Positions 1 through 64,000 of a stretch of 64,000 nt of DNA are shown one piece after another. The DNA comes from Eudoraea adriatica DSM 19308 (lineage in GTDB: Bacteria > Bacteroidota > Bacteroidia > Flavobacteriales > Flavobacteriaceae): assembly GCF_000382125.1 (NCBI RefSeq), contig NZ_KB907549.1, positions 1 to 64,000 on the forward strand, written 5' to 3'. The position numbers were made by a program, and so were the translations under genes. Every line of letters begins with the position of its first letter. The stretch's first letter is position 1. The notes under the pieces were generated by a model. The model saw nothing but the letters and a program-made list of their open reading frames with translations, was not told where the DNA came from and made no database searches.

Positions 1-104
1 TGCAAATACCTATGGATAGCAGATCAGAGGCTATGCAGTTGGAAAAACGCATTAAGAAACGCGGAGCAAAACGATTTATAGATGACCATCGGGGTGTAGC
101 GTAG
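1..104 (+). CDS. GIY-YIG nuclease family protein, C-terminal fragment (5' end outside window)
   Basis: Reading from base 3 gives an open frame ending at TAG 102-104. Its residues include RSEAMQLEKRIKKRGAKRF, which is the typical C-terminal helix of the short GIY-YIG nuclease-like proteins common in Flavobacteriaceae. The catalytic GIY-YIG core must lie upstream of the window. The last five codons and the stop lie inside the tRNA-Pro gene (90-164), so the reading frame overlaps the tRNA on the same strand. In this phylum such small genes often sit next to tRNA genes. Their biological role is unknown to me; they may belong to tRNA-targeting selfish modules. Family assignment rests on the tail motif only. 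Confidence 0.6.
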   Translation, partial: QIPMDSRSEAMQLEKRIKKRGAKRFIDDHRGVA

Positions 105-164
105 CCCGGTTATCGCGCCTGCTTTGGGAGCAGGAGGTCGCAGGTTCGAATCCTGCCACCCCGA
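90..164 (+). tRNA. tRNA-Pro(TGG)
   Basis: A complete cloverleaf can be drawn. The acceptor arm is CGGGGTG (90-96) paired with CACCCCG (157-163), with discriminator A164. The anticodon stem is CCTGC/GCAGG with loop TTTGGGA and anticodon TGG at 125-127. The T arm contains GGTTCGAATCC. CCA is not encoded. The 5' end overlaps the last codons of the GIY-YIG frame. A strong hairpin terminator follows directly at 170-199. Confidence 0.95.
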
Positions 165-377
165 CCGAGAAAAACCAGACACTTAAGTGTCTGGTTTTTC
201 TATTTTATGGCGACTCAAGCTTGCTTGAAGGAGTAAGTAAAATAAAAAACGTAACGAAGCGCAGCTTTGTATGGTTTTTCTTGAGCAAAAAACCCCATTC
301 CAGGATCACCGAAGGTAATCCTGCCACCACAACTACGTTTATCCAGGAGAAACTTCGTTGTACAAACCCGACCGAGA
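149..377 (+). repeat. Partial duplications of the tRNA-Pro 3' end
   Basis: AATCCTGCCACC occurs in the tRNA T arm/acceptor (149-160) and again at 317-328. CCCGACCGAGA occurs at the tRNA 3' end (160-170) and again at 367-377, where it is again followed at once by a hairpin terminator (379-412). The spacer (about 200-316) is A-rich and contains ATAAAAAACGTAACGAAGCGCAGC followed by TTTGTATGGTTTTTCTTGAG, written here as two parts. It resembles the spacers after tRNA-Arg at 62.5-62.8 kb. A 66-codon open frame here (221-421) is judged non-coding. Confidence 0.65.
170..199 (+). terminator. rho-independent terminator after tRNA-Pro
   Basis: AAAAACCAGACAC (170-182) pairs perfectly with GTGTCTGGTTTTT (187-199) around a TTAA loop, a 13-bp stem with A/T tails on both sides. 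It starts six bases after the tRNA discriminator base. Confidence 0.9.
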
Positions 378-378
378 G

Positions 379-412
379 AATCCAATCACGAAAGTGGTTG
401 GATTATTTTTTG
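379..412 (+). terminator. Hairpin terminator after the second tRNA-Pro 3'-end copy
   Basis: AATCCAATCAC (379-389) pairs with GTGGTTGGATT (394-404; one G-U pair) over a GAAA tetraloop, followed by ATTTTTTG. It stands after the CCCGACCGAGA copy just as the first terminator stands after the real tRNA. Confidence 0.8.
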
Positions 413-690
413 TTTTTATAGCCCAGGGTCAGCAGACACTTAAGCAGTTAAAACAATAAGACCAGACAGGAAAAGACATGAACAATACAGTTTTATCCCT
501 CTATGAAGGCGCACAACACAAATTGTAGCCGGCACGGAATGACGTAATAAAAGTAATTATTATGGATTTTGCTTACAAAACTATTATATTGTAAAAAAAA
601 AATGTAACGGCATAAGGTATTCCAATGTCTGATTCAAGACCTGAACTAATTTCCGGAACAAAGCCGTAACGAGTTAAAAAAAAGAAAACT

Positions 691-2778
691 ATGAAAAGTA
701 TCAATTTCATTATTTCGACACTCTTATTAATTTTATTGAGTTGTTCTGAGGATACTCCTGAAGTGTTAACCCCATCTAATCTTGTAGTTACATCAGAAAT
801 TAGTAATGATGGCTCCGGAAAGGTTATGTTTGAAGCAAAGGCTTCAAATGCCTCTTCATATACATTTGATTTTGGTGATGATACATCTCAAGAATCACTT
901 ACGGGCAATGTCGTTAAGTTCTATGATAAGGGTGGACAGAATACCTATAGTGTTACTGTCACAGCAAACGGAGCAAGGGGACTAAGTATTTCGGAGACAA
1001 TTCAAATAGCAGTAAATGTTGACGGGGGAACGTCCGAGTTTGCTGAGATCATTTCTTTGCTGACCAACGATGATTCAAAAACATGGTATTTGTCGGCGGC
1101 AGAACCGGGACACCTCGGGGTAGGTCCTGCACGGGAAGGAATCGACGGAGATTGGTGGTACCCTAAATGGTATTCAGCCCAGGCTTTCGAAAAGTGTGGT
1201 AGCCCTGATTCGGATTGCCTGTGTGACGATGAGCTGACCTTTTCAATAAGTGGCGATGTAATATCTTATACCCTGGATAACAAGGGACAGACCTTTTTCA
1301 ATTCCGCGCACAAAGATGTGGCAGGAGGTACAGAGGTAGACGATTTTTGTTATGATTTTGATACTTCGGGTTCCAAAACGGTTACCCTGACATCCGTACA
1401 AGGCAATGTTCCGGAGGCAGAAACAACAGGAACGCAAATAGATTTTTCCGATGCCGGGTTTATGGGGTATTACGTAGGGTCTTCTACCTATGAAATTCTA
1501 TCCATAAGCGAAGATTTGCTATATGTACGAACATATGACGCCCTCAATCCGGATTTGGCATGGTATCATAGGTTTTCTTCAGAACCGGCAACCGGAGGTG
1601 GAGACGAAAAGCTTGAAAGCATTTATAATACTTTGGTATGGTCAGATGAATTTGATGTAGACGGTGCTCCTGATCCCGCCAATTGGACCTACGATCTTGG
1701 TGCAGGAGGATGGGGAAATAATGAGGTGCAAACCTATACAGATGATCCCGAAAATGTTGTCGTCGAAGGTGGAATGCTAAAAATTACAGCCATATCTCAG
1801 GGCGGAGAAGCTGCGGTACATTATTTTGATGATATTACGTTGGTTGCTACCGGCGGAGCCACTTCAACAGTTGATGATTTCGAAGGAACCGCACCAACTT
1901 TTACAGGTTTTGGAGGTGCATCTACACAGGTTGTAGCCAATCCCGATGCCTCAGGTGAAAATACATCTGCCATGGTGGGAGAATCTACCAAACCTTTAGG
2001 TGCTGAAACTTTTGCCGGATCATTCTTTAATTTATCCGACCCATTAGATCTGACAACGTATTCAAGTATCAGTATGAAAACCTGGTCTCCAACAGTTGGC
2101 GCGGTTGTGAAACTAAAACTTGAAAATTCTGCTAATGCCGATGAAAATTATGAAGTTGACATGAGTACCACGGTATCTGAAAGTTGGGAAACTCTGACTT
2201 TTGATTTTAGCATGGCTCCGGCATATAACTTTGATCGTATCGTTGTCTTCTTCGATTTTGGAGTGAGCCCTGTAGGTGCCTTTACTTCTGCACGAATCAA
2301 ATCCGAGAACTTATATGAGTTTACCTATGGTCGTGTAGAGATTAGGGCTAAACTCCCTTCTGGTGGAGGCACATGGCCTGCATTATGGGCCTTGGGTGCT
2401 AATTTTGATACAGTGGGATGGCCAGATTGTGGTGAAATAGATATTATGGAACATGTTGGAAACAGTCCCAATATTACATCAAGTGCTTTACATTATCCCG
2501 GGAACTTTGGTGGAACTGCGGTGACTGGTTCTATCCCCATAGCCACAGCTACTACTGAGTTTCATAATTACACGGTGGAATGGACTCCAGACAGCATCAA
2601 GTTTGTAGTCGATGATGAATTTATCCATACCAGTTTTGTGAATTCTTCCGGAACTCCGTTTAACGCCGATTTCTTTTTTATTATGAACATCGCCATGGGC
2701 GGCACACTTGGTGGAGCTATTGATAGTGCGTTTACCGAAGGTACCATGGAAGTAGATTATATAAGAGTTTATCAATAA
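691..2778 (+). CDS. GH16 beta-glucanase (laminarinase-type) lipoprotein with PKD domain and inserted CBM-like block
   Basis: An exported endo-beta-glucanase, probably acting on laminarin-like beta-1,3-glucan at the cell surface. The N-terminus is a lipoprotein signal (LLLILLSCSED). A PKD-like domain covers about residues 27-110. A Bacteroidota-specific domain with GDWWYPKWYS and a Cys-rich stretch covers about 115-300. The GH16 fold starts near residue 312 (VWSDEFD). The catalytic motif GEIDIMEH gives E582, D584 and E587. GH16 is interrupted at about 377-533 by roughly 155 residues resembling a jelly-roll carbohydrate-binding domain, in which the usual C-terminal strand (YFDDITL) precedes the usual N-terminal part (DFEGTAPTF). 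After the insert the GH16 sequence resumes with SARIKS. No SusC/D pair lies nearby. The stop is followed by a terminator. Confident on GH16; the exact substrate is inferred. Confidence 0.9.
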   Translation: MKSINFIISTLLLILLSCSEDTPEVLTPSNLVVTSEISNDGSGKVMFEAKASNASSYTFDFGDDTSQESLTGNVVKFYDKGGQNTYSVTVTANGARGLSISETIQIAVNVDGGTSEFAEIISLLTNDDSKTWYLSAAEPGHLGVGPAREGIDGDWWYPKWYSAQAFEKCGSPDSDCLCDDELTFSISGDVISYTLDNKGQTFFNSAHKDVAGGTEVDDFCYDFDTSGSKTVTLTSVQGNVPEAETTGTQIDFSDAGFMGYYVGSSTYEILSISEDLLYVRTYDALNPDLAWYHRFSSEPATGGGDEKLESIYNTLVWSDEFDVDGAPDPANWTYDLGAGGWGNNEVQTYTDDPENVVVEGGMLKITAISQGGEAAVHYFDDITLVATGGATSTVDDFEGTAPTFTGFGGASTQVVANPDASGENTSAMVGESTKPLGAETFAGSFFNLSDPLDLTTYSSISMKTWSPTVGAVVKLKLENSANADENYEVDMSTTVSESWETLTFDFSMAPAYNFDRIVVFFDFGVSPVGAFTSARIKSENLYEFTYGRVEIRAKLPSGGGTWPALWALGANFDTVGWPDCGEIDIMEHVGNSPNITSSALHYPGNFGGTAVTGSIPIATATTEFHNYTVEWTPDSIKFVVDDEFIHTSFVNSSGTPFNADFFFIMNIAMGGTLGGAIDSAFTEGTMEVDYIRVYQ

Positions 2779-2798
2779 ACTAATATAAAAGTATTGCA

Positions 2799-2836
2799 AA
2801 AGGTCGGTAGTTTTATTTATCCTACTGACCTTTATT
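2799..2836 (+). terminator. terminator after the GH16 gene
   Basis: AAAGGTCGGTAG pairs with CTACTGACCTTT (one G-U pair) across a TTTTATTTATC loop and runs into TTATTATT. It begins about 20 bases after the glucanase stop codon. Confidence 0.8.
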
Positions 2837-3081
2837 ATTCCTGTATTGTGTTGCTAAAATACAAGCTTGGAATTTGGAGTTTAGTATTTATAATTTCAGG
2901 ATTACGCTTGCGGCCTGATCCTGAACAGGAGGCCGTCAGGTGGACTTAGAAAACCAGACGATTATTTGTTTGGCAATTTTATTTTCTAACCTGCAAAGTT
3001 TTACTATAAATCCTTTTAAATACTCCAAATTTGGAATGCAACAGCTCAGGTTTATAAAAGCACTTTATCGGATTATAATTT

Positions 3082-5115
3082 TTATGCAGACAAATTCATT
3101 TTTTCAAGGATTTTTAGAAATCCGGGGTCATCACGCAAAAAATCAAAAAGAGGGTCTATACTGATATAAGGCATGTTGCTATCATGTTCTTCAAATGCTT
3201 TTTCGAGCCATTCCAGGGCCTCTACTTTCATCTCTGCGCGGCAATAAAGGGTAAATATTTGCCATGAAGGAAAATAAATCGAACCTCGTTGAGAGATCAT
3301 CATCTCAGCGGTGCGTTGCATGGCCAAATGGTAGCCCCCTTCTTCAAATCCTTCTTCAAGAGATTTTAAGGCTAGCTCATTTTCCCTTAATTCGTATATT
3401 TTTTTAGCTATATCAAGTGCCTTTTGAGAATCTCCCAATTCGTGATATACTGCCCACAGGGCCGGAAGTGCAATGCCCTGGTCCGGTTCAATTTCATATA
3501 GTTTTAGCAATAGTTCAAGGGCTTCATCAAACCTACCGGCATTTTTAAGGGCTTGCGCATGAATGGACATATATAAAGTGTTAAATGGATCTAATTCCAT
3601 AGCTAGTTCACTATGCGGAAGCCCTTTTTCGGGATCGCCCATAATTGCCAGAAAATGTGAATAATATGCATGCGAAAATGCATAATTTGGATTTAGCTCA
3701 ATTGCTTTCAAGAACTCTTTTTCTGCTTTCTTCCAATTCCAGTCACCCCATGTATATTTGGTGGCCATTCCTGCATGGATTTCTACAAGCGTACTATCTA
3801 GCGTCAGCGCTTTATTTCTCGCAACATCAACTTTCCCGGAGACTTCATGATAGGGTAAAAATCCATGTTGCGCATATCCTCCCCAGGTTCTGGAAATCCC
3901 TAAATAAGCAAGGGCATAATCAGGATCAATTTCACTGGACAATTGAAAATATTCCATGGCGCGATCCAGATCTGGCTTGGTACCCAACTCCCAATGCGCC
4001 ATACCCCTTAAATAAGCCTCGTAAGCATCAGGATCTATAGGCCTGGCTTCAGCCAGCAATTGTTCTTCCAGAGGAGTCAGGTTTAAATTAATTTGCCGGG
4101 AAATTTCTTTGGTGATTTTTTTGGAAAGATTCGAAAGTTCGCCTTTCTCAATGTTAAAATTATGAACCCATAACTGCTTCTCTTCAGGAAATGCACTAAC
4201 TAATTTTACCTGAACACAAATATTTTCGCCGTAGCAAGACACTGAAGTTTCCACGGCTGCATCTATATTAAGTTCTGTGGCTATTTGAGGGATTGATTTC
4301 TCTACATTCCGATAAGCATTGGCAGTTCGTGTGGAAGGGACCCTAAGGGCACTTATTTTTCCTACATCACCTATTAATGCATCGTGTATTCCCTCGACAA
4401 TATATTCCAATGAGGCATCCCCGGTAAAATTGTCGAAGGGTAGAATAAGTAATGAGGATATTGCAGGTGCATCAGTTTTAAAGTAATTTCCGATCCAGGG
4501 TCCATTGGCAATGATCAAAAGCAACAAAATTATATAGACATAAACCGACCTGCTAAGCTTATGAAACAGGGATCTTCCTTTTAGTTGCTCTATTTTAGCA
4601 GCAGAAGGGACTGGCAATCCTTCTTCTAGAATACAATAAGTGTTTACAGGAAAATCAACATTTTTTAATTTGATTTTTCCCAAATATTTGGTTCCGACAG
4701 AACTTTTAGCCCGAATAGCCTTTTGAATGGATTCTGATATATAAATACCTCCCGGATCTGCAACCGATTGCAATCGGGAGGCTATATTTACACCATCGCC
4801 AAAAATATCTTCGTGATCAAAAGTAATATCCCCCAGGTGCAATCCAATCCGAATTTTCTCTTTGATTTGCTTTCCAGATTGCTTTTGTATTTCAATGGCA
4901 CACAAGACCGAATCTATTGCAGTATCAAACTGAGCTAACATACCGTCGCCCATTTCCTTGATAAGTTTGCCTTTGAATTGATTGATACTTTTGATATGAA
5001 TTTCCCGACTTTTTCGCAACACTTCAAATGCCTTATCCTCATCGGATCCCATCAAAGCAGTATAACCGACTATGTCGGTAAACATGATTGAAGCTAGTTT
5101 TTTTATAGCAGCCAT
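3082..5115 (-). CDS. Class III adenylate/guanylate cyclase with TolB/FlgO-like and TPR domains
   Basis: A 677-residue membrane-anchored signalling protein. The N-terminal class III nucleotidyl cyclase domain (1-170) has the metal-binding Asp in MFTDIVGYT (D14), the second metal site in EMGDGM (D57) and the GDGVNIASRL catalytic segment with Asn and Arg. These key residues are intact, so it is probably active, making cAMP or cGMP from ATP or GTP. One transmembrane helix near 190-210 (YIILLLLIIANG) is followed by a TolB/FlgO-like domain (LPFDNFTGD...) and then TPR repeats from about residue 360. The cyclase domain is placed in the cytoplasm and the TPR part across the membrane. An FNR-like palindrome lies upstream at 5201-5212. 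The start at 5115 is right at the beginning of the cyclase motif. The specific ligand is unknown. Confidence 0.85.
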   Translation of the reverse strand: MAAIKKLASIMFTDIVGYTALMGSDEDKAFEVLRKSREIHIKSINQFKGKLIKEMGDGMLAQFDTAIDSVLCAIEIQKQSGKQIKEKIRIGLHLGDITFDHEDIFGDGVNIASRLQSVADPGGIYISESIQKAIRAKSSVGTKYLGKIKLKNVDFPVNTYCILEEGLPVPSAAKIEQLKGRSLFHKLSRSVYVYIILLLLIIANGPWIGNYFKTDAPAISSLLILPFDNFTGDASLEYIVEGIHDALIGDVGKISALRVPSTRTANAYRNVEKSIPQIATELNIDAAVETSVSCYGENICVQVKLVSAFPEEKQLWVHNFNIEKGELSNLSKKITKEISRQINLNLTPLEEQLLAEARPIDPDAYEAYLRGMAHWELGTKPDLDRAMEYFQLSSEIDPDYALAYLGISRTWGGYAQHGFLPYHEVSGKVDVARNKALTLDSTLVEIHAGMATKYTWGDWNWKKAEKEFLKAIELNPNYAFSHAYYSHFLAIMGDPEKGLPHSELAMELDPFNTLYMSIHAQALKNAGRFDEALELLLKLYEIEPDQGIALPALWAVYHELGDSQKALDIAKKIYELRENELALKSLEEGFEEGGYHLAMQRTAEMMISQRGSIYFPSWQIFTLYCRAEMKVEALEWLEKAFEEHDSNMPYISIDPLFDFLRDDPGFLKILEKMNLSA

Positions 5116-5200
5116 TGGAGACTTGTCGTTTTAGGCGGTCAAATCTTATATATTGGTCTTAGTTACTGAGGAATATAATCAAAAAGGTAATCCTTTAGCA

Positions 5201-5212
5201 TGATTCTTATCA
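5201..5212. promoter_or_regulatory. FNR/CRP-like palindrome upstream of the cyclase gene
   Basis: TGAT-TCTT-ATCA, matching the TGAY-N4-RTCA palindrome found repeatedly at 31-46 kb. It lies 86 bp upstream of the cyclase start. The expected -7 position 23 bp away (5170-5177, minus) reads TATATTCC, only a weak match, so this site is less convincing than those in the island. The rest of the 289-bp gap 5116-5404 shows nothing else. Confidence 0.35.
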
Positions 5213-5404
5213 TTTTTGCTGACAGAAATACTTCAATTATGTGGTTTTAGTTCCGGCCATATTTTTGCCTACGCAGCTGTTTAGCAAATTCAAATAATTC
5301 CGTCTGCTCCCCATTAAAGATAAACATTCATTATCAAACACGTCCAGGAAAATCCAAAATTCAGCGACTTGGCTTCTAATCGCATTTATGCAAAAACCAG
5401 GTAC

Positions 5405-6865
5405 TTATCTTAATTTAGACAGGACCGATAGCCATGAAGCTATCTGGCTAAAAAGTGTAAAATTCTCAATAACCCTGATCTGTCCGTTAAAGCCCCACTT
5501 GTCTCGTTCTTTCGGGTTGTTGAGCATGTTTTTTATCATATTGGCCAAACTGATTAGATCCGTAGGATCTTCATTAATTTTTCCGTTGACATTGTGCTGT
5601 ACCTGAAAACGCAATCCTGCCGCTCCTGAGACCAAAACCGGCCGTTGTTTCCACATGGCTTCTGTTGCTGTTAACCCAAACCCTTCCTGGATCGAATTTT
5701 GGACTATAATATTCGAGAAACGTTGCAAGGCGTTAACGATCAATGCATTTTCCTTGGGGTTATCCAGTGGTAGCAGTAAAATAGCTATATCGGCCTGCAG
5801 GTCGGGATCGATAGATTGGTACTGTTCAATCAATTCGTTCAGTACTTCCTCTCCCTCAGGATCATCCGCTACAAATGCAGGATCAGGGCCGGCTAAAATC
5901 AATCTGGCAGCTTTAATCCTTTTATAAGGGACACCGGAAGTATCTGAGGAAGCTTCATTTTCCCTTTTCATCATAATAAAGGCATCCATAAGTTCTTTAA
6001 AACCTTTCAAACGGTCCCACCGGGAGACTTCAGTGACAGTTGGTCTGTAAATAAGATCCAGATCACTGTTGTGGTTCACTGCATTGTAAGAGCCATCTGG
6101 CATTATACGCCTTGCCTGATGCTCATAATAACCGTAGAGCAAAGGTTCACGGCCACTGATTATGCCCGATTGCAATAAGATACCGATGCATTTATCTGTA
6201 TGCAGTATCCTGTTCTTATGGCTCAGGGGATCTATAGCAGGGGTAATTATGGAGGTTTTCTTTTTCAGTTCTTCTGGAACATAGGAAGGCAGACTGAAAA
6301 CAAACTGGTCATATGAATCAAAATAATCGGATAAAAATGACCATACTCCCCTGGTCGTTTTATTTTGTTCTTCTAAACCAATATGGCATCGCCATACCAT
6401 TTTTACATTTCGCTTTTTAGTTATCATTGCTGCGAGCGGCATGGGTTGCGGATCATGGATTACAACCAGATCCCCATCCTGAATAGCCGCAACGGCCCGA
6501 TCTGCGTTCTGTGCATTAACCTTCTCAAAAATGGCACGATCTTCCTCGGTAAATATGCCATCACCACTGGCGTGTATTGCATTGTGTATTCGTTTGGTAA
6601 GGTTAAAAAATGATTCATCCTTCGCCTCAATGACCATCCATTCAATCCGTACCCCCAGGGATCGCAAAATACGTATTTGGCTTGGTAGCATCTCCGCTAC
6701 ACCACCACCTGTGGCAGTTGAATTGATCATCCATATGGTGCAGCCTTCAAGTTCGGCGATCGACTTTTTTGTGGTTTCCAAAAATTCGTATACTAAGTTG
6801 TTCAGGCTGCCATACGCCTTGTAATCCTCAAGTTTAGGACCTTCTTTGATATTAATTTTTTGCAT
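5405..6865 (-). CDS. treT: GT4 glycosyltransferase, TreT-like trehalose synthase
   Basis: A 486-residue cytoplasmic GT-B glycosyltransferase. Residues 48-58 (NSTATGGGVAE) form the glycine-rich N-terminal loop characteristic of trehalose glycosyltransferring synthases, which join NDP-glucose and glucose to trehalose in one step. IHDPQP and WRCHIG follow in the N-terminal half, and the C-terminal nucleotide-sugar motif EGFGLTATEAMWKQRPV, with catalytic Glu, is present. Trehalose would serve as an osmolyte or stress protectant, fitting the neighbouring stress genes. The gene stands alone on the minus strand between the cyclase and the protease genes. Other GT4 donor/acceptor pairs cannot be excluded, so the symbol is provisional. 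Confidence 0.75.
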   Translation of the reverse strand: MQKINIKEGPKLEDYKAYGSLNNLVYEFLETTKKSIAELEGCTIWMINSTATGGGVAEMLPSQIRILRSLGVRIEWMVIEAKDESFFNLTKRIHNAIHASGDGIFTEEDRAIFEKVNAQNADRAVAAIQDGDLVVIHDPQPMPLAAMITKKRNVKMVWRCHIGLEEQNKTTRGVWSFLSDYFDSYDQFVFSLPSYVPEELKKKTSIITPAIDPLSHKNRILHTDKCIGILLQSGIISGREPLLYGYYEHQARRIMPDGSYNAVNHNSDLDLIYRPTVTEVSRWDRLKGFKELMDAFIMMKRENEASSDTSGVPYKRIKAARLILAGPDPAFVADDPEGEEVLNELIEQYQSIDPDLQADIAILLLPLDNPKENALIVNALQRFSNIIVQNSIQEGFGLTATEAMWKQRPVLVSGAAGLRFQVQHNVNGKINEDPTDLISLANMIKNMLNNPKERDKWGFNGQIRVIENFTLFSQIASWLSVLSKLR

Positions 6866-6963
6866 GAAATTGGGTTATTTTTATCTATTGGCTAATTTCT
6901 AAAATTCTCCTTGCAATCACAGGATATGGACTTTAGTGCATTAACCTATATACCCTGTAGTGC

Positions 6964-8349
6964 CTAGTACTTTTTTTCAATTTTCTTTAATAAACCATTT
7001 AATATTTCATCATCTTCATCCAATAAATGGTCTTTGATGAAGTAATCAGGAATTACCCCTTGTTCTGCAGTACTTCCGCTAACGCGAACAATATATCCTT
7101 TGGAAACCTTAACAGGAATGCCGGTATTTGGCAGCACATATTGAAATTGAGATGCATACAAGGATGGATAATCACCAGTCTCCTCCCCTACAATGGTTCC
7201 AAAATTATAGTCTTGTATTTGGGCAGCGGTGACGGCCGACTGAGAGTGCGATTGCCTATTGACCAAAACGAACACTTTACCCACAAATCGCTTTTGTTTA
7301 GGTTGTGGCTGGTATTCATCAAACTCATAATCATAAATTTCTCCATTCTTATGGGTCAGTATTTTTTGAAAATAAACAGCAGTCGTATCATTGTGCTGCC
7401 TGGTATGCTCCTTAAGAAATTTACTTGTTTTAAGTGTAAATCCCGAAGTCCATTTAAAAGGTTTATCCGCAATATAAGATACTAAATAATCGCTAAAAGA
7501 ATCATTGCCTCCAGAATTATTTCTGAGATCTACAATTAAATTTTTGCTCTTTCTATCTTTTATTTCCAAAAAAGCAGAATCTATAAACCGTCTGTATTTA
7601 TCCTCATCCCCACCAAAACCCCCTGGATTAAGGTAAGCAGAAGCACCTATAAATTTTAGATTCCTCGCGCCGGTTATCACTTCAGTCCTTTTCATCTCAA
7701 AACCGTCCAATGCGCTTACAGCTTTTATCAAATAATTGTTGACAGTTTCACCTGAAACAATTTCAATACGGAAATCATCCTGCTGTCCAAAAACCTGCCA
7801 GTAATATCTTGGAAAAGAATACATTTCTATTTTGGCATTTTTAAAATATGTGCGTTCGGCAGATACCTGGGGATATATTTTTGAGAGAATTTCTGGCATA
7901 GCCATCCCATTTATACTTAAAATCTCCGAGCCAACTTTAATTTCATCAATATCAGACCAGTTTTTTCTTACCAATGCTTTATCGTATTCAAAGGCAATTT
8001 CCAAAGGGAAAACAGTTCCGCCCCCATAGGCATATTCCAAATAGGATTGTCCCGGAAAATCAATCTCTGTATGACCATTATTTACCACGGATATTAAGCG
8101 TTGATAAAGGTTGGTAGTTTCCAATAAGTTTAATGAATCTTTATGGATAGCACCTTTTACTTTATGATAGGCCGAATCAAACTTTTGTTCCGTAGTATAG
8201 GCATACAGATTGTAATGTGCATCTTTTAGTGTTTCGTAAAGATATTTTAAATCTTCAACGACTTCCTCATTTGAGAAATTAGTGCCTGATTGTCCAAAAG
8301 AAGTAAGCGCTGAAAGCAGGAAAACAATGGATAAAGAAATTGATTTCAT
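6964..8349 (-). CDS. S41 family (C-terminal processing-like) serine peptidase
   Basis: A 461-residue exported protein with a Sec signal peptide ending near TSFGQS. The C-terminal half carries the S41 tail-specific protease fold: LIVDLRNNSGGND, then FVLVNRQSHSQSAVTAAQIQ with the nucleophile Ser in the QSHSQS segment, then GTIVGEETG and ending with AEQGVIPDY. The middle includes a degenerate PDZ-like region (DIDEIKVGSEILSINGM). S41 proteins of this size in Bacteroidota are periplasmic or surface peptidases of mostly unknown substrate. It is followed downstream on the same strand by the cyclase/TreT region but with no overlap; an operon is not obvious. Confidence 0.8.
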   Translation of the reverse strand: MKSISLSIVFLLSALTSFGQSGTNFSNEEVVEDLKYLYETLKDAHYNLYAYTTEQKFDSAYHKVKGAIHKDSLNLLETTNLYQRLISVVNNGHTEIDFPGQSYLEYAYGGGTVFPLEIAFEYDKALVRKNWSDIDEIKVGSEILSINGMAMPEILSKIYPQVSAERTYFKNAKIEMYSFPRYYWQVFGQQDDFRIEIVSGETVNNYLIKAVSALDGFEMKRTEVITGARNLKFIGASAYLNPGGFGGDEDKYRRFIDSAFLEIKDRKSKNLIVDLRNNSGGNDSFSDYLVSYIADKPFKWTSGFTLKTSKFLKEHTRQHNDTTAVYFQKILTHKNGEIYDYEFDEYQPQPKQKRFVGKVFVLVNRQSHSQSAVTAAQIQDYNFGTIVGEETGDYPSLYASQFQYVLPNTGIPVKVSKGYIVRVSGSTAEQGVIPDYFIKDHLLDEDDEILNGLLKKIEKKY

Positions 8350-8381
8350 CTAAAGATTTTTTCTGTTTACCGGAAGTGAGA

Positions 8382-8561
8382 CTATAAGGATTTATCGTCA
8401 TCAGCCTTTTTGTCCTTTTGCATAATTGCAGTGCCAAATGCAGCACCTATGGCTACCCCTAAACTAAGCCACAACCCCAGATTATCCGTGGTAACTCCTA
8501 TTGCAGTTCCAATTGCAACTCCAAATGCTATTCCCAGAACCAGACTATTTTCCTTTTTCAT
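8382..8561 (-). CDS. Small glycine-zipper membrane protein
   Basis: A 59-residue frame starting MKKENSLVLGIAFG and ending KKADDDKSL. It has two hydrophobic stretches separated by TTDNLGLW, each with small-residue repeats (GIAFGVAIGTAIG and LGVAIGAAFGTAI), the pattern of a glycine-zipper hairpin membrane protein. Short proteins of this type are frequent in Bacteroidota and have no established function. The gene sits between the hypothetical gene at 8608-8964 and the S41 peptidase gene on the same strand with short gaps, and may be cotranscribed with them. Confidence 0.7.
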   Translation of the reverse strand: MKKENSLVLGIAFGVAIGTAIGVTTDNLGLWLSLGVAIGAAFGTAIMQKDKKADDDKSL

Positions 8562-8607
8562 TTGTCAGCTATTTTGTTAAACCTATTCTTTGAAATTAAT
8601 GGTTTAC

Positions 8608-8964
8608 CTATACATTCACCATACTTTCATTTAAAACGGGCGGCGGTATCATATTTCCACTAAAATTTACCTGGTCGAAGTAGTCAAGAAAACCGGCTTT
8701 TTTTGCTGCTGCTTCCAGCTGATCTGACAGGGCCTTGTTTGGTAATTTCCAGACTGCCATAAATTGATAATTCATTCGCTCAGCACCTGTGTTACCGTTA
8801 ACGGCACATCCCAATATTTCAGCACCTTTTTCAACCATTCCCATCAGCAAAGGATTTATTTTTTTGTCGAAATATTCTCTTCGCTGTGATTCTGTCAAAT
8901 TTAGCCAGGAGGGCTTTGCATTCCATATTTCAGTTAATATGTAAGTTGCGTTTTGGTTTTCCAT
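8608..8964 (-). CDS. Conserved hypothetical protein (DUF6616-like)
   Basis: A 118-residue soluble protein without signal peptide. It begins MENQNATYILTEIWNAKPSW and contains REYFDKKINPLLMGMVEKGAEILGCAVN and YQFMAVWKLP, a pattern of an alpha/beta protein resembling dimeric ferredoxin-like fold families. I recall similar short proteins grouped as DUF6616, but this name is from memory and unverified. No catalytic motif is visible. It is followed by the glycine-zipper gene on the same strand. Confidence 0.6.
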   Translation of the reverse strand: MENQNATYILTEIWNAKPSWLNLTESQRREYFDKKINPLLMGMVEKGAEILGCAVNGNTGAERMNYQFMAVWKLPNKALSDQLEAAAKKAGFLDYFDQVNFSGNMIPPPVLNESMVNV

Positions 8965-9074
8965 AATATTTGATTTTGGTTTAAAAATTTGAAGATAGAA
9001 TTTTTAATATTCATCAGGATGAAGATACGGGACATATCTCCCCACTTTTTTAGAAGCAACCGTAGAAACAGATT

Positions 9075-9617
9075 CTAAATTCCTTTGCAGGGTAATTCTT
9101 CATTGAATATATCCCAAACAGACTCCCACTCGCCCTTTTCATTCTTTTTACTCAACATAACCCACTTAAATCTATATTTATCTTCTATCTCATCCGCCTC
9201 AGTAACTGTAATTTCCCCTGTTCCTCTCATCACAGACCATTCACCAAAATAAATAACCTCGTCTACTTTTTCTTCAATATTCATTTTAGCATCGTTTGTA
9301 GTCTCCCATTCATTTTCATTGAAAAACTTCCGAATATTTTCTCTTCCTACTATAGAAGATTCACCTTGCGGCATAAAAATGGCGTCTTTAGAATACGTAT
9401 TTGCACAAGCTGTGGCGTCTCTTTTATTCCATGCTTCAAGAAAGACATCTGTCACATCCTGAATATTTTCAAGACCCGGACCACTATTCAAAATAATTCC
9501 CTGCGGATAAGACGGTGCTTCCGCATTGGAATGACATCCAACCAAATAACCCATAGAAAGAATAGCTGCAGCACATAGCAATAGATTGAGGGGAGAGATT
9601 TTTATTTTTGATTTCAT
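9075..9617 (-). CDS. SnoaL/DUF4440-like NTF2-fold lipoprotein
   Basis: A 180-residue exported protein. The N-terminal hydrophobic stretch ends in a lipobox (YLVGCHSN), so a periplasmic or outer-membrane lipoprotein is expected. Residues from about 50 show the NTF2-like/ketosteroid-isomerase pattern: VFLEAWNKRDATACANTYSKDAIFMPQGESSIVGRENIRKFF, followed by VMRGTGEIT and YRFKWVMLSKKNEKGEWESVWDIFNEE. Proteins of this fold bind small hydrophobic ligands or act as isomerases/cyclases; no specific reaction can be named. A second NTF2-like protein is encoded at 16283-16735. Confidence 0.75.
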   Translation of the reverse strand: MKSKIKISPLNLLLCAAAILSMGYLVGCHSNAEAPSYPQGIILNSGPGLENIQDVTDVFLEAWNKRDATACANTYSKDAIFMPQGESSIVGRENIRKFFNENEWETTNDAKMNIEEKVDEVIYFGEWSVMRGTGEITVTEADEIEDKYRFKWVMLSKKNEKGEWESVWDIFNEELPCKGI

Positions 9618-9710
9618 AATGTAAGTAGTTTTTCAATTGTTTGATGGCCAACAGTATTGTCCCTGAATGGTTTTAATGGTTTATACACAAGCTAGTATAG
9701 TTTTTTTAAA

Positions 9711-10652
9711 TTACCCCCATTCAGGAAATTGAGTTTTATTTAGATCCAGAGAGGCTATGGTATTCATGTCAGCTTCATCAAGTTCAAAATCAAAAATGTT
9801 CAGGTTTTCGATCATATGTGCTTTTTGTGAAGATCTTGGGATAGCAACAACACCCCGTTGGAAATGCCATCTCAGGCATACTTGTGCTATGCTCTTTTGG
9901 TGCTTTTTGCCTATAGCAGCCAAAGTCTGGTTGCTAAAAATTCCATTCCTTCCGGCAGCAAAAGGAGACCAGGCTTCTATTTGTGTCCTGGAATTCTTTA
10001 AAAATGGATAGGATATTTTCTCTTGAAAGAAAACATGGGTTTCTATTTGATTAATTGTGGGTTCAATTTTGGCATAAGTTTTTAATTCGTCAAGTTGTTC
10101 AGGCTCAAAATTACTAACCCCGATAGCCCTGATTTTACCCGCTGCAAAGAGCTCTTCCATTGCCAACCATGAACTTTTAACATCTCCTCTGGGACGATGG
10201 ATAAGATAAAGGTCTAAATATTCAACCCCTAACTTTTTTATAGATGTTTCAAACGCATTTATAGTGCTTTTATAACCCATATCATCCACCCAAAGTTTAG
10301 AGGTTATAAATAGTTCCTTTCTATCAATACCACTTTGCTTAATACCTTCCCCAACGGCTTCCTCGTTTCCATAAATATGAGCGGTATCAATAAGGCGATA
10401 ACCTACTGAAATTGCTTCAAACACGCTACGAACACCAATTGACCCTTTTAATGTGTTTGTGCCAAATCCTAAAATTGGCATTGTCACATTGTTGTTGAGT
10501 TGTACAGTAGGAATGGCTATCGCCTTTTGCTTATCGCCAATAGCTCCAAGTAATTTTGAGCTGCCTAAACCTAAAACAATAGTTGCTGTAGCAATTTTTG
10601 CGGTTCCTTTTAAAAACTCCCGGCGTTTTAATCCTTTAGTTATATTTTCCAT
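9711..10652 (-). CDS. Aldo/keto reductase with Tat-type signal
   Basis: An NADPH-dependent aldo/keto reductase of about 313 residues. I place the start at 10652 (MENITKGLKRREFLKG) because this puts a twin-arginine motif (RREFLK) near the N-terminus, followed by a hydrophobic stretch; a start 30 codons upstream is possible but adds unrelated sequence. The TIM-barrel signature is clear: ILGFGTN, the catalytic Asp and Tyr in LIDTAHIYGNEEAVGEG, Lys in ITSKLW, His in YLIHRPRG, and the cofactor-binding IPRSSQ near the C-terminus. The Tat signal implies export in the folded, cofactor-loaded state, which is unusual for this family. A second Tat-type aldo/keto reductase is at 19370. Confidence 0.85.
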   Translation of the reverse strand: MENITKGLKRREFLKGTAKIATATIVLGLGSSKLLGAIGDKQKAIAIPTVQLNNNVTMPILGFGTNTLKGSIGVRSVFEAISVGYRLIDTAHIYGNEEAVGEGIKQSGIDRKELFITSKLWVDDMGYKSTINAFETSIKKLGVEYLDLYLIHRPRGDVKSSWLAMEELFAAGKIRAIGVSNFEPEQLDELKTYAKIEPTINQIETHVFFQEKISYPFLKNSRTQIEAWSPFAAGRNGIFSNQTLAAIGKKHQKSIAQVCLRWHFQRGVVAIPRSSQKAHMIENLNIFDFELDEADMNTIASLDLNKTQFPEWG

Positions 10653-10793
10653 ATCTATTTGTGCTTTAGTTATGTCTAAGTTAGCAAATAGAAAACGGAC
10701 TTGAGGAAAAACCAGAGGATTTTCCAAGTACGCAGAGAACAAGTAATTTATTTCATTTAATGAGTTACCAGCAATAACTACTTTTGGATTATA

Positions 10794-11765
10794 TTATTCA
10801 GGTACTACAAATGTTTTTAGCATGTTTTTACTTAAAGCGTTTGGCACCTCAGATATTAACGCATACTTGCCAGGTTCCAAATTTGCTGTGAAAAACCCAA
10901 TATTACCCTCCGGCATATCATTTACACCACCCATAAAGGTGATACCATCCGGTGCCGGTTCTATCAATCCTTTAGGGTCCGCCCAATTCATCCAATTCTC
11001 CAACTCTTCGAGATTGGCATTTTCATCCAGCCTGACAAGGTTTATATCATGCCCAACAAAATTTTCATGAACAATTTGATCCTTATAGAATACGGAAAAG
11101 GTGTGTTTACCAGAATTTATAGAGTCATTAAATACTATGCCATCTGTACTCGAAATATTAATGGCAATATCTGCAATCAATTCTTTATTGCCGGAATCAA
11201 CAGGTTTTACTACAATATCTTTTGTCATTCCCATAGAGGTGTGGAATACACCATTGCTCATTTTTACATAACATTCAATAATGTATTTACCCGGTTTTAA
11301 ATTTATTGTTGTTTCTGCCACCTGATCTGGAGAGAGTAGCCCTGAACCTCCTACAAACACAACTTCGCTGAACCACTCAGGAAGTTTTGCAAACTCAGCA
11401 AAACCTTCCTCAGGTTTTCCTTCCATAATTAGTTTCATTGCACTATCGAAGACCGGACCTATAACTTTTTCTGCATCTTCCGAAGTCTTCCCTTCAGGAT
11501 ACTTGTCTACAAGGAAAAAATGCGTTTGAGGTGATTGATTTTTGTAACGAAACGTATTCCACCCGGAGGGAATAGTATCGGGCATTTGAAAATCCATATT
11601 CTCCGTTATTATTTCTATAACATTCTCTTTGGGCTCAGCAGCGGTTTCTACCGGGGTACTTTTTTTCTCACTTTTACAAGACTGTATGAACAAAAAAGAA
11701 GATGAAACTAATACTACTATTCCAATAAAGTTAGCTTTGACAATTAAGTTTTTTAATGTTCTCAT
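10794..11765 (-). CDS. Lipoprotein with two cupredoxin-like domains
   Basis: A 323-residue exported lipoprotein (lipobox LFIQSCKSEKK). Two related halves can be seen, each starting with a strand like IEIITENMDFQMPDTIPSGWNTFRYKN and closing with a PGKY motif (LKPGKYIIECYV, LEPGKYALISEVP). This is the build of plastocyanin-like/cupredoxin folds seen in many Bacteroidota exported proteins. A full copper ligand set (His-Cys-His-Met) is only hinted at in the first half (ECYVKMSNGVFHTSMGM). I cannot say whether it binds copper. It is the first gene of a minus-strand run with the aldo/keto reductase and the NTF2-like lipoprotein downstream, possibly an operon. Confidence 0.55.
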   Translation of the reverse strand: MRTLKNLIVKANFIGIVVLVSSSFLFIQSCKSEKKSTPVETAAEPKENVIEIITENMDFQMPDTIPSGWNTFRYKNQSPQTHFFLVDKYPEGKTSEDAEKVIGPVFDSAMKLIMEGKPEEGFAEFAKLPEWFSEVVFVGGSGLLSPDQVAETTINLKPGKYIIECYVKMSNGVFHTSMGMTKDIVVKPVDSGNKELIADIAINISSTDGIVFNDSINSGKHTFSVFYKDQIVHENFVGHDINLVRLDENANLEELENWMNWADPKGLIEPAPDGITFMGGVNDMPEGNIGFFTANLEPGKYALISEVPNALSKNMLKTFVVPE

Positions 11766-12143
11766 AATATTGCGTATTTGGTTAAAGGTTATTATCTAAA
11801 AAGTTAATGGCGATTAATAGCTCAATGGCTATAAGAATAAGTTCGCTTATTGCATAAAGCAGATACTTTTTTAAACTGCCTTTCTGTAAGGCTTCTATAT
11901 TTTGCACTACTAATCGTTGTGTGATGTTTGAAAGCATCCTATGATAATTGGTTTTTCCTATAGCTTCTCCTTAAGAACACTATTAAAAAGGAGTTATAGG
12001 AATAAAGTTCAACGGTCTCCTATATACAATGAACAAGAAGGCATAAGATAATACGTTGTACTTATAATTATTTTACTTAAATCTAATAATTTTTTGCTTA
12101 TCACCGCAGACATGAGCTATGCATGTTGTCTGCCTAAGCTATT
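11766..12143. other. Intergenic region with imperfect inverted repeats
   Basis: No gene is visible. 11957-12000 forms an imperfect inverted repeat (CCTATA...CTCCTT pairing with AAGGAG...TATAGG). Near 12105-12133 GCAGACAT and ATGTTGTCTGC form another hairpin just after the stop of the minus-strand TPR gene, but no T-run follows it on that strand. The promoter of the cupredoxin-like gene must lie in the first 100 bases. Confidence 0.4.
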
Positions 12144-13718
12144 TTATTTCCCCTCTAATAGCGAAATGAATTCAGGTTCCTTTTTTAAGCTATATAAATC
12201 GGGATCATGTTTAATATATTCATAATTGCCAAAGCCATTATCTATTGCTTTTTTAAGATTTTCAATTGAAGCAGCATTATCGCCAATTAAAGCATAAAAA
12301 CAAGCTGCATTATAAATAATAATTGGGTCGTTTTCGTTTTGTTTAATCCCTTTATACATTTCCTTTTTGGCTTCTTCCAGGCGGCCTAATCTTTTTAATG
12401 TAAAGGCATAAAATTGTCTGGCGCGTGAGTCATCAGGGTTTCGCAGTAAATAGGAGGGGTAAAATAATGCCGCTCGTTGAATAGTTTTCTGCAGATTTTC
12501 CTTGTCTTCCAATTTTTCATAAGACATCTGCAAATCTCCATAAGCTGAATGGAAATCACTATTAAGATCTAATACCTTATTGAAATCTCCTGTGGCCTCA
12601 GAGTCTCTGTCCATCATTCTGTAGAGTCTGCCCCTTATCCAGTAGGCAAAAAAATTGTCAGAGTCAAAAGAAATAGCTTTTTCAACAGCTACTAATGCCT
12701 CATTTAGTAATTTCTTATTGTAATAAACCAGCCCGAGTGCACTATATGCTTCAGACGAGGAAGGTTCATAGATAAGTGCCTTCAATGCCGATTCTTCAGC
12801 CTTTTCAAGCCAAGAGGGATCTCTATCATGCGTTTCATATAACAATCCACAAGCCTCACTCATCCCGGCATAGGCAGTTGCATATTTTGGATCCAGATCT
12901 ATTGCATTTTGAAAAAGTTCTATCGCTAAAAGAAGATAACTCTTTGTATATCTCAACAGAAACTCACGAGCTCTTAAGTTAGCATCATGAGCCCCGGTAT
13001 CTAATGTTGCCTTTTTACCAAGTGCGGCTTTTTCTTTTGGAGTAAGCTTTAATTGCAATGAATTTGCAATCTTTTTTGCCACCTTTTCCTGGATACCAAA
13101 AACATCAGCCATCTTTCCACTGTAAATTTCGGCCCAAAGTTCAGAATCCTTTTCGACATCAATTAATTCCGTGGATATTTTTAAGTCGTTCTGATGTTTA
13201 CGCACCGTACCGTGTAAAATATATCTAGCGTTTAATTCCCGACCCAAGGATGCAATATCCATTTCAGAATCTCTATACCGCATGGAAGTTCGTCGTGAAG
13301 CAATTTCAAGCTCCTTGATTCCTGATAGACGGATAATGATTTCTTCTGTCAATCCGTCACTAAAATAATTGCTGCCATTGCCGGGGCTGATATTCTGAAA
13401 GGGCAAGACCGCTAGTTTTTTATTGTCCTCGATGGGTTGTTGGCTTGTTTCTTGTGATGGTGGTGTCTGCGTTTCAATATTTTTGAATTTTTTAATTCCT
13501 TTTGGGGACAATTCATATACCCATGCAAATATCAGACTTATAGGAAAGCCTATAATCAATATAAAGATCAGGGCTTTCATAAAATATGGCGGCGCATTAA
13601 ACGTCGGAAGAATAATATCAGATACCTGGGCAATTAACCATGCAACTATTAAATAGGTTATCGCTGACTTAAATACCTTACGCCTTTTAAGCTCTGCTGT
13701 ATATTTTTTTAATTTCAC
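12144..13718 (-). CDS. Membrane-anchored TolB/FlgO-like TPR protein
   Basis: A 524-residue membrane protein. It starts with a cytoplasmic segment (LKKYTAELKRRKVFKSAITYL), then hydrophobic segments at about 18-38 and 45-68 (MKALIFILIIGFPISLIFAW). The domain LAVLPFQNISPGNGSNYFSDGLTEEIIIRLSGIKELEIASRRTSMRYR (about 100-150) is the TolB/FlgO-like domain typical of proteins that elsewhere carry a cyclase, LuxR-type or winged-helix output domain. TPR repeats follow (about 245-520). No DNA-binding or cyclase domain is present here. It resembles the C-terminal part of the cyclase at 3082-5115, so the two may be related sensory or scaffold proteins. No partner is known. Confidence 0.75.
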   Translation of the reverse strand: MKLKKYTAELKRRKVFKSAITYLIVAWLIAQVSDIILPTFNAPPYFMKALIFILIIGFPISLIFAWVYELSPKGIKKFKNIETQTPPSQETSQQPIEDNKKLAVLPFQNISPGNGSNYFSDGLTEEIIIRLSGIKELEIASRRTSMRYRDSEMDIASLGRELNARYILHGTVRKHQNDLKISTELIDVEKDSELWAEIYSGKMADVFGIQEKVAKKIANSLQLKLTPKEKAALGKKATLDTGAHDANLRAREFLLRYTKSYLLLAIELFQNAIDLDPKYATAYAGMSEACGLLYETHDRDPSWLEKAEESALKALIYEPSSSEAYSALGLVYYNKKLLNEALVAVEKAISFDSDNFFAYWIRGRLYRMMDRDSEATGDFNKVLDLNSDFHSAYGDLQMSYEKLEDKENLQKTIQRAALFYPSYLLRNPDDSRARQFYAFTLKRLGRLEEAKKEMYKGIKQNENDPIIIYNAACFYALIGDNAASIENLKKAIDNGFGNYEYIKHDPDLYSLKKEPEFISLLEGK

Positions 13719-14205
13719 TGAACTTCAAGTTAGTTTTTATTTAATAGGACATAAGGGGGAATCTATGATTTGGCTCTGTCTGGCGCAATTTGAGCTTAAC
13801 GCGAAGCGGTTAAGTCGGAAGGAGGAAGAACCAAAATCAATCGACTTACCTAATATTTAAAGATAAGAAATATTTTCCTTGCCGGTAAATTAGAAATCCA
13901 AATTCATAGGGCTAAAACCTAAACAAATTCTCTTAAACAAATTAACTAGTGGATAGTTATTGGTTATTTTAAATTCCTATAGTTGGCATAGGATGAGGCT
14001 TTCCTTGTTCCCGGTAGTTTTAGAGAAGGTAATAATGACACATATTCATACCAGGTTGCGGTATTATTCAGTTTTTAAATTCCTTGAATAAGGTTACTTT
14101 AATAACTTTTTTACCGAGGTATAAATGACTAATTCATAATGGTAAGGTGGTAATTAATAAAATATGAATTAATTAATTTTTAGACCCTGGCAGGTATTGC
14201 GTAAT
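13719..14205. other. Intergenic region, nothing recognised
   Basis: 487 bases without a supportable gene. A short dyad (CTTAAC...GTTAAG at about 13793-13813) lies inside a longer loose inverted repeat whose outer arms resemble ATTTGGCTCTG and GAAGAACCAAAATC. The remainder is A/T-rich and should contain the promoter of the TPR gene. Confidence 0.4.
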
Positions 14206-14493
14206 TTATTCCCTAAGTTTAAACAGCACATTCAAAATCTCAATATTCGGAGCTTCTACAATTTCATAAGCTTCCGGAATACTGGACGCTAAGGCTGATT
14301 TACCATAAGATTTTAATGATTCTTCAGAATCCCATATATAAATTCCTCCAAATTGCCCGGGTTGTTCTAGTTTCACATAATATTTCTGTAAAAGTCCTGG
14401 CAAGGACTTAAATTGTGCCTCTCGTTCTTTGGCTCTTCTTAACAACTCCTCTTCCGGAAGTTGGGATTTTAGTTTGATTATTTGAATTATCAT
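14206..14493 (-). CDS. Small YdhR/ABM-like protein
   Basis: A 95-residue cytoplasmic protein starting MIIQIIKLKSQLPEEELL. The pattern FKSLPGLLQKYYV followed by GQFGGIYIWDSEESLKSY is characteristic of the dimeric alpha+beta barrel family that includes YdhR-like and other putative monooxygenases. These proteins lack cofactors and act on aromatic or polyketide-like substrates, or have unknown function. It lies just downstream of the AraC regulator gene on the same strand and its role may be tied to the divergent catabolic gene series, which starts with another protein of similar fold. Confidence 0.65.
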   Translation of the reverse strand: MIIQIIKLKSQLPEEELLRRAKEREAQFKSLPGLLQKYYVKLEQPGQFGGIYIWDSEESLKSYGKSALASSIPEAYEIVEAPNIEILNVLFKLRE

Positions 14494-14648
14494 ATCTGTT
14501 GTTTTGACATTTCTATTGTTCAGGTCACTTGTTTTGAATGACTTTAAAGCTATGAATACGATACGGGAAATCCCATAGGATTTTCGGTCCGGACTCCAGG
14601 AAGTTAAAAATAAGGATTTTCTTTTGTAGAAAGCCGGTTATGGCTCAT

Positions 14649-15560
14649 TTAGCCCAACAACCTGTATTCATTAGGCGTATACCCAACTTTATTTTTGAAT
14701 AGCCGGGTAAAATGCTGAGGATACTTAAACCCAAGTTCATAAGCAATCTCACTAAGTGATTTATCATGATTAATGATTTTTTCCTTAGCAACTTCAATAA
14801 GTTTGGTTTGAATATGTTCATGGGCACTTTTACCGGTTTCCTTTTTAACCAGGTCCCCAAAATAATTTGAAGAAAGGTGCTGTTCCTTCGCAAAATAACT
14901 AACCGAAGGTGTACCTTGTTTTTGAGGTTTTTCGGAATTAAAATAATCATCCAGGAGAGTTTTAAAATTTTCAACGATGCCCTGATTTACGCTTTCCCGA
15001 GTGATAAACTGCCTGTCGTAAAATCGTATACAATAATCCAAAAATAGTTCAAGGTTCGCCACAATCAATTTTTTACTGTGCCTGTCAATGGTTTGTTCCA
15101 ATTCAAATTGAATCTTGTCCAACAAACTTAAAATCACTTTTCGCTCCTTCACCGACAGATGCAGCGCTTCATTCGTGGCATATGAGAAAAAGCTATAGTC
15201 ATTGATTTTTTTACCCATACCCGTGCCCAAAAAAAGGTCCGGGTGAAAGAGCAGGGCATAGCCCTCAGGCTTAAAGCCGGGATCGTAATTAGTCAATTCA
15301 ATGGTTTGGTTTGGGCCTATAAAAACCAGCGTCCCTTCATCATAATCATATGATTTACCACCATACATCATTTTACAGCCCGTGGCATCCTTTAAAAAGA
15401 TGGCATAGCACCCAAAATGGAAAGCATCATACCTCCTACTAGTATTCCCCGTTTCATTTACTTTTTTAAAATCAACAATCCCTACCAAAGGATGTAATAC
15501 CTCTTGTTTTCGCAAATCAAGATAATCACTTACTGTATTAACGTTCAAAACATTCTCCAT
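14649..15560 (-). CDS. AraC family transcriptional regulator
   Basis: A 303-residue regulator. The C-terminal about 100 residues form the double helix-turn-helix of the AraC/XylS family: SYFAKEQHLSSNYFGDLVKKETGKS for the first and LSEIAYELGFKYPQHFTRLFKNKVGYTPNEYR for the second. The N-terminal part (DAFHFGCYAIFLK, GTLVFIGPNQTIELT) has the cupin-like sensor pattern. It is divergent from the gene series that starts at 15819, separated by about 260 bases, so it is the likely regulator of those genes, presumably responding to their substrate. Confidence 0.9.
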   Translation of the reverse strand: MENVLNVNTVSDYLDLRKQEVLHPLVGIVDFKKVNETGNTSRRYDAFHFGCYAIFLKDATGCKMMYGGKSYDYDEGTLVFIGPNQTIELTNYDPGFKPEGYALLFHPDLFLGTGMGKKINDYSFFSYATNEALHLSVKERKVILSLLDKIQFELEQTIDRHSKKLIVANLELFLDYCIRFYDRQFITRESVNQGIVENFKTLLDDYFNSEKPQKQGTPSVSYFAKEQHLSSNYFGDLVKKETGKSAHEHIQTKLIEVAKEKIINHDKSLSEIAYELGFKYPQHFTRLFKNKVGYTPNEYRLLG

Positions 15561-15685
15561 GATCCGTTTGATTTTTAGTTAAAGATAAGCTATAGATTAG
15601 CAGGGTATCAAACAAGTTGCCCAAAATATGTAAAAGTGGTATGTAAAACCGTAAAATGGGTAAGTGAATTAAAATGAGTACTTTA

Positions 15686-15693
15686 TACTTTTG
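15686..15693 (+). promoter_or_regulatory. Candidate -7 promoter element for the 15.8-28.6 kb gene series
   Basis: TACTTTTG fits the Bacteroidota -7 consensus TAnnTTTG. No clear -33 TTTG is present, as expected if an activator such as the divergent AraC protein is needed. It lies 125 bp before the first start codon. Confidence 0.35.
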
Positions 15694-15818
15694 GAGGAGA
15701 GTGATTTTATTTAATTAAAAATCCCTAGCTTACCCGTATAATCTGAAGAATTTGGAGATTGCCGATCTGATATCGGAATGGTTAAAAGAAAATGAATTGG
15801 ACTAACACAAATAACAAA

Positions 15819-16247
15819 ATGAGACTTCAAAAATTTGGATTGCTTTTTGTTTTGATTGCTCTATCGGCAGGTTCCTCTGCTCAAAAAACCAAAAAAGCTA
15901 AAAACTACACAAATCCAGCTGAAATGATGGTAAGGATTGCAGAAATTGAAATTGATTCCAATTTTGTTGATACCTATGTTGCCATTCTCAAAGAAGAATC
16001 CGAAGCCTCGGTGCGTTTAGAGCCGGGGGTGATTTGTATATATCCTATGTTTGAAAAAGAGAAACCAACACAAGTCAGGCTTTTGGAGGTTTATGCAAAC
16101 AAAGAAGCCTATGAATCGCATTTACAAACACCACATTTTAAGCACTATAAAGAGACGACCTTGGAAATGGTCAAAGACTTAAAATTAATTGATATGGAGG
16201 CGGTAGATGCAGAAACTATGCCCAAGATTTTTAGAAAATTGAATTAA
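15819..16247 (+). CDS. Exported antibiotic-biosynthesis-monooxygenase (ABM)-like protein
   Basis: About 142 residues. I chose the ATG at 15819 (MRLQKFGLLFVLIALSAG) because it gives a standard Sec signal peptide; an ATG at 15792 adds nine polar residues. The mature part has the ABM pattern: MVRIAEIEIDSNFVDTYVAILKEESEASVRLEPGVICIYPMFEKEKP, then LLEVYANKEAYESHLQTPHFKHY. ABM-type proteins oxidise aromatic or polyketide substrates without a metal or act as heme-degrading enzymes. Export of such a protein is uncommon. It is the first gene of the long plus-strand series divergent from the AraC gene. Confidence 0.75.
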   Translation: MRLQKFGLLFVLIALSAGSSAQKTKKAKNYTNPAEMMVRIAEIEIDSNFVDTYVAILKEESEASVRLEPGVICIYPMFEKEKPTQVRLLEVYANKEAYESHLQTPHFKHYKETTLEMVKDLKLIDMEAVDAETMPKIFRKLN

Positions 16248-16282
16248 TAAAATTTAAACATAAACCCTTTAAAATTATAAAT

Positions 16283-16735
16283 ATGAGAACATTACTTATC
16301 GCAATTTTAACTATCACATTAGGGGCATCGTCCTTTGCACAAAATGCTAAAATTGAACAGGAAATCAAAGATCTTTCCAAAGCAAAATGGGAATGGATGG
16401 CAGATAAGGATGTTAACAAACTAGCAGACCTGTTTCATGATAAATCCCGTTTTGTACACATGAGCGGTTCCTGGAAAAAAGACAGGGAACTTGAAATAAT
16501 TGAAACCGGAAGTATCTGGTATAAAAATGCGGATGTACATGATGTTGTCGTAGAAGTTTTTGATAATAACACTGTAGTACTATGGAACCGCATTACTCTA
16601 ATGGCCCATGTTCGTGGCAATGACGTGTCTAATGAATTTACGGTGACCGAATTCTATAAAAAAGAAGGAGACAACTGGAAGTTGTTGGACCTTACCTTCA
16701 GCAGCGTTCGTGATACCCATGAAATTGCACATTAA
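16283..16735 (+). CDS. Exported NTF2-like (DUF4440) protein
   Basis: A 150-residue protein with a Sec signal (MRTLLIAILTITLGASSFAQ). The mature part is a DUF4440/SnoaL-type NTF2 fold: IKDLSKAKWEWMADKDVNKLADLFHDKSRFVHMSGSWKKDRELEII, then VVLWNRITLMAHVRGNDVSNEFTVTEFYKKEGDNWKLLDLTFSSV. Such proteins often act as isomerases, dehydratases or ligand-binding partners. Placed 35 bp after the ABM gene and before two esterases, it probably handles an intermediate of the same pathway; the substrate is unknown. Confidence 0.8.
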   Translation: MRTLLIAILTITLGASSFAQNAKIEQEIKDLSKAKWEWMADKDVNKLADLFHDKSRFVHMSGSWKKDRELEIIETGSIWYKNADVHDVVVEVFDNNTVVLWNRITLMAHVRGNDVSNEFTVTEFYKKEGDNWKLLDLTFSSVRDTHEIAH

Positions 16736-16802
16736 GCAAATCTCAACTTCGGTAAATTAATGACAAGGAAATAAACTTAAATAACTCAATTTAATAACAA
16801 AA

Positions 16803-18422
16803 ATGAAAAAGTATATTTTAGGATTGAGTTTATTAATAGGAGTTGCTATTTCTGCACAAGAAAGTGCACCCAAAGTAAAAACCGAATTGGGTGTAATCCG
16901 TGGTGTGCAAGAAGATGGTGTAGCCAGTTTTAAAGGAATACCCTTTGCGGCTCCTCCAATTGGTGAGTTTCGTTGGAGAGCCCCTCAACCATTATCACCT
17001 TGGGAAGGTGAATTGGATGCTACGGAATATGGTGCCAACTGCGCACAGTCCGGTTGGGGTGGGGCCCCGGGAACCATTAGTGAAGGTTCATCCGAAGATT
17101 GCCTGTACCTAAATGTGTGGAAACCCGCTGATGCAAATACGGGTGCGAACCTGCCCGTCATGGTTTGGATTCATGGTGGAGGCTTTGTTGGTGGAAGTGG
17201 TTCCGGAGCTGGAATCGCGGGTGATGAATTTGCGAAGAAGGGAGTGGTTTTAATCACCATTAATTACCGTTTGGGGCGTTTAGGGCATTTTGCATTTCCA
17301 GCGTTGAGCGCCGAAAATCCTGAAGAACATAAAGGCAGTTATGCCTATATGGACCAAATTGCAGCACTGCAATGGGTGCAAAAGAACATTGCCGCTTTTG
17401 GTGGTAATCCTGATAGTGTGACGATTTTTGGTTTTTCTGCGGGTGGCGTATCGGTACACTCTTTAATGACCATTCCAGATGCAAAGGGACTTTTCCACAA
17501 AGCCATCAGCCAATCTGGTGGCGGCAGGGATGGTGTTCTTACCGGGCGGCCCATCAGAGAAGATAATGCTGATCCCTTTTACAAGTTTTCGGCCGAAACA
17601 ATCGGTGTCAACTTTGCCAAAAAACATGGAATAGAAGGTACGGATGCCGATGCCTTACGCAGGTTGCGCGCATTGCCTGTGGAAGAAATTGTAGATAGCG
17701 GTCAAGAAAATGATGGTGAAGGTGGTCCAAGAACGTATTCAGGACCTATTTTGGACGGTTCGTTGGTGGTAGAAACAGCTGAAAGTGCCTACAACGCTGG
17801 TAGACAAATGCAAATACCATTGATGATCGGTTCTAACAGCGCCGAAATCGGGGGTAGTTTTGTCAATAACAGTAAGACAAAAGAAGAACTGTTTTCACTT
17901 TTTGGCGAGTTTAAGGAGGAAGCACAAGCTGCCTATGATCCTGATGGCACCAAAGATTTTGAAGAGGTGATTACCAAGTTCAATACCGATTGGGTGTGGG
18001 GAGAACCGGGACGTTTTGCCGCCAGGGCTTTCGCGGAAAAAGGTGAACCTACGTTTATTTACCATTTTGGTTTTGTACCCGAACCTATGAAGGAAAGAAT
18101 GAAATACGGTGCCGGCCATGGTTCCGAAGTTGGCTATGTGTTTAATAATCTTGATGCACGTTGGGGTAATCCAGAGACAACTCCTGAAGATAAAAAAGTG
18201 GGGGAAATCATGAATGGGTACTGGGTAAATTTCGCCAAGAACGGAAACCCGAATGGAGATGGATTACCAAACTGGCCAGTCTATACTAAAAATGAAGGTG
18301 AAATTATGGATATACAGTTAGATGGTGCAGCCGTTGGAAAACCAGATCCAAGAAAAGCGAGATTGGATGTCATTGAAAAGGGGGTTAAACTCAGAAACGA
18401 ACTACAATCACGCGGTATATAA
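16803..18422 (+). CDS. Exported type B carboxylesterase
   Basis: A 539-residue secreted esterase with signal peptide (LSLLIGVAISAQE). It shows the complete carboxylesterase type B signature set: the N-terminal FKGIPFAAPPIGEFRW, the EDCLYLNVW motif, the oxyanion hole HGGGF, the nucleophile Ser212 in GFSAGG, the acid residue in GSNSAEIGG and the catalytic His in GAGHGSEVGYVF. The usual GESAGG has become GFSAGG. It would hydrolyse esters of small or medium-sized alcohols in the periplasm or outside the cell. It precedes a second esterase by 16 bases, indicating cotranscription. Confidence 0.9.
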   Translation: MKKYILGLSLLIGVAISAQESAPKVKTELGVIRGVQEDGVASFKGIPFAAPPIGEFRWRAPQPLSPWEGELDATEYGANCAQSGWGGAPGTISEGSSEDCLYLNVWKPADANTGANLPVMVWIHGGGFVGGSGSGAGIAGDEFAKKGVVLITINYRLGRLGHFAFPALSAENPEEHKGSYAYMDQIAALQWVQKNIAAFGGNPDSVTIFGFSAGGVSVHSLMTIPDAKGLFHKAISQSGGGRDGVLTGRPIREDNADPFYKFSAETIGVNFAKKHGIEGTDADALRRLRALPVEEIVDSGQENDGEGGPRTYSGPILDGSLVVETAESAYNAGRQMQIPLMIGSNSAEIGGSFVNNSKTKEELFSLFGEFKEEAQAAYDPDGTKDFEEVITKFNTDWVWGEPGRFAARAFAEKGEPTFIYHFGFVPEPMKERMKYGAGHGSEVGYVFNNLDARWGNPETTPEDKKVGEIMNGYWVNFAKNGNPNGDGLPNWPVYTKNEGEIMDIQLDGAAVGKPDPRKARLDVIEKGVKLRNELQSRGI

Positions 18423-18438
18423 ACCAGTTGTGCATTCT

Positions 18439-19344
18439 ATGAATAAATTCAACAACATAGTCGCAACAGCAGTATTGTTTTTAACCTTAATAGGTGAAGG
18501 TTTTTCACAAACCAATCGGGTTATTGAGGTATTTCCTGAGGGAACGGTTTTGCATGGCGATATTAACTATGCCAACGACACATTGCAAAAACATTTGTTG
18601 GATATCTATTTGCCCCAAAAAGTATCCGGTAAAATACCCTTGGTCGTATTTGTGCATGGCGGCGGTTGGTTGGTCAATGACAAATACGCCGATATCGGGT
18701 ACATGAAAGAAACCGTTGCTGAAATTGTTTCTAAAGGTTTTGCTTTGGCCTCCATTGATTATCGTTTCGCGACCCAAGCTGTTTTCCCGGCCCAAATTCA
18801 AGACTGTAATCGTGCGGTTTCCTTTTTGGTCGATAATGCAGATAGGTACGGTTTCGATAAAGACCGAATTGCCTTAATAGGATTTTCCGCAGGGGGTCAT
18901 CTGGCTTCCTTGATGGGACTTTCAAAAAATAATGATATTGCCGATTTCTTTGTGCCGAAAACCACTAAAGCGTTTGGTTTTAAGGCCGTGGTGGATTTCT
19001 ACGGTCCCGCCGAACTGATTTTATTCCCAGGGGCCAATGATGCCAAATCGCCTGAAGCTTTATTGATTGGTGCTCCTCCCCTTGATAGACCTGACTTGGC
19101 CAAGATGGCTAGTCCGGTAACCTATGTGGATGAAAAGGATCCTCCTTTTCTGATTGTTCATGGGGAAAAGGATGATTTGGTTTCGCCAAGGCAATCTCAG
19201 CTCTTAAGTTCTTGGTTGACGGTGAATGGTGTTGAAAACGAATTGATCATGGTTAAGGAAGCCCCACATTTTGGAGAAATGTTCGATGTGGAAAATATAC
19301 GGACCAAGGTTATTGATTTTTTGCAAACACACCTACAGAACTAA
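18439..19344 (+). CDS. Exported alpha/beta hydrolase (BD-FAE-like esterase)
   Basis: About 301 residues from ATG 18439 (MNKFNNIVATAVLFLTLIG), which gives a signal peptide and avoids overlap with the preceding gene; an upstream in-frame start at 18322 would overlap it. Motifs: oxyanion VHGGGW, nucleophile Ser150 in GFSAGG, Asp in VHGEKDDLVSP and His in APHFGE. The family (BD-FAE and related esterases) removes acyl or feruloyl groups from plant or algal compounds and also acts on small esters. It is the second of two consecutive exported esterases. Confidence 0.88.
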   Translation: MNKFNNIVATAVLFLTLIGEGFSQTNRVIEVFPEGTVLHGDINYANDTLQKHLLDIYLPQKVSGKIPLVVFVHGGGWLVNDKYADIGYMKETVAEIVSKGFALASIDYRFATQAVFPAQIQDCNRAVSFLVDNADRYGFDKDRIALIGFSAGGHLASLMGLSKNNDIADFFVPKTTKAFGFKAVVDFYGPAELILFPGANDAKSPEALLIGAPPLDRPDLAKMASPVTYVDEKDPPFLIVHGEKDDLVSPRQSQLLSSWLTVNGVENELIMVKEAPHFGEMFDVENIRTKVIDFLQTHLQN

Positions 19345-19369
19345 GTAGTATTAATTTAAGTATACGCAT

Positions 19370-20494
<1,125 letters not shown>

Positions 20495-20514
20495 TAATTT
20501 TATCTGGGAAATAT

Positions 20515-21120
20515 ATGTACCATAAGATCTTAGTTCTATTTACATTGTTTTCATCTTGTTTACAGATGCAATCCGGGCAACAGCAGCCTCAGGCTTCTGA
20601 CAATACTTTGATTATATATCTCTCACGCACCAATAACACTAAGGCAGTTGCAGAGCTAATTCACGACAAAGTCGGCGGTGATTTGGTGGCCCTGGAATTG
20701 GAAAATTCATATCCCGAAGATTATACTGCCACAGTAAGGCAGGTAGCCCGGGAAAACGAGACCGGTTACTTGCCCCCTTTGAGAACCAGGATTAATTTGG
20801 ATCAATACGACACGGTCTTTTTGGGCTTCCCCACCTGGGGCATGCAATTGCCGCCTCCGATTAAAAGTTTTTTGCATAAATACGAATTGGCTGGTAAAAC
20901 TATAATCCCGTTCAATACCAATGCGGGTTATGGGGTGGGTAGTGGTTTTCAGCAGATAAGACAGCTGTGCCCGAACAGTACCATTATGCAGGGGCTATCG
21001 TTAAAAGGTGGAATAGAACGGGACGGTATTTATCTGGTCATAAAGGGAGAAAAAAGAAGGGAAACCGAATTAGAGGTAATATCCTGGTTGCGGAAACTTA
21101 ATATTTTAAAACCAAAGTGA
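20515..21120 (+). CDS. Flavodoxin-like protein, probably exported
   Basis: A 201-residue flavodoxin-fold protein. LIIYLSRTNNTKAVAELIHDKVGGD is the FMN phosphate-binding loop, followed by DTVFLGFPTWGMQLPPPIKSFL (ring-binding Trp/Gly segment) and TIIPFNTNAGYGVGSG. The first about 20 residues (ILVLFTLFSSCLQMQ) look like a signal peptide with a possible lipobox, so an envelope location is likely. It would carry electrons or reduce quinones. It sits 20 bp after the aldo/keto reductase gene and ahead of the molybdenum hydroxylase genes, so it may be an electron carrier for them. Confidence 0.82.
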   Translation: MYHKILVLFTLFSSCLQMQSGQQQPQASDNTLIIYLSRTNNTKAVAELIHDKVGGDLVALELENSYPEDYTATVRQVARENETGYLPPLRTRINLDQYDTVFLGFPTWGMQLPPPIKSFLHKYELAGKTIIPFNTNAGYGVGSGFQQIRQLCPNSTIMQGLSLKGGIERDGIYLVIKGEKRRETELEVISWLRKLNILKPK

Positions 21121-21217
21121 TAGTAATCCAAAATTTTAACACATTTAATCCATAGGTTTGAACTTTAAATAGCAAATACAAAAGAAAATTCATAAATTCA
21201 TAGAAACTTTTACAATC

Positions 21218-21679
21218 ATGGCAAAATTTTCATTAAACATCAACGGAAAAACACAAGAAGTAGACGTTGATCCCAACACCCCAATGCTTTGGGTGTTGCG
21301 TGACCACCTTAAATTGGTTGGAACAAAATATGGCTGCGGAATCTCACAATGTGGTTCCTGCACCATTCATTTGAGCGGTATTGCGGTTAGAGCTTGTATG
21401 CTTACCGTATCGGCTGTTGGCAATCAGGAAGTCACTACTATTGAGGGTCTTTCAGAAAATGGCGATCACCCGGTTCAAAAAGCCTGGCTGGAAGTAGACG
21501 TACCACAGTGTGGCTATTGCCAGGCGGGGCAGATTATGACAGCAGCCGCGCTGCTGGAAAAGAATCCCAACCCTTCTGATTCAGAAATTGAAATGGCAAT
21601 GAACGGCAACATTTGTCGGTGTGGAACCTATGTCCGTATCAAAAAAGCCGTAAAAATGGCGGCTAACAGTGAATCATAG
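21218..21679 (+). CDS. 2Fe-2S subunit of molybdenum hydroxylase
   Basis: A 153-residue small subunit of the xanthine oxidase family. The first [2Fe-2S] cluster is bound by the plant-ferredoxin-like motif [11 protein letters not shown] and a later Cys; the second by QCGYCQAGQ and NICRCGTY. It is of the isoquinoline 1-oxidoreductase (IorA)/aldehyde oxidase small-subunit size. It has no signal of its own, so it probably travels with a large subunit that has a Tat signal. It is the only such subunit here for three large subunits that follow. Confidence 0.95.
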
Positions 21680-21699
21680 TGGATTCTAAAAAATATAAA

Positions 21700-23961
21700 A
21701 TGACACTCCTAAAAACGCAGATCGGTCGCCGTGCCTTTATAAAAAATACCAGTCTGGCAGGTGGTGGACTTGTATTGGGCTTTAGTATTTTAAACTCCTG
21801 CAAACCCAGGGATGTAGAATCTATGGCCGTTAAGGAAATGCCTGAAGAATGGTTCGAGATCAATGCCTATCTGAAAATTGGTGATAACGGCCTGGTGACC
21901 ATCATGGCCCCCAACCCTGAATTTGGGCAAGGGGTAATCACTTCAATGCCCATGATCGTGGCCGACGAATTGGATGTGGCATGGAAAGACGTACTAGTGG
22001 AGCAAGCCAATTTTAATGCAGAAGAATACGGTTGGCAATTCTCAGGTGGTAGCCAGGGTATCCGTCGACGTTGGGAAGGATTGCGCATGGCGGGTGCCAC
22101 AGCAAAACAAATGTTGAGAGAAGCCGCTGCACAAACATGGGAAGTTCCCGTAGTAGAAGTCAAAGTTTCAGAAGGCGTGCTTACCCACAAAGCCTCCCAA
22201 AATTCTGCCGGCTTTGGGGAAATGGCTGCCATAGCAGCACAAATGGAAATACCAGAAGAAGTATCTCTGAAGGAAGTTAAAGACTTCACGATTATCGGCA
22301 ACTCAAAAAAGAATGTCGAGAACCAAAAAATCATCACCGGAAAACCATTGTTCGGCTCTGATTACCAGTTTGAAGATGCCCTTGTCGCCATGGTAGAGCA
22401 TCCTCCGGCATTTGGCCTGCAATTGAAATCTTATGACGATTCCGAAGTTCGCACTATGCCCGGTATTGTGGATGTTTTCAAGATTAAGACCCTGGAAGAT
22501 AATATGAAACGGGGCTATTTTGACACCAATGCCTTTACTGATTTGGTGGTCATTGTTGGTAACACAACATGGGAAGTCATGAACGCCAAAACGAAGTTGA
22601 ATGTGGAATGGGAGCCCATCTCAGATTCAAAATTTATTGTAGATCGATTTGGCACTGAAATGGAAGTACATATACCCGGTGGTCTGGAAAGTACTGGCGT
22701 ACACTATGCCAAAATGAACGAAATGGCCGCTACTTCGGGAACTACGGCACGTAAGGACGGTAATCCTGAAACTGCCTTTAAAACTGCGGCAAAAGTCATA
22801 GAACGGTCCTATACCTGTCCATTCCTTGCACACAACTGTATGGAACCCATGAACTTTTTTGCCCATGTCACCAAGGAGGGAGCAAGGCTTGCCGGGCCCT
22901 TGCAGGCACCTGGTTTGACCGAATCAACTGTCGCGGCACGATTGGGTATTCCCATTGAACAAATAGACATTGAACTTACCCGTATGGGAGGTGGTTTTGG
23001 TAGAAGAGCCTATGGTCATTATGCCGTTGAGGCAGCCCTTATTTCGCAACAGGCAAAAGCACCAATAAAACTGGTTTACAGTCGGGAAGATGATATGACT
23101 TTTGGCATCTATCGCCCATCCTATCAAGCTAACTACCGCGCAGCACTTGATGAAAACAATAATTTGATTGCCTTTCATGTGAAGGCCGGAGGGGTGCCAG
23201 AAACTCCATTGTTTGCAAATCGATTTCCGGCGGGGGCAGTAGCTAATTATTTGGCCCAACAATGGGAAATCAATTCAAATATTACCATAGGTGCATTCCG
23301 GGCACCGCGTTCCAACTTTATGGCCGGTGTTGAACAGGCCTTTTTAGATGAAATTTCCGAAGAGGCCGGAAAAGACCCTATCGATTTTCGATTAGAACTG
23401 TTGGAAAGTGCTAAAAATAATCCAGTTGGTGAAAAAAACGATTATGATGCTGACCGCCTGGCCGGAGTGCTCAAACTGGTAAGGGAAAAATCTAAATGGG
23501 GTGAATCCATACCAGGGGTTCACAGAGGTGTATCCGCCTATTTCTGCCATAACAGTTACGCCGCCCATGTGGTAGATGTTGTAATGGATGGTGATACGCC
23601 AAAAGTGGAAAAAGTAGTCTGTGCCGTTGATTGCGGCATCGTGATCAACCCGGATGCTGCTTCCAATATGGCGGAAGGGGCAATCATCGATGGTATTGGG
23701 AATGCGATGTATGGCAATCTTTCCTTTGTAGACGGAAAACCTGAGCAGAGTAATTTTGATAGTTACAAGATTATTCGCCATAGCGAAGTACCGAAGAACA
23801 TAGAAGTTTATTTTGTAGAAAACGAAATTGACCCTACAGGACTGGGCGAACCTCCATTTCCACCGGTATTCGGTGCTTTGGCCAATGCACTATACAAGGC
23901 CACAGGCAGGAGGCATTACCATCAGCCCTTTGCTAACGATAAACCACCTTTGGTGGGATAA
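21700..23961 (+). CDS. Molybdopterin-binding large subunit of aldehyde/isoquinoline-type oxidoreductase, copy 1
   Basis: About 753 residues from ATG 21700, homologous to the starts of the next two genes; the GTG at 21679 overlapping the previous stop is less likely. The N-terminus has a Tat signal (GRRAFIKNTSLAGGGLVLGF) followed by LNSC, a possible lipobox. It is a IorB-like, XdhB-family large subunit that would bind Mo-MCD and hydroxylate N-heterocycles or aldehydes. MGGGFGRRAYGHY, NITIGAFRAPRSNFMAG and the C-terminal DPTGLGEPPFPPV with the catalytic Glu are all present. Cofactors and the small subunit make it a Tat-exported, folded complex. Confidence 0.92.
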   Translation: MTLLKTQIGRRAFIKNTSLAGGGLVLGFSILNSCKPRDVESMAVKEMPEEWFEINAYLKIGDNGLVTIMAPNPEFGQGVITSMPMIVADELDVAWKDVLVEQANFNAEEYGWQFSGGSQGIRRRWEGLRMAGATAKQMLREAAAQTWEVPVVEVKVSEGVLTHKASQNSAGFGEMAAIAAQMEIPEEVSLKEVKDFTIIGNSKKNVENQKIITGKPLFGSDYQFEDALVAMVEHPPAFGLQLKSYDDSEVRTMPGIVDVFKIKTLEDNMKRGYFDTNAFTDLVVIVGNTTWEVMNAKTKLNVEWEPISDSKFIVDRFGTEMEVHIPGGLESTGVHYAKMNEMAATSGTTARKDGNPETAFKTAAKVIERSYTCPFLAHNCMEPMNFFAHVTKEGARLAGPLQAPGLTESTVAARLGIPIEQIDIELTRMGGGFGRRAYGHYAVEAALISQQAKAPIKLVYSREDDMTFGIYRPSYQANYRAALDENNNLIAFHVKAGGVPETPLFANRFPAGAVANYLAQQWEINSNITIGAFRAPRSNFMAGVEQAFLDEISEEAGKDPIDFRLELLESAKNNPVGEKNDYDADRLAGVLKLVREKSKWGESIPGVHRGVSAYFCHNSYAAHVVDVVMDGDTPKVEKVVCAVDCGIVINPDAASNMAEGAIIDGIGNAMYGNLSFVDGKPEQSNFDSYKIIRHSEVPKNIEVYFVENEIDPTGLGEPPFPPVFGALANALYKATGRRHYHQPFANDKPPLVG

Positions 23962-24027
23962 ATTAAAGAATATATAATGCCGGGAATTTTTTAAAGAATA
24001 AAAATCTAATACGTAGAAAATCACAAT

Positions 24028-26289
24028 ATGAAAACAATAAAAACAAAATTCGGAAGACGTGCTTTTATAAAAAATACCAGTTTAGCAGGTGGCGGACTGG
24101 TTCTTGGATTTAGTTTTTTAAATTCTTGTAAACCGGAACAGGCAAAAGAAATGGCTGTCAGGGAAATGCCTAAGGAATGGTTCGAGATTAACGGCTATTT
24201 AAAAATTGGTGATAATGGCCTGGTTACCATCATGTCTCCAAATCCGGAGATCGGTCAAAACGTAAAGACCTCCATGCCAATGATTGTTGCAGACGAACTG
24301 GAAATTAACTGGGAACAGGTAATTGTGGAACAGGCGCCGCTTAATACCAACCTCTATAGCTGGCAGGTAGCCGGGGGAAGCCGGTCCATTAGCAGCTCCT
24401 GGCAAGCCCTTCGTATGGCTGGAGCAACTGCCAGACACATGCTCAAAGAAGCTGCTGCAAAGGCCTGGCAAGTGCCGGTAGATGAAATAACTGCAGTGGC
24501 CGGTATAATATCCCATGAAGCTAGTGGCAATTCAGCAGGTTATGGTGAAATGGCATCAGCAGCATCCTTAATGGAAGTACCAGAAGAAGTAGAATTGAAG
24601 GAGCGGTCAGAATTCTCTATCATTGGTACTTCGCGCAAAAACGTAGATGGAAAAAAGATTGTTACGGGCCAGCCTTTGTTCGGCCTGGATGTTCAACGGG
24701 AAGGAATGTTGATCGCCACCCTGGCGCATCCACCGGCTTTCGGCATGAAACTTAAATCTTTTGATGCAGACTCGGCCAAACAAATGCCGGGTATACGAGA
24801 TGTATTTTCCATAAAACTTTACGAGGATGACTTTAAAAGAAGTGCTTTCCACCATACAGCATTCAATGAGGTCGTAGTAGTATTGGGTGAAACAACCTGG
24901 CAGGTAATGCAGGCGAAAAAAAATATAAAAATCGAGTGGGAGAAAGCTTCGGATGTAACTGTGGGCATGACTATGTTCGGGAACGACATGAACGTTAACC
25001 ACCCTGCAGGTTTGGAGAACACAGCAACCCACAGGTCAAAAATGGAAGAGCTGAAAGCCAGAAACGGAAGGATAGTCCGCAAGGATGGTAATCCCGATGA
25101 TGCATTTAAGAATGCGGCTAAAATAATAGAAAGGAGCTACAGTTGCCCATTCCTGGCACACAATACTATGGAGCCAATGAATTTCTTTGCCAATGTTACC
25201 GAAAATCACGCAGAGTTACTGGGACCTACCCAAACACCGGAATGGATGGAACCCGCCATTGCTGAACTTTTAGGCCTTCCGTTAGAAAATATAGATATTA
25301 TGATGACCCGACAAGGGGGTGGATTCGGCCGCAGACTTTATGGGCACTTCATGGTGGAGGCAGCCGCAATCTCACAAAAAGCAAAAGCGCCTGTTAAACT
25401 TGTTTACAGCCGGGAGGACGATATGTCGCAAGGCACGTACCGCCCAAGCTATTCCGCTACCTATCGTGCTGCGCTGGATGCAGAAAACAATTTAACCGCA
25501 TTTCATATCAAAGCAGGAGGAATTCCCGAGAGTCCGCTATTTGCCAATCGATTTCCGGCAGGGGCTTTAGACAACTATCTGGCGGAAGATTGGACCATAG
25601 AGTCCAATATCACAACAGGTGCTTTTAGGGCTCCAAGATCAAATTTCATTGCAGGTGCCGAACAATCTTTCCTGGATGAAGTGGCAGAGGCGGCAGGTAA
25701 AGACCCTATAGAATTTCGACTGGATTTATTAAAAAGGGCACAGGAAAATCCAGTAGGGGAAACTAATGACTATGATGCCAGTCGATATGCAGGGGTATTA
25801 GAATTGGTCAGGGAAAAATCAAATTGGGGTTCTGATAAATCAGGTATGCACCGTGGGGTTTCGGCCTATTTTTGTCATAATAGCTATGTAGCTCAGGTTC
25901 TTGATATTGAAATGAACAACGACCAGCCAATAGTTCAAAAAGTTACATCAGCCATTGACTGCGGTATTGTTGTCAACCCTGATGCAGCGACCAACCTGGC
26001 CGAAGGTGGGGTTGTAGACGGAATTGGCCATGCTATGTACAGCGCAATTACTTTTAAGGATGGTGCACCGGAACAGAACAACTATGACAAATATCGGTTG
26101 ATTCGCCATAGTGAGGCACCAAAGTCCATCGAAACCCATTTCGTGGACAATGGTATAGACCCAACCGGACTTGGTGAACCTCCTTTCCCCCCTATCATGG
26201 GAGCTCTGGCCAATGCTTTATATAAAGCTACCGGAAGAAGGCATTACCATCAGCCCTTTATTCTGGATAAACCGCCATTAGTGGGATAA
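24028..26289 (+). CDS. Molybdopterin-binding large subunit, copy 2
   Basis: A 753-residue paralogue of the gene before it. The Tat signal is nearly identical (FGRRAFIKNTSLAGGGLVLG, then FLNSCKPEQ), and all diagnostic segments recur: NPEIGQNVKTSMP, RQGGGFGRRLYGHF, GAFRAPRSNFIAG and DPTGLGEPPFPPIMGAL with the catalytic Glu. Residues in the substrate region (e.g. GQNVKTSMPMIVADELEINW) differ from copy 1, so a different substrate or a redundant role is possible. It is 66 bp downstream of copy 1, without its own 2Fe-2S subunit. Confidence 0.92.
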   Translation: MKTIKTKFGRRAFIKNTSLAGGGLVLGFSFLNSCKPEQAKEMAVREMPKEWFEINGYLKIGDNGLVTIMSPNPEIGQNVKTSMPMIVADELEINWEQVIVEQAPLNTNLYSWQVAGGSRSISSSWQALRMAGATARHMLKEAAAKAWQVPVDEITAVAGIISHEASGNSAGYGEMASAASLMEVPEEVELKERSEFSIIGTSRKNVDGKKIVTGQPLFGLDVQREGMLIATLAHPPAFGMKLKSFDADSAKQMPGIRDVFSIKLYEDDFKRSAFHHTAFNEVVVVLGETTWQVMQAKKNIKIEWEKASDVTVGMTMFGNDMNVNHPAGLENTATHRSKMEELKARNGRIVRKDGNPDDAFKNAAKIIERSYSCPFLAHNTMEPMNFFANVTENHAELLGPTQTPEWMEPAIAELLGLPLENIDIMMTRQGGGFGRRLYGHFMVEAAAISQKAKAPVKLVYSREDDMSQGTYRPSYSATYRAALDAENNLTAFHIKAGGIPESPLFANRFPAGALDNYLAEDWTIESNITTGAFRAPRSNFIAGAEQSFLDEVAEAAGKDPIEFRLDLLKRAQENPVGETNDYDASRYAGVLELVREKSNWGSDKSGMHRGVSAYFCHNSYVAQVLDIEMNNDQPIVQKVTSAIDCGIVVNPDAATNLAEGGVVDGIGHAMYSAITFKDGAPEQNNYDKYRLIRHSEAPKSIETHFVDNGIDPTGLGEPPFPPIMGALANALYKATGRRHYHQPFILDKPPLVG

Positions 26290-26356
26290 CCGGAATAATA
26301 TAGCATCATTTTGGATTAATCCGTTAATGCAGCCCTTAAAAGGAAACCAGGATTTC

Positions 26357-28615
26357 ATGAATACAATAAAAACTAAAATAGGAAGGCGCGCATTTATAAA
26401 AAACACCAGTCTGGCAGGTGGCGGCCTTGTCCTGGGCTTTAGTTGGCTAAATTCCTGCAAACCTAAGGAGGCAGGAAAAATGGCGGCAAAGGGAATGCCC
26501 AAGGAATGGTTTGAAATCAATGGCTATCTGAAAATTGGTGAAAATGGGTTGGTGACTATAATGTCTCCCAACCCTGAAGGTGGTCAGAACGTAAAAACAT
26601 CCATGCCCATGATCGTTGCCGATGAACTGGATATTGACTGGAATGATGTAATAATAGAGCAGGCCCCTTTAAATACAGATTTATACAGTCGTCAATTTAT
26701 TGGTGGCAGCAATGCCATTCGATTCGGATGGAATGGACTTAGAATGGCCGGTGCATCGGCCCGTCAGATGCTTCGGGAAGCAGCCGCACAGACCTGGCAG
26801 GTGCCCGTAGAAGAAATCACAACAGTCGCAGGAGTATTGCACCATCAAGGAAGTGGCAAATCTTCAGGATACGGAGAAATGGCTTCGGCAGCGGCCCAAA
26901 TTCCTGTCCCGGATGAAGTTGAACTTAAAGAAATTAAGGATTTTAAGATTATTGGCACATCGCGTAAAAATGTAGATGGGTTTAAAATCGCAACAGGGCA
27001 AACCCTATTCGGCTCTGATATCTATAAAGAAGGGATGCTGACTGCAATGATAGTCCATCCTCCCGCTTTTGGTATGAAACTAAAATCAATTGACGACTCA
27101 GGTGTCAGGTCAATGCCCGGGATAAAAGATGTTTTTACAATTAAAGTATTAGATGATGATTTTGAAAGGCAGCATTTTGATACCTGTACGTTTCTCGAAG
27201 TTGTTGCCATTGTAGGAAATACTACCTGGGAGGTAATGAATGCAAAAAAAGCAATTACTGCGGAGTGGGAACCTTTCGAAAGCTATACAGAACAAAAAAG
27301 ATTTTATGGTGGGTCAGCAGCTCAAACCCTGAACATCCCGGCCGGTTTGGAGAGTACAACCAATCATAAAGCTAAAATGTCTGAGATGGCATTTAATCAG
27401 GGTCAAACGGTACGCAAAGATGGTAACCCTGAAGCCGCATTTAAGAATGCAGCAAGGGTAATAGAGCGAACTTATACGGCTCCTTTCCTTGCTCACAATT
27501 GCATGGAACCCATGAACTTCTTTGCCGATGTACGAAATGGGAAAGCAGCACTGGCAGGGCCATTACAAAAAGCAGAATTAACTGAACAGGCATTATCAGC
27601 TCGTTTAGGAATGCCTGTAGAGCAAATTGATATCCAATTGACCCGCCTGGGGGGAGGGTATGGCCGACGTTCTTATGCTCACTGGGCCATAGAAGCAGCT
27701 CTAATCTCCCAAAAAATGAATGCTCCGGTGAAACTCATTTACACACGGGAGGATGATATGACGGGAGGCATCTACCGACCAATGTACCAGGTTATTTATA
27801 AAGCGGCCTTGGACGAAAAAAACAAGCTTACAGCAATTCACATAAATGCGGGAGGTATTCCCGAAAGCCCTTTATATGCCAATAGGTTTCCTGCAGGTGC
27901 CGTTGATAACTACCTGGCAGAAAGCTGGACAATCAATACAAATATTACCATTGGTTCTTTTAGGGCACCGCGCTCTAACTTTATGGCGAGTGCGGAACAG
28001 TCCTTTCTGGATGAATTGTCAGAAGCAGTTGGAAAAGATCCCATAGATTTCCGTTTGGAGCTTTTAGAAAAAGCCGGGCAGAATCCGGTAGGTGAAAATA
28101 ATGAATATGATGCGGAACGTTATGCCGGCGTCTTGAAACTGGTAAAGGAAAAATCTAATTGGGGTAGCAATGAAAATGGCTTGAGCCGTGGAGTTTCCGC
28201 TTATTTCTGTCATAATTCCTATGCTGCCCAGGTACTGGACATGAAATGGGAGAATGACAAACCCATTATTGAAAAAGTTACCTGTGCTATTGATTGTGGT
28301 ATTGTGATCAATCCGGATGCAGCAACGAACCTTTGTGAAGGAGGTATTGTAGACGGTATTGGGAATGCATGGTATGGGGAATTACCTTTCAAGGATGGTT
28401 TGCCCGAAAAATCTAATTTCGATAGGTATCAGATGATTCGTATGAGTGAGGCACCCAGGGAAATTGATGTTCACTTTGTTCAAAATGATATAGATCCTAC
28501 CGGACTTGGCGAACCCACCTTCCCCCCTATTTTTGCCGCTTTAGCCAATGCTTTATACAAAGCAACGGGGAAGCGGTATTATCACCAGCCTTTTAATTCC
28601 AGGGAGCCTGTTTAG
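26357..28615 (+). CDS. Molybdopterin-binding large subunit, copy 3
   Basis: About 752 residues from ATG 26357 (MNTIKTKIGRRAFIKN), matched to copies 1 and 2; an upstream in-frame ATG at 26327 would add ten residues before the Tat signal. The family motifs are intact but drifted: RLGGGYGRRSYAHW replaces GGGFGRR.YGH, GSFRAPRSNFMAS, and DPTGLGEPTFPPIFAAL keeps the catalytic Glu. The three copies end in the same YHQPF tail. This is the last gene of the series; no terminator is evident before the convergent erythromycin esterase gene. Confidence 0.92.
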   Translation: MNTIKTKIGRRAFIKNTSLAGGGLVLGFSWLNSCKPKEAGKMAAKGMPKEWFEINGYLKIGENGLVTIMSPNPEGGQNVKTSMPMIVADELDIDWNDVIIEQAPLNTDLYSRQFIGGSNAIRFGWNGLRMAGASARQMLREAAAQTWQVPVEEITTVAGVLHHQGSGKSSGYGEMASAAAQIPVPDEVELKEIKDFKIIGTSRKNVDGFKIATGQTLFGSDIYKEGMLTAMIVHPPAFGMKLKSIDDSGVRSMPGIKDVFTIKVLDDDFERQHFDTCTFLEVVAIVGNTTWEVMNAKKAITAEWEPFESYTEQKRFYGGSAAQTLNIPAGLESTTNHKAKMSEMAFNQGQTVRKDGNPEAAFKNAARVIERTYTAPFLAHNCMEPMNFFADVRNGKAALAGPLQKAELTEQALSARLGMPVEQIDIQLTRLGGGYGRRSYAHWAIEAALISQKMNAPVKLIYTREDDMTGGIYRPMYQVIYKAALDEKNKLTAIHINAGGIPESPLYANRFPAGAVDNYLAESWTINTNITIGSFRAPRSNFMASAEQSFLDELSEAVGKDPIDFRLELLEKAGQNPVGENNEYDAERYAGVLKLVKEKSNWGSNENGLSRGVSAYFCHNSYAAQVLDMKWENDKPIIEKVTCAIDCGIVINPDAATNLCEGGIVDGIGNAWYGELPFKDGLPEKSNFDRYQMIRMSEAPREIDVHFVQNDIDPTGLGEPTFPPIFAALANALYKATGKRYYHQPFNSREPV

Positions 28616-28714
28616 GTATAATAACTGCAGGATAGCACTATCTTTATAGCATGGGATTGGAAAATATCTGCCATCAAACTATTTAAGCAAATCAAAGTTG
28701 TTATTACCTAATTG

Positions 28715-30025
28715 CTAAAACGCCCAAGGATAGGTTTCGGGCAACTGGGATCTATCTACGAAAACCTTCATTGGGTGAACGGCATATGAGCTGTCTATAT
28801 AGATAAAAGCATCATATCTTTCCGTCATTATTGAGGGTACGTAATTACCAACTTGCTCGTGCCCGGGATGATAGACTACCCCAATAGCCCTGTGTGGAAT
28901 ATGTTTTCTGAAACCGCTTTTATCCTTTAATTCATCCATTAGAATCAATTGATCTCCTTTTCCTGTTTGGTGTAACAGCCATTCCCATGACCCCTGCATT
29001 GCTTGCGGCACCTTCATACTTCGCATGGGCGCCCCCCACTCTTCCGCAGCAACAACAGTGCCTTGGTTGGAACCAAAACCTACAATCCGGGGATTATAGG
29101 CGGGAAGTTGTTCCCTTACCAATTGACCTAAATTTATAGAGCCTTCCAGGACCATATCAGTAGCCCTTGCATCTCCAACATGCGTATTGTGTTCCCATAC
29201 AATAGCTTTTGAATTTGATCCGTAAAAATTTAACAACCGCTTTAAGGTTTCCAGCATATGGTAGTCGCGTAGGTTCCATGAGTTTTCATTTATGCTTACC
29301 ATAGCACGGTAGTAGCTTTCTGCATTTTTGGCGATGTATGCGTTCTGTTCTATATTTAACGAAGCCTCAATATCCGTATTATAAGAGGCTGCGCGCTGTC
29401 TGATATCTCCCAAAAGTTTCACCACTTCATTTTCACATGTCCTGGACAAATACCGCTGTAAAGATCTTGCATACGCCATCCCCATCTCATCACCAAATGG
29501 TTCAAAACAGCCCAAAGCCCTTTTTGCAGTTGGCAACAGGGATATATCATGCGTCTCTAAATAGTCAATTATTGCTTCCATGGATTCCCATAGGCTGTAA
29601 ACATCCAAACCGTAGATTCCGACTCCTTTATTAGTTGGTATAGTTTTATTATGCTCATGCAGCCATGATACCAGGGCTTCTGTTTCCCAGTTGGCCCACA
29701 TCCATGTTGGCCAGCGATTGAATTCTTTCAAGATCTCCACGGAATTACCGCTATTTGCATTATAATGTTTTACATAACGGTTTACACGATAAAAATCGGG
29801 CCAATCGCCCTCTACAGCTATAAAATTGAACCCATGTTCTTCAATAAGACGTTTACTAATGGCAGTTCGCCAGGTGTAATACTCATGGGTTCCGTGTGAG
29901 GCTTCGCCCAATAATACCAAACGGGAATTGCAGAGCTCATCCATGAGGGGGTTTAAATCCAAAGGACTATTCAAAGGTCTGCCCGAATTTCTCAGGATCG
30001 AGATTCGTTTATCTGTGTTTTCCAT
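28715..30025 (-). CDS. Erythromycin esterase family protein
   Basis: About 436 residues from ATG 30025 (MENTDKRISILRNSGR); an ATG at 30058 that overlaps the upstream gene is possible. The family signature is unmistakable: LVLLGEASHGTHEYYTWR, FNFIAVEGDWPDFYRVNRYV, the KAIVWEHNTHVGDARAT segment with catalytic His, and HRAIGVVYHPGHEQVGNYVP. True erythromycin esterases inactivate macrolides, but most family members have unknown substrates; in mycobacteria one is fused to a phosphoribosyltransferase domain in a hypoxia-regulated protein. It is the downstream member of an operon with the LigD-type polymerase gene. Confidence 0.88.
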   Translation of the reverse strand: MENTDKRISILRNSGRPLNSPLDLNPLMDELCNSRLVLLGEASHGTHEYYTWRTAISKRLIEEHGFNFIAVEGDWPDFYRVNRYVKHYNANSGNSVEILKEFNRWPTWMWANWETEALVSWLHEHNKTIPTNKGVGIYGLDVYSLWESMEAIIDYLETHDISLLPTAKRALGCFEPFGDEMGMAYARSLQRYLSRTCENEVVKLLGDIRQRAASYNTDIEASLNIEQNAYIAKNAESYYRAMVSINENSWNLRDYHMLETLKRLLNFYGSNSKAIVWEHNTHVGDARATDMVLEGSINLGQLVREQLPAYNPRIVGFGSNQGTVVAAEEWGAPMRSMKVPQAMQGSWEWLLHQTGKGDQLILMDELKDKSGFRKHIPHRAIGVVYHPGHEQVGNYVPSIMTERYDAFIYIDSSYAVHPMKVFVDRSQLPETYPWAF

Positions 30026-30041
30026 TGTGTTTAAGCTGTCT

Positions 30042-30950
30042 TTAATTAAGTTCCGCATGGGTTTGTTCTTCTAATAATTCTTCCAGTTTGGTTTTGGCGT
30101 CAGCGATACTTTTACGGTTTTTTTCAAAGTGCTTCCATGGACCTTCCATCTCCTCTAACCTTTTGAATACATTATGAATGGTATAGGTTTGGGCGTGCAG
30201 CGCACTACTATTCAGTTCATCCCAGTGGAGCGGTGTGGCCACGGGAGCTCCCTCTATTGCTCTTACAGAAAACGGGCAAACACCGGTTTGTGCGTATGCA
30301 TTGCGCATATAGTCTAATAACAACCTGCCTTTACGCTGGTTCTTAGGCATTGCCATTGTATATTTTCCGGGGTCGTTAAAGCAAATATAAGTGCCTGCTT
30401 TTTTAGCAAAATCGCGTACTTCGTTGAAATTTTCAGTGCAATTCAAGGGAATAACCACATGTAGCCCTTTTGAACCCGTAGTCATAAGGAAAGTTTTCAT
30501 TCCCAGTCTGTTTTCCAAAATTTCACGTAGTGTCCTGGCTCCTTCTACCACGTCATTAAAATTGTTTTTTGGTGGATCCAGGTCAAAAATTAGTTTGTCC
30601 GGAAATTCCAGTTTATTCATTCTGCTAAGGGTGATATGAAAAGTAATCGTACCCTGATTTACGAGGTATATAAGGGTATCCACAGTATTGCAGATTACAT
30701 GGTTAACCCAACCATTTTTCTTTTTTACTCTGGCAGTTTTTATCCAGTTCGGGAAATAAGCCGATGCGTTCTTTTGAAAAAACCCTTCTTTTATAATTCC
30801 GGACGGAAAACGATGTAACGTAAGGGGGCGGTCTTTGAGAAAAGGAAGCATATGGCCCGCAATCCTTTCATAATAATCAACCAGATTACCTTTGGTAATG
30901 GCCGTATCCGGAAATAACAGCTTATCCCTATGTGTAATTTTTATCTCCAT
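30042..30950 (-). CDS. LigD-type primase-polymerase domain protein (stand-alone)
   Basis: A 302-residue archaeo-eukaryotic primase-like polymerase domain, as found in bacterial LigD. Motifs: LTLHRFPSGIIKEGFFQKNASAYFPNW, the metal-binding FDLDPP, TTGSKGLHVVIPL and GRLLLDYMRNAYAQTGVCPFSVRAIEGAPVATPL. In NHEJ this domain fills ends with ribonucleotides. Here there is no ligase or nuclease domain, and no Ku or ligase gene in the window. The start (MEIKITHRDKLLFPD) is preceded by a promoter with an FNR-like box 23 bp upstream of TAACTTGG. Translation is followed closely by the erythromycin esterase gene. Confidence 0.9.
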   Translation of the reverse strand: MEIKITHRDKLLFPDTAITKGNLVDYYERIAGHMLPFLKDRPLTLHRFPSGIIKEGFFQKNASAYFPNWIKTARVKKKNGWVNHVICNTVDTLIYLVNQGTITFHITLSRMNKLEFPDKLIFDLDPPKNNFNDVVEGARTLREILENRLGMKTFLMTTGSKGLHVVIPLNCTENFNEVRDFAKKAGTYICFNDPGKYTMAMPKNQRKGRLLLDYMRNAYAQTGVCPFSVRAIEGAPVATPLHWDELNSSALHAQTYTIHNVFKRLEEMEGPWKHFEKNRKSIADAKTKLEELLEEQTHAELN

Positions 30951-31036
30951 AGTGTATTATTACCATTAGCATCAGTTTTTCTTAATACCCGCACTGCACT
31001 GACTGCCAAGTTATTCCAATCTTTAATTCTACAAAA

Positions 31037-31048
31037 TGATGTGCATCA
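31037..31048. promoter_or_regulatory. FNR/CRP-like box 1 of the 31.0-kb divergent region (LigD side)
   Basis: TGAT-GTGC-ATCA. On the minus strand the sequence 23 bp away (31006-31013) reads TAACTTGG, matching five of six fixed positions of TAnnTTTG. This places the box near -41 of the LigD-type operon promoter, the class II activator position. Confidence 0.6.
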
Positions 31049-31068
31049 GTTGTGGAAATTTTCAACAA

Positions 31069-31080
31069 TGATCAAAATCA
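31069..31080. promoter_or_regulatory. FNR/CRP-like box 2 of the 31.0-kb divergent region (sigma-like gene side)
   Basis: TGAT-CAAA-ATCA, 53 bp upstream of the sigma-like gene start. The -7 element on the plus strand is less clear: TAAGATTG (31096-31103) is 15 bp away and CATTTTTA (31104-31111) is 23 bp away. Confidence 0.5.
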
Positions 31081-31132
31081 TTTGATCGGTCGTGATAAGA
31101 TTGCATTTTTACATAACATAAAAAGTTTTATT

Positions 31133-31921
31133 ATGGAAAATTCAACTGCTTATTACGAAAACAAGAAAGCATTCCATCTATTTGTGGCTCGAACCTATAC
31201 CGATCTGGTACAACTAAAAAGAGAAGGCAAAAAGGAGGAGTTTAATTCACTGCTATTAAAGGTTATGCCCGAGGTGAAACTTTACATCAAAAGGAAATTA
31301 AATACAGCTATGTCCAAACATCTGATTCCCAGGGGAAAATACAAGCCGGAGGATATTACAGATCAGCTTTATTTAGAGGCATTTGACCACTTTGATGAAA
31401 TAAAGCGCAAAAAAGACTTCCACCCCTGGTTGTTCAAAAAAGCAGATTCACTGCTGGATGAGATTATGGCTGATGAGGAGTTCGATACACTATTTTTGGA
31501 CAATATTGATTCCTATGCTAAAGCAGAATGGGATAGTATGGCCGAAAAATTTAGCGTGGATGGAGATGGCGACTATGTTATGATGGAAGAACTGGATGAC
31601 ATCTCCTATAGAAAACATGATTATATTTTAAAAAACATTTTCCTGGAGGACAGCGGCAGGGATATGATGGCAAAATTGGATCGGGATCTTGGCAAAGAGA
31701 ACATTCGTAAGCATACCGAAATGGTACTGCATCATTTACCAGCCGATATGCGTGCTGTTTTTGAACTTTTTACCCAACACCAATTTGAGCTGGACGAAAT
31801 CTCTAAAATACTCAATAAAGATATCCTGGAAATTGAACAACTCCTGGAAGATGCGCGAAGCAGCCTTGAAACCACTTTTTATAAAAGATTTGTAAATGGA
31901 TTTAAAAAAGAAACAACATGA
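31133..31921 (+). CDS. Sigma-70-like protein (putative, atypical)
   Basis: About 262 residues from ATG 31133 (MENSTAYYENKKAFHLF); a GTG at 31052 would lie next to the regulatory boxes and is unlikely. KYKPEDITDQLYLEAFDHFDEIK with FHPWLFKKADSLLDEIM resembles sigma region 2, and HTEMVLHHLPADMRAVFELFTQHQFELDEISKILNKDILEIEQLLEDARSSL resembles the sigma region 4 helix-turn-helix. An acidic insert (MMEELDDISYRKHD) separates them. If this reading is right it is a diverged alternative sigma factor of the stress island. It overlaps the next gene by four bases (ATGA). Alternative: a non-sigma regulator of unknown function. Confidence 0.5.
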   Translation: MENSTAYYENKKAFHLFVARTYTDLVQLKREGKKEEFNSLLLKVMPEVKLYIKRKLNTAMSKHLIPRGKYKPEDITDQLYLEAFDHFDEIKRKKDFHPWLFKKADSLLDEIMADEEFDTLFLDNIDSYAKAEWDSMAEKFSVDGDGDYVMMEELDDISYRKHDYILKNIFLEDSGRDMMAKLDRDLGKENIRKHTEMVLHHLPADMRAVFELFTQHQFELDEISKILNKDILEIEQLLEDARSSLETTFYKRFVNGFKKETT

Positions 31922-32325
31922 AAACTACAAATGCTAACCCCAAAACGGATGTGTTATTAGGTACGGGATTGATTGATTTGCATATAGAAAGCAAGGAATG
32001 GCTTGAAACAATAGCCTTTTGGAAAGATGAGATTCGTTTTTTTGCAAACCTTCTTCAGAAAAAAGAAACTAAAGAGAATACAAAATCTCAATTGGGCAGA
32101 ATACTTAAAAGCCTGGACAAAATTCACATGGAAATATTTGATTATATGTCGGAAGACATAATGAGACATGAAAGTATTTTGGCACGGTTGCAGAAAGGAC
32201 AAGAGGGTTTGGCCGACATCGATTATAGAAATCAACACAACAAGGTTAAAAGCACCATGGCTAAATTTGAAGTTGAATTCAGGGGTTTCAAAAGGTTAGT
32301 CTTTGAATATGCTAAGGGACTATAG
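31918..32325 (+). CDS. Small helical protein, paralogue of 32509-32895
   Basis: A 135-residue, largely helical protein without signal peptide. The segment LIDLHIESKEWLETIAFWKDEIRFFANLL resembles LHFEHQQWWSELAFWEDELRSFNIRL in the convergent gene at 32509-32895, with the same spacing of Trp and acidic residues. The C-terminal half (HNKVKSTMAKFEVEFRGFKRLVFEYAKGL) is also similar to that of its neighbour. It overlaps the sigma-like gene by ATGA, so translation is coupled. One possibility is a regulator or partner of the sigma-like protein; no family is recognised. Confidence 0.7.
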   Translation: MKTTNANPKTDVLLGTGLIDLHIESKEWLETIAFWKDEIRFFANLLQKKETKENTKSQLGRILKSLDKIHMEIFDYMSEDIMRHESILARLQKGQEGLADIDYRNQHNKVKSTMAKFEVEFRGFKRLVFEYAKGL

Positions 32326-32368
32326 TAAAAAAATACTTCAATAATTGATTGGAAATGGAATTTAAATT

Positions 32369-32404
32369 CTGAGCATGATTTCATAATAATGAGGTCATGC
32401 TCAG
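32369..32404. terminator. Inverted repeat between convergent genes
   Basis: CTGAGCATGA (32369-32378) pairs perfectly with TCATGCTCAG (32395-32404) around a 16-base loop. It lies between the convergent stops of the two paralogous small genes and may end transcription in both directions, although no T-run is attached. Confidence 0.5.
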
Positions 32405-32508
32405 TTCGCTTAAAGAATACAGGATTAAAACAAGCTATGATACTCCAGGTAAAGGTCTCCCCAATCCAACTTAAAAATACCCGGCCAAAAGAAATTACCC
32501 CTGGCAAA

Positions 32509-32895
32509 CTACATATATTTGGTTAGAAAACGGAAGAACTCCTTTTTAAGGTCTGCATAAATCTCTCGTTGGGTTTCCATTTTATTCCGAAATTCCAGAT
32601 GCCTTTTAACCAGTACGGTATCCAGTGCATCTTGCCCCTGTTGGCTTTGGCCGGCTATTCTGGTTTCATGTACCTCTATAGCCTCTTTTAGTTTGTCAAT
32701 AATGCCGTTGTGCAGGATAAATTCATTTTGGTAATGCTCTAGTTGTGCAAGTACCTCCTTATCAGTCCAGCGGGTTACCAACTCGCTCAACCTGATGTTA
32801 AAAGATCTCAGTTCATCCTCCCAAAAGGCGAGTTCGGACCACCATTGCTGGTGTTCAAAATGCAGGTCCGCGTTGTAAATTACTTCTTTTTCCAT
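32509..32895 (-). CDS. Small helical protein, paralogue of 31918-32325
   Basis: A 128-residue protein predicted to be almost entirely helical. LHFEHQQWWSELAFWEDELRSFNIRL near the N-terminus and KRHLEFRNKMETQREIYADLKKEFFRFL near the C-terminus match the other small protein encoded convergently. The family is not recognised. It is the last gene of the FtsH operon (25 bp after ftsH), so both the FtsH and the sigma-like transcription units of the island contain one paralogue each. That points to a role in the stress response of this island. Confidence 0.7.
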   Translation of the reverse strand: MEKEVIYNADLHFEHQQWWSELAFWEDELRSFNIRLSELVTRWTDKEVLAQLEHYQNEFILHNGIIDKLKEAIEVHETRIAGQSQQGQDALDTVLVKRHLEFRNKMETQREIYADLKKEFFRFLTKYM

Positions 32896-32920
32896 GATAT
32901 TTTGTTTTAATTTTCACTTA

Positions 32921-34870
32921 TTAATCTCCTTCTAATTCAGCAATAGCCCTTTTTCCCATGATCTTTTCCAAATCATCTTTTTCAACTATTTCTTTTTTCA
33001 ATAAAAGTTGTGCAAGTTCTTCCAGTTCTGACCTATGTTCTAAAAGGAGCTTTTTTGTTCGGTTATAACAACCGTGCACCAAATCCTGCACCTCTGTATC
33101 TATTAACTTTGCCATATTCTCACTATAGGGTTTCCCAAACATACGTTCATTCTGACCTGTGGAGTCGTAATAACTAATGGGGCCAATTTCCTTATCCAAG
33201 CCATAATAAGCGACCATGGTATACGCCTGTTTAGTCACTTTTTCCAGATCATCCAATGCCCCGGATGAAACCTCATTAAAAATAATTTCCTCTGCCGCGC
33301 GCCCGCCAAGAGATGCACAAATCTGGTCTACAAACTGTGCCCTTGTTACAATTTGCCTTTCTTCAGGCAGATACCAGGCAGAACCCAGGGATTTTCCCCG
33401 GGGAATAATAGATACTTTGACCAGTGAATCCACATTTTTTAAATGCCAGCTTGCAACGGCATGCCCGGCCTCATGATGCGCAACGATTTCCTTTTCCTTA
33501 GCAGAAATTATTTTGCTCTTTCTCTCCAGTCCTCCAACAACCCGATCCCTGGCCTCCATAAAATCTTCCTGCTCAACCTCCTCCTTCTTTTTACGTGCAG
33601 CGATGAGTGCAGCTTCATTGCATATATTGGCTATATCAGCTCCCGAAAATCCCGGACTCAATGCACCCAGCTCCTGAACGTTTACATTTTTAGATAATTT
33701 AAGGTCCCGTATATGAACCCCGAAAATTTCAATTCGTTCTTGTTTATTGGGCAGTTCAAGGTAGATATGCCGATCAAATCTTCCGGGCCTTAATAAGGCC
33801 TTGTCCAAAACATCCGGGCGATTAGTGGCAGCTAAAACAATTACTCCTGTATTAGGGCCAAAACCATCCAGCTCTGTCAGCAATTGATTTAGGGTACTTT
33901 CCCTTTCATCATTGGCTTGAAATGCATTTATCTTTCCGCGCGAACGGCCCACAGCATCAATCTCATCGATAAAAATAATACTAGGTGCTTTTTCTTTGGC
34001 ACGCCTGAAAAGATCCCGAACCCTTGATGCGCCTACTCCAACAAACATTTCTACAAACTCCGAACCAGACATGGAAAAGAAAGGAACCCCGGCTTCACCC
34101 GCTACTGCCTTGGCCATTAAGGTTTTCCCTGTTCCCGGTGGGCCAACAAGCATAACTCCTTTAGGGATTTTAGCTCCTAATTTAGTGTAATGTTCCGGGT
34201 GTTTGAGGAAATCTACCACTTCGATAACCTCAGCCTTAGCTTCTTTTAAGCCTGCAATGTCATCGAAAGATACTTTGCTTTTATGCCCTTTCTCCGTTAA
34301 TTGGGGAGATGATTTTCCAAAATTGAACAAGGGGTTCGATGTGCCTCCGGTTCGCATTCTTCGAAGTGTAAATCCCCAGAACAAGACCAAAAAAAGAAGA
34401 GGCAATAACCACGGTACAATATTCCAAAAATCTATACGGTTCTGATAACTTACTTCTACTTTGTCCTCAGTAGAAAAGTCTTGCTGTGCCATGGCCATTT
34501 TGTTTTCAAAACTTTCCACTGAACCAATCTGGATCGCATAGTGTGGTCCTGTTTTATAATTAATGGCCTTATCATTAATCCATTGGTGTTTTGAATCTGT
34601 AAGACTTTCTTCTTTAATATATATTTCTGCTACCTCCTTATTGACAACCACTATTTTCGCAACCTCATGTTGAGAAAGCATCGAAGTCTCAAACTCCTGC
34701 CAGGTTATTTCTTTGGTAACAGCAACAGGGTTTGAAAAAATATAAAACAATAGAAGTGTCGTAAAAAGCAAAATATAGCCCAAATTAATGTTATATCCTC
34801 CCCCGGGCTGTTTTGGCTTGCCTTTTTTGGCCGAATCAGTATTTGTTTTTTTATCGGACGATTGTTTCAT
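32921..34870 (-). CDS. ftsH: ATP-dependent zinc metalloprotease FtsH
   Basis: A 649-residue membrane protease that degrades misfolded membrane and regulatory proteins. Two transmembrane helices flank a periplasmic domain ([16 protein letters not shown] near 32-47; [17 protein letters not shown] near 150). Walker A GPPGTGKT is at residues 243-250, Walker [11 protein letters not shown] follows, then the second region of homology with NRPDVLD and the zinc site HEAGH (466-470). The start ([13 protein letters not shown]) has a cytoplasmic tail. Its promoter (TATTTTTA at 34936-34943, minus) has the single FNR-like box 34967-34978 exactly 23 bp upstream. This may be a stress-dedicated FtsH copy; the housekeeping one need not be in the window. 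Confidence 0.95.
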
Positions 34871-34966
34871 AATTTTTATTCAGGCCGGATGAACATATAC
34901 CAATTGAAATAGCATAATTGGCAACTCACCGGATATAAAAATATATCTATATAACCATCCCTGAAA

Positions 34967-34978
34967 TGATGTAGGTCA
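34967..34978. promoter_or_regulatory. FNR/CRP-like box shared by the ftsH and degP divergent promoters
   Basis: TGAT-GTAG-GTCA. One palindrome serves both directions: 23 bp to the right is TTATTTTG (35002-35009, plus) and 23 bp to the left is TATTTTTA (34936-34943, minus), each matching the -7 consensus TAnnTTTG at five of six fixed positions. Confidence 0.65.
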
Positions 34979-35027
34979 TTACAAACTATCGGGACATGCT
35001 ATTATTTTGTAATTAAAATTATAAGGT

Positions 35028-35414
35028 ATGACCAGGTTTAAAAAATTTCGTTATTTAATGGTCCTGACTTCTTTTATCATCATTGGAAGCTGTGGGCCTG
35101 TTGTAATGACCACAGGAATCAGTGAACCTCCACCCCCATGGTTCTATCCTAACCGGGTGGAAGTAGTTCGTTATGTCTATTTCCCGGAATACTTTTTTTA
35201 CTATGACCTATCGGCACGGACCTATATCTATTTGGATGGGGGAGTCTGGGTTAGGCGAAACTTCTTGCCACCGCGATATCGCAATTTAGATCTGCGGCGT
35301 TCAAGGTATGAACGTGTAAAAGGATATCGTAACGATGATATCCAAAGGTATCATGAGGAACATAATGCCAATAGGGGCAGAAGCAATAGAAATACACCCG
35401 GAAGAAGAAGTTGA
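35028..35414 (+). CDS. Small lipoprotein of unknown function
   Basis: A 128-residue exported lipoprotein (lipobox IIGSCGPV). The mature part is unusually rich in Tyr, Arg and Pro, with PPPPWFYPNRVEVVRYVYFPEYFFYYDLSARTYIYLDGGVWVRRNFLPPRYRNL and an Arg-rich, Asn-rich tail. Such sequences occur in Bacteroidota envelope proteins that bind the cell wall or outer membrane, but the function is unknown. The -7 promoter element starts only 26 bp before the start codon. The gene is cotranscribed with the DegP-like protease 26 bp downstream. Confidence 0.7.
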   Translation: MTRFKKFRYLMVLTSFIIIGSCGPVVMTTGISEPPPPWFYPNRVEVVRYVYFPEYFFYYDLSARTYIYLDGGVWVRRNFLPPRYRNLDLRRSRYERVKGYRNDDIQRYHEEHNANRGRSNRNTPGRRS

Positions 35415-35440
35415 TATAATAACATTATAAACTCAAAACC

Positions 35441-36943
35441 ATGAAAAAACTAAAAAGAAGTATCATAATACTATTGATAGGGCTGGTAACTATTTCACTG
35501 GCATCATGTAAGGATATAAATGGTTTAACCGAAAGCAGCGATATGGATCTGCCGCAATTTTATGCAGAAAGTAGCGCTGACCGGAACTACCAAAATGACC
35601 AGGGGGAAGTCCAGAGAGGTCCGGTTGATTTTACAGAAACCGCAAAAAAGGTATTGGATGCTGTGGTACATATCAGATCAACCCAGACCGCTTCAATCGA
35701 CAATACAGATATACTGCCCCCTGACTTACCCGATCTTTTTCGTGATTTTTTCGGAGATCGTTTTCAAATGCCGGAGAATATGCCCCGGCAACCGATGTAC
35801 AGTTCGGGTTCTGGTGTAATTATTGACAAAAAAGGACATATCGTAACCAATAACCACGTTATACAAAATGCCACGGAGCTGGAAGTTACACTTCACAATA
35901 ATGAAACCTATAAGGCAACTGTAATTGGTGCAGACCCAACCACCGATCTGGCCTTACTGCAGATTACGGGCACGGATTTAAAAGCCTTATCTTTTGTAGA
36001 TTCAGATAAGGTGGAAATCGGGGAATGGGTATTGGCCGTTGGAAACCCCTATAGCCTTTATTCTACGGTTACTGCGGGCATTGTGAGTGCCAAAGCACGT
36101 AACATCAATATCAACCCTGCGAAACTTGCCGTAGAGAGCTTTATACAGACAGATGCAGCCATTAATCCCGGTAACAGCGGTGGTGCCCTTGTAGACCTTG
36201 ACGGGAATATCGTGGGTATCAACACGGCTATTGCCAGCAGAACCGGAAGCTATACCGGATACGGATTTGCCATACCCAGTAATATAGTTACAAAAGTAAT
36301 AGCTGATCTATTGAAATATGGAAGTGTGCAGCGCGGAATCCTGGGCGTTACCATTGCCACGATGACCGGCAATTTAGCAAAAGAAAAAAATATTGATTTC
36401 ATTAAAGGGGTCTGGATTGAAAGTGTCAACGAAGACAGTGCTGCTGAAAAGGCAGGTATTAAGGCCGGAGATATAGTTGTTAAGGTAGACGGAATAGATG
36501 TAGCTACTTCGCCAAGATTACAGGAAATCATAGCCCGCCACAGGCCAGGAGACAAAATCTCTGTAATTGTGAATCGAAAGGGACAAGAAAGAGAATATCA
36601 GGTTACCCTGGAAAACGTAAAGGGCTCTACGGATATTACAAAAAAAGAAAATGTGGAAATGCTGAATTATCTGGGAGCTGATTTTGAAACACTGGATAAG
36701 GAAACTGCCAAAAAATTGAATTTGGATGGTGGTGTAAGAGTAGTTAATCTTTACCCCGGGTTGCTACGCCAAAAAACCCAAATACGTCCCGGATATATCA
36801 TTACACATGTAGATGGTAAAAAAGTGACTAATGTAAAAGAACTGGTGGCGATTCTGGAAAACAAAAAAGGTGGCGTAATGTTGGAAGGAGTATACGAGGA
36901 TATGCCCGGGAAACAATATTATGCTTTCGGGTTAGATTCCTGA
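35441..36943 (+). CDS. degP: DegP/HtrA-like S1C serine protease (lipoprotein)
   Basis: A 500-residue periplasmic chaperone-protease. The N-terminal lipobox (ISLASCKD, Cys23) suggests membrane anchoring. The trypsin-like catalytic triad is H139 (VTNNHVI), D169 (DPTTDLALL) and S246 (NPGNSGGAL). Two PDZ domains follow at about 300-395 (QRGILGVTIA..., AEKAGIKAGDIVVKVDG) and 400-495 (LNYLGADFE..., IRPGYIITHVDG). The family degrades or refolds damaged envelope proteins. It forms an operon with the small lipoprotein under the FNR-like box, complementing FtsH, which is transcribed away from it. Confidence 0.95.
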   Translation: MKKLKRSIIILLIGLVTISLASCKDINGLTESSDMDLPQFYAESSADRNYQNDQGEVQRGPVDFTETAKKVLDAVVHIRSTQTASIDNTDILPPDLPDLFRDFFGDRFQMPENMPRQPMYSSGSGVIIDKKGHIVTNNHVIQNATELEVTLHNNETYKATVIGADPTTDLALLQITGTDLKALSFVDSDKVEIGEWVLAVGNPYSLYSTVTAGIVSAKARNININPAKLAVESFIQTDAAINPGNSGGALVDLDGNIVGINTAIASRTGSYTGYGFAIPSNIVTKVIADLLKYGSVQRGILGVTIATMTGNLAKEKNIDFIKGVWIESVNEDSAAEKAGIKAGDIVVKVDGIDVATSPRLQEIIARHRPGDKISVIVNRKGQEREYQVTLENVKGSTDITKKENVEMLNYLGADFETLDKETAKKLNLDGGVRVVNLYPGLLRQKTQIRPGYIITHVDGKKVTNVKELVAILENKKGGVMLEGVYEDMPGKQYYAFGLDS

Positions 36944-37011
36944 AATCAGAACTCAGTGAATGTTCCTGGTCAGCCTAGAATTGACCAGACCACTTTATTT
37001 CATAAGCCAGC

Positions 37012-37050
37012 AAAAAAGTTAGCATTGGCAAATGCCATGCTAACTTTTTT
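37012..37050. terminator. Bidirectional terminator between degP and ppsA
   Basis: AAAAAAGTTAGCAT...ATGCTAACTTTTTT, with an inner TGGCA/TGCCA stem and a one-base bulge. A-run on one side, T-run on the other, so it works in both directions between the convergent genes. Confidence 0.9.
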
Positions 37051-37117
37051 ATGGAGATAAGCGTTAGATTGGCTATTTAACCAATTGTTGCAAAAATTTT
37101 GCCTAAAGTAAATTCCT

Positions 37118-39520
37118 TCAATTGCTGTCTGCCGTCTGTCCTAAACTCATAATACTCTGCTCTGCCCTATTAATGTTTTCAATGCCTTGTATAAGGGCAT
37201 CCGGATTGAAGGATATACTGTTTATGCCTTCTTTGACCAAAAACCTTGCAAATTCCGGGAAGTCACTTGGTGCCTGACCGCACAATCCAATCTTTGTATT
37301 GGTTTTTCGAGCAGATGCTATTGCCATGGAAATCATCTTTTTGGCAGCAGGGTCGTTTTCATCAAACAGTTTGCCCATAAGTTCTGAATCTCGATCGATT
37401 CCCAAGGTCAGCTGGGTCAGATCGTTGGATCCTATGGAGAACCCGTCAAAAATCCCGGCAAATTCCTCTGCCAAAATAACATTACTGGGAATCTCTACCA
37501 TGGTATAAATTTCAAGACCATTCTTACCTCTTTTCAACCCGTATTCCTCCATGATGGCCACCACCTTTTTGCCTTCCTCCAATGTCCTGCAAAAAGGAAC
37601 CATTACCTTAAGGTTGTCGAGTCCCATGGTCTCCCGTACTTTTTTGATAGCCGCACATTCCAGGGCAAAACCTTCTTTATAGAGCTCACTGTAATATCTG
37701 GATGCCCCCCTAAATCCCAGCATGGGGTTTTCTTCTCTTGGCTCGAAAGCCTTACCACCTATGAGGTTGGCGTATTCGTTGGTTTTAAAATCGCTCAGCC
37801 TAACTATGACCTCTTTAGGGTAAAAGGCAGCAGCTATAGTGGCAATGCCTTGTGAGAGTTGATCTATGAAATAGTCCTGCTTGTTTTCGTAGCCTACTGT
37901 AAGTTTTTCTATTTGTTCTATTTCCGTGGTATTTTGTACCTCATCAAACTTAACCAATGCCATGGGGTGTACCTTTACGGAATGCGTTATTATAAATTCC
38001 ATTCGCAATAAGCCTACCCCATCGTTTGGGTAAAATGACAACTGAAATGCATTTTCGGGATCGGCCAGTATCATTTTAGCTTCCGTATGTGGCATCCGTA
38101 TGTTGGAAAAGTCTATCTCTTGCTCACTAAAAGAAAGTTTACCCTGATATATATAACCTGTTTTACCCTGTGAACAGGATAAGGTAATAGTATCACTTTC
38201 CTTCAGAACTGTCGTAGCTCTAAGGCATCCTACGATTGCAGGAACTCCCAGTTCCCTTGCTACAATGGCAGCGTGGCTAGTTCTTCCTCCTTTATTGGTA
38301 ATTATGCCGCCAATCTGTTTTAGCAAGGGGTCCCAATCCGGGGTAATGGTATCGGTAACAAAAATATCATCCTTAGAAAGGTTTTTAGCTTCCCCTGGAG
38401 AATTTAACAGACGGGCTGTCCCAACTTTAATTTTGGAACCCACAGCATTTCCCGAAGCCAATACTTTACCTTTTTCCTCTAGTTTATATTGAATATACAG
38501 GTTCTTGTTCTTACTAAAATGCACGGTTTCCGGACGGGCCTGAATGATATATAGTTTATTGGTAAGTCCATCCTTTGCCCATTCAATATCCATAGGTTTC
38601 CGGTAATGCTTTTCAATGGCGGAAGCCCAATGTGCCAGGGTAATTATTTCTTCATCAGATAAAACAAATTGGCGCTGCCTGGGTAAGGGTGTATCTATAT
38701 TTATTGTTGGGTTATTCTCACTGGACTTTGAATAGATCATCGTTAATTTCTTATCCCCCATTTTTTTCTGGAGTATAGGAAATTTGCCCTCTTCAAGGAT
38801 AGGTTTGAATATATAATATTCATCAGGGTTCACAGCCCCCTGAACAATGTTCTCTCCCAATCCCCAAACACCTGATAGCAAGATGACGTTCTCAAAACCA
38901 GATTCAGGCTCAATCGTAAAGCCTACCCCCGAACAACCTTTGTCTGCACGGACCATATTTTGAATCCCGACAGAAAGGGCAACCTCTGCATGTTTAAAAC
39001 CTTTTTCATCCCGATATTTTATAGCCCTGTTTGTATAAAGTGAAGCAAAACACTTTTTAACGGCCCCGAGCAATGCACTTTCCCCTTCAATATTGAGAAA
39101 TGTATCGTGCTGGCCCGCAAAACTTGCTTCGGGCAGATCTTCTGCCGTGGCACTGCTTCGCACAGCAACAGCACAATTTTCATCCTCTGATAACCCCCGA
39201 TAGGCTTCCATAACTTTTTGTGAAAGATCTGAGGACAACTTTCCTCCCAATATCAGATTACGGGCCTTCTCCCCTATTTGATTTAAATTTGCATAGGTTT
39301 GGGTATCTAACTGGGTTAATATAGTTTGTAAAGGATTCCGCAGTGAATTTTCATCCAAAAAATCCCAAAATGCATGGGAAGTTATAGCAAAACCATTTGG
39401 GACATTTACACCCTGAGAAGTGAGTTCATTATACATTTCTCCCAAAGAGGCATTTTTACCACCTACCAAAGAAACATCCTGTATGCCTATTTCACTAAAA
39501 TACTTAAGGTATTTTTTCAT
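37118..39520 (-). CDS. ppsA: Phosphoenolpyruvate synthase
   Basis: An 800-residue enzyme converting pyruvate, ATP and water to PEP, AMP and phosphate. The N-terminal ATP-binding domain has VGGKNASLGEM and CAVAVRSSATAEDLPEASFAGQ; the swivelling domain carries the phosphorylated His416 in GGRTSHAAIVARELGVPA; the C-terminal PEP-binding TIM barrel contains MLGFRGASRYY, FSIGSNDLTQLTLGID and the Cys of GLCGQAPSD. It is the second gene of an operon with the PNPOx-like protein, controlled by a box-plus-perfect -7 promoter at 40117-40159. Its PEP would feed gluconeogenesis or anaerobic energy balance. Confidence 0.95.
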   Translation of the reverse strand: MKKYLKYFSEIGIQDVSLVGGKNASLGEMYNELTSQGVNVPNGFAITSHAFWDFLDENSLRNPLQTILTQLDTQTYANLNQIGEKARNLILGGKLSSDLSQKVMEAYRGLSEDENCAVAVRSSATAEDLPEASFAGQHDTFLNIEGESALLGAVKKCFASLYTNRAIKYRDEKGFKHAEVALSVGIQNMVRADKGCSGVGFTIEPESGFENVILLSGVWGLGENIVQGAVNPDEYYIFKPILEEGKFPILQKKMGDKKLTMIYSKSSENNPTINIDTPLPRQRQFVLSDEEIITLAHWASAIEKHYRKPMDIEWAKDGLTNKLYIIQARPETVHFSKNKNLYIQYKLEEKGKVLASGNAVGSKIKVGTARLLNSPGEAKNLSKDDIFVTDTITPDWDPLLKQIGGIITNKGGRTSHAAIVARELGVPAIVGCLRATTVLKESDTITLSCSQGKTGYIYQGKLSFSEQEIDFSNIRMPHTEAKMILADPENAFQLSFYPNDGVGLLRMEFIITHSVKVHPMALVKFDEVQNTTEIEQIEKLTVGYENKQDYFIDQLSQGIATIAAAFYPKEVIVRLSDFKTNEYANLIGGKAFEPREENPMLGFRGASRYYSELYKEGFALECAAIKKVRETMGLDNLKVMVPFCRTLEEGKKVVAIMEEYGLKRGKNGLEIYTMVEIPSNVILAEEFAGIFDGFSIGSNDLTQLTLGIDRDSELMGKLFDENDPAAKKMISMAIASARKTNTKIGLCGQAPSDFPEFARFLVKEGINSISFNPDALIQGIENINRAEQSIMSLGQTADSN

Positions 39521-39602
39521 TGTCTTTATTTTTAAATGAAATATATAATTCTATTAATTCCGCCTAAGCAATCAAACTAAAGTTTTAACCAAAAACTACA
39601 TC

Positions 39603-40088
39603 CTAATTTTTGGATTCCCTGAACTTTCCTGTAATTTCCTGAATCCTTATCCTGTATACTATAGGGATACCTTGCCCATATATTTTGCTGGAAAATTCAC
39701 TTATAAATTCCGGCTGTGACCCCTCTTTTTGTGCAACTAATTTTTTTACTTTTTGAGCAAACTCATGTAAAAGGTACTTTGCATCAATTCCCTGCAGTTC
39801 TTCGAATGTACCTTGAACATGTACAGATCGCCAGTCGTTCACAGATGTTATTTCTTCTACTTCAAGGGAAACCAGATCATTTTTTCGCATTGCATCAATC
39901 TTATGGCCTTCTGAAGAATATCCTGTAATTGTATTAGTTTTTGGATTATAAGAATATGTAATAGGCAATATATAAGGCTCCTGATGTGATATAAATGCCA
40001 AATGCCCTATATAGTTATTGTTCAATAACTCAATACATTCCTTTATCTCCAAATTTTTAATCATGATCTCATTTTTGACAGTAGTCAT
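39603..40088 (-). CDS. Pyridoxamine 5'-phosphate oxidase-like flavin-binding protein
   Basis: A 161-residue split-barrel protein. It begins MTTVKNEIMIKNLEIKECIELLNNNYIGHLAFI, followed by PYILPITYSYNPKTNTITGYSSEGHKIDAMRKNDLVSLEVEEITSVNDWRSVHVQGTFEEL, the pattern of the PNPOx-like flavin- or F420/heme-binding superfamily. Members in stress regulons are thought to reduce quinones or act on nitro/NO stress compounds; the substrate is not known here. Its promoter TAAATTTG (40117-40124, minus) is a perfect -7 consensus 23 bp from an FNR-like box at 40148-40159. PEP synthase lies 82 bp downstream. Confidence 0.8.
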   Translation of the reverse strand: MTTVKNEIMIKNLEIKECIELLNNNYIGHLAFISHQEPYILPITYSYNPKTNTITGYSSEGHKIDAMRKNDLVSLEVEEITSVNDWRSVHVQGTFEELQGIDAKYLLHEFAQKVKKLVAQKEGSQPEFISEFSSKIYGQGIPIVYRIRIQEITGKFRESKN

Positions 40089-40116
40089 CTTTACGAAATA
40101 GTGATCGGATCAACAA

Positions 40117-40124
40117 CAAATTTA
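40117..40124 (-). promoter_or_regulatory. -7 element of the PNPOx-ppsA operon
   Basis: TAAATTTG on the minus strand, a perfect match to TAnnTTTG, exactly 23 bp from the FNR-like box 40148-40159 and about 29 bp from the start codon. No -33 TTTG, as expected for an activator-dependent promoter. A further near-palindrome TGATCGGATCA lies at 40102-40112, around the presumed transcript start. Confidence 0.65.
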
Positions 40125-40147
40125 AATTGAAGGGTACACTAACGGAA

Positions 40148-40159
40148 TGATGCAAATCA
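40148..40159. promoter_or_regulatory. FNR/CRP-like box of the PNPOx-ppsA operon
   Basis: TGAT-GCAA-ATCA. It is 23 bp from the -7 element at 40117-40124 on the minus strand and 31 bp from the second box at 40191-40202. Confidence 0.65.
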
Positions 40160-40190
40160 GTTGGAAGAATATTTAAGCGTAAAACCGGTA

Positions 40191-40202
40191 TGATTCAAAT
40201 CA
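40191..40202. promoter_or_regulatory. FNR/CRP-like box of the dodecin gene
   Basis: TGAT-TCAA-ATCA, identical in its halves to the E. coli FNR half-site spacing (TTGAT-N4-ATCAA). The -7 element TACTTTTG begins exactly 23 bp downstream at 40226. Confidence 0.65.
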
Positions 40203-40225
40203 TTGTGAAGCGAATATGAAAGAAA

Positions 40226-40233
40226 TACTTTTG
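40226..40233 (+). promoter_or_regulatory. -7 element of the dodecin promoter
   Basis: TACTTTTG, a perfect TAnnTTTG match. The leader up to the dodecin start codon is about 130 bases, long for this island. Confidence 0.6.
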
Positions 40234-40368
40234 GCTAAATGTTCCCCAAAACAAGAGCCGGTGCCATGATGGATATATGCAAATGAAAATGACAATTTAG
40301 TCCGGGAGAACAATATCAGTATCAGTTAAAAGCCTTTTCAAATTTGTAAACAATTAAAATAAATAATT

Positions 40369-40572
40369 ATGTCAGTATTAAAAGTAATAGAAGTTTTAGG
40401 TAACTCTACGGAGAGTTTTGAGGATGCCGTGCAGAATGTTATCAATGAAGCATCAAAAACGGTCAAGAACATTAAGTCCGTTTATGTTCAGGACATGCAA
40501 GTAAGTGTAAAAGACAACAGTATTGCAGAATATCGCGTAAATACGAAGGTAACCTTTGGCATTATGGAATAA
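40369..40572 (+). CDS. Dodecin
   Basis: A 67-residue flavin-storage protein. The sequence MSVLKVIEVLGNSTESFEDAVQNVINEASKTVKNIKSVYVQDM and the final YRVNTKVTFGIME match the dodecin family, which forms dodecamers binding riboflavin, lumichrome or FMN. Dodecins buffer free flavins and protect against photo-oxidation. The gene has its own FNR-like box and perfect -7 element and ends in a good terminator. Confidence 0.9.
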   Translation: MSVLKVIEVLGNSTESFEDAVQNVINEASKTVKNIKSVYVQDMQVSVKDNSIAEYRVNTKVTFGIME

Positions 40573-40602
40573 AAGTTTCTTTTGTTTGATTTACCGAATA
40601 TG

Positions 40603-40640
40603 CCGTTCAATGTTTGATCTCTGCTTTGGACGGTTTTTTT
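40603..40640 (+). terminator. terminator after dodecin
   Basis: CCGTTCAA pairs with TTGGACGG (one G-U pair) across a short loop, followed by eight Ts. It lies about 30 bases after the dodecin stop. Confidence 0.85.
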
Positions 40641-40702
40641 TGTTCCCCTATTTTGTTATGCCTGTTAAAAATAATCTAATCGTATGTTAAATTCCATTGG
40701 AC

Positions 40703-40714
40703 TGATTTAGGTCA
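40703..40714. promoter_or_regulatory. FNR/CRP-like box of the methyltransferase-archease-rtcB operon
   Basis: TGAT-TTAG-GTCA, 47 bp upstream of the methyltransferase start. The -7 is weaker than at the other sites: TCATATTG begins 22 bp downstream. Confidence 0.5.
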
Positions 40715-40761
40715 TTTTGCATTCCCCTTTTTCTTGTCATATTGAGATAAAATAAAAAGAT

Positions 40762-41400
40762 ATGGCAATTATAGAAACATTTGACACCCATGTGTCTCAG
40801 TATGAAAAATGGTACGAGGACCATCCAGAGGTCTATCAATCCGAGGTTTTGGCCCTTCAGGAACAGTTTTTGGAACTGCCTCAAAACATTAGCGGTATAG
40901 AAGTTGGACTCGGTACCGGTAGATTTTCAAAACCATTAGGTATTAAGGAAGGTATAGAACCATCCAGGGAAATGGCTGCAAAAGCCATAAAAAGAGGTAT
41001 TGAAATTATGGAAGGAACTGCTGAACATTTGCCCTATGCCGCCTTACAATTTGATTTTGTTCTTTTTGTCACCGTCTGTTTCCTAACCGATATAAAAAGA
41101 GCCTTTCGTGAAGCACATAGGGTACTCAAGCCCAATGGGGCTATTATCATTGGCTTTTTGGATAAAGAACGTAGTGTGGCAGAAGAGTATATCGCTAAAA
41201 AGAACCGAAGTAATTTCTATGGAAATGCCAGTTTTTATACTGTGGATCGCCTGACCAAGGTACTTGAAAGTTCCGGATTCAAGGATTTGGTCTTCAATCA
41301 GACCCTATTTGGAAACATGGAAGAAATAGAGGAAGTTCAGGTCCCCAAAAAAGGGCATGGGGAAGGATCATTTGTTACGGTCAAAGCAATTAAAAAATGA
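40762..41400 (+). CDS. Class I SAM-dependent methyltransferase
   Basis: A 212-residue methyltransferase of the UbiE/type 11 group. Motif I is SGIEVGLGTGRFSKPLGI, followed by EGIEPSREMAAKAIKRGIEIMEGTAEHLPYAALQFDFVLFV and REAHRVLKPNGAIIIGFLDKERSVAEEY. Substrate unknown. The gene overlaps the archease gene by four bases (ATGA), and archease and RtcB directly follow, so the three are one translationally coupled operon. A role in RNA modification or repair is conceivable but inferred only from context. Confidence 0.85.
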   Translation: MAIIETFDTHVSQYEKWYEDHPEVYQSEVLALQEQFLELPQNISGIEVGLGTGRFSKPLGIKEGIEPSREMAAKAIKRGIEIMEGTAEHLPYAALQFDFVLFVTVCFLTDIKRAFREAHRVLKPNGAIIIGFLDKERSVAEEYIAKKNRSNFYGNASFYTVDRLTKVLESSGFKDLVFNQTLFGNMEEIEEVQVPKKGHGEGSFVTVKAIKK

Positions 41401-41807
41401 ATCAATATGTGAAACATACCGCCGATGTTGAAATTGAAGTCAGTGGCCGCACATTGCAGGAACTCTTTACGAAAAGTCTGGAGGCAATGTGCGATATACT
41501 GAAGGAAGGTGGCTGCAAGACCATTACTCATTTTGACTGTTCCCGGCGGGTTGTTGTTTCCGCTAATGACAGTACCGGTTTATTAATTGATTTTTTATCC
41601 GAAGTATTGTCCCTCTCCAATATCCAGAAATCTCTTTTTTGTAATGTTTATTTCTCAGAACTAACAGAAAACAAGTTAGAGGCGCAGTTATTTGGTATTT
41701 GGTTTGATCAGTTCGACAGGGAAATAAAAGGGGTTACCTACCATGAGGCCCGAGTTAAAAAGAATGATGACAATAACTGGGAAACGCATATAATCTTTGA
41801 TATCTAG
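41397..41807 (+). CDS. Archease
   Basis: A 136-residue archease: VKHTADVEIEVSGRTLQELFTKSLEAMCDILKEGG with the metal-binding Asp near the N-terminus, DSTGLLIDFLSEVLSLS in the middle, and KGVTYHEARVKKNDDNNWETHIIFDI at the end, where the C-terminal Asp binds metal. Archease accelerates guanylylation of RtcB and widens its NTP use. The start overlaps the methyltransferase stop, and RtcB begins at the base after its stop codon, so the stoichiometric pair is cotranslated. Confidence 0.92.
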   Translation: MNQYVKHTADVEIEVSGRTLQELFTKSLEAMCDILKEGGCKTITHFDCSRRVVVSANDSTGLLIDFLSEVLSLSNIQKSLFCNVYFSELTENKLEAQLFGIWFDQFDREIKGVTYHEARVKKNDDNNWETHIIFDI

Positions 41808-43256
41808 ATGAAGAAAGTTGAAAAAGCAGATATTCGGAAAATTGAGGATTACCTATGGGAAATTCCAAAGTCTTTTCGAAATAATATGCAAGTCCCTGCC
41901 TGGATCTTGGCCAACGAAATTCTATTGGACGATATCCTGGAAGACAGGTCTTTAAACCAACTGGTAAACGTGGCATGCCTTCCCGGTATCAAAAAAGCAT
42001 CGCTGGTTATGCCCGATGTTCATGAAGGATATGGTTTTCCAATAGGCGGTGTCGCCGCCACCTCCTATCCCAATGGCGCAATTTCGCCGGGGGGAATAGG
42101 TTATGATATTAATTGCGGAGTTCGCCTGCTGGCTTCTCAATTGCAGATAGAGGATATCAAAGATCAATTGGAGAATTTGGTGAATGAATTGAACAAGGAA
42201 ATACCTACAGGACTTGGCAAAGGTGGCAAAATCAGGCTTACCCAGGAGGAAATGGACAATGTACTGGCAATTGGTGCAGAATGGGCAGTGGAACACGGGT
42301 ATGGAACCCGGGAAGACCTTGAATATATTGAAAGTAAAGGGAAATTAGCGGATGCTGTACCAAAGGCAGTTTCTGCAATGGCGAAAAATCGCGGACACGA
42401 TCAGTTGGGTACCATTGGTTCGGGAAATCATTTTGTAGAAGTAAGTCATGTCACTGAAGTATTTGATGATAGTATTGCCAAAACCTACGGTTTAAAAAAA
42501 GGTCAGGTTACCGTAATGATTCACACAGGATCACGCGGACTGGGGCATCAGGTTGCTACAGATTATATTTGTTTAATGATGACTGCCATGGCTAAATACG
42601 GCATAAAAATGCCAGACCGTGAACTGGCTTGTGTTCCTTTCGATTCCCCGGAAGGACAAGAATATTTTAAAGCGATGTGTGCTGCAGCAAACTATGCATG
42701 GTGCAACCGACAGCTCATTACCTGGGAGGCCCGAAATGTGTGGGCAACTATTTTCGGCAGAGAAAACAGTTCTTTGAAACTGGTGTATGATGTGGCTCAC
42801 AATATTGCGAAAATTGAAACTCATAGTATTGACAGGGAACTTCAAAAAGTAATTGTACATAGAAAAGGAGCAACCCGTGCGTTTGGACCGGGTTTTGACG
42901 AATTGCCTCAAAACTATATAGAAACCGGCCAGCCTGTAATTATTCCCGGCAGCATGGGTACTTTCTCTTATGTGCTGGCAGGTACTTCCAAAAGTCATGA
43001 GCTTACTTTTGGGTCTTGTTGCCATGGCGCAGGAAGAAATTTGTCCAGGACTGCAGCCAAAAAAGTGGTTAATGCTCCAATTTTAAAAAAAGAACTTCAG
43101 GAGATAGGTATTTTGGTAGAGGGATCCTACCGGGGAATTGCCGAGGAAGCCCCAATTGCCTATAAGGATATAGAAGTTGTTGTGGATACGGTAACCTCCT
43201 CAGGAATAGCCAAAAAAGTGGCAAAACTCAGACCGGTAGCGGTTATTAAAGGCTAG
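41808..43256 (+). CDS. rtcB: RNA-splicing ligase RtcB
   Basis: A 482-residue Mn2+/GTP-dependent ligase joining 2',3'-cyclic phosphate (or 3'-phosphate) ends to 5'-OH RNA. Diagnostic segments: MPDVHEGYGFPIGGVAA, GGIGYDINCGVRLLAS with a metal-binding Cys, GSGNHFVEV, MIHTGSRGLGHQ, PGSMGTFSYVLAG, and FGSCCHGAGR with the guanylylated His. It follows archease directly. In bacteria RtcB-archease repairs tRNA or rRNA after stress-induced cleavage. Its stop overlaps the stop of the convergent phosphoribosyltransferase gene by three bases. Confidence 0.96.
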   Translation: MKKVEKADIRKIEDYLWEIPKSFRNNMQVPAWILANEILLDDILEDRSLNQLVNVACLPGIKKASLVMPDVHEGYGFPIGGVAATSYPNGAISPGGIGYDINCGVRLLASQLQIEDIKDQLENLVNELNKEIPTGLGKGGKIRLTQEEMDNVLAIGAEWAVEHGYGTREDLEYIESKGKLADAVPKAVSAMAKNRGHDQLGTIGSGNHFVEVSHVTEVFDDSIAKTYGLKKGQVTVMIHTGSRGLGHQVATDYICLMMTAMAKYGIKMPDRELACVPFDSPEGQEYFKAMCAAANYAWCNRQLITWEARNVWATIFGRENSSLKLVYDVAHNIAKIETHSIDRELQKVIVHRKGATRAFGPGFDELPQNYIETGQPVIIPGSMGTFSYVLAGTSKSHELTFGSCCHGAGRNLSRTAAKKVVNAPILKKELQEIGILVEGSYRGIAEEAPIAYKDIEVVVDTVTSSGIAKKVAKLRPVAVIKG

Positions 43257-43888
43257 TCATGTTTGAGCTCGTAGCTTTCCTGTAATAACTTTATAGCTTC
43301 TTCATCAGAGACCTGATTAAAAAATTCATAAAACTGACCAACAGCCATAAAATCCCTGGGGGTATACAAGCAAATTACATCATCAACAAAGGATGACGCT
43401 TCCAGACTCTTAATTGCCGAAGGAGGGGCCACGGGAATTGCTACTACTACTTTTTTTGGATGATGGGCCCTGACCATTTCTGCCGTTACACGAATTGTGT
43501 TTCCCGTTGCAATGCCATCATCAATGATTATCACAACCTTATCTTTTAATTCCTGAGGTTTGCGGGTTTTATAGTATTGCTCTTGTCTTTTTTTTAATTT
43601 TTCCCTGATACGAGTTGTTTCTTCGTCTATATAACGCTGATGGACTCCGGCAACGTCATTGAGAACAATTTGTTCCATGCTAACAGCACCAATGGCGTAC
43701 TCCCGGTTATATGGATGCCCTATTTTTTTAGACAAGGCAACATCCAGTGGGGTCTGCAAGGTTTTAGCCACTATTGCCCCCAAAGGTAACCCACCTCTTG
43801 GAATAGCTAAAACCACTACGTTTTGATCCTTATACGGCAGCAACTCATCTGCCAACTGTATCCCCGCATCAATTCTATCCCTGAACAT
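43253..43888 (-). CDS. Phosphoribosyltransferase family protein
   Basis: A 211-residue type I PRTase-fold protein from ATG 43888 (MFRDRIDAGIQLADELL); a start 12 codons upstream would overlap the previous gene. The PRPP loop is VVIIDDGIATGNTIRVTAEMVR; LAIPRGGLPLGAIVAKTLQTPLDVALSKKIGHPYNREYAIGAV precedes it, and VVAIPVAPPSAIKSLEA follows. This is the family that in mycobacteria is fused to erythromycin esterase or dienelactone hydrolase domains in hypoxia-induced proteins. Here it is adjacent to a dienelactone hydrolase-like gene, with the erythromycin esterase gene elsewhere in the island. Substrate unknown. Confidence 0.9.
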   Translation of the reverse strand: MFRDRIDAGIQLADELLPYKDQNVVVLAIPRGGLPLGAIVAKTLQTPLDVALSKKIGHPYNREYAIGAVSMEQIVLNDVAGVHQRYIDEETTRIREKLKKRQEQYYKTRKPQELKDKVVIIIDDGIATGNTIRVTAEMVRAHHPKKVVVAIPVAPPSAIKSLEASSFVDDVICLYTPRDFMAVGQFYEFFNQVSDEEAIKLLQESYELKHD

Positions 43889-43893
43889 TATAT

Positions 43894-44544
43894 CTAATTT
43901 ATGTTTATATGGTTTATAAACCATTTTGCGGATAAAGCCGCAACTTCCTCTAATTTACCCTCCTCTTCAAAAAGGTGTGTGGCGCTCGGGATGATTTCCA
44001 GTTTCCGTTCACACCTTAATTTATCATAGGCTTTTTTATTTAAGCCAATTACCACTTTGTCCCATCCGCCAACAATCAAGAGTGTGGGTGCTGTAACTTC
44101 ATGCAATTCGGACATGGCAAGATCCGGCCTCCCACCCCTGGAGACCACTGCCACAATTTCATCACCAAAGTAAGCGGCAGCCCCCAAGGCGGAAGCAGCT
44201 CCGGTACTGGCCCCAAAATAAGCTATTTGAAGTCCTTTGGTTTCCTCTTGCATTTTTATCCATTCTGTTACGGCAATCAACCTTCGGGTCAATAGGTCGA
44301 TGTTGAAACGGGTCTTGTAAAGCCTATCTTCTTCTTCGGTTAGGAGATCAAACAATAGGGTGCCCAGCCCCTCTTGCTGCAATACACTTGCTACATAGTT
44401 GTTTCTGGGACTCAACCTGCTGCTGCCGCTACCATGTGAGAAAAGCACCAATGCCCCGGCATTTTCCGGAACTGAAAGATTTCCTTTTAAAACGACTTTT
44501 CTTAGGGGAATTTCAATGGATCTATGTTCTTCTTTTAACAACAT
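43894..44544 (-). CDS. Dienelactone hydrolase family protein
   Basis: A 216-residue alpha/beta hydrolase starting at ATG 44544 (MLLKEEHRSIEIPLRK). Its ATG overlaps the TAA of the preceding gene in TAATG, so translation is coupled. Motifs: GALVLFSHGSGSSRLSPRNN (oxyanion and strand), AYFGASTGAASALGAAA with the nucleophile Ser in GASTGA, PTLLIVGGWDKVVIG with the acid, and IPSATHLFEE with His. These proteins hydrolyse enol-lactones, but members linked to PRTases have no defined substrate. The phosphoribosyltransferase gene follows after five bases. Confidence 0.88.
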   Translation of the reverse strand: MLLKEEHRSIEIPLRKVVLKGNLSVPENAGALVLFSHGSGSSRLSPRNNYVASVLQQEGLGTLLFDLLTEEEDRLYKTRFNIDLLTRRLIAVTEWIKMQEETKGLQIAYFGASTGAASALGAAAYFGDEIVAVVSRGGRPDLAMSELHEVTAPTLLIVGGWDKVVIGLNKKAYDKLRCERKLEIIPSATHLFEEEGKLEEVAALSAKWFINHININ

Positions 44545-45731
44545 TATTGCGCTATTTTTAGTTTGTTTTTTCGCTTTTGTAGGAAAACCAGTAAAAATAA
44601 TCCGTAACCAATGGCAATTACTGCTATAGATACTAAACTGCCCAAAAATGGTATCAGGGTTAGTAATCGAAGTACAATAGCCAGGCCTAATGAGACTAAT
44701 ATTAAAGTCCAGAAATTCCAATTTCGATTTTTATTTAAGTAATGGGCTAGTAACAAGGCTGCTATTAAATGTCCAAACAGAACACTGAAAATGTAAACCG
44801 ACAGAAGAAACAAGCCAACAGGAATGCCAATTATCAGAATAAATGTAAACAGAATGAGCAAAGGCATACCTAATAGATAGAGCAGTCCATAGATAAAACT
44901 TGTCAATATTTCTTTATCCAAATGGGTTACCGTATCTGCAAAAAAATCATTGAATGCCCAGTTCAGTAGGACTAAAATTAAAAATGCGGAAATGACATAA
45001 AAGACCCAGAGCCCGAATGCGACCAAACTAAAACCTTTCCAGACATTCCAGGAGAGATCCTCTTTATCCGGCATAAGGCCTTCATTGTAAGTGGCTTTGG
45101 CGTTTATCAAGGAGTTTTTAAAATTAATTTCAGGATCTTCCGACCAGTACTCCACATCACTTAGAAACCTGGCATCATTGCCAATTTCAAATTCCTCAGC
45201 TGCAATTTTTGAGGTCCCTGATATTTCACCATTAATTAAAATTGACCCGCCATACAGGTATGCCTCCTCCCTTACTTTGCCATTTAGTACTATTTCGCCG
45301 GAATAGGATTTAAGCATCCCTTTCACCTCTCCGTTCATTTCAATATTTCCAGAAAAATTGATCAGGTTACCATATATTACGGCATTTTCAGTGATCGTTA
45401 CTTCCCCGCCTGCCAAAATCACATCATCACCTACTTCTGAATCAATGATTAACCTGCCTCCGACGGCACGTATATCATCTTTTACCGGGCCTCTTACATT
45501 TATATCGGCCCCGACTGCCATAAGATCTTCCTGAAGACTGTCTATAATTGAAATTTTTCTTGCTGCCGCCACAACATCCCCATCAACTATCGCATTTATC
45601 CTTATAGTTTCACCGGCCAGATAAATATCATCTGTTTGATGTTCCGAGATCGATATTCTTTTATCAGCCGTATGTTGTCCCATAATAAATGTGGAAAACA
45701 ACAGCGTAAATAACCCCAGCATTTTTTTCAT
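44544..45731 (-). CDS. Polymer-forming (bactofilin-like) repeat protein with C-terminal membrane domain
   Basis: About 395 residues from ATG 45731 (MKKMLGLFTLLFSTFIMG), giving a signal peptide; an ATG at 45758 lies upstream of the inferred transcript start and is rejected. The mature N-terminal half is a repetitive beta-helix, with units such as GDVVAAARKISI, DDIRAVGGRLII, DDVILAGGEVTI and GKVREEAYLYGGSILING, as in bactofilin-like polymer-forming proteins. The C-terminal half has several transmembrane helices from about residue 240. It is the first gene of the minus-strand operon with hydrolase and phosphoribosyltransferase. Its box is 23 bp from TTCTTTTG. Function unknown. Confidence 0.8.
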   Translation of the reverse strand: MKKMLGLFTLLFSTFIMGQHTADKRISISEHQTDDIYLAGETIRINAIVDGDVVAAARKISIIDSLQEDLMAVGADINVRGPVKDDIRAVGGRLIIDSEVGDDVILAGGEVTITENAVIYGNLINFSGNIEMNGEVKGMLKSYSGEIVLNGKVREEAYLYGGSILINGEISGTSKIAAEEFEIGNDARFLSDVEYWSEDPEINFKNSLINAKATYNEGLMPDKEDLSWNVWKGFSLVAFGLWVFYVISAFLILVLLNWAFNDFFADTVTHLDKEILTSFIYGLLYLLGMPLLILFTFILIIGIPVGLFLLSVYIFSVLFGHLIAALLLAHYLNKNRNWNFWTLILVSLGLAIVLRLLTLIPFLGSLVSIAVIAIGYGLFLLVFLQKRKNKLKIAQ

Positions 45732-45786
45732 GGTAACTAGCTTTAGATAGTATTTCAAAAGAAAGGAAATACTTTCAGGATGGCAA

Positions 45787-45798
45787 TGATCAGGGTCA
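45787..45798. promoter_or_regulatory. FNR/CRP-like box of the bactofilin-hydrolase-PRTase operon
   Basis: TGAT-CAGG-GTCA. The -7 element TTCTTTTG (45756-45763, minus) is exactly 23 bp away. Confidence 0.6.
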
Positions 45799-45820
45799 TC
45801 CCTCCCGGTTGTTTAAAGCC

Positions 45821-45832
45821 TGACAAGGATCA
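45821..45832. promoter_or_regulatory. FNR/CRP-like box of the 45895 gene
   Basis: TGAC-AAGG-ATCA, which is TGAT-CCTT-GTCA on the other strand. The -7 element TAGATTTA (45856-45863, plus) is exactly 23 bp away. It is 34 bp from the box serving the opposite operon, a distance similar to those at 31.0 and 40.2 kb. Confidence 0.6.
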
Positions 45833-45894
45833 TTTGCAATAGATTTGGAATACCATAGATTTATTGAAGAACAAAATCTAACTACTTCAATACC

Positions 45895-46107
45895 ATGAAA
45901 GATCTGCAATCCGTTTTACAGGAAATTCTGGAAATCACGACTACTATAGAGACGGAATATCCGGAACTTTACAGGTTTTTAGAGGAAAGCCCTATGACCC
46001 TTCCTGCTGCTGACCATCCCGGGATAGATGAATACACATTAACTGAATATCTTAAGAGCTTAAAGGGGCTTCTACAACATCACAGGGAAACACGAAAGAA
46101 AAATTAA
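45895..46107 (+). CDS. Small hypothetical protein of the stress island
   Basis: A 70-residue cytoplasmic protein, acidic then basic at the end (MKDLQSVLQEILEITTTIETEYPELYRFLEESPMTLPAADHP ... HHRETRKKN). No family is recognised. It has its own promoter with an FNR-like box, and the coding region ends five bases before the convergent thioesterase gene. A regulatory or antitoxin-like role cannot be excluded but there is no evidence for one. Confidence 0.65.
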   Translation: MKDLQSVLQEILEITTTIETEYPELYRFLEESPMTLPAADHPGIDEYTLTEYLKSLKGLLQHHRETRKKN

Positions 46108-46112
46108 GTCTT

Positions 46113-46655
46113 TTATATTTTAGTAACTGGTTGATTATCATATATAATAACTGCGTCATTAGCATACAATTCTTTAACCCATAATGGAGGTTCTTTTGCT
46201 TGGGAGATACCTGCTTCCTGCATAATCTCTGAAAGAACGCCGGGTACATCCCTTTTCCAAATTAGTGCCCGGGTAATCCCTATTGCTTTAAGCTCGCCAT
46301 CCTGTTCAAAATTATGGAGATGGTAAATCCATTTTTCATCCCAACCTGCGGTTTTCAGAACTACATCGAACTTAGTCCATAGTTTTAAGGGCTTCCTATA
46401 GATAATCTTCTGGGAACCGAGTGTTGGCGCTAACCCTCTTTTTACTATTGCGTTGTATAATTTTGATCTTCCAATAAGTTCCCATCGCATAAAATCCATG
46501 TATACCGGATATTTCCAGGCAGTCATTACACGCAGGCCATCACAATCGAAAAACCTGACTTTAAATGTTCGTTTAATGGTTTGCCCGGCTTCAACAGGGC
46601 TCTGAAAATTGCGCAGTACTAAAATCTTTATGATTGTAATCCAATAATGTATCAT
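46113..46655 (-). CDS. Thioesterase family protein
   Basis: A 180-residue protein of the acyl-CoA thioesterase/THEM6-like branch of hotdog proteins. RTFKVRFFDCDGLRVMTAWKYPVYMDFMRWELIGRSKLYNAIVKRGLAPTLGSQKIIYRKPLKLWTKFDV shows the usual first half of the hotdog fold. The substrate acyl group is not known. It is convergent with the small gene at 45895, ends the FNR-box island, and has no box upstream. Confidence 0.75.
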   Translation of the reverse strand: MIHYWITIIKILVLRNFQSPVEAGQTIKRTFKVRFFDCDGLRVMTAWKYPVYMDFMRWELIGRSKLYNAIVKRGLAPTLGSQKIIYRKPLKLWTKFDVVLKTAGWDEKWIYHLHNFEQDGELKAIGITRALIWKRDVPGVLSEIMQEAGISQAKEPPLWVKELYANDAVIIYDNQPVTKI

Positions 46656-47218
46656 GCAATGTCTTAATTAGTAATGGTTTGGATTATAATGCAGTATTCT
46701 TAATGGTTATAAAAATACTTTTTGTAAATACTGGCTGACAATAATATCTTTTAATTGAAGTTATTCTCCTGAGATGTTTTTTTTAAAGATAGTCAAGTTA
46801 CATTAATTACTATACTTTATATTCGCCCCAAAATTCATCCGGCTCGAACCTTTATCAAACCAAAATAGTCTGCCTTCTAAAACATTAATATACTTAAATA
46901 TCTAGTATTAATTGTTCAAAACTGAATCTTAGTTCATGTTAAAAAAGAGACATTTTTCCTCAATTCTTCAAAATTTAACAGGTTTCGGGAAGTTCCTTTT
47001 GAAAAAATGATCCAAAATATATTTTCAATTCTATAAAGTACTTTTTCCCAATAATAGCAGTACTTAAGAGAGCTTCTATAGTAGAAACAACAGCCCGCCA
47101 ACTATTCCATTCATCCGATAAATGAATCGATTTATCGAAAACCTATGAATTTTTGCTAGGTCATAGCTCAAAACATTTTTTGATCTTTGGATTCAATAAT
47201 AACCCAATATCTTGACCT
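46656..47218. other. Intergenic region, nothing recognised
   Basis: 563 A/T-rich bases upstream of the divergent thioesterase and the envelope gene at 47219. No hairpin terminator, FNR-like box or small gene was found. It should contain the promoters for both. Confidence 0.4.
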
Positions 47219-48472
47219 ATGAAGAGTACTTTAACCTACAAAGTAGCTTTAGGATGTTTACTAACGTTTTTTTGCTATTCATCGTATTCGCAGAATCCTA
47301 AGATTTCCAAATCTGTTAATCCGGAAATTTATGAAGCCAATAAAAGGGCGAGTAATTATCAGGAACTATTGAATTTAGGATATGCCGAAAATGAAATTTA
47401 TGAAGATTTAGGGAATGCCAACTTCTTAAGTCAGAATTATGAAACTGCAGTTTTTTGGTATAAAAAGCTGATAGCGATTAGTGAAGATGGCATTCTGAAC
47501 TCTGGCTGCTCTGAGCGCTATCAATTTGCCCTTCAAAAGGTTTCCGGATCGGTAATTGCAGGTACAATCCATGACAAAGACTGGTTAGCCCAAATTAAGT
47601 CCGAATACCATGTAAATAATTCAATAGCCGACAGGGGAATACCTGTTGAGGAACTTCCTAACCCTGTCAGCGAATCCCTGGAAGATCTCGCACAAAAGGT
47701 ATTTGAGGGGGAAAATGATGCGGTAGTTTTGAATGATAAAACATTTAACTACAAAAACGCCTATAAAACTCCAATTTCTGTAACGGCAGATGGTAATACA
47801 GCTTATTTTAGCAAAGCGAGTTTTATACAGCCCAAATATGGTGTTTTCTCCAAAAAGCAATTAGTCCACAAAATCTACAGGGCAGAAAAGGTTAATGGAA
47901 GATGGAAAAATATCAAAGAAGTAGCATTATCGCCTAAATATTACTCCAGCATGCACCCTACGGTATCAAAAGACGGGAAACGCTTATTTTTTGCTTCAGA
48001 CATGCCCGGAACTTTTGGAAAATATGATATCTATGTGTCTGCCATTAACAAGGATGGCAGCATGGGTGTTGCCAAGAATCTTGGTGAAAAGGTCAATACA
48101 AAAAAGAATGACTTATATCCTAATCTCGCAGGAGGTACTACCCTCTTCTATGCATCAGATGGTCACAAAGGCCATGGTGGCCTGGATGTATTTATGGTAC
48201 AGGTGTTTCATAAAAAAGTAGGTTGGTCTGTAAATTTAGGTAGTCCTATTAATAGTAATAAAGACGATTTTTCAATATCTCTTACCGGAAATGGAACGGG
48301 CTATGTAATGTCTAATCGCGGGAATACGGAAGATGCAGTACAACAAGTTGCTTTTCAATTCCTGAAACCTAAAAATGACAAGCAGCATGATGATGGCGAA
48401 TATAACTTCGCGGAAGTTTTCAGCACCGAAGTAAAAGCAAATTTCGCTAGCTCCGTTTATGAAGACGACTGA
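47219..48472 (+). CDS. Envelope protein with TPR-like N-terminus and PD40 repeats
   Basis: A 417-residue exported protein (signal near CLLTFFCYSSYSQ). A helical TPR-like part (EANKRASNYQELLNLGYAENEIYEDLGNANFLSQNYETAVFWYKKLI) is followed by a WD40-like PD40 propeller (TPISVTADGNTAYFSKAS, HPTVSKDGKRLFFASDMPGTFGKYDIYVSAINKDGS, YPNLAGGTTLFYASDGHKGHGGLDVFMV). This is the build of PorE-like proteins of Bacteroidota gliding and type IX secretion, but the OmpA domain that usually ends them is absent. It precedes a PorP/SprF-family gene, the usual neighbour of such proteins, so both probably belong to one surface or secretion apparatus. Confidence 0.75.
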   Translation: MKSTLTYKVALGCLLTFFCYSSYSQNPKISKSVNPEIYEANKRASNYQELLNLGYAENEIYEDLGNANFLSQNYETAVFWYKKLIAISEDGILNSGCSERYQFALQKVSGSVIAGTIHDKDWLAQIKSEYHVNNSIADRGIPVEELPNPVSESLEDLAQKVFEGENDAVVLNDKTFNYKNAYKTPISVTADGNTAYFSKASFIQPKYGVFSKKQLVHKIYRAEKVNGRWKNIKEVALSPKYYSSMHPTVSKDGKRLFFASDMPGTFGKYDIYVSAINKDGSMGVAKNLGEKVNTKKNDLYPNLAGGTTLFYASDGHKGHGGLDVFMVQVFHKKVGWSVNLGSPINSNKDDFSISLTGNGTGYVMSNRGNTEDAVQQVAFQFLKPKNDKQHDDGEYNFAEVFSTEVKANFASSVYEDD

Positions 48473-48672
48473 TTCTTAGCAGCACTGTGACCAAAACCAA
48501 ACAGGGGCGCAACCCCGATCTATTTGGTAGCCCGGGAATCGATGATTTCTAAAAACTATTCAGAAAATATAAAGTTGAAACGAAATTTTCGAATCATACA
48601 ATCCGATCAACACTAGTTTAGAAAAGCATATCGGATAACAAGTATTAAGATAAAAATTTAAATTTCAATCAG

Positions 48673-50523
48673 ATGAACTGTAACACCACTATAATTAAGA
48701 AAGTATTCGTACTTAAAGTGTTTTGCCTTATCCTTTTTGCTCAGGCTTCGTACGGTCAGGAAGCATTCTCTGATCTTAGCTCGAACACTACCTATCACAA
48801 TCAGCTGTTTTTCAATAGGTTCTTAATAAACCCTACATTTTCACTGGTTCGGGAAAACAAATCTTATCTTAATATTCTGCATCGAAATCAGTATGCTACA
48901 TTTGAAGATAACAATCAAAACTATTATCTGGGATTTAGCAATAAATTCAATGACCATACGGCTTTAGGCTTAGGTATATACAGTCAGCGCATCGGTATTA
49001 TCCAGGAGTTCGGATTTAATGCCAATTATGCCACTTCGGTACAATTGGGATCCAAGAGTAGCTTAACCTTTGGGACAAATGTTACCTATTACAGTGTAGG
49101 AGTTGATAAAAACCGGGCGGTTGCCACTGAGAACGACCCTGAAATTCTGGAAGCAAAATTAGAAAACAAGATTGCTATTCAGCCCGGAATTACATTCTCC
49201 TATGGAAACTTTGATATAGGGATCTACGCGGAAAACCTTATTAAATACAGTCAGACCACCAATGAATTTATAACCAGTTTTAATGCTAAAACTGTAAAAG
49301 GCTCTCTGCAATATACGCACGCTTTTATGGCCACGTCCGGTTTATTTGCCAACGCAAGGCTAATGCCCCTTGTGCAATTGGGACAGAACCTGGACGGAAG
49401 TCTTTCTTATGTAGGTTCGGTTGTACTTGAATTACCGAAATACGGATGGTTTCAAAGTACCCTGGATGACACTTACGGAATGTCTTTGGGTATAGGTTTT
49501 AACCTTAGTAAAAAGTTGTCTCTGGGGTATCTGGTAGAAAAGAATTTCCTGGATCAGGGTGCAGAATTTGGCTGGAATCATGAATTGTCCCTGGCGTATA
49601 CCTTTAAAAACCAACCATCAGCCATTGGCGGTTACGTAGTAAAATCAGAAGAAAACAGAATTGATGAAATTGTTCAGAATTATGAAGAACAATTAGCACA
49701 AATGAGGGAAAATCAAAATAAAGACACGAGGAATCAGATTGAAGAGCTTACGCGTAAATATGAAGCGCAAATATCGGAATTAACCAGTGCTCAAAACAAA
49801 TCTAAAGGGGATACTAAAAAATCCTCCGAAACGAAAAACAAGAATCTGAAAAATACACCTGAAACTTCACTTGTGGCTTATACAATATCTCAGGAAGAAG
49901 ATTCTAAATCTCTTGCCTATCAAAACCGGTTAATCCTGGACGAGCTGATTTTAAGGCAGGATTCCATAGAGAACGCACGTAATGCACAATTTGAGAAAAA
50001 GTTTGAAATGATAGTACGTATTTTGCGAAATGATGTAGAAAATAGTGTGAAAAATAATTTACAGGATTTCAACAGTCCGGAAAATACAGTATTGGCATCA
50101 AACCACAGTAAAACGAATTCCGCGACAAATAATGTGGAATTTACAACAGCCAATACCATGGAATTGAATACTTCCGGTGAATTAACAGATGCGGAACGCA
50201 AGAAGTATATTAAACTACCTATAAAAATTCAAAATCTATCTGATATTGGAGTACAATCTGGCTATTATGTAATTGCCAATGTTTATAAGACCAAAAAATA
50301 TTTAAATGCTTTTATGAATCAGCTGAATGAACAGGGGTTGGATGCGAAACAATTTTACAATAAGAAAAATGGTTTGTATTATGTTTATTTGGCTGATTTT
50401 AAAGCTAAGGAAGAAGCCGAAGTTGCTTATGTTTCTGATTTAAATGGAAAATATAATGATGAAAAGTGGATTATGCAGGTTGATAATCCCCCGGCAACCG
50501 CAGATCTAATGTATGAAGATTAA
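48673..50523 (+). CDS. PorP/SprF family protein with coiled coil and SPOR-like domain
   Basis: A 616-residue outer-membrane protein. The N-terminal 310 residues are the PorP/SprF beta-barrel: LFFNRFLINPTFSLVRENKSYLNILHRNQYATF, HTALGLGIYSQRIGIIQEFGFNANYA and VGSVVLELPKYGWFQSTLDD. A coiled-coil stretch follows (about 320-380, repeated EEQLAQMRENQNKDTRNQIEELTRKYEAQ, then Lys/Ser-rich). A SPOR-like C-terminal domain (SGYYVIANVYKTKKYLNAFMNQLNEQGLDAKQFYNKKNGLYYVYLADF) could bind denuded peptidoglycan. Family members hold the partner surface adhesins (SprB-like); no such adhesin gene lies next to it here. Confidence 0.85.
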   Translation: MNCNTTIIKKVFVLKVFCLILFAQASYGQEAFSDLSSNTTYHNQLFFNRFLINPTFSLVRENKSYLNILHRNQYATFEDNNQNYYLGFSNKFNDHTALGLGIYSQRIGIIQEFGFNANYATSVQLGSKSSLTFGTNVTYYSVGVDKNRAVATENDPEILEAKLENKIAIQPGITFSYGNFDIGIYAENLIKYSQTTNEFITSFNAKTVKGSLQYTHAFMATSGLFANARLMPLVQLGQNLDGSLSYVGSVVLELPKYGWFQSTLDDTYGMSLGIGFNLSKKLSLGYLVEKNFLDQGAEFGWNHELSLAYTFKNQPSAIGGYVVKSEENRIDEIVQNYEEQLAQMRENQNKDTRNQIEELTRKYEAQISELTSAQNKSKGDTKKSSETKNKNLKNTPETSLVAYTISQEEDSKSLAYQNRLILDELILRQDSIENARNAQFEKKFEMIVRILRNDVENSVKNNLQDFNSPENTVLASNHSKTNSATNNVEFTTANTMELNTSGELTDAERKKYIKLPIKIQNLSDIGVQSGYYVIANVYKTKKYLNAFMNQLNEQGLDAKQFYNKKNGLYYVYLADFKAKEEAEVAYVSDLNGKYNDEKWIMQVDNPPATADLMYED

Positions 50524-51357
50524 TGATTTTCCAGGGACAATAGGAACATTAAACAGTTTGTCTGTTATACTTGTAAATTATTTATCCCAAAATAATTGAT
50601 ACCTGCTTATGGACTGCAAACAAGTATAATAAATCTTACTACATAGGCGCTTTGGCTTACTTTCTTTTTATTATGATATAAATTCGAATTCATTTGATTT
50701 CAATGACAATGCATGGTTCGTTTTATTATTTGAAAAATGTTTTAGTCAAAAAACACCAGGCTCCCGGGAGTTTTTTACAATATTAATAATGAGAAAAACA
50801 GACAAGATTACCGACCAACCGGTCTGCATTTGAACGAAAATACTTACGTAATATCATTGCCTTTCTAATTTTTATATATATTTAAATTATTAAAGTAATA
50901 GAATAACGATCGCTCAACCCCCAAAACCCCATAATATGCAGACTGAAAATTACCCCAAAACCGGCTCGCATGGCAGGCCAAAAACAAGAGCTAATCCTGT
51001 AACCTTCTTAAAGGAAGCTCCATTTTAAACCACAGTTAATACCGTTTTAGTTGGATTTTTAACTTATTGGTATCTGGTATTATCAGATCCTTATAAGCTA
51101 GGGACCCCTTGTTGTATTGCTATTTTATGGTACCCTTAAAACGTATGCAGTTAATACCTGTGTTTTTGTTTTAACATCGCATTTTACTTCACGGTAAGAG
51201 ATAGATGGACTGTATCCATATCTAGTGTGCATCGCTATGTGCTATGGTTTAAAAAATTGCTTATTGAGCAATGAAATACTCCTATTAACTTGCTCATTTT
51301 CAAACTTTTAATTTCTTATTTCTTTATTATTTTTTTAACCCCAAAATACTAATAGAT
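50524..51357. other. Intergenic region, nothing recognised
   Basis: 834 bases without a supportable gene. A 30-codon frame beginning at 50937 (MQTENYPKTGSHGR) has no supporting signals and is not called. CTCCCGGGAG at about 50760 is a short perfect palindrome followed by six Ts, possibly a weak terminator. No FNR-like box was found. Confidence 0.4.
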
Positions 51358-51984
51358 ATGAAATCGAATATCCTTAATATAATTGTTATAGATAATGATC
51401 ACTTATTTCATGCGGCCTACAAATACTATTTTGAAACTTACCAGGACTATGCACTCAAAGGTGTTTATATTTCCGTAGAAGACGCCTTAAAAGATTTTGA
51501 TCATGTACAACCAGATATAATTGTTTCTGAAGTTTCTATGCCCAACGTTTGTGGCATAGATGGAATACGCCTGTTCAGAAAAAAAGATCCTGAAGTAAAA
51601 ATTATTATGATAAGCGAACAGAATGATTTTGAGCTTATCAAAAATGCCTTTAAAAATAGGGCAAATGGCTACCTCACGAAACCGGTTACCAAAAAGCGTA
51701 TGTACAATGCCTTAAATTCCATCAAATATGAAGGTGCCACCATGAGCAATGACATAGTCAAAGCCGTGATATCCATGTTTCACAGAAAATCTTATAATGC
51801 TTTCTCGGAACGGGAAAACGAAATAATTGATTACCTGTGCCAGGGAGCTACCTATAAGCTTATTGCCGATAAACTTTTTGTTACTCCAAGTACCGTAAAT
51901 TTTCATATTCAGAATATATACTTAAAACTGGACGTGAATTCCAAATCAGAAGCGCTTACTAAATTGCAGGAAATGGAAAATTAA
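51358..51984 (+). CDS. LuxR-family response regulator with Glu at the phosphoacceptor position
   Basis: A 208-residue protein. The receiver domain starts NILNIIVIDNDHLFHAA with acidic pocket residues D12 and D14, but the usual phosphoacceptor Asp in PDIVLMDxxMP is replaced: PDIIVSEVSMP carries Glu58. The conserved Lys is in YLTKPV. The C-terminal LuxR helix-turn-helix is intact (FSERENEIIDYLCQGATYKLIADKLFVTPSTVNFHIQNIYLKLDV). An Asp-to-Glu change often mimics the phosphorylated state, so the protein could be constitutively active or act without a kinase. No sensor kinase lies nearby. It is an orphan regulator with unknown targets. Confidence 0.88.
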   Translation: MKSNILNIIVIDNDHLFHAAYKYYFETYQDYALKGVYISVEDALKDFDHVQPDIIVSEVSMPNVCGIDGIRLFRKKDPEVKIIMISEQNDFELIKNAFKNRANGYLTKPVTKKRMYNALNSIKYEGATMSNDIVKAVISMFHRKSYNAFSERENEIIDYLCQGATYKLIADKLFVTPSTVNFHIQNIYLKLDVNSKSEALTKLQEMEN

Positions 51985-52206
51985 ACACTTATTCCTCTCT
52001 GTTTAGTAGTAATAATATATTCGGAAAAGGACAAATATGAATGTCCTTTTGAAGCTCAATAGATTACAATTTACGTTATTATCTGTGCCAGATTGTAATG
52101 AAATGGACAAAAGTAGCATAAAGCAAATTACCTGAATATTGTAATTCAGTATGGCTTTTAATCTTTTTTGTCCATTTATTTTAATGCCATTTCCTATCCC
52201 GAACAG

Positions 52207-53286
52207 TTATTCCGATTCATTTTCTTCAATCAGGGCTTTTGCATCTTCTTCAATCAAGGCTTTTGCATCTTTTTTTGTTCCAAGAATAATGGCAATCCAC
52301 CTTGTCTTTGGGTTATGCTCCAGCATAATTTTCACAGTCATGGTCAATGGAACAGATAAAAACATACCTACAGTACCTAATACAAAACCCCAAAAAATAA
52401 GCGATAAGAATACTATTGCAGTAGATAATCCCATCCCCTGCCCCATTAGTTTTGGCTCTACAATACTTCCTATTATCAAATTCACCGTAACAAATGCAAT
52501 CAGAGCAGCCAATGCACCCCCAAATCCAAGTTGAACCAGAGCAAACAGAACAGCAGGAAACGCTGCAATAAAAGATCCTATAGTTGGAATATAGTTTAAC
52601 AGGAATGCTACTAAACCCCATAAAATGGCATAATCAACACCAATAAGTGACAGCGCTATCCATATTAAAATGCCCGTGATAAGACTTGTAAGTGTTTTAA
52701 TTGAGAGGTAATGACGAATTCTGTTCCCAATTTCATCAAAATATGAATAATTTGCAGAATAGTCTTTTAGGATTGCATCTACCTTAATTGAAATATCATC
52801 CAATTCCAACAAAAGAAAAAGTACCAGGAAGAGGATGGTTAAGAAATTGCCCATAAACCCGCCAAGCTGACTCAGTAAGCTGGCTGTAAAACCCATAATC
52901 CTGGAAGGTTCCAATAAATCATCCATTTTATCAAATGAAAAATTAAATCCACTGTCATTTAAAAAGTCAAAAACAGATGCACCAATTTGATCCAGGTTTT
53001 GTTCATACAATCCGGCATTTTGAGTAAATGCCGCAAGGGATTGTCCCACTAATTCACCTAAACCAATGAAGATTGCTATAAGCATCAGAAATACAACTAA
53101 AACAGCCAAACTCTGCGGTACCCTCTTCCTTACCAGATACCTAATGGGTGGTGTACAAATAATAGAAAGAAATACTGCCATTAAAACCGGAGTGATTAAG
53201 CCCGCACCATAGATTAATCCTGCAATTATGATTATAAAAGCAGCCAGGTTTATTATAAATGGAAACTTTGAGTTTGATTTAATCAT
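52207..53286 (-). CDS. AI-2E family (PerM/UPF0118) transporter
   Basis: A 359-residue membrane protein with about seven or eight transmembrane helices (IINLAAFIIIIAGLIYGAGLI, SLAVLVVFLMLIAIFIGL, FLTILFLVLFLLLE and later segments), the typical topology of the AI-2E exporter/PerM group with the conserved C-terminal GSIVEPKLMGQGMGLSTAIVFLSLIFWGFVLGTVGMFLSVPLT. Family members transport small signals or ions; the substrate is not predictable. The tail contains a tandem repeat DAKALIEE/DAKALIEE just before the stop, encoded by a duplicated 24-bp unit. No neighbours indicate a pathway. Confidence 0.88.
   Translation of the reverse strand: MIKSNSKFPFIINLAAFIIIIAGLIYGAGLITPVLMAVFLSIICTPPIRYLVRKRVPQSLAVLVVFLMLIAIFIGLGELVGQSLAAFTQNAGLYEQNLDQIGASVFDFLNDSGFNFSFDKMDDLLEPSRIMGFTASLLSQLGGFMGNFLTILFLVLFLLLELDDISIKVDAILKDYSANYSYFDEIGNRIRHYLSIKTLTSLITGILIWIALSLIGVDYAILWGLVAFLLNYIPTIGSFIAAFPAVLFALVQLGFGGALAALIAFVTVNLIIGSIVEPKLMGQGMGLSTAIVFLSLIFWGFVLGTVGMFLSVPLTMTVKIMLEHNPKTRWIAIILGTKKDAKALIEEDAKALIEENESE
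52224..52271. repeat. 24-bp tandem duplication inside the AI-2E gene
   Basis: Two nearly identical 24-bp units (CTTCAATCAGGG... and CTTCAATCAAGG..., each ending in CTTTTGCAT) encode the repeated octapeptide near the C-terminus. The unit length keeps the frame, so a copy-number change by slippage would be tolerated. Confidence 0.75.
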
Positions 53287-53928
53287 ATTCTTTTTGGTTT
53301 CGTATTATTTACAGAACTTAATAATTATCCAAAGGTATATTAACCTAATTCTTGCTGGCAAATTTGCCGACTATAATAGCTACAACTACGGCTATATAGA
53401 ATTGGCCTGTGATGGCAATAATCTCAGAAAATATATCTCCACTACATTAGCAAACAGACCGAAGATGAAATTTGCCCCATATTTCTTATAAAAGATACCC
53501 AGGCCAGTATAAACTAAGCCTGTGGTTAAGGATATTCCTGCAAAAAAAACAAATAGCAGATCAGTCACAATGGAAATTATTAAGGGCTATAAATATAGTG
53601 CAATCCAAGGAATTATTTAAACAACGTACATACAGTGAATTAACCTTTGTAGAATTCATTTAGGGTGTATTTCGATCTGTATTATAAAACCTTACAAAAG
53701 AAGAACAACAACATCCATCTAAACCCTTAGATGCAGGATCAACTAACTTTACAATAAAAAAAGAGTGCTCCGATTCTCTCGAAACACCCGTTTTTATCTA
53801 TTCTCTAACCTTTATGGTTGCATTCAGCGGTACTCTAATAATAACCAGGTATACGGATCTACAACCACTCCAAAGTGCTGAATTTTACCTCTCTTTAAAG
53901 TTGTTTTTAAACTTCAACTATTTAAGTT
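53287..53928. other. Intergenic region, nothing recognised
   Basis: 642 bases between two minus-strand genes. Short open frames on both strands lack start-site context or homology and are not called. The only visible detail is a loose C-rich segment near 53785-53810 (GATTCTCTCGAAACACCC), without clear pairing. Confidence 0.4.
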
Positions 53929-55491
53929 CTAGCGACTTGTTGGTATCATTTCATTAACCTGCTTTTCAATAGTGCTCAGACTCCAGTCCCCGGGCACCTG
54001 GCTGGGAGGAAACTCTTTAAAAGTATTAAGGAAATTCAGGGCGTAATACTGCATACCCCCCAACATATAAACACGGTCTACATACCAGTCCCAATATGTA
54101 TTAGAGCCTACCAAAGCTTTCTCAAACGGATCGCGCCTCAAGTTAAACAGGTATGGCCCTCTGAGTTCTACAAAAGGCTCAAACCAAAGTGCCAGTTTGT
54201 TTTCACGCTGTACGCGGAACATCGCCTTCCAGTCTCCATAGCGCAGCGCGGTTATTTCTCCTGCATCACTAACATAAATGAAGCCCTTGCGTGCAGATTC
54301 CTCGGATTTACCCATAAGGTAATCCAACTGGTTCACACCATCAATATAATTCTTGTACTGTCTGCCATTGAGCGTAACCCCCTTTTTAAGTTGGTCTGAA
54401 ATATCATCAGATCCTGCAGCGGCGGCGAAGGTAGGTAGCCAATCTTCATGAGAAAAAATTCCATTCAGGGTCTTCCCTGCAGGAAATTTCCCGGGCCATT
54501 TGACAAACGCAGGCGACCGAAATGCCCCCTCCCAACTGGTATTCTTTTCACCATGGAATGGAGTTGTGCCGGCATCTGGCCAGGTGTTGAAGTGAGGACC
54601 GTTATCTGTAGAATAAAAAATAATAGTATTGTCTGCAATACCCAATTCATCAATGTAGTCCAGCAGCTGGCCTACATGCATATCATGCTCTATCATCCCA
54701 TCTGTATACTCGTCATTCCCAGGATGTCGCCGCTCCTCTTTTACATGCGTGCGAAAATGCATGCGGGTACCATTCCACCAGGTGAAGAAGGGTTTTCCGG
54801 AGTCTACCTGTTCTTTGATAAACCTTTTGGTTTCTGCAACAGATTCATCGTCAATAGATTCCATCCGTTTCTTGGTGAGAGGACCAGTATCCTCAACCCG
54901 CTGTCCCCCTTTGCCGTCTGCCCAACTATGGATCACGCCCCTGGGCCCGAAAACCTCTTCGAATTTCTTTCCGTTAGCCAACACCAAATCATGTGGATAG
55001 TCCTCATTTTCCGGTTCTTCTTCCGCATTTAAGTGGTAAAGGTTCCCATAGAATTCATCAAACCCGTGCATGGTTGGCAAATGTTCATCCAGATCTCCCT
55101 GGTGGTTTTTTCCAAACTGCCCGGTGGAATAGCCCAGACTTTTCATCACCGTGGCTATGGTTACATCCGTTTTTTGCCAGCCTTGAGGCGCATTGGGCAT
55201 CCCCACTTTGGTCATACCTGTGCGCACCGGCACATTGCCCCCTAAGAATGCGGCACGACCGGCCGTACAGCTCTGTTGGGAATAATAATCCGTAAAGGCA
55301 ATCCCTTCTTTTGCAATACGGTCAATGTTTGGGGTATGGAACCCCATCATCCCGTGATTGTTATGACTGATATTCCAATAACCGATATCATCTCCCCATA
55401 TCACCAGGATATTGGGTTTTTTGGTTTGCTGTGCAAAGGTCATTGCACTAATTAAAAAGAGCAGTACTCCCGAAAAAATAGTTTTCTTCAT
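53929..55491 (-). CDS. Exported arylsulfatase
   Basis: A 520-residue sulfatase with Sec signal (LFLISAMTFAQQ). Calcium-binding Asp residues are in IWGDDIGY (D34, D35). The formylglycine motif is SCTAGR with Cys75; it follows C-x-A-x-R instead of the commonest C-x-P-S-R. Further family motifs are GKNHQGD, FFTWWNGTRMHFRTH, IEHDMHVGQLLDYIDELGIADNTIIFYSTDNGPH and HEDWLPTFAAAAG. It would remove sulfate esters, probably from algal polysaccharide or sulfated small molecules. Conversion of the Cys requires a formylglycine-generating enzyme, not present in this window. No SusC/D or glycoside hydrolase is adjacent. Confidence 0.9.
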   Translation of the reverse strand: MKKTIFSGVLLFLISAMTFAQQTKKPNILVIWGDDIGYWNISHNNHGMMGFHTPNIDRIAKEGIAFTDYYSQQSCTAGRAAFLGGNVPVRTGMTKVGMPNAPQGWQKTDVTIATVMKSLGYSTGQFGKNHQGDLDEHLPTMHGFDEFYGNLYHLNAEEEPENEDYPHDLVLANGKKFEEVFGPRGVIHSWADGKGGQRVEDTGPLTKKRMESIDDESVAETKRFIKEQVDSGKPFFTWWNGTRMHFRTHVKEERRHPGNDEYTDGMIEHDMHVGQLLDYIDELGIADNTIIFYSTDNGPHFNTWPDAGTTPFHGEKNTSWEGAFRSPAFVKWPGKFPAGKTLNGIFSHEDWLPTFAAAAGSDDISDQLKKGVTLNGRQYKNYIDGVNQLDYLMGKSEESARKGFIYVSDAGEITALRYGDWKAMFRVQRENKLALWFEPFVELRGPYLFNLRRDPFEKALVGSNTYWDWYVDRVYMLGGMQYYALNFLNTFKEFPPSQVPGDWSLSTIEKQVNEMIPTSR

Positions 55492-55882
55492 AGTCTTAGT
55501 TTTAAAATTTAAGTGTTTCCGTTATTAATAAATATTTGATTGGATGAATTAGTTATTAGCGATTGCGTTTCTTTAAGTTAATACAGGATCAGATCTCATT
55601 ACTTATGGTAAAAATGCTTACTTTGTCTAAATAAATTTATGATATATATATCATAAAAAGGCCGATATAAAACCACAGAATAGGCTTCTTAATAAAAGAG
55701 TATTTAGGGGAGAGAATGCTCTATTGCTTATTCTAAATAAATATAAGTAATTTGGAGTATTAAAGCAATTGGCGATCATTAAACCCTTAGGAATTATTTA
55801 GCGAAAAGCAATAATGTTTGACCAGCTCCATTGAAGAAAACGACAATCGGGTAAGATATATACCGGTATATTTATGTAAACC
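55492..55882. other. Intergenic region upstream of the sulfatase gene
   Basis: 391 A/T-rich bases containing a perfect 22-bp palindrome (55636-55657). No other gene, box or terminator is seen. Confidence 0.4.
55636..55657. promoter_or_regulatory. Perfect 22-bp palindrome upstream of the sulfatase gene
   Basis: The two arms read TTTATGATATA and TATATCATAAA, back to back with no loop, so each half is an 11-base complement of the other. It is 145 bp upstream of the sulfatase start. Its length and lack of a loop fit a dimeric regulator operator better than a terminator, but the sequence is A/T-rich and could be chance. Confidence 0.35.
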
Positions 55883-56407
55883 CTAAAAACGTTTGCTTAG
55901 AGCAACACCAAGGGAGTATGCACTATATTCTTTCTTAAAATCATAACTAAAAGCCGGGGCCAGGCCCCAGTTTTTTCCAAGCTCAAATTCATATTCCATA
56001 CCGGCCCTTATAATAAAAATATTCTTGTTTTTTTCAAATTCTACCCCCGGGCCGGTAAAAATACTCCAGCCCTTATATATTCTATAAACTGCTACCAAAC
56101 CCGTAACCAATGCATTCTCCCGTGGTATATTTTCACCATCAAAATCTACCGCATATTTCCCCAGTTCTAAGTCCAAAACTACACCTATATGCCATTTTTG
56201 GTTTAATATATAGAAATAATCAATCCCAATGGTAGTCAGTTCTTCTGATTTAAGCAGCTCACCATTTTCAATGGTCCTGGGAATATGCGTCAACCCAAAA
56301 AGAAAAGCCACCCTGTGTTTTGTTTGCTCCTCCCCTTCACTTTCCTGAGAAAATGCAGGAGTTATTACTAATAGAAAGAGCATAAAGCTTATTGGCCCAA
56401 ATTTCAT
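55883..56407 (-). CDS. Small outer-membrane beta-barrel protein
   Basis: A 174-residue exported protein (signal MKFGPISFMLFLLVITPAFSQ). Alternating hydrophobic strands (HRVAFLFGLTHIP, TIGIDYFYILNQKWHIGVVLDLELGKYAVDF, IFIIRAGMEYEFELGKNWGLAPAFSYDFKKEYSAYSLGVALSKRF) and a terminal aromatic indicate an eight-stranded outer-membrane barrel of the OmpW/porin-like small class. Substrate unknown; it is not linked to neighbours by overlap. Confidence 0.75.
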   Translation of the reverse strand: MKFGPISFMLFLLVITPAFSQESEGEEQTKHRVAFLFGLTHIPRTIENGELLKSEELTTIGIDYFYILNQKWHIGVVLDLELGKYAVDFDGENIPRENALVTGLVAVYRIYKGWSIFTGPGVEFEKNKNIFIIRAGMEYEFELGKNWGLAPAFSYDFKKEYSAYSLGVALSKRF

Positions 56408-56639
56408 TTATAATATCTGTTATATGAATACAACTGTAAAATTTGGATTGAAAATTACTAAAATTAATGTACTAACTCTTATCATAATAATGTTTTCTTG
56501 AAGAAAGTGTGCCCGGAGGGTTGATTGAATTGTTTTACTGCGTTTGGATATTGGGCATTTCCCTGGTCAACAGACGAATCTTTCCAAGTAGCTATCTACA
56601 ACCGGTAAACCATGCTTTTGCTATAATAAAAGTCTCAAA

Positions 56640-56670
56640 AAAAATGAGAGCCTATTTGGCTCTCATTTTT
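56640..56670 (-). terminator. terminator after the 56694 gene
   Basis: AAAATGAGAGCC and GGCTCTCATTTT form a perfect 12-bp stem with a TATTT loop; the T-run lies on the minus strand. It begins just downstream of the stop of the minus-strand gene at 56694. Confidence 0.9.
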
Positions 56671-56693
56671 AAAAACAAATAAATTTAACTTTG

Positions 56694-57281
56694 TTATTCG
56701 CTATCTGCTTTCGTCAGAGAAATAGCCATAGCTTCTGCGTAGGTCAATATCAAAACCTGACCAATATGGAGTTGTTCCATAAAAGCCGCATCCTTCATGG
56801 GAATAGTTAAATAGTTTCCATTAGGGCCTTCTACAGTAGCCAGCATCTTAGGCCTGTTAAGTATTTCAATAGTTACCACAGCCTTAATCATTGTTCCAAC
56901 AGCCCCTGCCGGAGCTTCCTCAACAGAAGCTTTTCCTTCACCCTCCAAAACTACTAATGGTTCTGCCAACTCAGTAGCAGTTGGTGCTCTAAACTCTGCC
57001 TTTAAATAGGTATAGTAGTCAAAATTGATTTTATCACCAACAGCGATTTCATTAAACCTTTCCACTTCCGGGCCGGCAGTGACGGTTACCAGCTCACCAT
57101 CGGGTCCTTTTAAGGTTACCTCGCGGGTTTCTTTCACGATATCCGTTACTGTTCCCTGCGATGTAACAAGACTTAATCTTTCTCTTGGCTCTATTGTACT
57201 ATCTATTTCCTGTCCCAACAAAGGAGAAGTTAAGCATGTGCAAAAGAATAAAGCAATGGCATAAATTTTAAGTGTTTTCAT
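56694..57281 (-). CDS. Exported protein of unknown function
   Basis: A 195-residue protein with Sec signal (IYAIALFFCTCLTSPLLG). The mature part is beta-rich with a segment TVTDIVKETREVTLKGPDGELVTVTAGPEVERFNEIAVGDKINFDYYTY, resembling a domain found in exported Bacteroidota proteins. It may form a small periplasmic beta-barrel. No catalytic or metal motif is apparent. It is a single-gene unit with its own terminator. Confidence 0.65.
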   Translation of the reverse strand: MKTLKIYAIALFFCTCLTSPLLGQEIDSTIEPRERLSLVTSQGTVTDIVKETREVTLKGPDGELVTVTAGPEVERFNEIAVGDKINFDYYTYLKAEFRAPTATELAEPLVVLEGEGKASVEEAPAGAVGTMIKAVVTIEILNRPKMLATVEGPNGNYLTIPMKDAAFMEQLHIGQVLILTYAEAMAISLTKADSE

Positions 57282-57482
57282 ACAAAGTATTTTTTTTATT
57301 TTTTACGGAGTTTTACCCTATGGTATTCCTCGATTTTTGTGTTCAGCGCCAAAAGTAATTTTTTTATTTAGTTTACTAAAGTATGTAGGCTAATAATGTG
57401 GTAAGTTTTTAAAGATTATCAGCCATAAAATGAAGTGAGACCATTTTACGCTAACAAACAGGTCTAAATCAGTTGTACATGC

Positions 57483-58646
57483 CTAGGCAATTTCATGCGG
57501 TTTATAGGATTCAGATAATGCCAGATCACAGTAGTTATTTATGTTCTCTACTATCTCTCTAGTTCGCGGAGAATTTAGAAGTCCGTCTGGAATTTTTCCT
57601 TCAATAGAAGCGGCCATCTTTTTATAAATTTTAACTACTTCTTCAATGGAACCGGAATTTAGAATTAGCTTGGCTGTCAATCCTTTCCTGATTTTTACAT
57701 TTTCCGTAAAGACCTTTTTATTATTATAAACTTCCGCCAGTGTTGCAATAGCCATTACCTGTGGAATAGCACAAAATCTGAATGCCCGTTCATTCCTCAA
57801 TAGTTTCAAGTAATCCAGGCAGTCTGTGGCATGAGAAAGTGCGTCGTTTACCATATGATTGAGGCACGAAAGAGATTCCGGTTTTTCGTGGTTTAAGGAA
57901 AAACTTTCAAATGTGGGGCCGTATAAGGTCCAAACCTCTTCCGGCCAAAAGATTCTGTTTTCGTCCAGGTCCTCTTTATAATCCCTGACAATGTTGGTTT
58001 TTTGCAAAAAAAGGCCCATTGAATTTGCAAGCACCTCTTTAGTTTTCAATTCCCTGCTCTCAATTTCGGAAGCGGCAAAAAGCTCAGACAATCCAATTCC
58101 AACCAAACCGGCAACATAATGGCAATACAAATTGTAATCCTCAATAGAAGTTATTTTGGATTCCACAAAGTCTGCCATCCCGTCCCCCATCTTTTTACAG
58201 ATCTCTGTTATTATTTTCTGGTATTTTTCATCAAGCACTAAAAACGCGTCGATTACCTTATCATAATTGGCAAGCAGATCGCGGTATTCCTGTTTATCTC
58301 CTACATTGGTAAGACTCCAACCTTCTTCAAAGTTTTTTGCATAAAATTCACGAAGCAGAAGAATTTTAGCTTCATTAGATAAATCCATATCATCCTCAAC
58401 GGAATCGAGTCCTCTTAAAATGAGATAAAAAATACAAACAACATCACTTATCTCTTCCGGTAACTGTCTTATAACTGCAGCAAATGATCTTGATACCTTA
58501 TCGAGGGTATCATAGCAAAATATAAGGCTTTCATTATTTTTTAAATTGTCATTCTTATGTTGGCCCACGATTTTTTTACCCCCTAATTTCAGTTTAAAAA
58601 GGGCGGCCATCTCTTTTGGTTTCAAAATAGATTTCTTTATAGACAT
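57483..58646 (-). CDS. Eukaryote-type squalene synthase (farnesyl-diphosphate farnesyltransferase)
   Basis: A 387-residue enzyme of the trans-isoprenyl diphosphate synthase fold that joins two farnesyl diphosphates to squalene using NADPH. The first Asp-rich motif is YLILRGLDSVEDDM (D81, E84, D85, D86), the second is FLQKTNIVRDYKEDL (D222, E225, D226), followed by RIFWPEEVWTLYG. LYCHYVAGLVGIGLS is also present. These segments are close to animal and fungal squalene synthase and differ from the usual bacterial HpnC/HpnD. The C-terminal membrane anchor of eukaryotic enzymes is not evident. It is downstream of the LolA-like gene by 36 bp, and of the MMPL gene beyond it. Confidence 0.88.
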   Translation of the reverse strand: MSIKKSILKPKEMAALFKLKLGGKKIVGQHKNDNLKNNESLIFCYDTLDKVSRSFAAVIRQLPEEISDVVCIFYLILRGLDSVEDDMDLSNEAKILLLREFYAKNFEEGWSLTNVGDKQEYRDLLANYDKVIDAFLVLDEKYQKIITEICKKMGDGMADFVESKITSIEDYNLYCHYVAGLVGIGLSELFAASEIESRELKTKEVLANSMGLFLQKTNIVRDYKEDLDENRIFWPEEVWTLYGPTFESFSLNHEKPESLSCLNHMVNDALSHATDCLDYLKLLRNERAFRFCAIPQVMAIATLAEVYNNKKVFTENVKIRKGLTAKLILNSGSIEEVVKIYKKMAASIEGKIPDGLLNSPRTREIVENINNYCDLALSESYKPHEIA

Positions 58647-58682
58647 GACAAGTTATTTTTCAAGGCGTAAGCCTTTTACTGT

Positions 58683-59444
58683 TTAGTTGATTACGGGCTC
58701 AATGGTAAAATTCTCTTCCTTTAAATCGGGCCTTGCATTGATTTTCAAAATCTTTATTTCGTTGTGCTTCGCTTTTTTAAGGTCTTTATTCACCATAAAC
58801 ATGGGATGGGTTTTTCCTTTTAGCTCCCCAATAGCCTGAAAATCGGAATAGGTTGTAATACTTTTTTGTGAACCATCCTTATCAAAGGCTGTAATTTTTA
58901 AAATTCGATACGTGTTTTTTTCAATTAAATAAATGGTTTTACCATTCTCAAGATCCCGGATGTCAATAACTTCTAATTTGTAACATAATTTACCTTCAAA
59001 TTCTTCATTTCCTTTAAACTCAAGACTTAACTGTGAGGGGTCTTTGGAAGTATAATTAGCAATAGAAACCCCGGAATTGACCAACTCCATATTTTTGGGA
59101 GTTGCTTTCATCTTTCTGATTTTACCATTGGCCGGTGTAAATATTTCTATTAATCCGGTCTCGTCGGGATAATCCGTAATAACAATCGTTATCCCTTTTA
59201 ACTTAGGTGGTTGCTGAACCACGGTTTTGGTCCATTCCACACCTTCTGATTTTCCTATAAGAACATTGTATTGCTTTTCTTTAAACTTGCCATTACTCGC
59301 AATCTCCTTTATCTCAAGTAATAGTTCCAGGTTTGCCGTCAAAAGCTGATCTGCTGCCTTTTCAAAAATATCCCGGGCATTATTCTGCCCCATCAGAGGC
59401 ATACAAAAGGCTGCAAATAGCACTACTAATTTAAGCTTCAACAT
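58683..59444 (-). CDS. LolA-like outer-membrane lipoprotein-sorting protein
   Basis: About 253 residues from ATG 59444 (MLKLKLVVLFAAFCMPLMGQ), giving a signal peptide; a start six codons upstream is possible. The mature part resembles the LolA/LolB-like fold: WTKTVVQQPPKLKGITIVITDYPDETGLIEIFTPANGKIRKMKATPKN, then FEGKLCYKLEVIDIRDLENGKTIYLIEKNTYRILKITAFDKDGSQKSITTYSDFQAIGE. In many bacteria such proteins stand beside MMPL/RND transporters and act as periplasmic lipid carriers. Here it lies between an MMPL gene and a squalene synthase gene, suggesting transport of an isoprenoid lipid. Confidence 0.82.
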   Translation of the reverse strand: MLKLKLVVLFAAFCMPLMGQNNARDIFEKAADQLLTANLELLLEIKEIASNGKFKEKQYNVLIGKSEGVEWTKTVVQQPPKLKGITIVITDYPDETGLIEIFTPANGKIRKMKATPKNMELVNSGVSIANYTSKDPSQLSLEFKGNEEFEGKLCYKLEVIDIRDLENGKTIYLIEKNTYRILKITAFDKDGSQKSITTYSDFQAIGELKGKTHPMFMVNKDLKKAKHNEIKILKINARPDLKEENFTIEPVIN

Positions 59445-59605
59445 AGATAACAATATTACCAAATTTTGAGGAAAATCAGTACTCTTCCCAATATTATATG
59501 GTAAAACAGTATTTACTAAGATCTAAAAGGGTTGATTTACAGTACCAACAAATCCCCTCAACAAATTTTACAAGGATCGTACCATTATCTGCTTACAATT
59601 ATAAA

Positions 59606-61846
59606 TTACTCAAGAAATTCCGGCCTTGTAAGAATTACTATCGCCGGAACCAAAAACAGTGAACTAATGAGGCAGGTAGTAATGGAGATGACAATCAAAG
59701 CACCGAAATACTTTAAAGGGGTAAAATTAGATAAGATAAGTGGCATAAAACCAACAATAACCGAAAGAGCATTTATGATAATTCCCCTGCCTGAAGTGTT
59801 GAGCGTTATGCGTACTGCCTTCCTGTGATCATGACCTCTGGATCTTTCTGTCTTAAAGCGCCATAAAAAGTGAATCGTATAGTCTACGCCTACGCCAATC
59901 ATAATCGACGATAGCAGGGCTGTGGCGATGTCTAAGGCAATTCCAAATATTCCCATCAATCCAAATAGCACCACTATTGCTATAGTTATTGGTAATCCGG
60001 AAAGCAATCCAGCTTTTGGAGAACGCAATACAAAACTCAAAATGATAAAAACCACAGCCAGAGCAAAAATCAAAGATTTAATCTGCCCTTTTACCACTAT
60101 ATCCGCCAATTCAATTTCTGTAAGTCCTGCCCCGGCAGCATATCGAACATTTGGATCGTCCTTTGTAAGTGTATTAATCTTCTTCAGCACCCTTTTATTG
60201 GCGCTATTGCTCCCATCTTTGAGACTTATTAAAATTCTTGCGTTTTCGTAATTGTAATCCAGGAATTGGGAGATATCGTCTTCATTACCACCAAGTGAAA
60301 ACATTTCAATTAACTGGTAAATCTCCTCCGAGGTTTCGGGAATTTCATTATAACCTTCTTCCGTTAATTCGTAAAACCCCTTGCTGAGTTCTTTTACCAG
60401 TGAAACGGGGGAACTTACAAGTCCTACCGCAGGGTCTTTTATTATTTCCTTTTCATAAAATTCCATCCTTTTCATTACTTCCGGAGTGAGTACATCCCCG
60501 GAAAAAAGCAAAGAAATAAATTGGGAGCCCCCAAACTTTTCATTTATGAGTTTTGTTGAACGTCCAACCTCCGATTTAGCCGAAAAGTAGCTTTCTACAT
60601 TGGTATCTACTTTAAGGAAAAATACTCCAACTACTCCTATAATTGTTACAAAAACAGCACTTGCGATAATTGTTTTTGGATGCCCGGTTACCCAATTTCC
60701 CATGCGTACCAGCCCTCGATCCAGAACAGAATTCTTTTTTTTGCCCTTCGCGGAACCTTTGTCCTTTAGTTTAAAAAAGGACAGCATTGCGGGTAAAAAC
60801 CATAGACTCAGCAGTAAGGCAAAGCCTATACCAATAGCGGTAAGCACGCCTAACTCTGCCGCAGGCATCATTGTATGGCTAAGTAAACCCAGTATCCCTC
60901 CAATAGTCGTGACCCCGGTTATAAGTATGGGCTTCTTCAGGTCTTTGTATATCTGTTTGCAAATTTCTTTCATCGATAGCGATTCCTCAGCCCCCGCCAG
61001 TTCCTGGTAGTGTGCTATTAAGTGAATCCCATAATCATTGGCTATGGCAATTATCATAATGGGCATGAGAATGCTGAACAGCGAAATCTTCCACCCAAAA
61101 AAGGCCATCAATCCAAATGAGAGAATAATACTCATAAGAACAATAAGAAAGGGCATGAATACCCCTTTCCATTCGCGAAATGAAAAGTATAACATAAAGA
61201 CCATAAGAAACATGGCAATGGGAAGCAGTACAATTAAATCGTTTAAGATATTACCTGAAATAGAATGCCTTATAAAGGGCAGGCCGCCTATAAGGGTTTC
61301 TTCCTTACCCGGGTTTGCAGCTATCACTTCTTTGATTTCATCTATAATTATATCCGGTGTCCCCGTGTTTTTTATCAGAACCAGGGAAACAAGGCTAAAA
61401 TCGTCTGAAAAGAACCTGTTGGCCATGCTGTTTGAGGCTATTCTCTTCTTTAGGGCTTCAAAACCGGCTTGACTATCAGGAATATCCTCAAAGAAAGGTG
61501 TCATAGACATCAATCCGTCTTCAATGGAAATTTCCTGTGCATTGAAAGGAGAGATAATCCTGTCTAAACCTTCCAGTGTGCTTAAATCGGTTGCAAGCGA
61601 TTCCAGTCTGTTCAAGGTTGTCGCATTTACAACATCCTCAGCATTCAGCATTAGCAAAATCATTTCACTTCCCCCGAAAATACTATCCAGCTCCTTCAGG
61701 TAAATTTTGTTTTTGATGGTATCAGGTACATAATCATCTACATTGGCATTTATTTGGAGCCTGGGAATTAGCAGCAATGAAAGCAGGGTAATAACAGTTG
61801 CTGCTATTACAATTATGGAACGGTACTTAATAATTTTATCCTGCAT
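59606..61846 (-). CDS. MMPL/RND superfamily exporter
   Basis: A 746-residue membrane transporter with the duplicated RND topology: a signal-like first helix (IIVIAATVITLLSLLLIP), a large periplasmic loop (AEDVVNATTLNRLESLATDLS...), five to six helices with GMLSIGIDYGIHL-type motif (here AIANDYGIHLIAHYQE), then a second loop and helices with IMIGVGVDYTIHFLWRFKTERSRG. MMPL proteins export lipids, for example hopanoids (HpnN) or mycolates. The two Asp-Tyr-Gly/Thr-Ile-His segments are the proton-relay motifs. It is the first gene of the lipid transport group, with LolA-like and squalene synthase genes downstream. Confidence 0.92.
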   Translation of the reverse strand: MQDKIIKYRSIIVIAATVITLLSLLLIPRLQINANVDDYVPDTIKNKIYLKELDSIFGGSEMILLMLNAEDVVNATTLNRLESLATDLSTLEGLDRIISPFNAQEISIEDGLMSMTPFFEDIPDSQAGFEALKKRIASNSMANRFFSDDFSLVSLVLIKNTGTPDIIIDEIKEVIAANPGKEETLIGGLPFIRHSISGNILNDLIVLLPIAMFLMVFMLYFSFREWKGVFMPFLIVLMSIILSFGLMAFFGWKISLFSILMPIMIIAIANDYGIHLIAHYQELAGAEESLSMKEICKQIYKDLKKPILITGVTTIGGILGLLSHTMMPAAELGVLTAIGIGFALLLSLWFLPAMLSFFKLKDKGSAKGKKKNSVLDRGLVRMGNWVTGHPKTIIASAVFVTIIGVVGVFFLKVDTNVESYFSAKSEVGRSTKLINEKFGGSQFISLLFSGDVLTPEVMKRMEFYEKEIIKDPAVGLVSSPVSLVKELSKGFYELTEEGYNEIPETSEEIYQLIEMFSLGGNEDDISQFLDYNYENARILISLKDGSNSANKRVLKKINTLTKDDPNVRYAAGAGLTEIELADIVVKGQIKSLIFALAVVFIILSFVLRSPKAGLLSGLPITIAIVVLFGLMGIFGIALDIATALLSSIMIGVGVDYTIHFLWRFKTERSRGHDHRKAVRITLNTSGRGIIINALSVIVGFMPLILSNFTPLKYFGALIVISITTCLISSLFLVPAIVILTRPEFLE

Positions 61847-62382
61847 TATGCTAAACCAGTTATTACTTAATTCCCCGATAAAAGTTAATCCAGATTGCCT
61901 TGAGATGAGAAAGAAATTAAGATAAAATAAAAGCTCTGAATCCGTGAGATAAATGTAATTTATTTCTTAAACAAAAAAACCTAAATCCCCGGATTTCTAT
62001 ACCAAAAACATCTTTTTGGTGCGGATTTCAAATTAGAAAACATCCGAAAATCATTTAAAGGAAAAAGTTCTAATTAGAGTTACTAATGCTTAAAAAGTTG
62101 ATTTTAAACCATGTGCTTTTTGGCAGACCTTATGTATGTCCATGGCTTATTAGTTCTAATAGTTGTGATAACCACATATATATGACTTTTTGTGTTCTAT
62201 AAATATTGCTGGTAATTAGTTTTATTGTAAACAATACATTAGTATATTTGCCCCGCAAAATATTAGCGTATTTTGTAGGGTAGCGCAGCTTCCACCTCCC
62301 CCACCTACGCCAAGGCTTCGGTGGATTCGGTGGACAGGCAGCTTCGGTGAACTAGTTGTAAAGACCAAGTAATAAAATAAAA
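61847..62382. other. Intergenic region before tRNA-Arg with promoter and degenerate repeat
   Basis: No protein gene. TATATTTG (62243-62250) is a perfect -7 consensus about 130 bp before the tRNA, preceded by TTATTG. From about 62280 to 62350 lies a G/C-rich stretch with CTACGCCAAGGCTTCGGTGG followed by GATTCGGTGGACAGGCAGC, a degenerate dyad of a kind I remember as repeated in flavobacterial intergenic DNA. An open frame on the minus strand across the tRNA (62222-62476) is an artefact. Confidence 0.5.
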
Positions 62383-62456
62383 GGTCGCGTAGCTCAGCTG
62401 GATAGAGCATCTGCCTTCTAAGCAGACGGTCACAGGTTCGAATCCTGTCGCGATCA
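62383..62456 (+). tRNA. tRNA-Arg(TCT)
   Basis: A complete cloverleaf: acceptor GGTCGCG (62383-62389) pairing with CGCGATC (62449-62455; one G-U pair), discriminator A62456, anticodon stem TCTGC/GCAGA with loop CTTCTAA and anticodon TCT at 62417-62419, T arm with GGTTCGAATCC. CCA is not encoded. A terminator hairpin follows after ten bases. Confidence 0.95.
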
Positions 62457-62615
62457 CTTAAGAATGAAAAGTCCACATACGTGGGCTTTTTTTATTTGAG
62501 TGAGATTTGAACTTGTTCAGGAATCGAAGTGAGAATAAAAAAGAACAAATCTTTGATTTGTAACTTTTCATTTAGACTACGGAGAAGGAAGGATATTCAA
62601 TCCTGTCGCGATCAC
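62441..62615 (+). repeat. Duplication of the tRNA-Arg 3' end
   Basis: AATCCTGTCGCGATCAC (17 bases) occurs at the tRNA 3' end (62441-62457) and again at 62599-62615. The second copy is preceded by GGAAGGATATTC and followed after eight bases by a hairpin (62624-62649), the same order as at tRNA-Pro. The spacer (about 62494-62598) contains AGGAATCGAAGTGAGAATAAAAAAG. Confidence 0.75.
62467..62493 (+). terminator. terminator after tRNA-Arg
   Basis: AAAAGTCCAC (62467-62476) pairs with GTGGGCTTTT (62481-62490; one G-U pair) across an ATAC loop and runs into more Ts. Confidence 0.85.
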
Positions 62616-62623
62616 GACACTCA

Positions 62624-62649
62624 AAAAACCACGCTTCATGCGTGGTTTT
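62624..62649 (+). terminator. terminator after the second tRNA-Arg 3'-end copy
   Basis: AAAACCACGC pairs with GCGTGGTTTT across TTCAT, a perfect 10-bp stem with flanking A- and T-runs. Confidence 0.85.
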
Positions 62650-62928
62650 GTATTTTCTGAAGTGTTGAAAGCTCAGGCTTTCATAAATGAAGGAAATACA
62701 AAATAACAAGGCAACGCCTTGTGTGGTTTTTTATTTGCTGCATTGAACTTAAAGGAAAACCGTCTTTGTCCTCCGCAGTGCAGCGGAGGAGGAAGGTAAT
62801 CCTATTGGCAGGATGCCACCGCACCAGCCACTCCTTCGCGTTGCTGCTTTGGAAGAGCATGGTGGCCCTTCACTGTCACCATAACTTTAATATTATTCGA
62901 AAAGCGGGTAAATCTAAATGCTTTTTTT
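62650..62928. repeat. Further degenerate tRNA-associated module
   Basis: AATAACAAGGCAACGCCTTG followed by TGTGGTTTTTTATTTGC (62700-62737) is similar to the spacer after tRNA-Pro at about 245-290. GAAGGTAATCCT (62792-62803) is identical to 312-323 of the tRNA-Pro region, where it joins the second tRNA 3'-end copy. A 73-codon frame across this stretch is not considered coding. Confidence 0.5.
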
Positions 62929-63576
62929 TTAGTTTGCATTAATAACTTTACCCGAACCCGAAATATTGGCTTCTATAGTCGGTGCTCCTTTGTAATAAAC
63001 ATCCCCACTACCTTCTATATTTACATTTAATATACCCGTAGGGTGAACTTCACAATCGCCACTGCCAATTATTTCTACATTACAATCTGACACAATGAAT
63101 TGAAATCCTTTGAGTATTCCATTTCCCTCATTCTCCACTGTCAAACTTTCAGCGCGCCCTGTTACACTAATGTTTCCGGTTCCAGAATTGTAGATATTAA
63201 AGTTTCCGCTTTCATTAACATTGGATATGACAAAATTGCCAATTCCCGTATTTTCAATTCCAGTGATCCTTTTAGAAACAATATTGGCTTTTAAACTTAT
63301 ATCCCTGTAATTTCGATCATCCAAATACAGTCTGAGCTCATTATCTACCACTTCGGTTTTTACCCGTTGGATTATATTGTCATCTGCCGTAATCTCTACG
63401 GATTGAAAGTCACCTTGGGTAATAGTAACTTCGAAAACACCTTCACTACTAACTTTAGTAAATTCGGCAACATTTCTAAATTCTGAAATTGGGGTTCCGG
63501 AACCTGCAATAGTATCCTTGGTACATGCAGTTAAACTAAATAGTAAAATACAGATTAAAATAATAAAGCGTTTCAT
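62929..63576 (-). CDS. GIN domain (DUF2807) lipoprotein
   Basis: A 215-residue exported lipoprotein (lipobox LFSLTACTKD). The mature part is a repetitive beta-helix of the head GIN domain family: VSSEGVFEVTITQGDFQSVEITADDNIIQRVKTEVVDNELRLYLDD, then repeated units with GxGxx such as IENTGIGNFVISNVNESGNFNIYNSGTGNISVTG and IIGSGDCEVHPTGILNVNIEGSGDVYYKG. The family is common in Bacteroidota and likely surface-exposed; its role is unknown. It reads toward the tRNA region on the minus strand. Confidence 0.88.
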   Translation of the reverse strand: MKRFIILICILLFSLTACTKDTIAGSGTPISEFRNVAEFTKVSSEGVFEVTITQGDFQSVEITADDNIIQRVKTEVVDNELRLYLDDRNYRDISLKANIVSKRITGIENTGIGNFVISNVNESGNFNIYNSGTGNISVTGRAESLTVENEGNGILKGFQFIVSDCNVEIIGSGDCEVHPTGILNVNIEGSGDVYYKGAPTIEANISGSGKVINAN

Positions 63577-63755
63577 AATACTTGGATTAGGGTTATAATT
63601 GTTTTATAATTCTTCTTTGGATGGATTAGCCGAATTAAGTTTATGGGTAATTCTCTGATTCGTGTGAAAATTCCGTTCATATACACTACCCATCTTGAAT
63701 ATTGTCTTGTGTCATGATTTGATATTTAATTAAACTCGGGTTTATAAAATTAATC

Positions 63756-64000
63756 TTATCCTATTATGTTCGTTATGAGTATAATTAATGGTATGCCATT
63801 AAGAGTAGCATGAGAGATCAGGAATATGGTGTTATTTTGATATCTCTGCGTTATATAGGACATAAATAGTGCGCCCGGCAATACCATAACTGCGTTATAT
63901 GGTGCAAACAAGTGAAATGATGTCCATAATAATCCATGCACGATCCATGTATATTTGCCATGAGTCAATTCCTGACGCGGCCATAAATAGCCCCGCCATA
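63756..64000 (-). CDS. CPBP family intramembrane metalloprotease (5' part outside window)
   Basis: The open frame continues to the window edge, so only the C-terminal 80 or so residues are seen: WRGYLWPRQELTHGKYTWIV followed by HGLLWTSFHLFAPYNAVMVLPGALFMSYITQRYQNNTIFLISHATLNGIPLIILI. This is the CPBP (ABI/CAAX) pattern: GWRGYL follows the first Glu-Glu motif, HGLLWTSFHL is the second motif and ISHATLN the third. The catalytic Glu-Glu pair would lie just upstream, outside the window. Such proteases process prenylated or small peptides in bacteria. Confidence 0.75.
   Translation of the reverse strand, partial: WRGYLWPRQELTHGKYTWIVHGLLWTSFHLFAPYNAVMVLPGALFMSYITQRYQNNTIFLISHATLNGIPLIILITNIIG

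Follow-up and report, generated by a model that had tools for sequence, protein, structure and literature searches.

FNR-type boxes exactly 23 bp from a Bacteroidota −7 element in a gene island of Eudoraea adriatica and in most Flavobacteriaceae genomes examined

The stretch of the Eudoraea adriatica DSM 19308 genome analyzed here (64,000 nucleotides, hereafter the window) holds an island at 28.7–46.1 kb in which eight TGAY-N4-RTCA palindromes had been described, and a palindrome scan found all eight at the positions claimed (31037, 31069, 34967, 40148, 40191, 40703, 45787 and 45821). Reading the gaps from the ORF layout, the island has five promoter-bearing gaps and, as had been proposed, each carries at least one box. 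The FNR-type box TGATGTGCATCA (31037..31048) lies 23 bp from the −7-like octamer TAACTTGG (31006..31013, reverse strand, one mismatch), which faces the genes for a LigD-type polymerase and an erythromycin esterase-like protein (30950 downwards), and the neighboring box TGATCAAAATCA (31069..31080; octamer at gap 23 CATTTTTA, two mismatches) faces an ORF with no Pfam match (31133–31921). Box TGATGTAGGTCA (34967..34978) is flanked on each side, at gap 23, by a −7-like octamer, in accordance with its suggested two-way use: TATTTTTA (34936..34943, reverse strand) faces an FtsH-type protease (32921–34870) and TTATTTTG (35002..35009, forward strand, one mismatch) faces an ORF at 35028 and a trypsin-PDZ protease (35441–36943). 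The box at 40148..40159 (TGATTTGCATCA on the reverse strand) is paired with a perfect −7 element, TAAATTTG (40117–40124, reverse strand), and faces the genes for a PNPOx-like protein and PEP synthase, while box TGATTCAAATCA (40191..40202) is paired with a second perfect element, TACTTTTG (40226–40233, forward strand), and faces a gene for a 67-aa dodecin (40369–40572). Box TGATTTAGGTCA (40703..40714) stands upstream of methyltransferase, archease and RtcB genes. At the right of the island, box TGATCAGGGTCA (45787..45798) with TTCTTTTG (45756–45763, reverse strand, one mismatch) faces a gene that matches bactofilin only weakly and, after it, hydrolase-like and phosphoribosyltransferase genes, and box TGACAAGGATCA (45821..45832) with TAGATTTA (45856–45863, forward strand, one mismatch) faces an ORF of 70 aa (45895–46107). 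Boxes and octamers are conserved in genomes of the same genus: the box at 34967 and both its octamers are identical in G009, and the box at 40703 and its gap-23 octamer CATATTGA show no change in G009, G003 or G008, the three genomes of the genus that were compared.

The exact spacing that had been claimed was borne out: six of the eight boxes contribute seven −7-like octamers that depart from the element by no more than one base, two perfect (40148 reverse, 40191 forward) and five with one mismatch (31037 reverse, 34967 forward and reverse, 45787 reverse, 45821 forward). Such octamers occur at a frequency of 0.00975 per position and strand, so that ∼0.16 would be expected by chance in 16 tests. 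The gap-23 octamers of 31069 and 40703, with two and three mismatches, do not fit a −7 element. The palindrome without a −7 element is enriched only ∼2.5-fold in the window, with 10 occurrences against a shuffle mean of 4.02 (at least 10 in 1 of 100 shuffles), and the preliminary description had underestimated the chance expectation at about two per 64 kb. The two palindromes that it did not cite, at 5201 and 40076, the latter within the start of the PNPOx-like ORF, have at least two mismatches in any gap-23 octamer.

The arrangement passed the refutation test set for it beforehand, a scan of the whole genome, in which 23 bp was the dominant gap. When any gap of 8–38 bp was allowed between the box and TAnnTTTG, it was exactly 23 bp in 25 of 37 matches, and in 28 of 41 when the octamer was TAnnTTTA. 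None of the 25 TTTG sites at gap 23 lies within an ORF, and each has a gene 9–248 bp downstream (for site 40191 this is the dodecin gene, which falls under the ORF size limit of the gene-distance script). The ORF-overlap check took in 23 of the 28 TTTA sites at gap 23, two of them within ORFs, and 11 of the 12 TTTG matches at other gaps, five of them within ORFs. G and A are about equally common at the last −7 base, which amends the element from TAnnTTTG to TAnnTTTR. Gap-23 sites occur at ∼50 places in the genome, which rules out regulation limited to the island.

E. coli FNR-dependent class II promoters have a box centered at −41.5, and hemN and pfl are classical targets. If the T of TA is placed at −12, a gap of 23 bp is equivalent to the same center, and the boxes share the TGAT-N4-ATCA core, the distance to the sigma element and hemN/pfl targets with those promoters. 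The likeness of the palindrome is restricted to the core: where the E. coli box reads TTGAT...ATCAA, the left outer T and the right outer A are each absent from all 25 TTTG sites, which at these positions mostly have A/C and T, respectively, and the sigma element is TAnnTTTR rather than TATAAT. Bacteroidota primary-sigma promoters combine a −33 TTTG with a −7 TAnnTTTG; the −7 element is alike here, with G or A as its last base, whereas an FNR-type box stands where the −33 TTTG would be. The claimed absence of that −33 motif held at all 25 TTTG sites, none of which has TTTG 18–22 bp upstream of the −7 element, a count that covers these sites only and weighs little by itself. In such a promoter the palindrome would be an activator box, on which an FNR-type dimer ∼41 bp upstream of the start would replace the −33 contact, while the −7 TAnnTTTR, at a distance of exactly 23 bp, would be read by the primary sigma factor.

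The genes downstream of these sites point to low-oxygen and stress functions, which the code may serve both here and in most Flavobacteriaceae genomes examined. In E. adriatica they include hemN (whose product exceeds the NCBIfam threshold), FixS/CcoS, cytochrome c, a POR-type ferredoxin oxidoreductase, universal stress proteins (USP) and Hsp20; in relatives they include pyruvate formate-lyase (pflB), Pta, copper nitrite reductase (nirK) and a NapC/NirT-type cytochrome, in a listing that leaves out one G189 site (C96:185430). In F. psychrophilum under oxygen limitation the cbb3 oxidase is strongly up and haem-biosynthesis enzymes are also up (PMC9723704). Among 199 Flavobacteriaceae genomes, the gap-23 arrangement gave 1423 matches against 29 control matches and was present in 173. 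In seven genomes of other genera (from a set of eight, G150 being left out), 69 of 144 matches fell at gap 23, and the next most frequent gap was 24 with seven.

As had been noted, the window contains no Crp/Fnr gene: all six cNMP-binding matches of the genome lie elsewhere, among them two candidate regulators, an FNR-like protein and a REC-cNMP-Crp fusion (REC-FNR). The best family of the former is NCBIfam Fnr, at 106 bits, below the cut-off of 228. Its C7, C10 and C109 are equivalent to Cys20, Cys23 and Cys122 of E. coli FNR and are invariant in 14 aligned proteins and in four further genomes. The equivalent of Cys29, which E. coli FNR has, is absent from all of these, with Asn16 in its place, which makes an oxygen-sensing cluster in this protein uncertain; it may nonetheless sense oxygen through such a cluster. 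The recognition pattern is E-S-C/A-I-R, unlike the R-E-x-x-x-R of cAMP-CRP, which reads a TGTGA box. In one locus (L040) a USP gene with a box adjoins fnr.

The second candidate combines Response_reg, cNMP_binding and HTH_Crp_2 domains in one protein, and its gene adjoins that of a kinase with a FixL-like first PAS domain; the seven best PDB sequence matches of this PAS are all FixL. Its proximal His is found in 21 of 21 sequences and its distal Arg in 18 (N, K and S in the other three), a pattern seen as well in some PAS domains for which haem binding is not known. The recognition pattern E-S/T-x-I-R is found in 19 of 21 REC-FNR proteins (those matched by the motif scan), again unlike that of cAMP-CRP. 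In a box-first test (L209 having no ORF under the filter used), a box lies within 120 bp downstream of the REC-FNR gene at 17 of 21 loci, and the gap-23 octamer, which was not pre-selected, reads TAnnTTTR in all 17; in E. adriatica this promoter stands in front of a USP gene. The rhizobial FixL–FixJ–FixK system is alike in the FixL-like PAS of its kinase, an FNR/FixK-type DNA-binding part and microaerobic targets (cbb3 maturation, hemN), but there a receiver-LuxR FixJ and a free FixK are separate, whereas here the receiver and the FixK-like part are fused, so that the co-encoded kinase, possibly haem-binding, would act directly on the box-binding factor.

Site number follows the two regulators: the median is 13 in 49 genomes with both, 8 in 37 with REC-FNR only, 5 in 69 with FNR only and 0 in 44 with neither (1 in the 13 of these of at least 2.5 Mb). 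In a regression that includes genome size and a Crp-like control, the rate ratios are 1.79 for FNR, 2.17 for REC-FNR and 1.96 (z 3.1) for the control, as statistics that ignore phylogeny. Regulator E-value cut-offs were chosen after the tables were inspected; the REC-FNR set (E ≤ 2e-30) includes a truncated frame (G214) and five members at 35–42% identity that may be paralogues (G010, G046, G139, G166 and G200), and 76 of 80 FNR loci were parsed. Exceptions are G158, with five sites and neither regulator by these cut-offs, and G121, with FNR and one site.

The target genes (hemN, ccoS and cytochrome c here, pflB and nirK in relatives) and the co-occurrence of sites and regulators in the 199 genomes support the FNR/CRP-like class II reading first offered for the island; what did not stand is the island as the whole set, since it is part of a genome- and family-wide regulon. 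We are fairly confident in the explanation as a whole, in which class II FNR-type activator boxes joined to a Bacteroidota −7 element are read by FNR and REC-FNR. The two proteins share the pattern E-x-x-I-R and probably both read the box, and the promoters are probably switch-like, with activation at low oxygen through either regulator or the two together. It is about an even chance that the two are interchangeable oxygen regulators of one promoter code: a cluster-type FNR with three Cys and an Asn, and a FixL-like haem kinase with REC-FNR as its direct target, which would condense the rhizobial cascade into a single pair and drive the adjoining usp gene as well, with genomes carrying either or both and site number tracking them.

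Somewhat less probable is a division of labor, in which REC-FNR alone would control the island and the USP genes and FNR only the respiratory core. The gap-23 promoter between the REC-FNR gene and the USP gene fits such a division, as does the stronger prediction of site number by REC-FNR, and among fetched sites USP targets and MlaE targets each appear in three of four REC-FNR-only genomes against none of four FNR-only genomes, with hemN a target in all eight. Against it, inspection by eye of the targets in the four genomes that have only REC-FNR brought up no recognisable island gene, the boxes of the two groups have almost the same consensus, and a boxed USP gene is found beside fnr as well. 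That another Crp-family protein (L013 or L014 type) or a cAMP-type CRP reads the boxes is improbable, and the L013/L014 proteins are unlikely as main reader. The genome has six cNMP-binding genes, the Crp-like control coefficient is positive, and both here and in G183 a gap-23 site with TGACTnnAGTCA, which may be a target of the L013-type proteins themselves, comes after the L013-type gene; however, the recognition pattern of L013/L014 differs (R-x-V-V-S-R), and site counts are 0–5 (median 1) in nine genomes (≥2.5 Mb) that have the L013/L014 type alone, against 1–14 (median 5) in nine with FNR or REC-FNR and no L013/L014 type. That the pattern arises by chance or from the base composition of AT-rich DNA between genes, to which the low enrichment of the palindrome by itself might point, is ruled out by the single-base gap specificity in two octamer classes, the 1423 versus 29 matches and the 17 of 17 unselected octamers.

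Flavobacteriaceae are a major component of soil, marine and freshwater communities (PMC9723704); the terms ‘fnr’ and ‘crp’ do not occur in the main text of that article. Among titles and abstract openings, with subscription papers mostly outside this scope, we found little on low-oxygen control in the family and no account of the box-23-TAnnTTTR arrangement, nor of a REC-FNR driven by a kinase in Bacteroidota. A Crp/Fnr homologue of Flavobacteriales has been predicted for MalR-type carbon sensing, which differs from the gap-23 code (PMC8510549). The exact code allows regulons to be predicted from sequence across the family and makes it possible to ask by what means an FNR-type activator cooperates with the sigma factor of Bacteroidota, which is unusual; the kinase-driven fusion, if true, would stand as a compact counterpart to the cascade of rhizobia. 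In a scan of the phylum, 124 of 296 genomes had a match, including all 30 listed members of Flavobacteriaceae, with fewer or none in other groups. One outlier of that scan, G478, has 28 matches.

The TGAY-N4-RTCA palindrome (the box) occurs ten times in the window against 4.0 expected, and nine of the ten lie within 31037–45832. The preliminary description placed at least one box in every promoter-bearing gap of the 28.7–46.1 kb island, and this is what we find. Among the island's genes are those for FtsH-type and trypsin-PDZ proteases, a PEP synthase, a PNPOx-like protein, a dodecin, an archease and RtcB. Six of the eight boxes cited there have, exactly 23 bp away, an octamer that differs from the −7 element TAnnTTTG at one position at most. 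There are seven such octamers, two of them perfect, where about 0.16 would be expected by chance in 16 tests; the rule fails at the boxes at 31069 and 40703.

Across the 3.9-Mb Eudoraea adriatica genome, whose contig C4 begins with the 64-kb window, gaps of 8–38 bp between box and TAnnTTTG gave 37 matches, 25 of them at 23 bp (backward-read control, 2), and the same scan with TAnnTTTA gave 41, 28 of them at 23 bp (control, 11). Both scans peak at the same gap, so the final base of the −7 element is G or A (TAnnTTTR), and two of the five 'mismatched' island octamers are accounted for in this way. Of the 25 TTTG sites at gap 23, none lies within an ORF, compared with 2 of the 23 TTTA sites examined and 5 of 11 off-gap TTTG matches (11 of 12 examined), and all 25 have a correctly oriented gene 9–248 bp downstream; for the box at 40191 this is a 67-aa dodecin gene 136 bp away. 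The base after the box is T in 22 and the base before it A or C in 24 of these 25 sites, none of which has a TTTG 18–22 bp upstream of the −7 element. With the −7 'TA' aligned so that its T falls at −12, as we assume from established knowledge of sigma factors, the box is centred at −41.5. The pattern is real and non-random, and the class II FNR/CRP promoter reading proposed earlier is supported, though its extent is genome-wide rather than limited to the island. One site with a 24-bp gap (C7:133771) recurs as near-identical sequence in four same-genus genomes (G001, G002, G005 and G006), which suggests that this gap can also work.

Conservation in same-genus genomes was followed for the 34967, 40-kb, 40703 and 45-kb boxes. 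The 40-kb pair (40148 and 40191) and its octamers are retained as a pattern in G009, G003 and G008, with variable middle box bases and spacers that are also partly similar. The two-sided box at 34967 and its octamers are identical in G009, which also keeps the 45-kb boxes (45787 and 45821) and octamers, one box having altered letters that still fit the palindrome. In the draft G008, the 40-kb promoter pair stands on two different contigs (L198, L199), through either duplication or mixed assembly. At 40703–40745, a box and its poor −7 octamer, CATATTGA, show no change in G009, in G003 or on either of the G008 contigs; the site is a weak promoter or else carries another kind of sigma element. 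With a stricter box, gap 23 accounts for 11 of 17 matches listed in G009 and 9 of 12 in G003.

Among 199 Flavobacteriaceae genomes (198 genera), gap 23 gave 1423 matches against 29 for the backward-read pattern, with at least one in 173 genomes. Seven genomes from other genera all have 23 as their commonest gap (69 of 144 matches together), followed by 24 (7), 22 (6) and 12 (6); with all gaps pooled, these seven and an eighth genome gave 159 matches against 65 for the control. At the scale of the phylum, Flavobacteriaceae carry most of the signal, and one genome of another class, G478, is an outlier with 28 gap-23 matches.

The window contains no Crp/Fnr gene, as stated previously, and the genome's six cNMP-binding genes all lie elsewhere. 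Two of the six have the FNR-like recognition pattern E-x-x-I-R. The first, a 231-aa FNR candidate whose gene adjoins ccoS/fixS and a heavy-metal P-type ATPase gene, has Fnr as its best NCBIfam family, with a score under the curated cut-off, and among solved structures it is closest in sequence to the Crp/Fnr protein of entry 2gau and to FNR. The named database records most similar to it are from a Flavobacteriaceae bacterium (97%) and Eudoraea. Equivalents of Cys20, Cys23 and Cys122 are invariant in 14 sequences and four further genomes, whereas Cys29 of E. coli FNR is replaced by Asn. Upstream of this gene, a box, TGATATTTGTCA (L040:2904-2915), lies 9 bp from a TAATTTTG octamer (C5:227403) and overlaps the promoter; it could serve autorepression of fnr. 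The second, REC-FNR, is a 352-aa fusion (Response_reg, cNMP_binding and HTH_Crp_2) encoded directly downstream of a kinase gene. The first PAS domain of this kinase has FixL haem domains as its best PDB matches, with His and Arg aligned; across the 21 orthologues the His is invariant and the Arg is kept in 18.

With cut-offs set post hoc from the tables, FNR was called in 118 genomes (E ≤ 1e-50) and REC-FNR in 86 (E ≤ 2e-30). Median numbers of gap-23 sites were 13 with both regulators (n=49), 5 with FNR only (n=69), 8 with REC-FNR only (n=37) and 0 with neither (n=44); genomes of at least 2.5 Mb with neither had a median of 1 (n=13). In a quasi-Poisson model that includes genome size and treats related genomes as independent, the rate ratios were 1.79 for FNR (z 5.7), 2.17 for REC-FNR (z 8.4) and 1.96 for a Crp-like control (z 3.1), an effect that is not negligible; nine larger genomes that have the control type but neither FNR nor REC-FNR had a median of 1 site.

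Alongside the observed DNA arrangement and regulator co-occurrence, we infer that dropping oxygen would most likely activate FNR or, by way of the kinase, REC-FNR, and that a dimer of either on the box would recruit RNA polymerase, with its Bacteroidota sigma placed at TAnnTTTR. According to PMC9723704, low oxygen induces the cbb3 oxidase and haem genes in F. psychrophilum, which fits this mechanism. Class II FNR promoters are of an already known kind, from which the present set varies in its sigma context, in having two candidate regulators and in the fused, kinase-linked form of one FNR; the titles and abstract openings searched contained no description of these three features.

The REC-FNR locus was compared in 22 loci chosen, non-randomly, from the REC-FNR match list, 21 of which yielded, under our filter, a REC-FNR gene with the kinase gene upstream. 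A box lies within 120 bp downstream of the REC-FNR gene in 17 of the 21, and a scan blind to the octamer found TAnnTTTR at gap 23 in all 17. The gene that follows codes, in 19 of 21 loci, for a universal stress protein, as identified from its N-terminal sequence and, for our genome's copy, by Pfam. Around the kinase and REC-FNR genes, L041:82-7431 holds a cluster of universal stress protein genes with one thioredoxin-like and one ribosome hibernation factor-like gene.

Targets were compared between four REC-FNR-only genomes (38 sites) and four FNR-only genomes (41 sites), one G189 site being set aside. A gene lies within 400 bp at 76 of the 79 sites, and three are flagged as intra-ORF. Judged by sequence similarity, all eight genomes have hemN as a target, and ccoS is one in three of four REC-FNR-only and four of four FNR-only genomes. 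With families verified on single examples, universal stress protein and MlaE targets occur, among these eight, exclusively in the REC-FNR-only group, and PFL, Pta, nitrite reductase and NapC/NirT-type targets exclusively in the FNR-only group. A gap-23 site with TGACTnnAGTCA stands directly after the gene of another Crp-like regulator, the L013 type, at C1:566481 here and at C13:144074 in G183, and is probably that regulator's own target.
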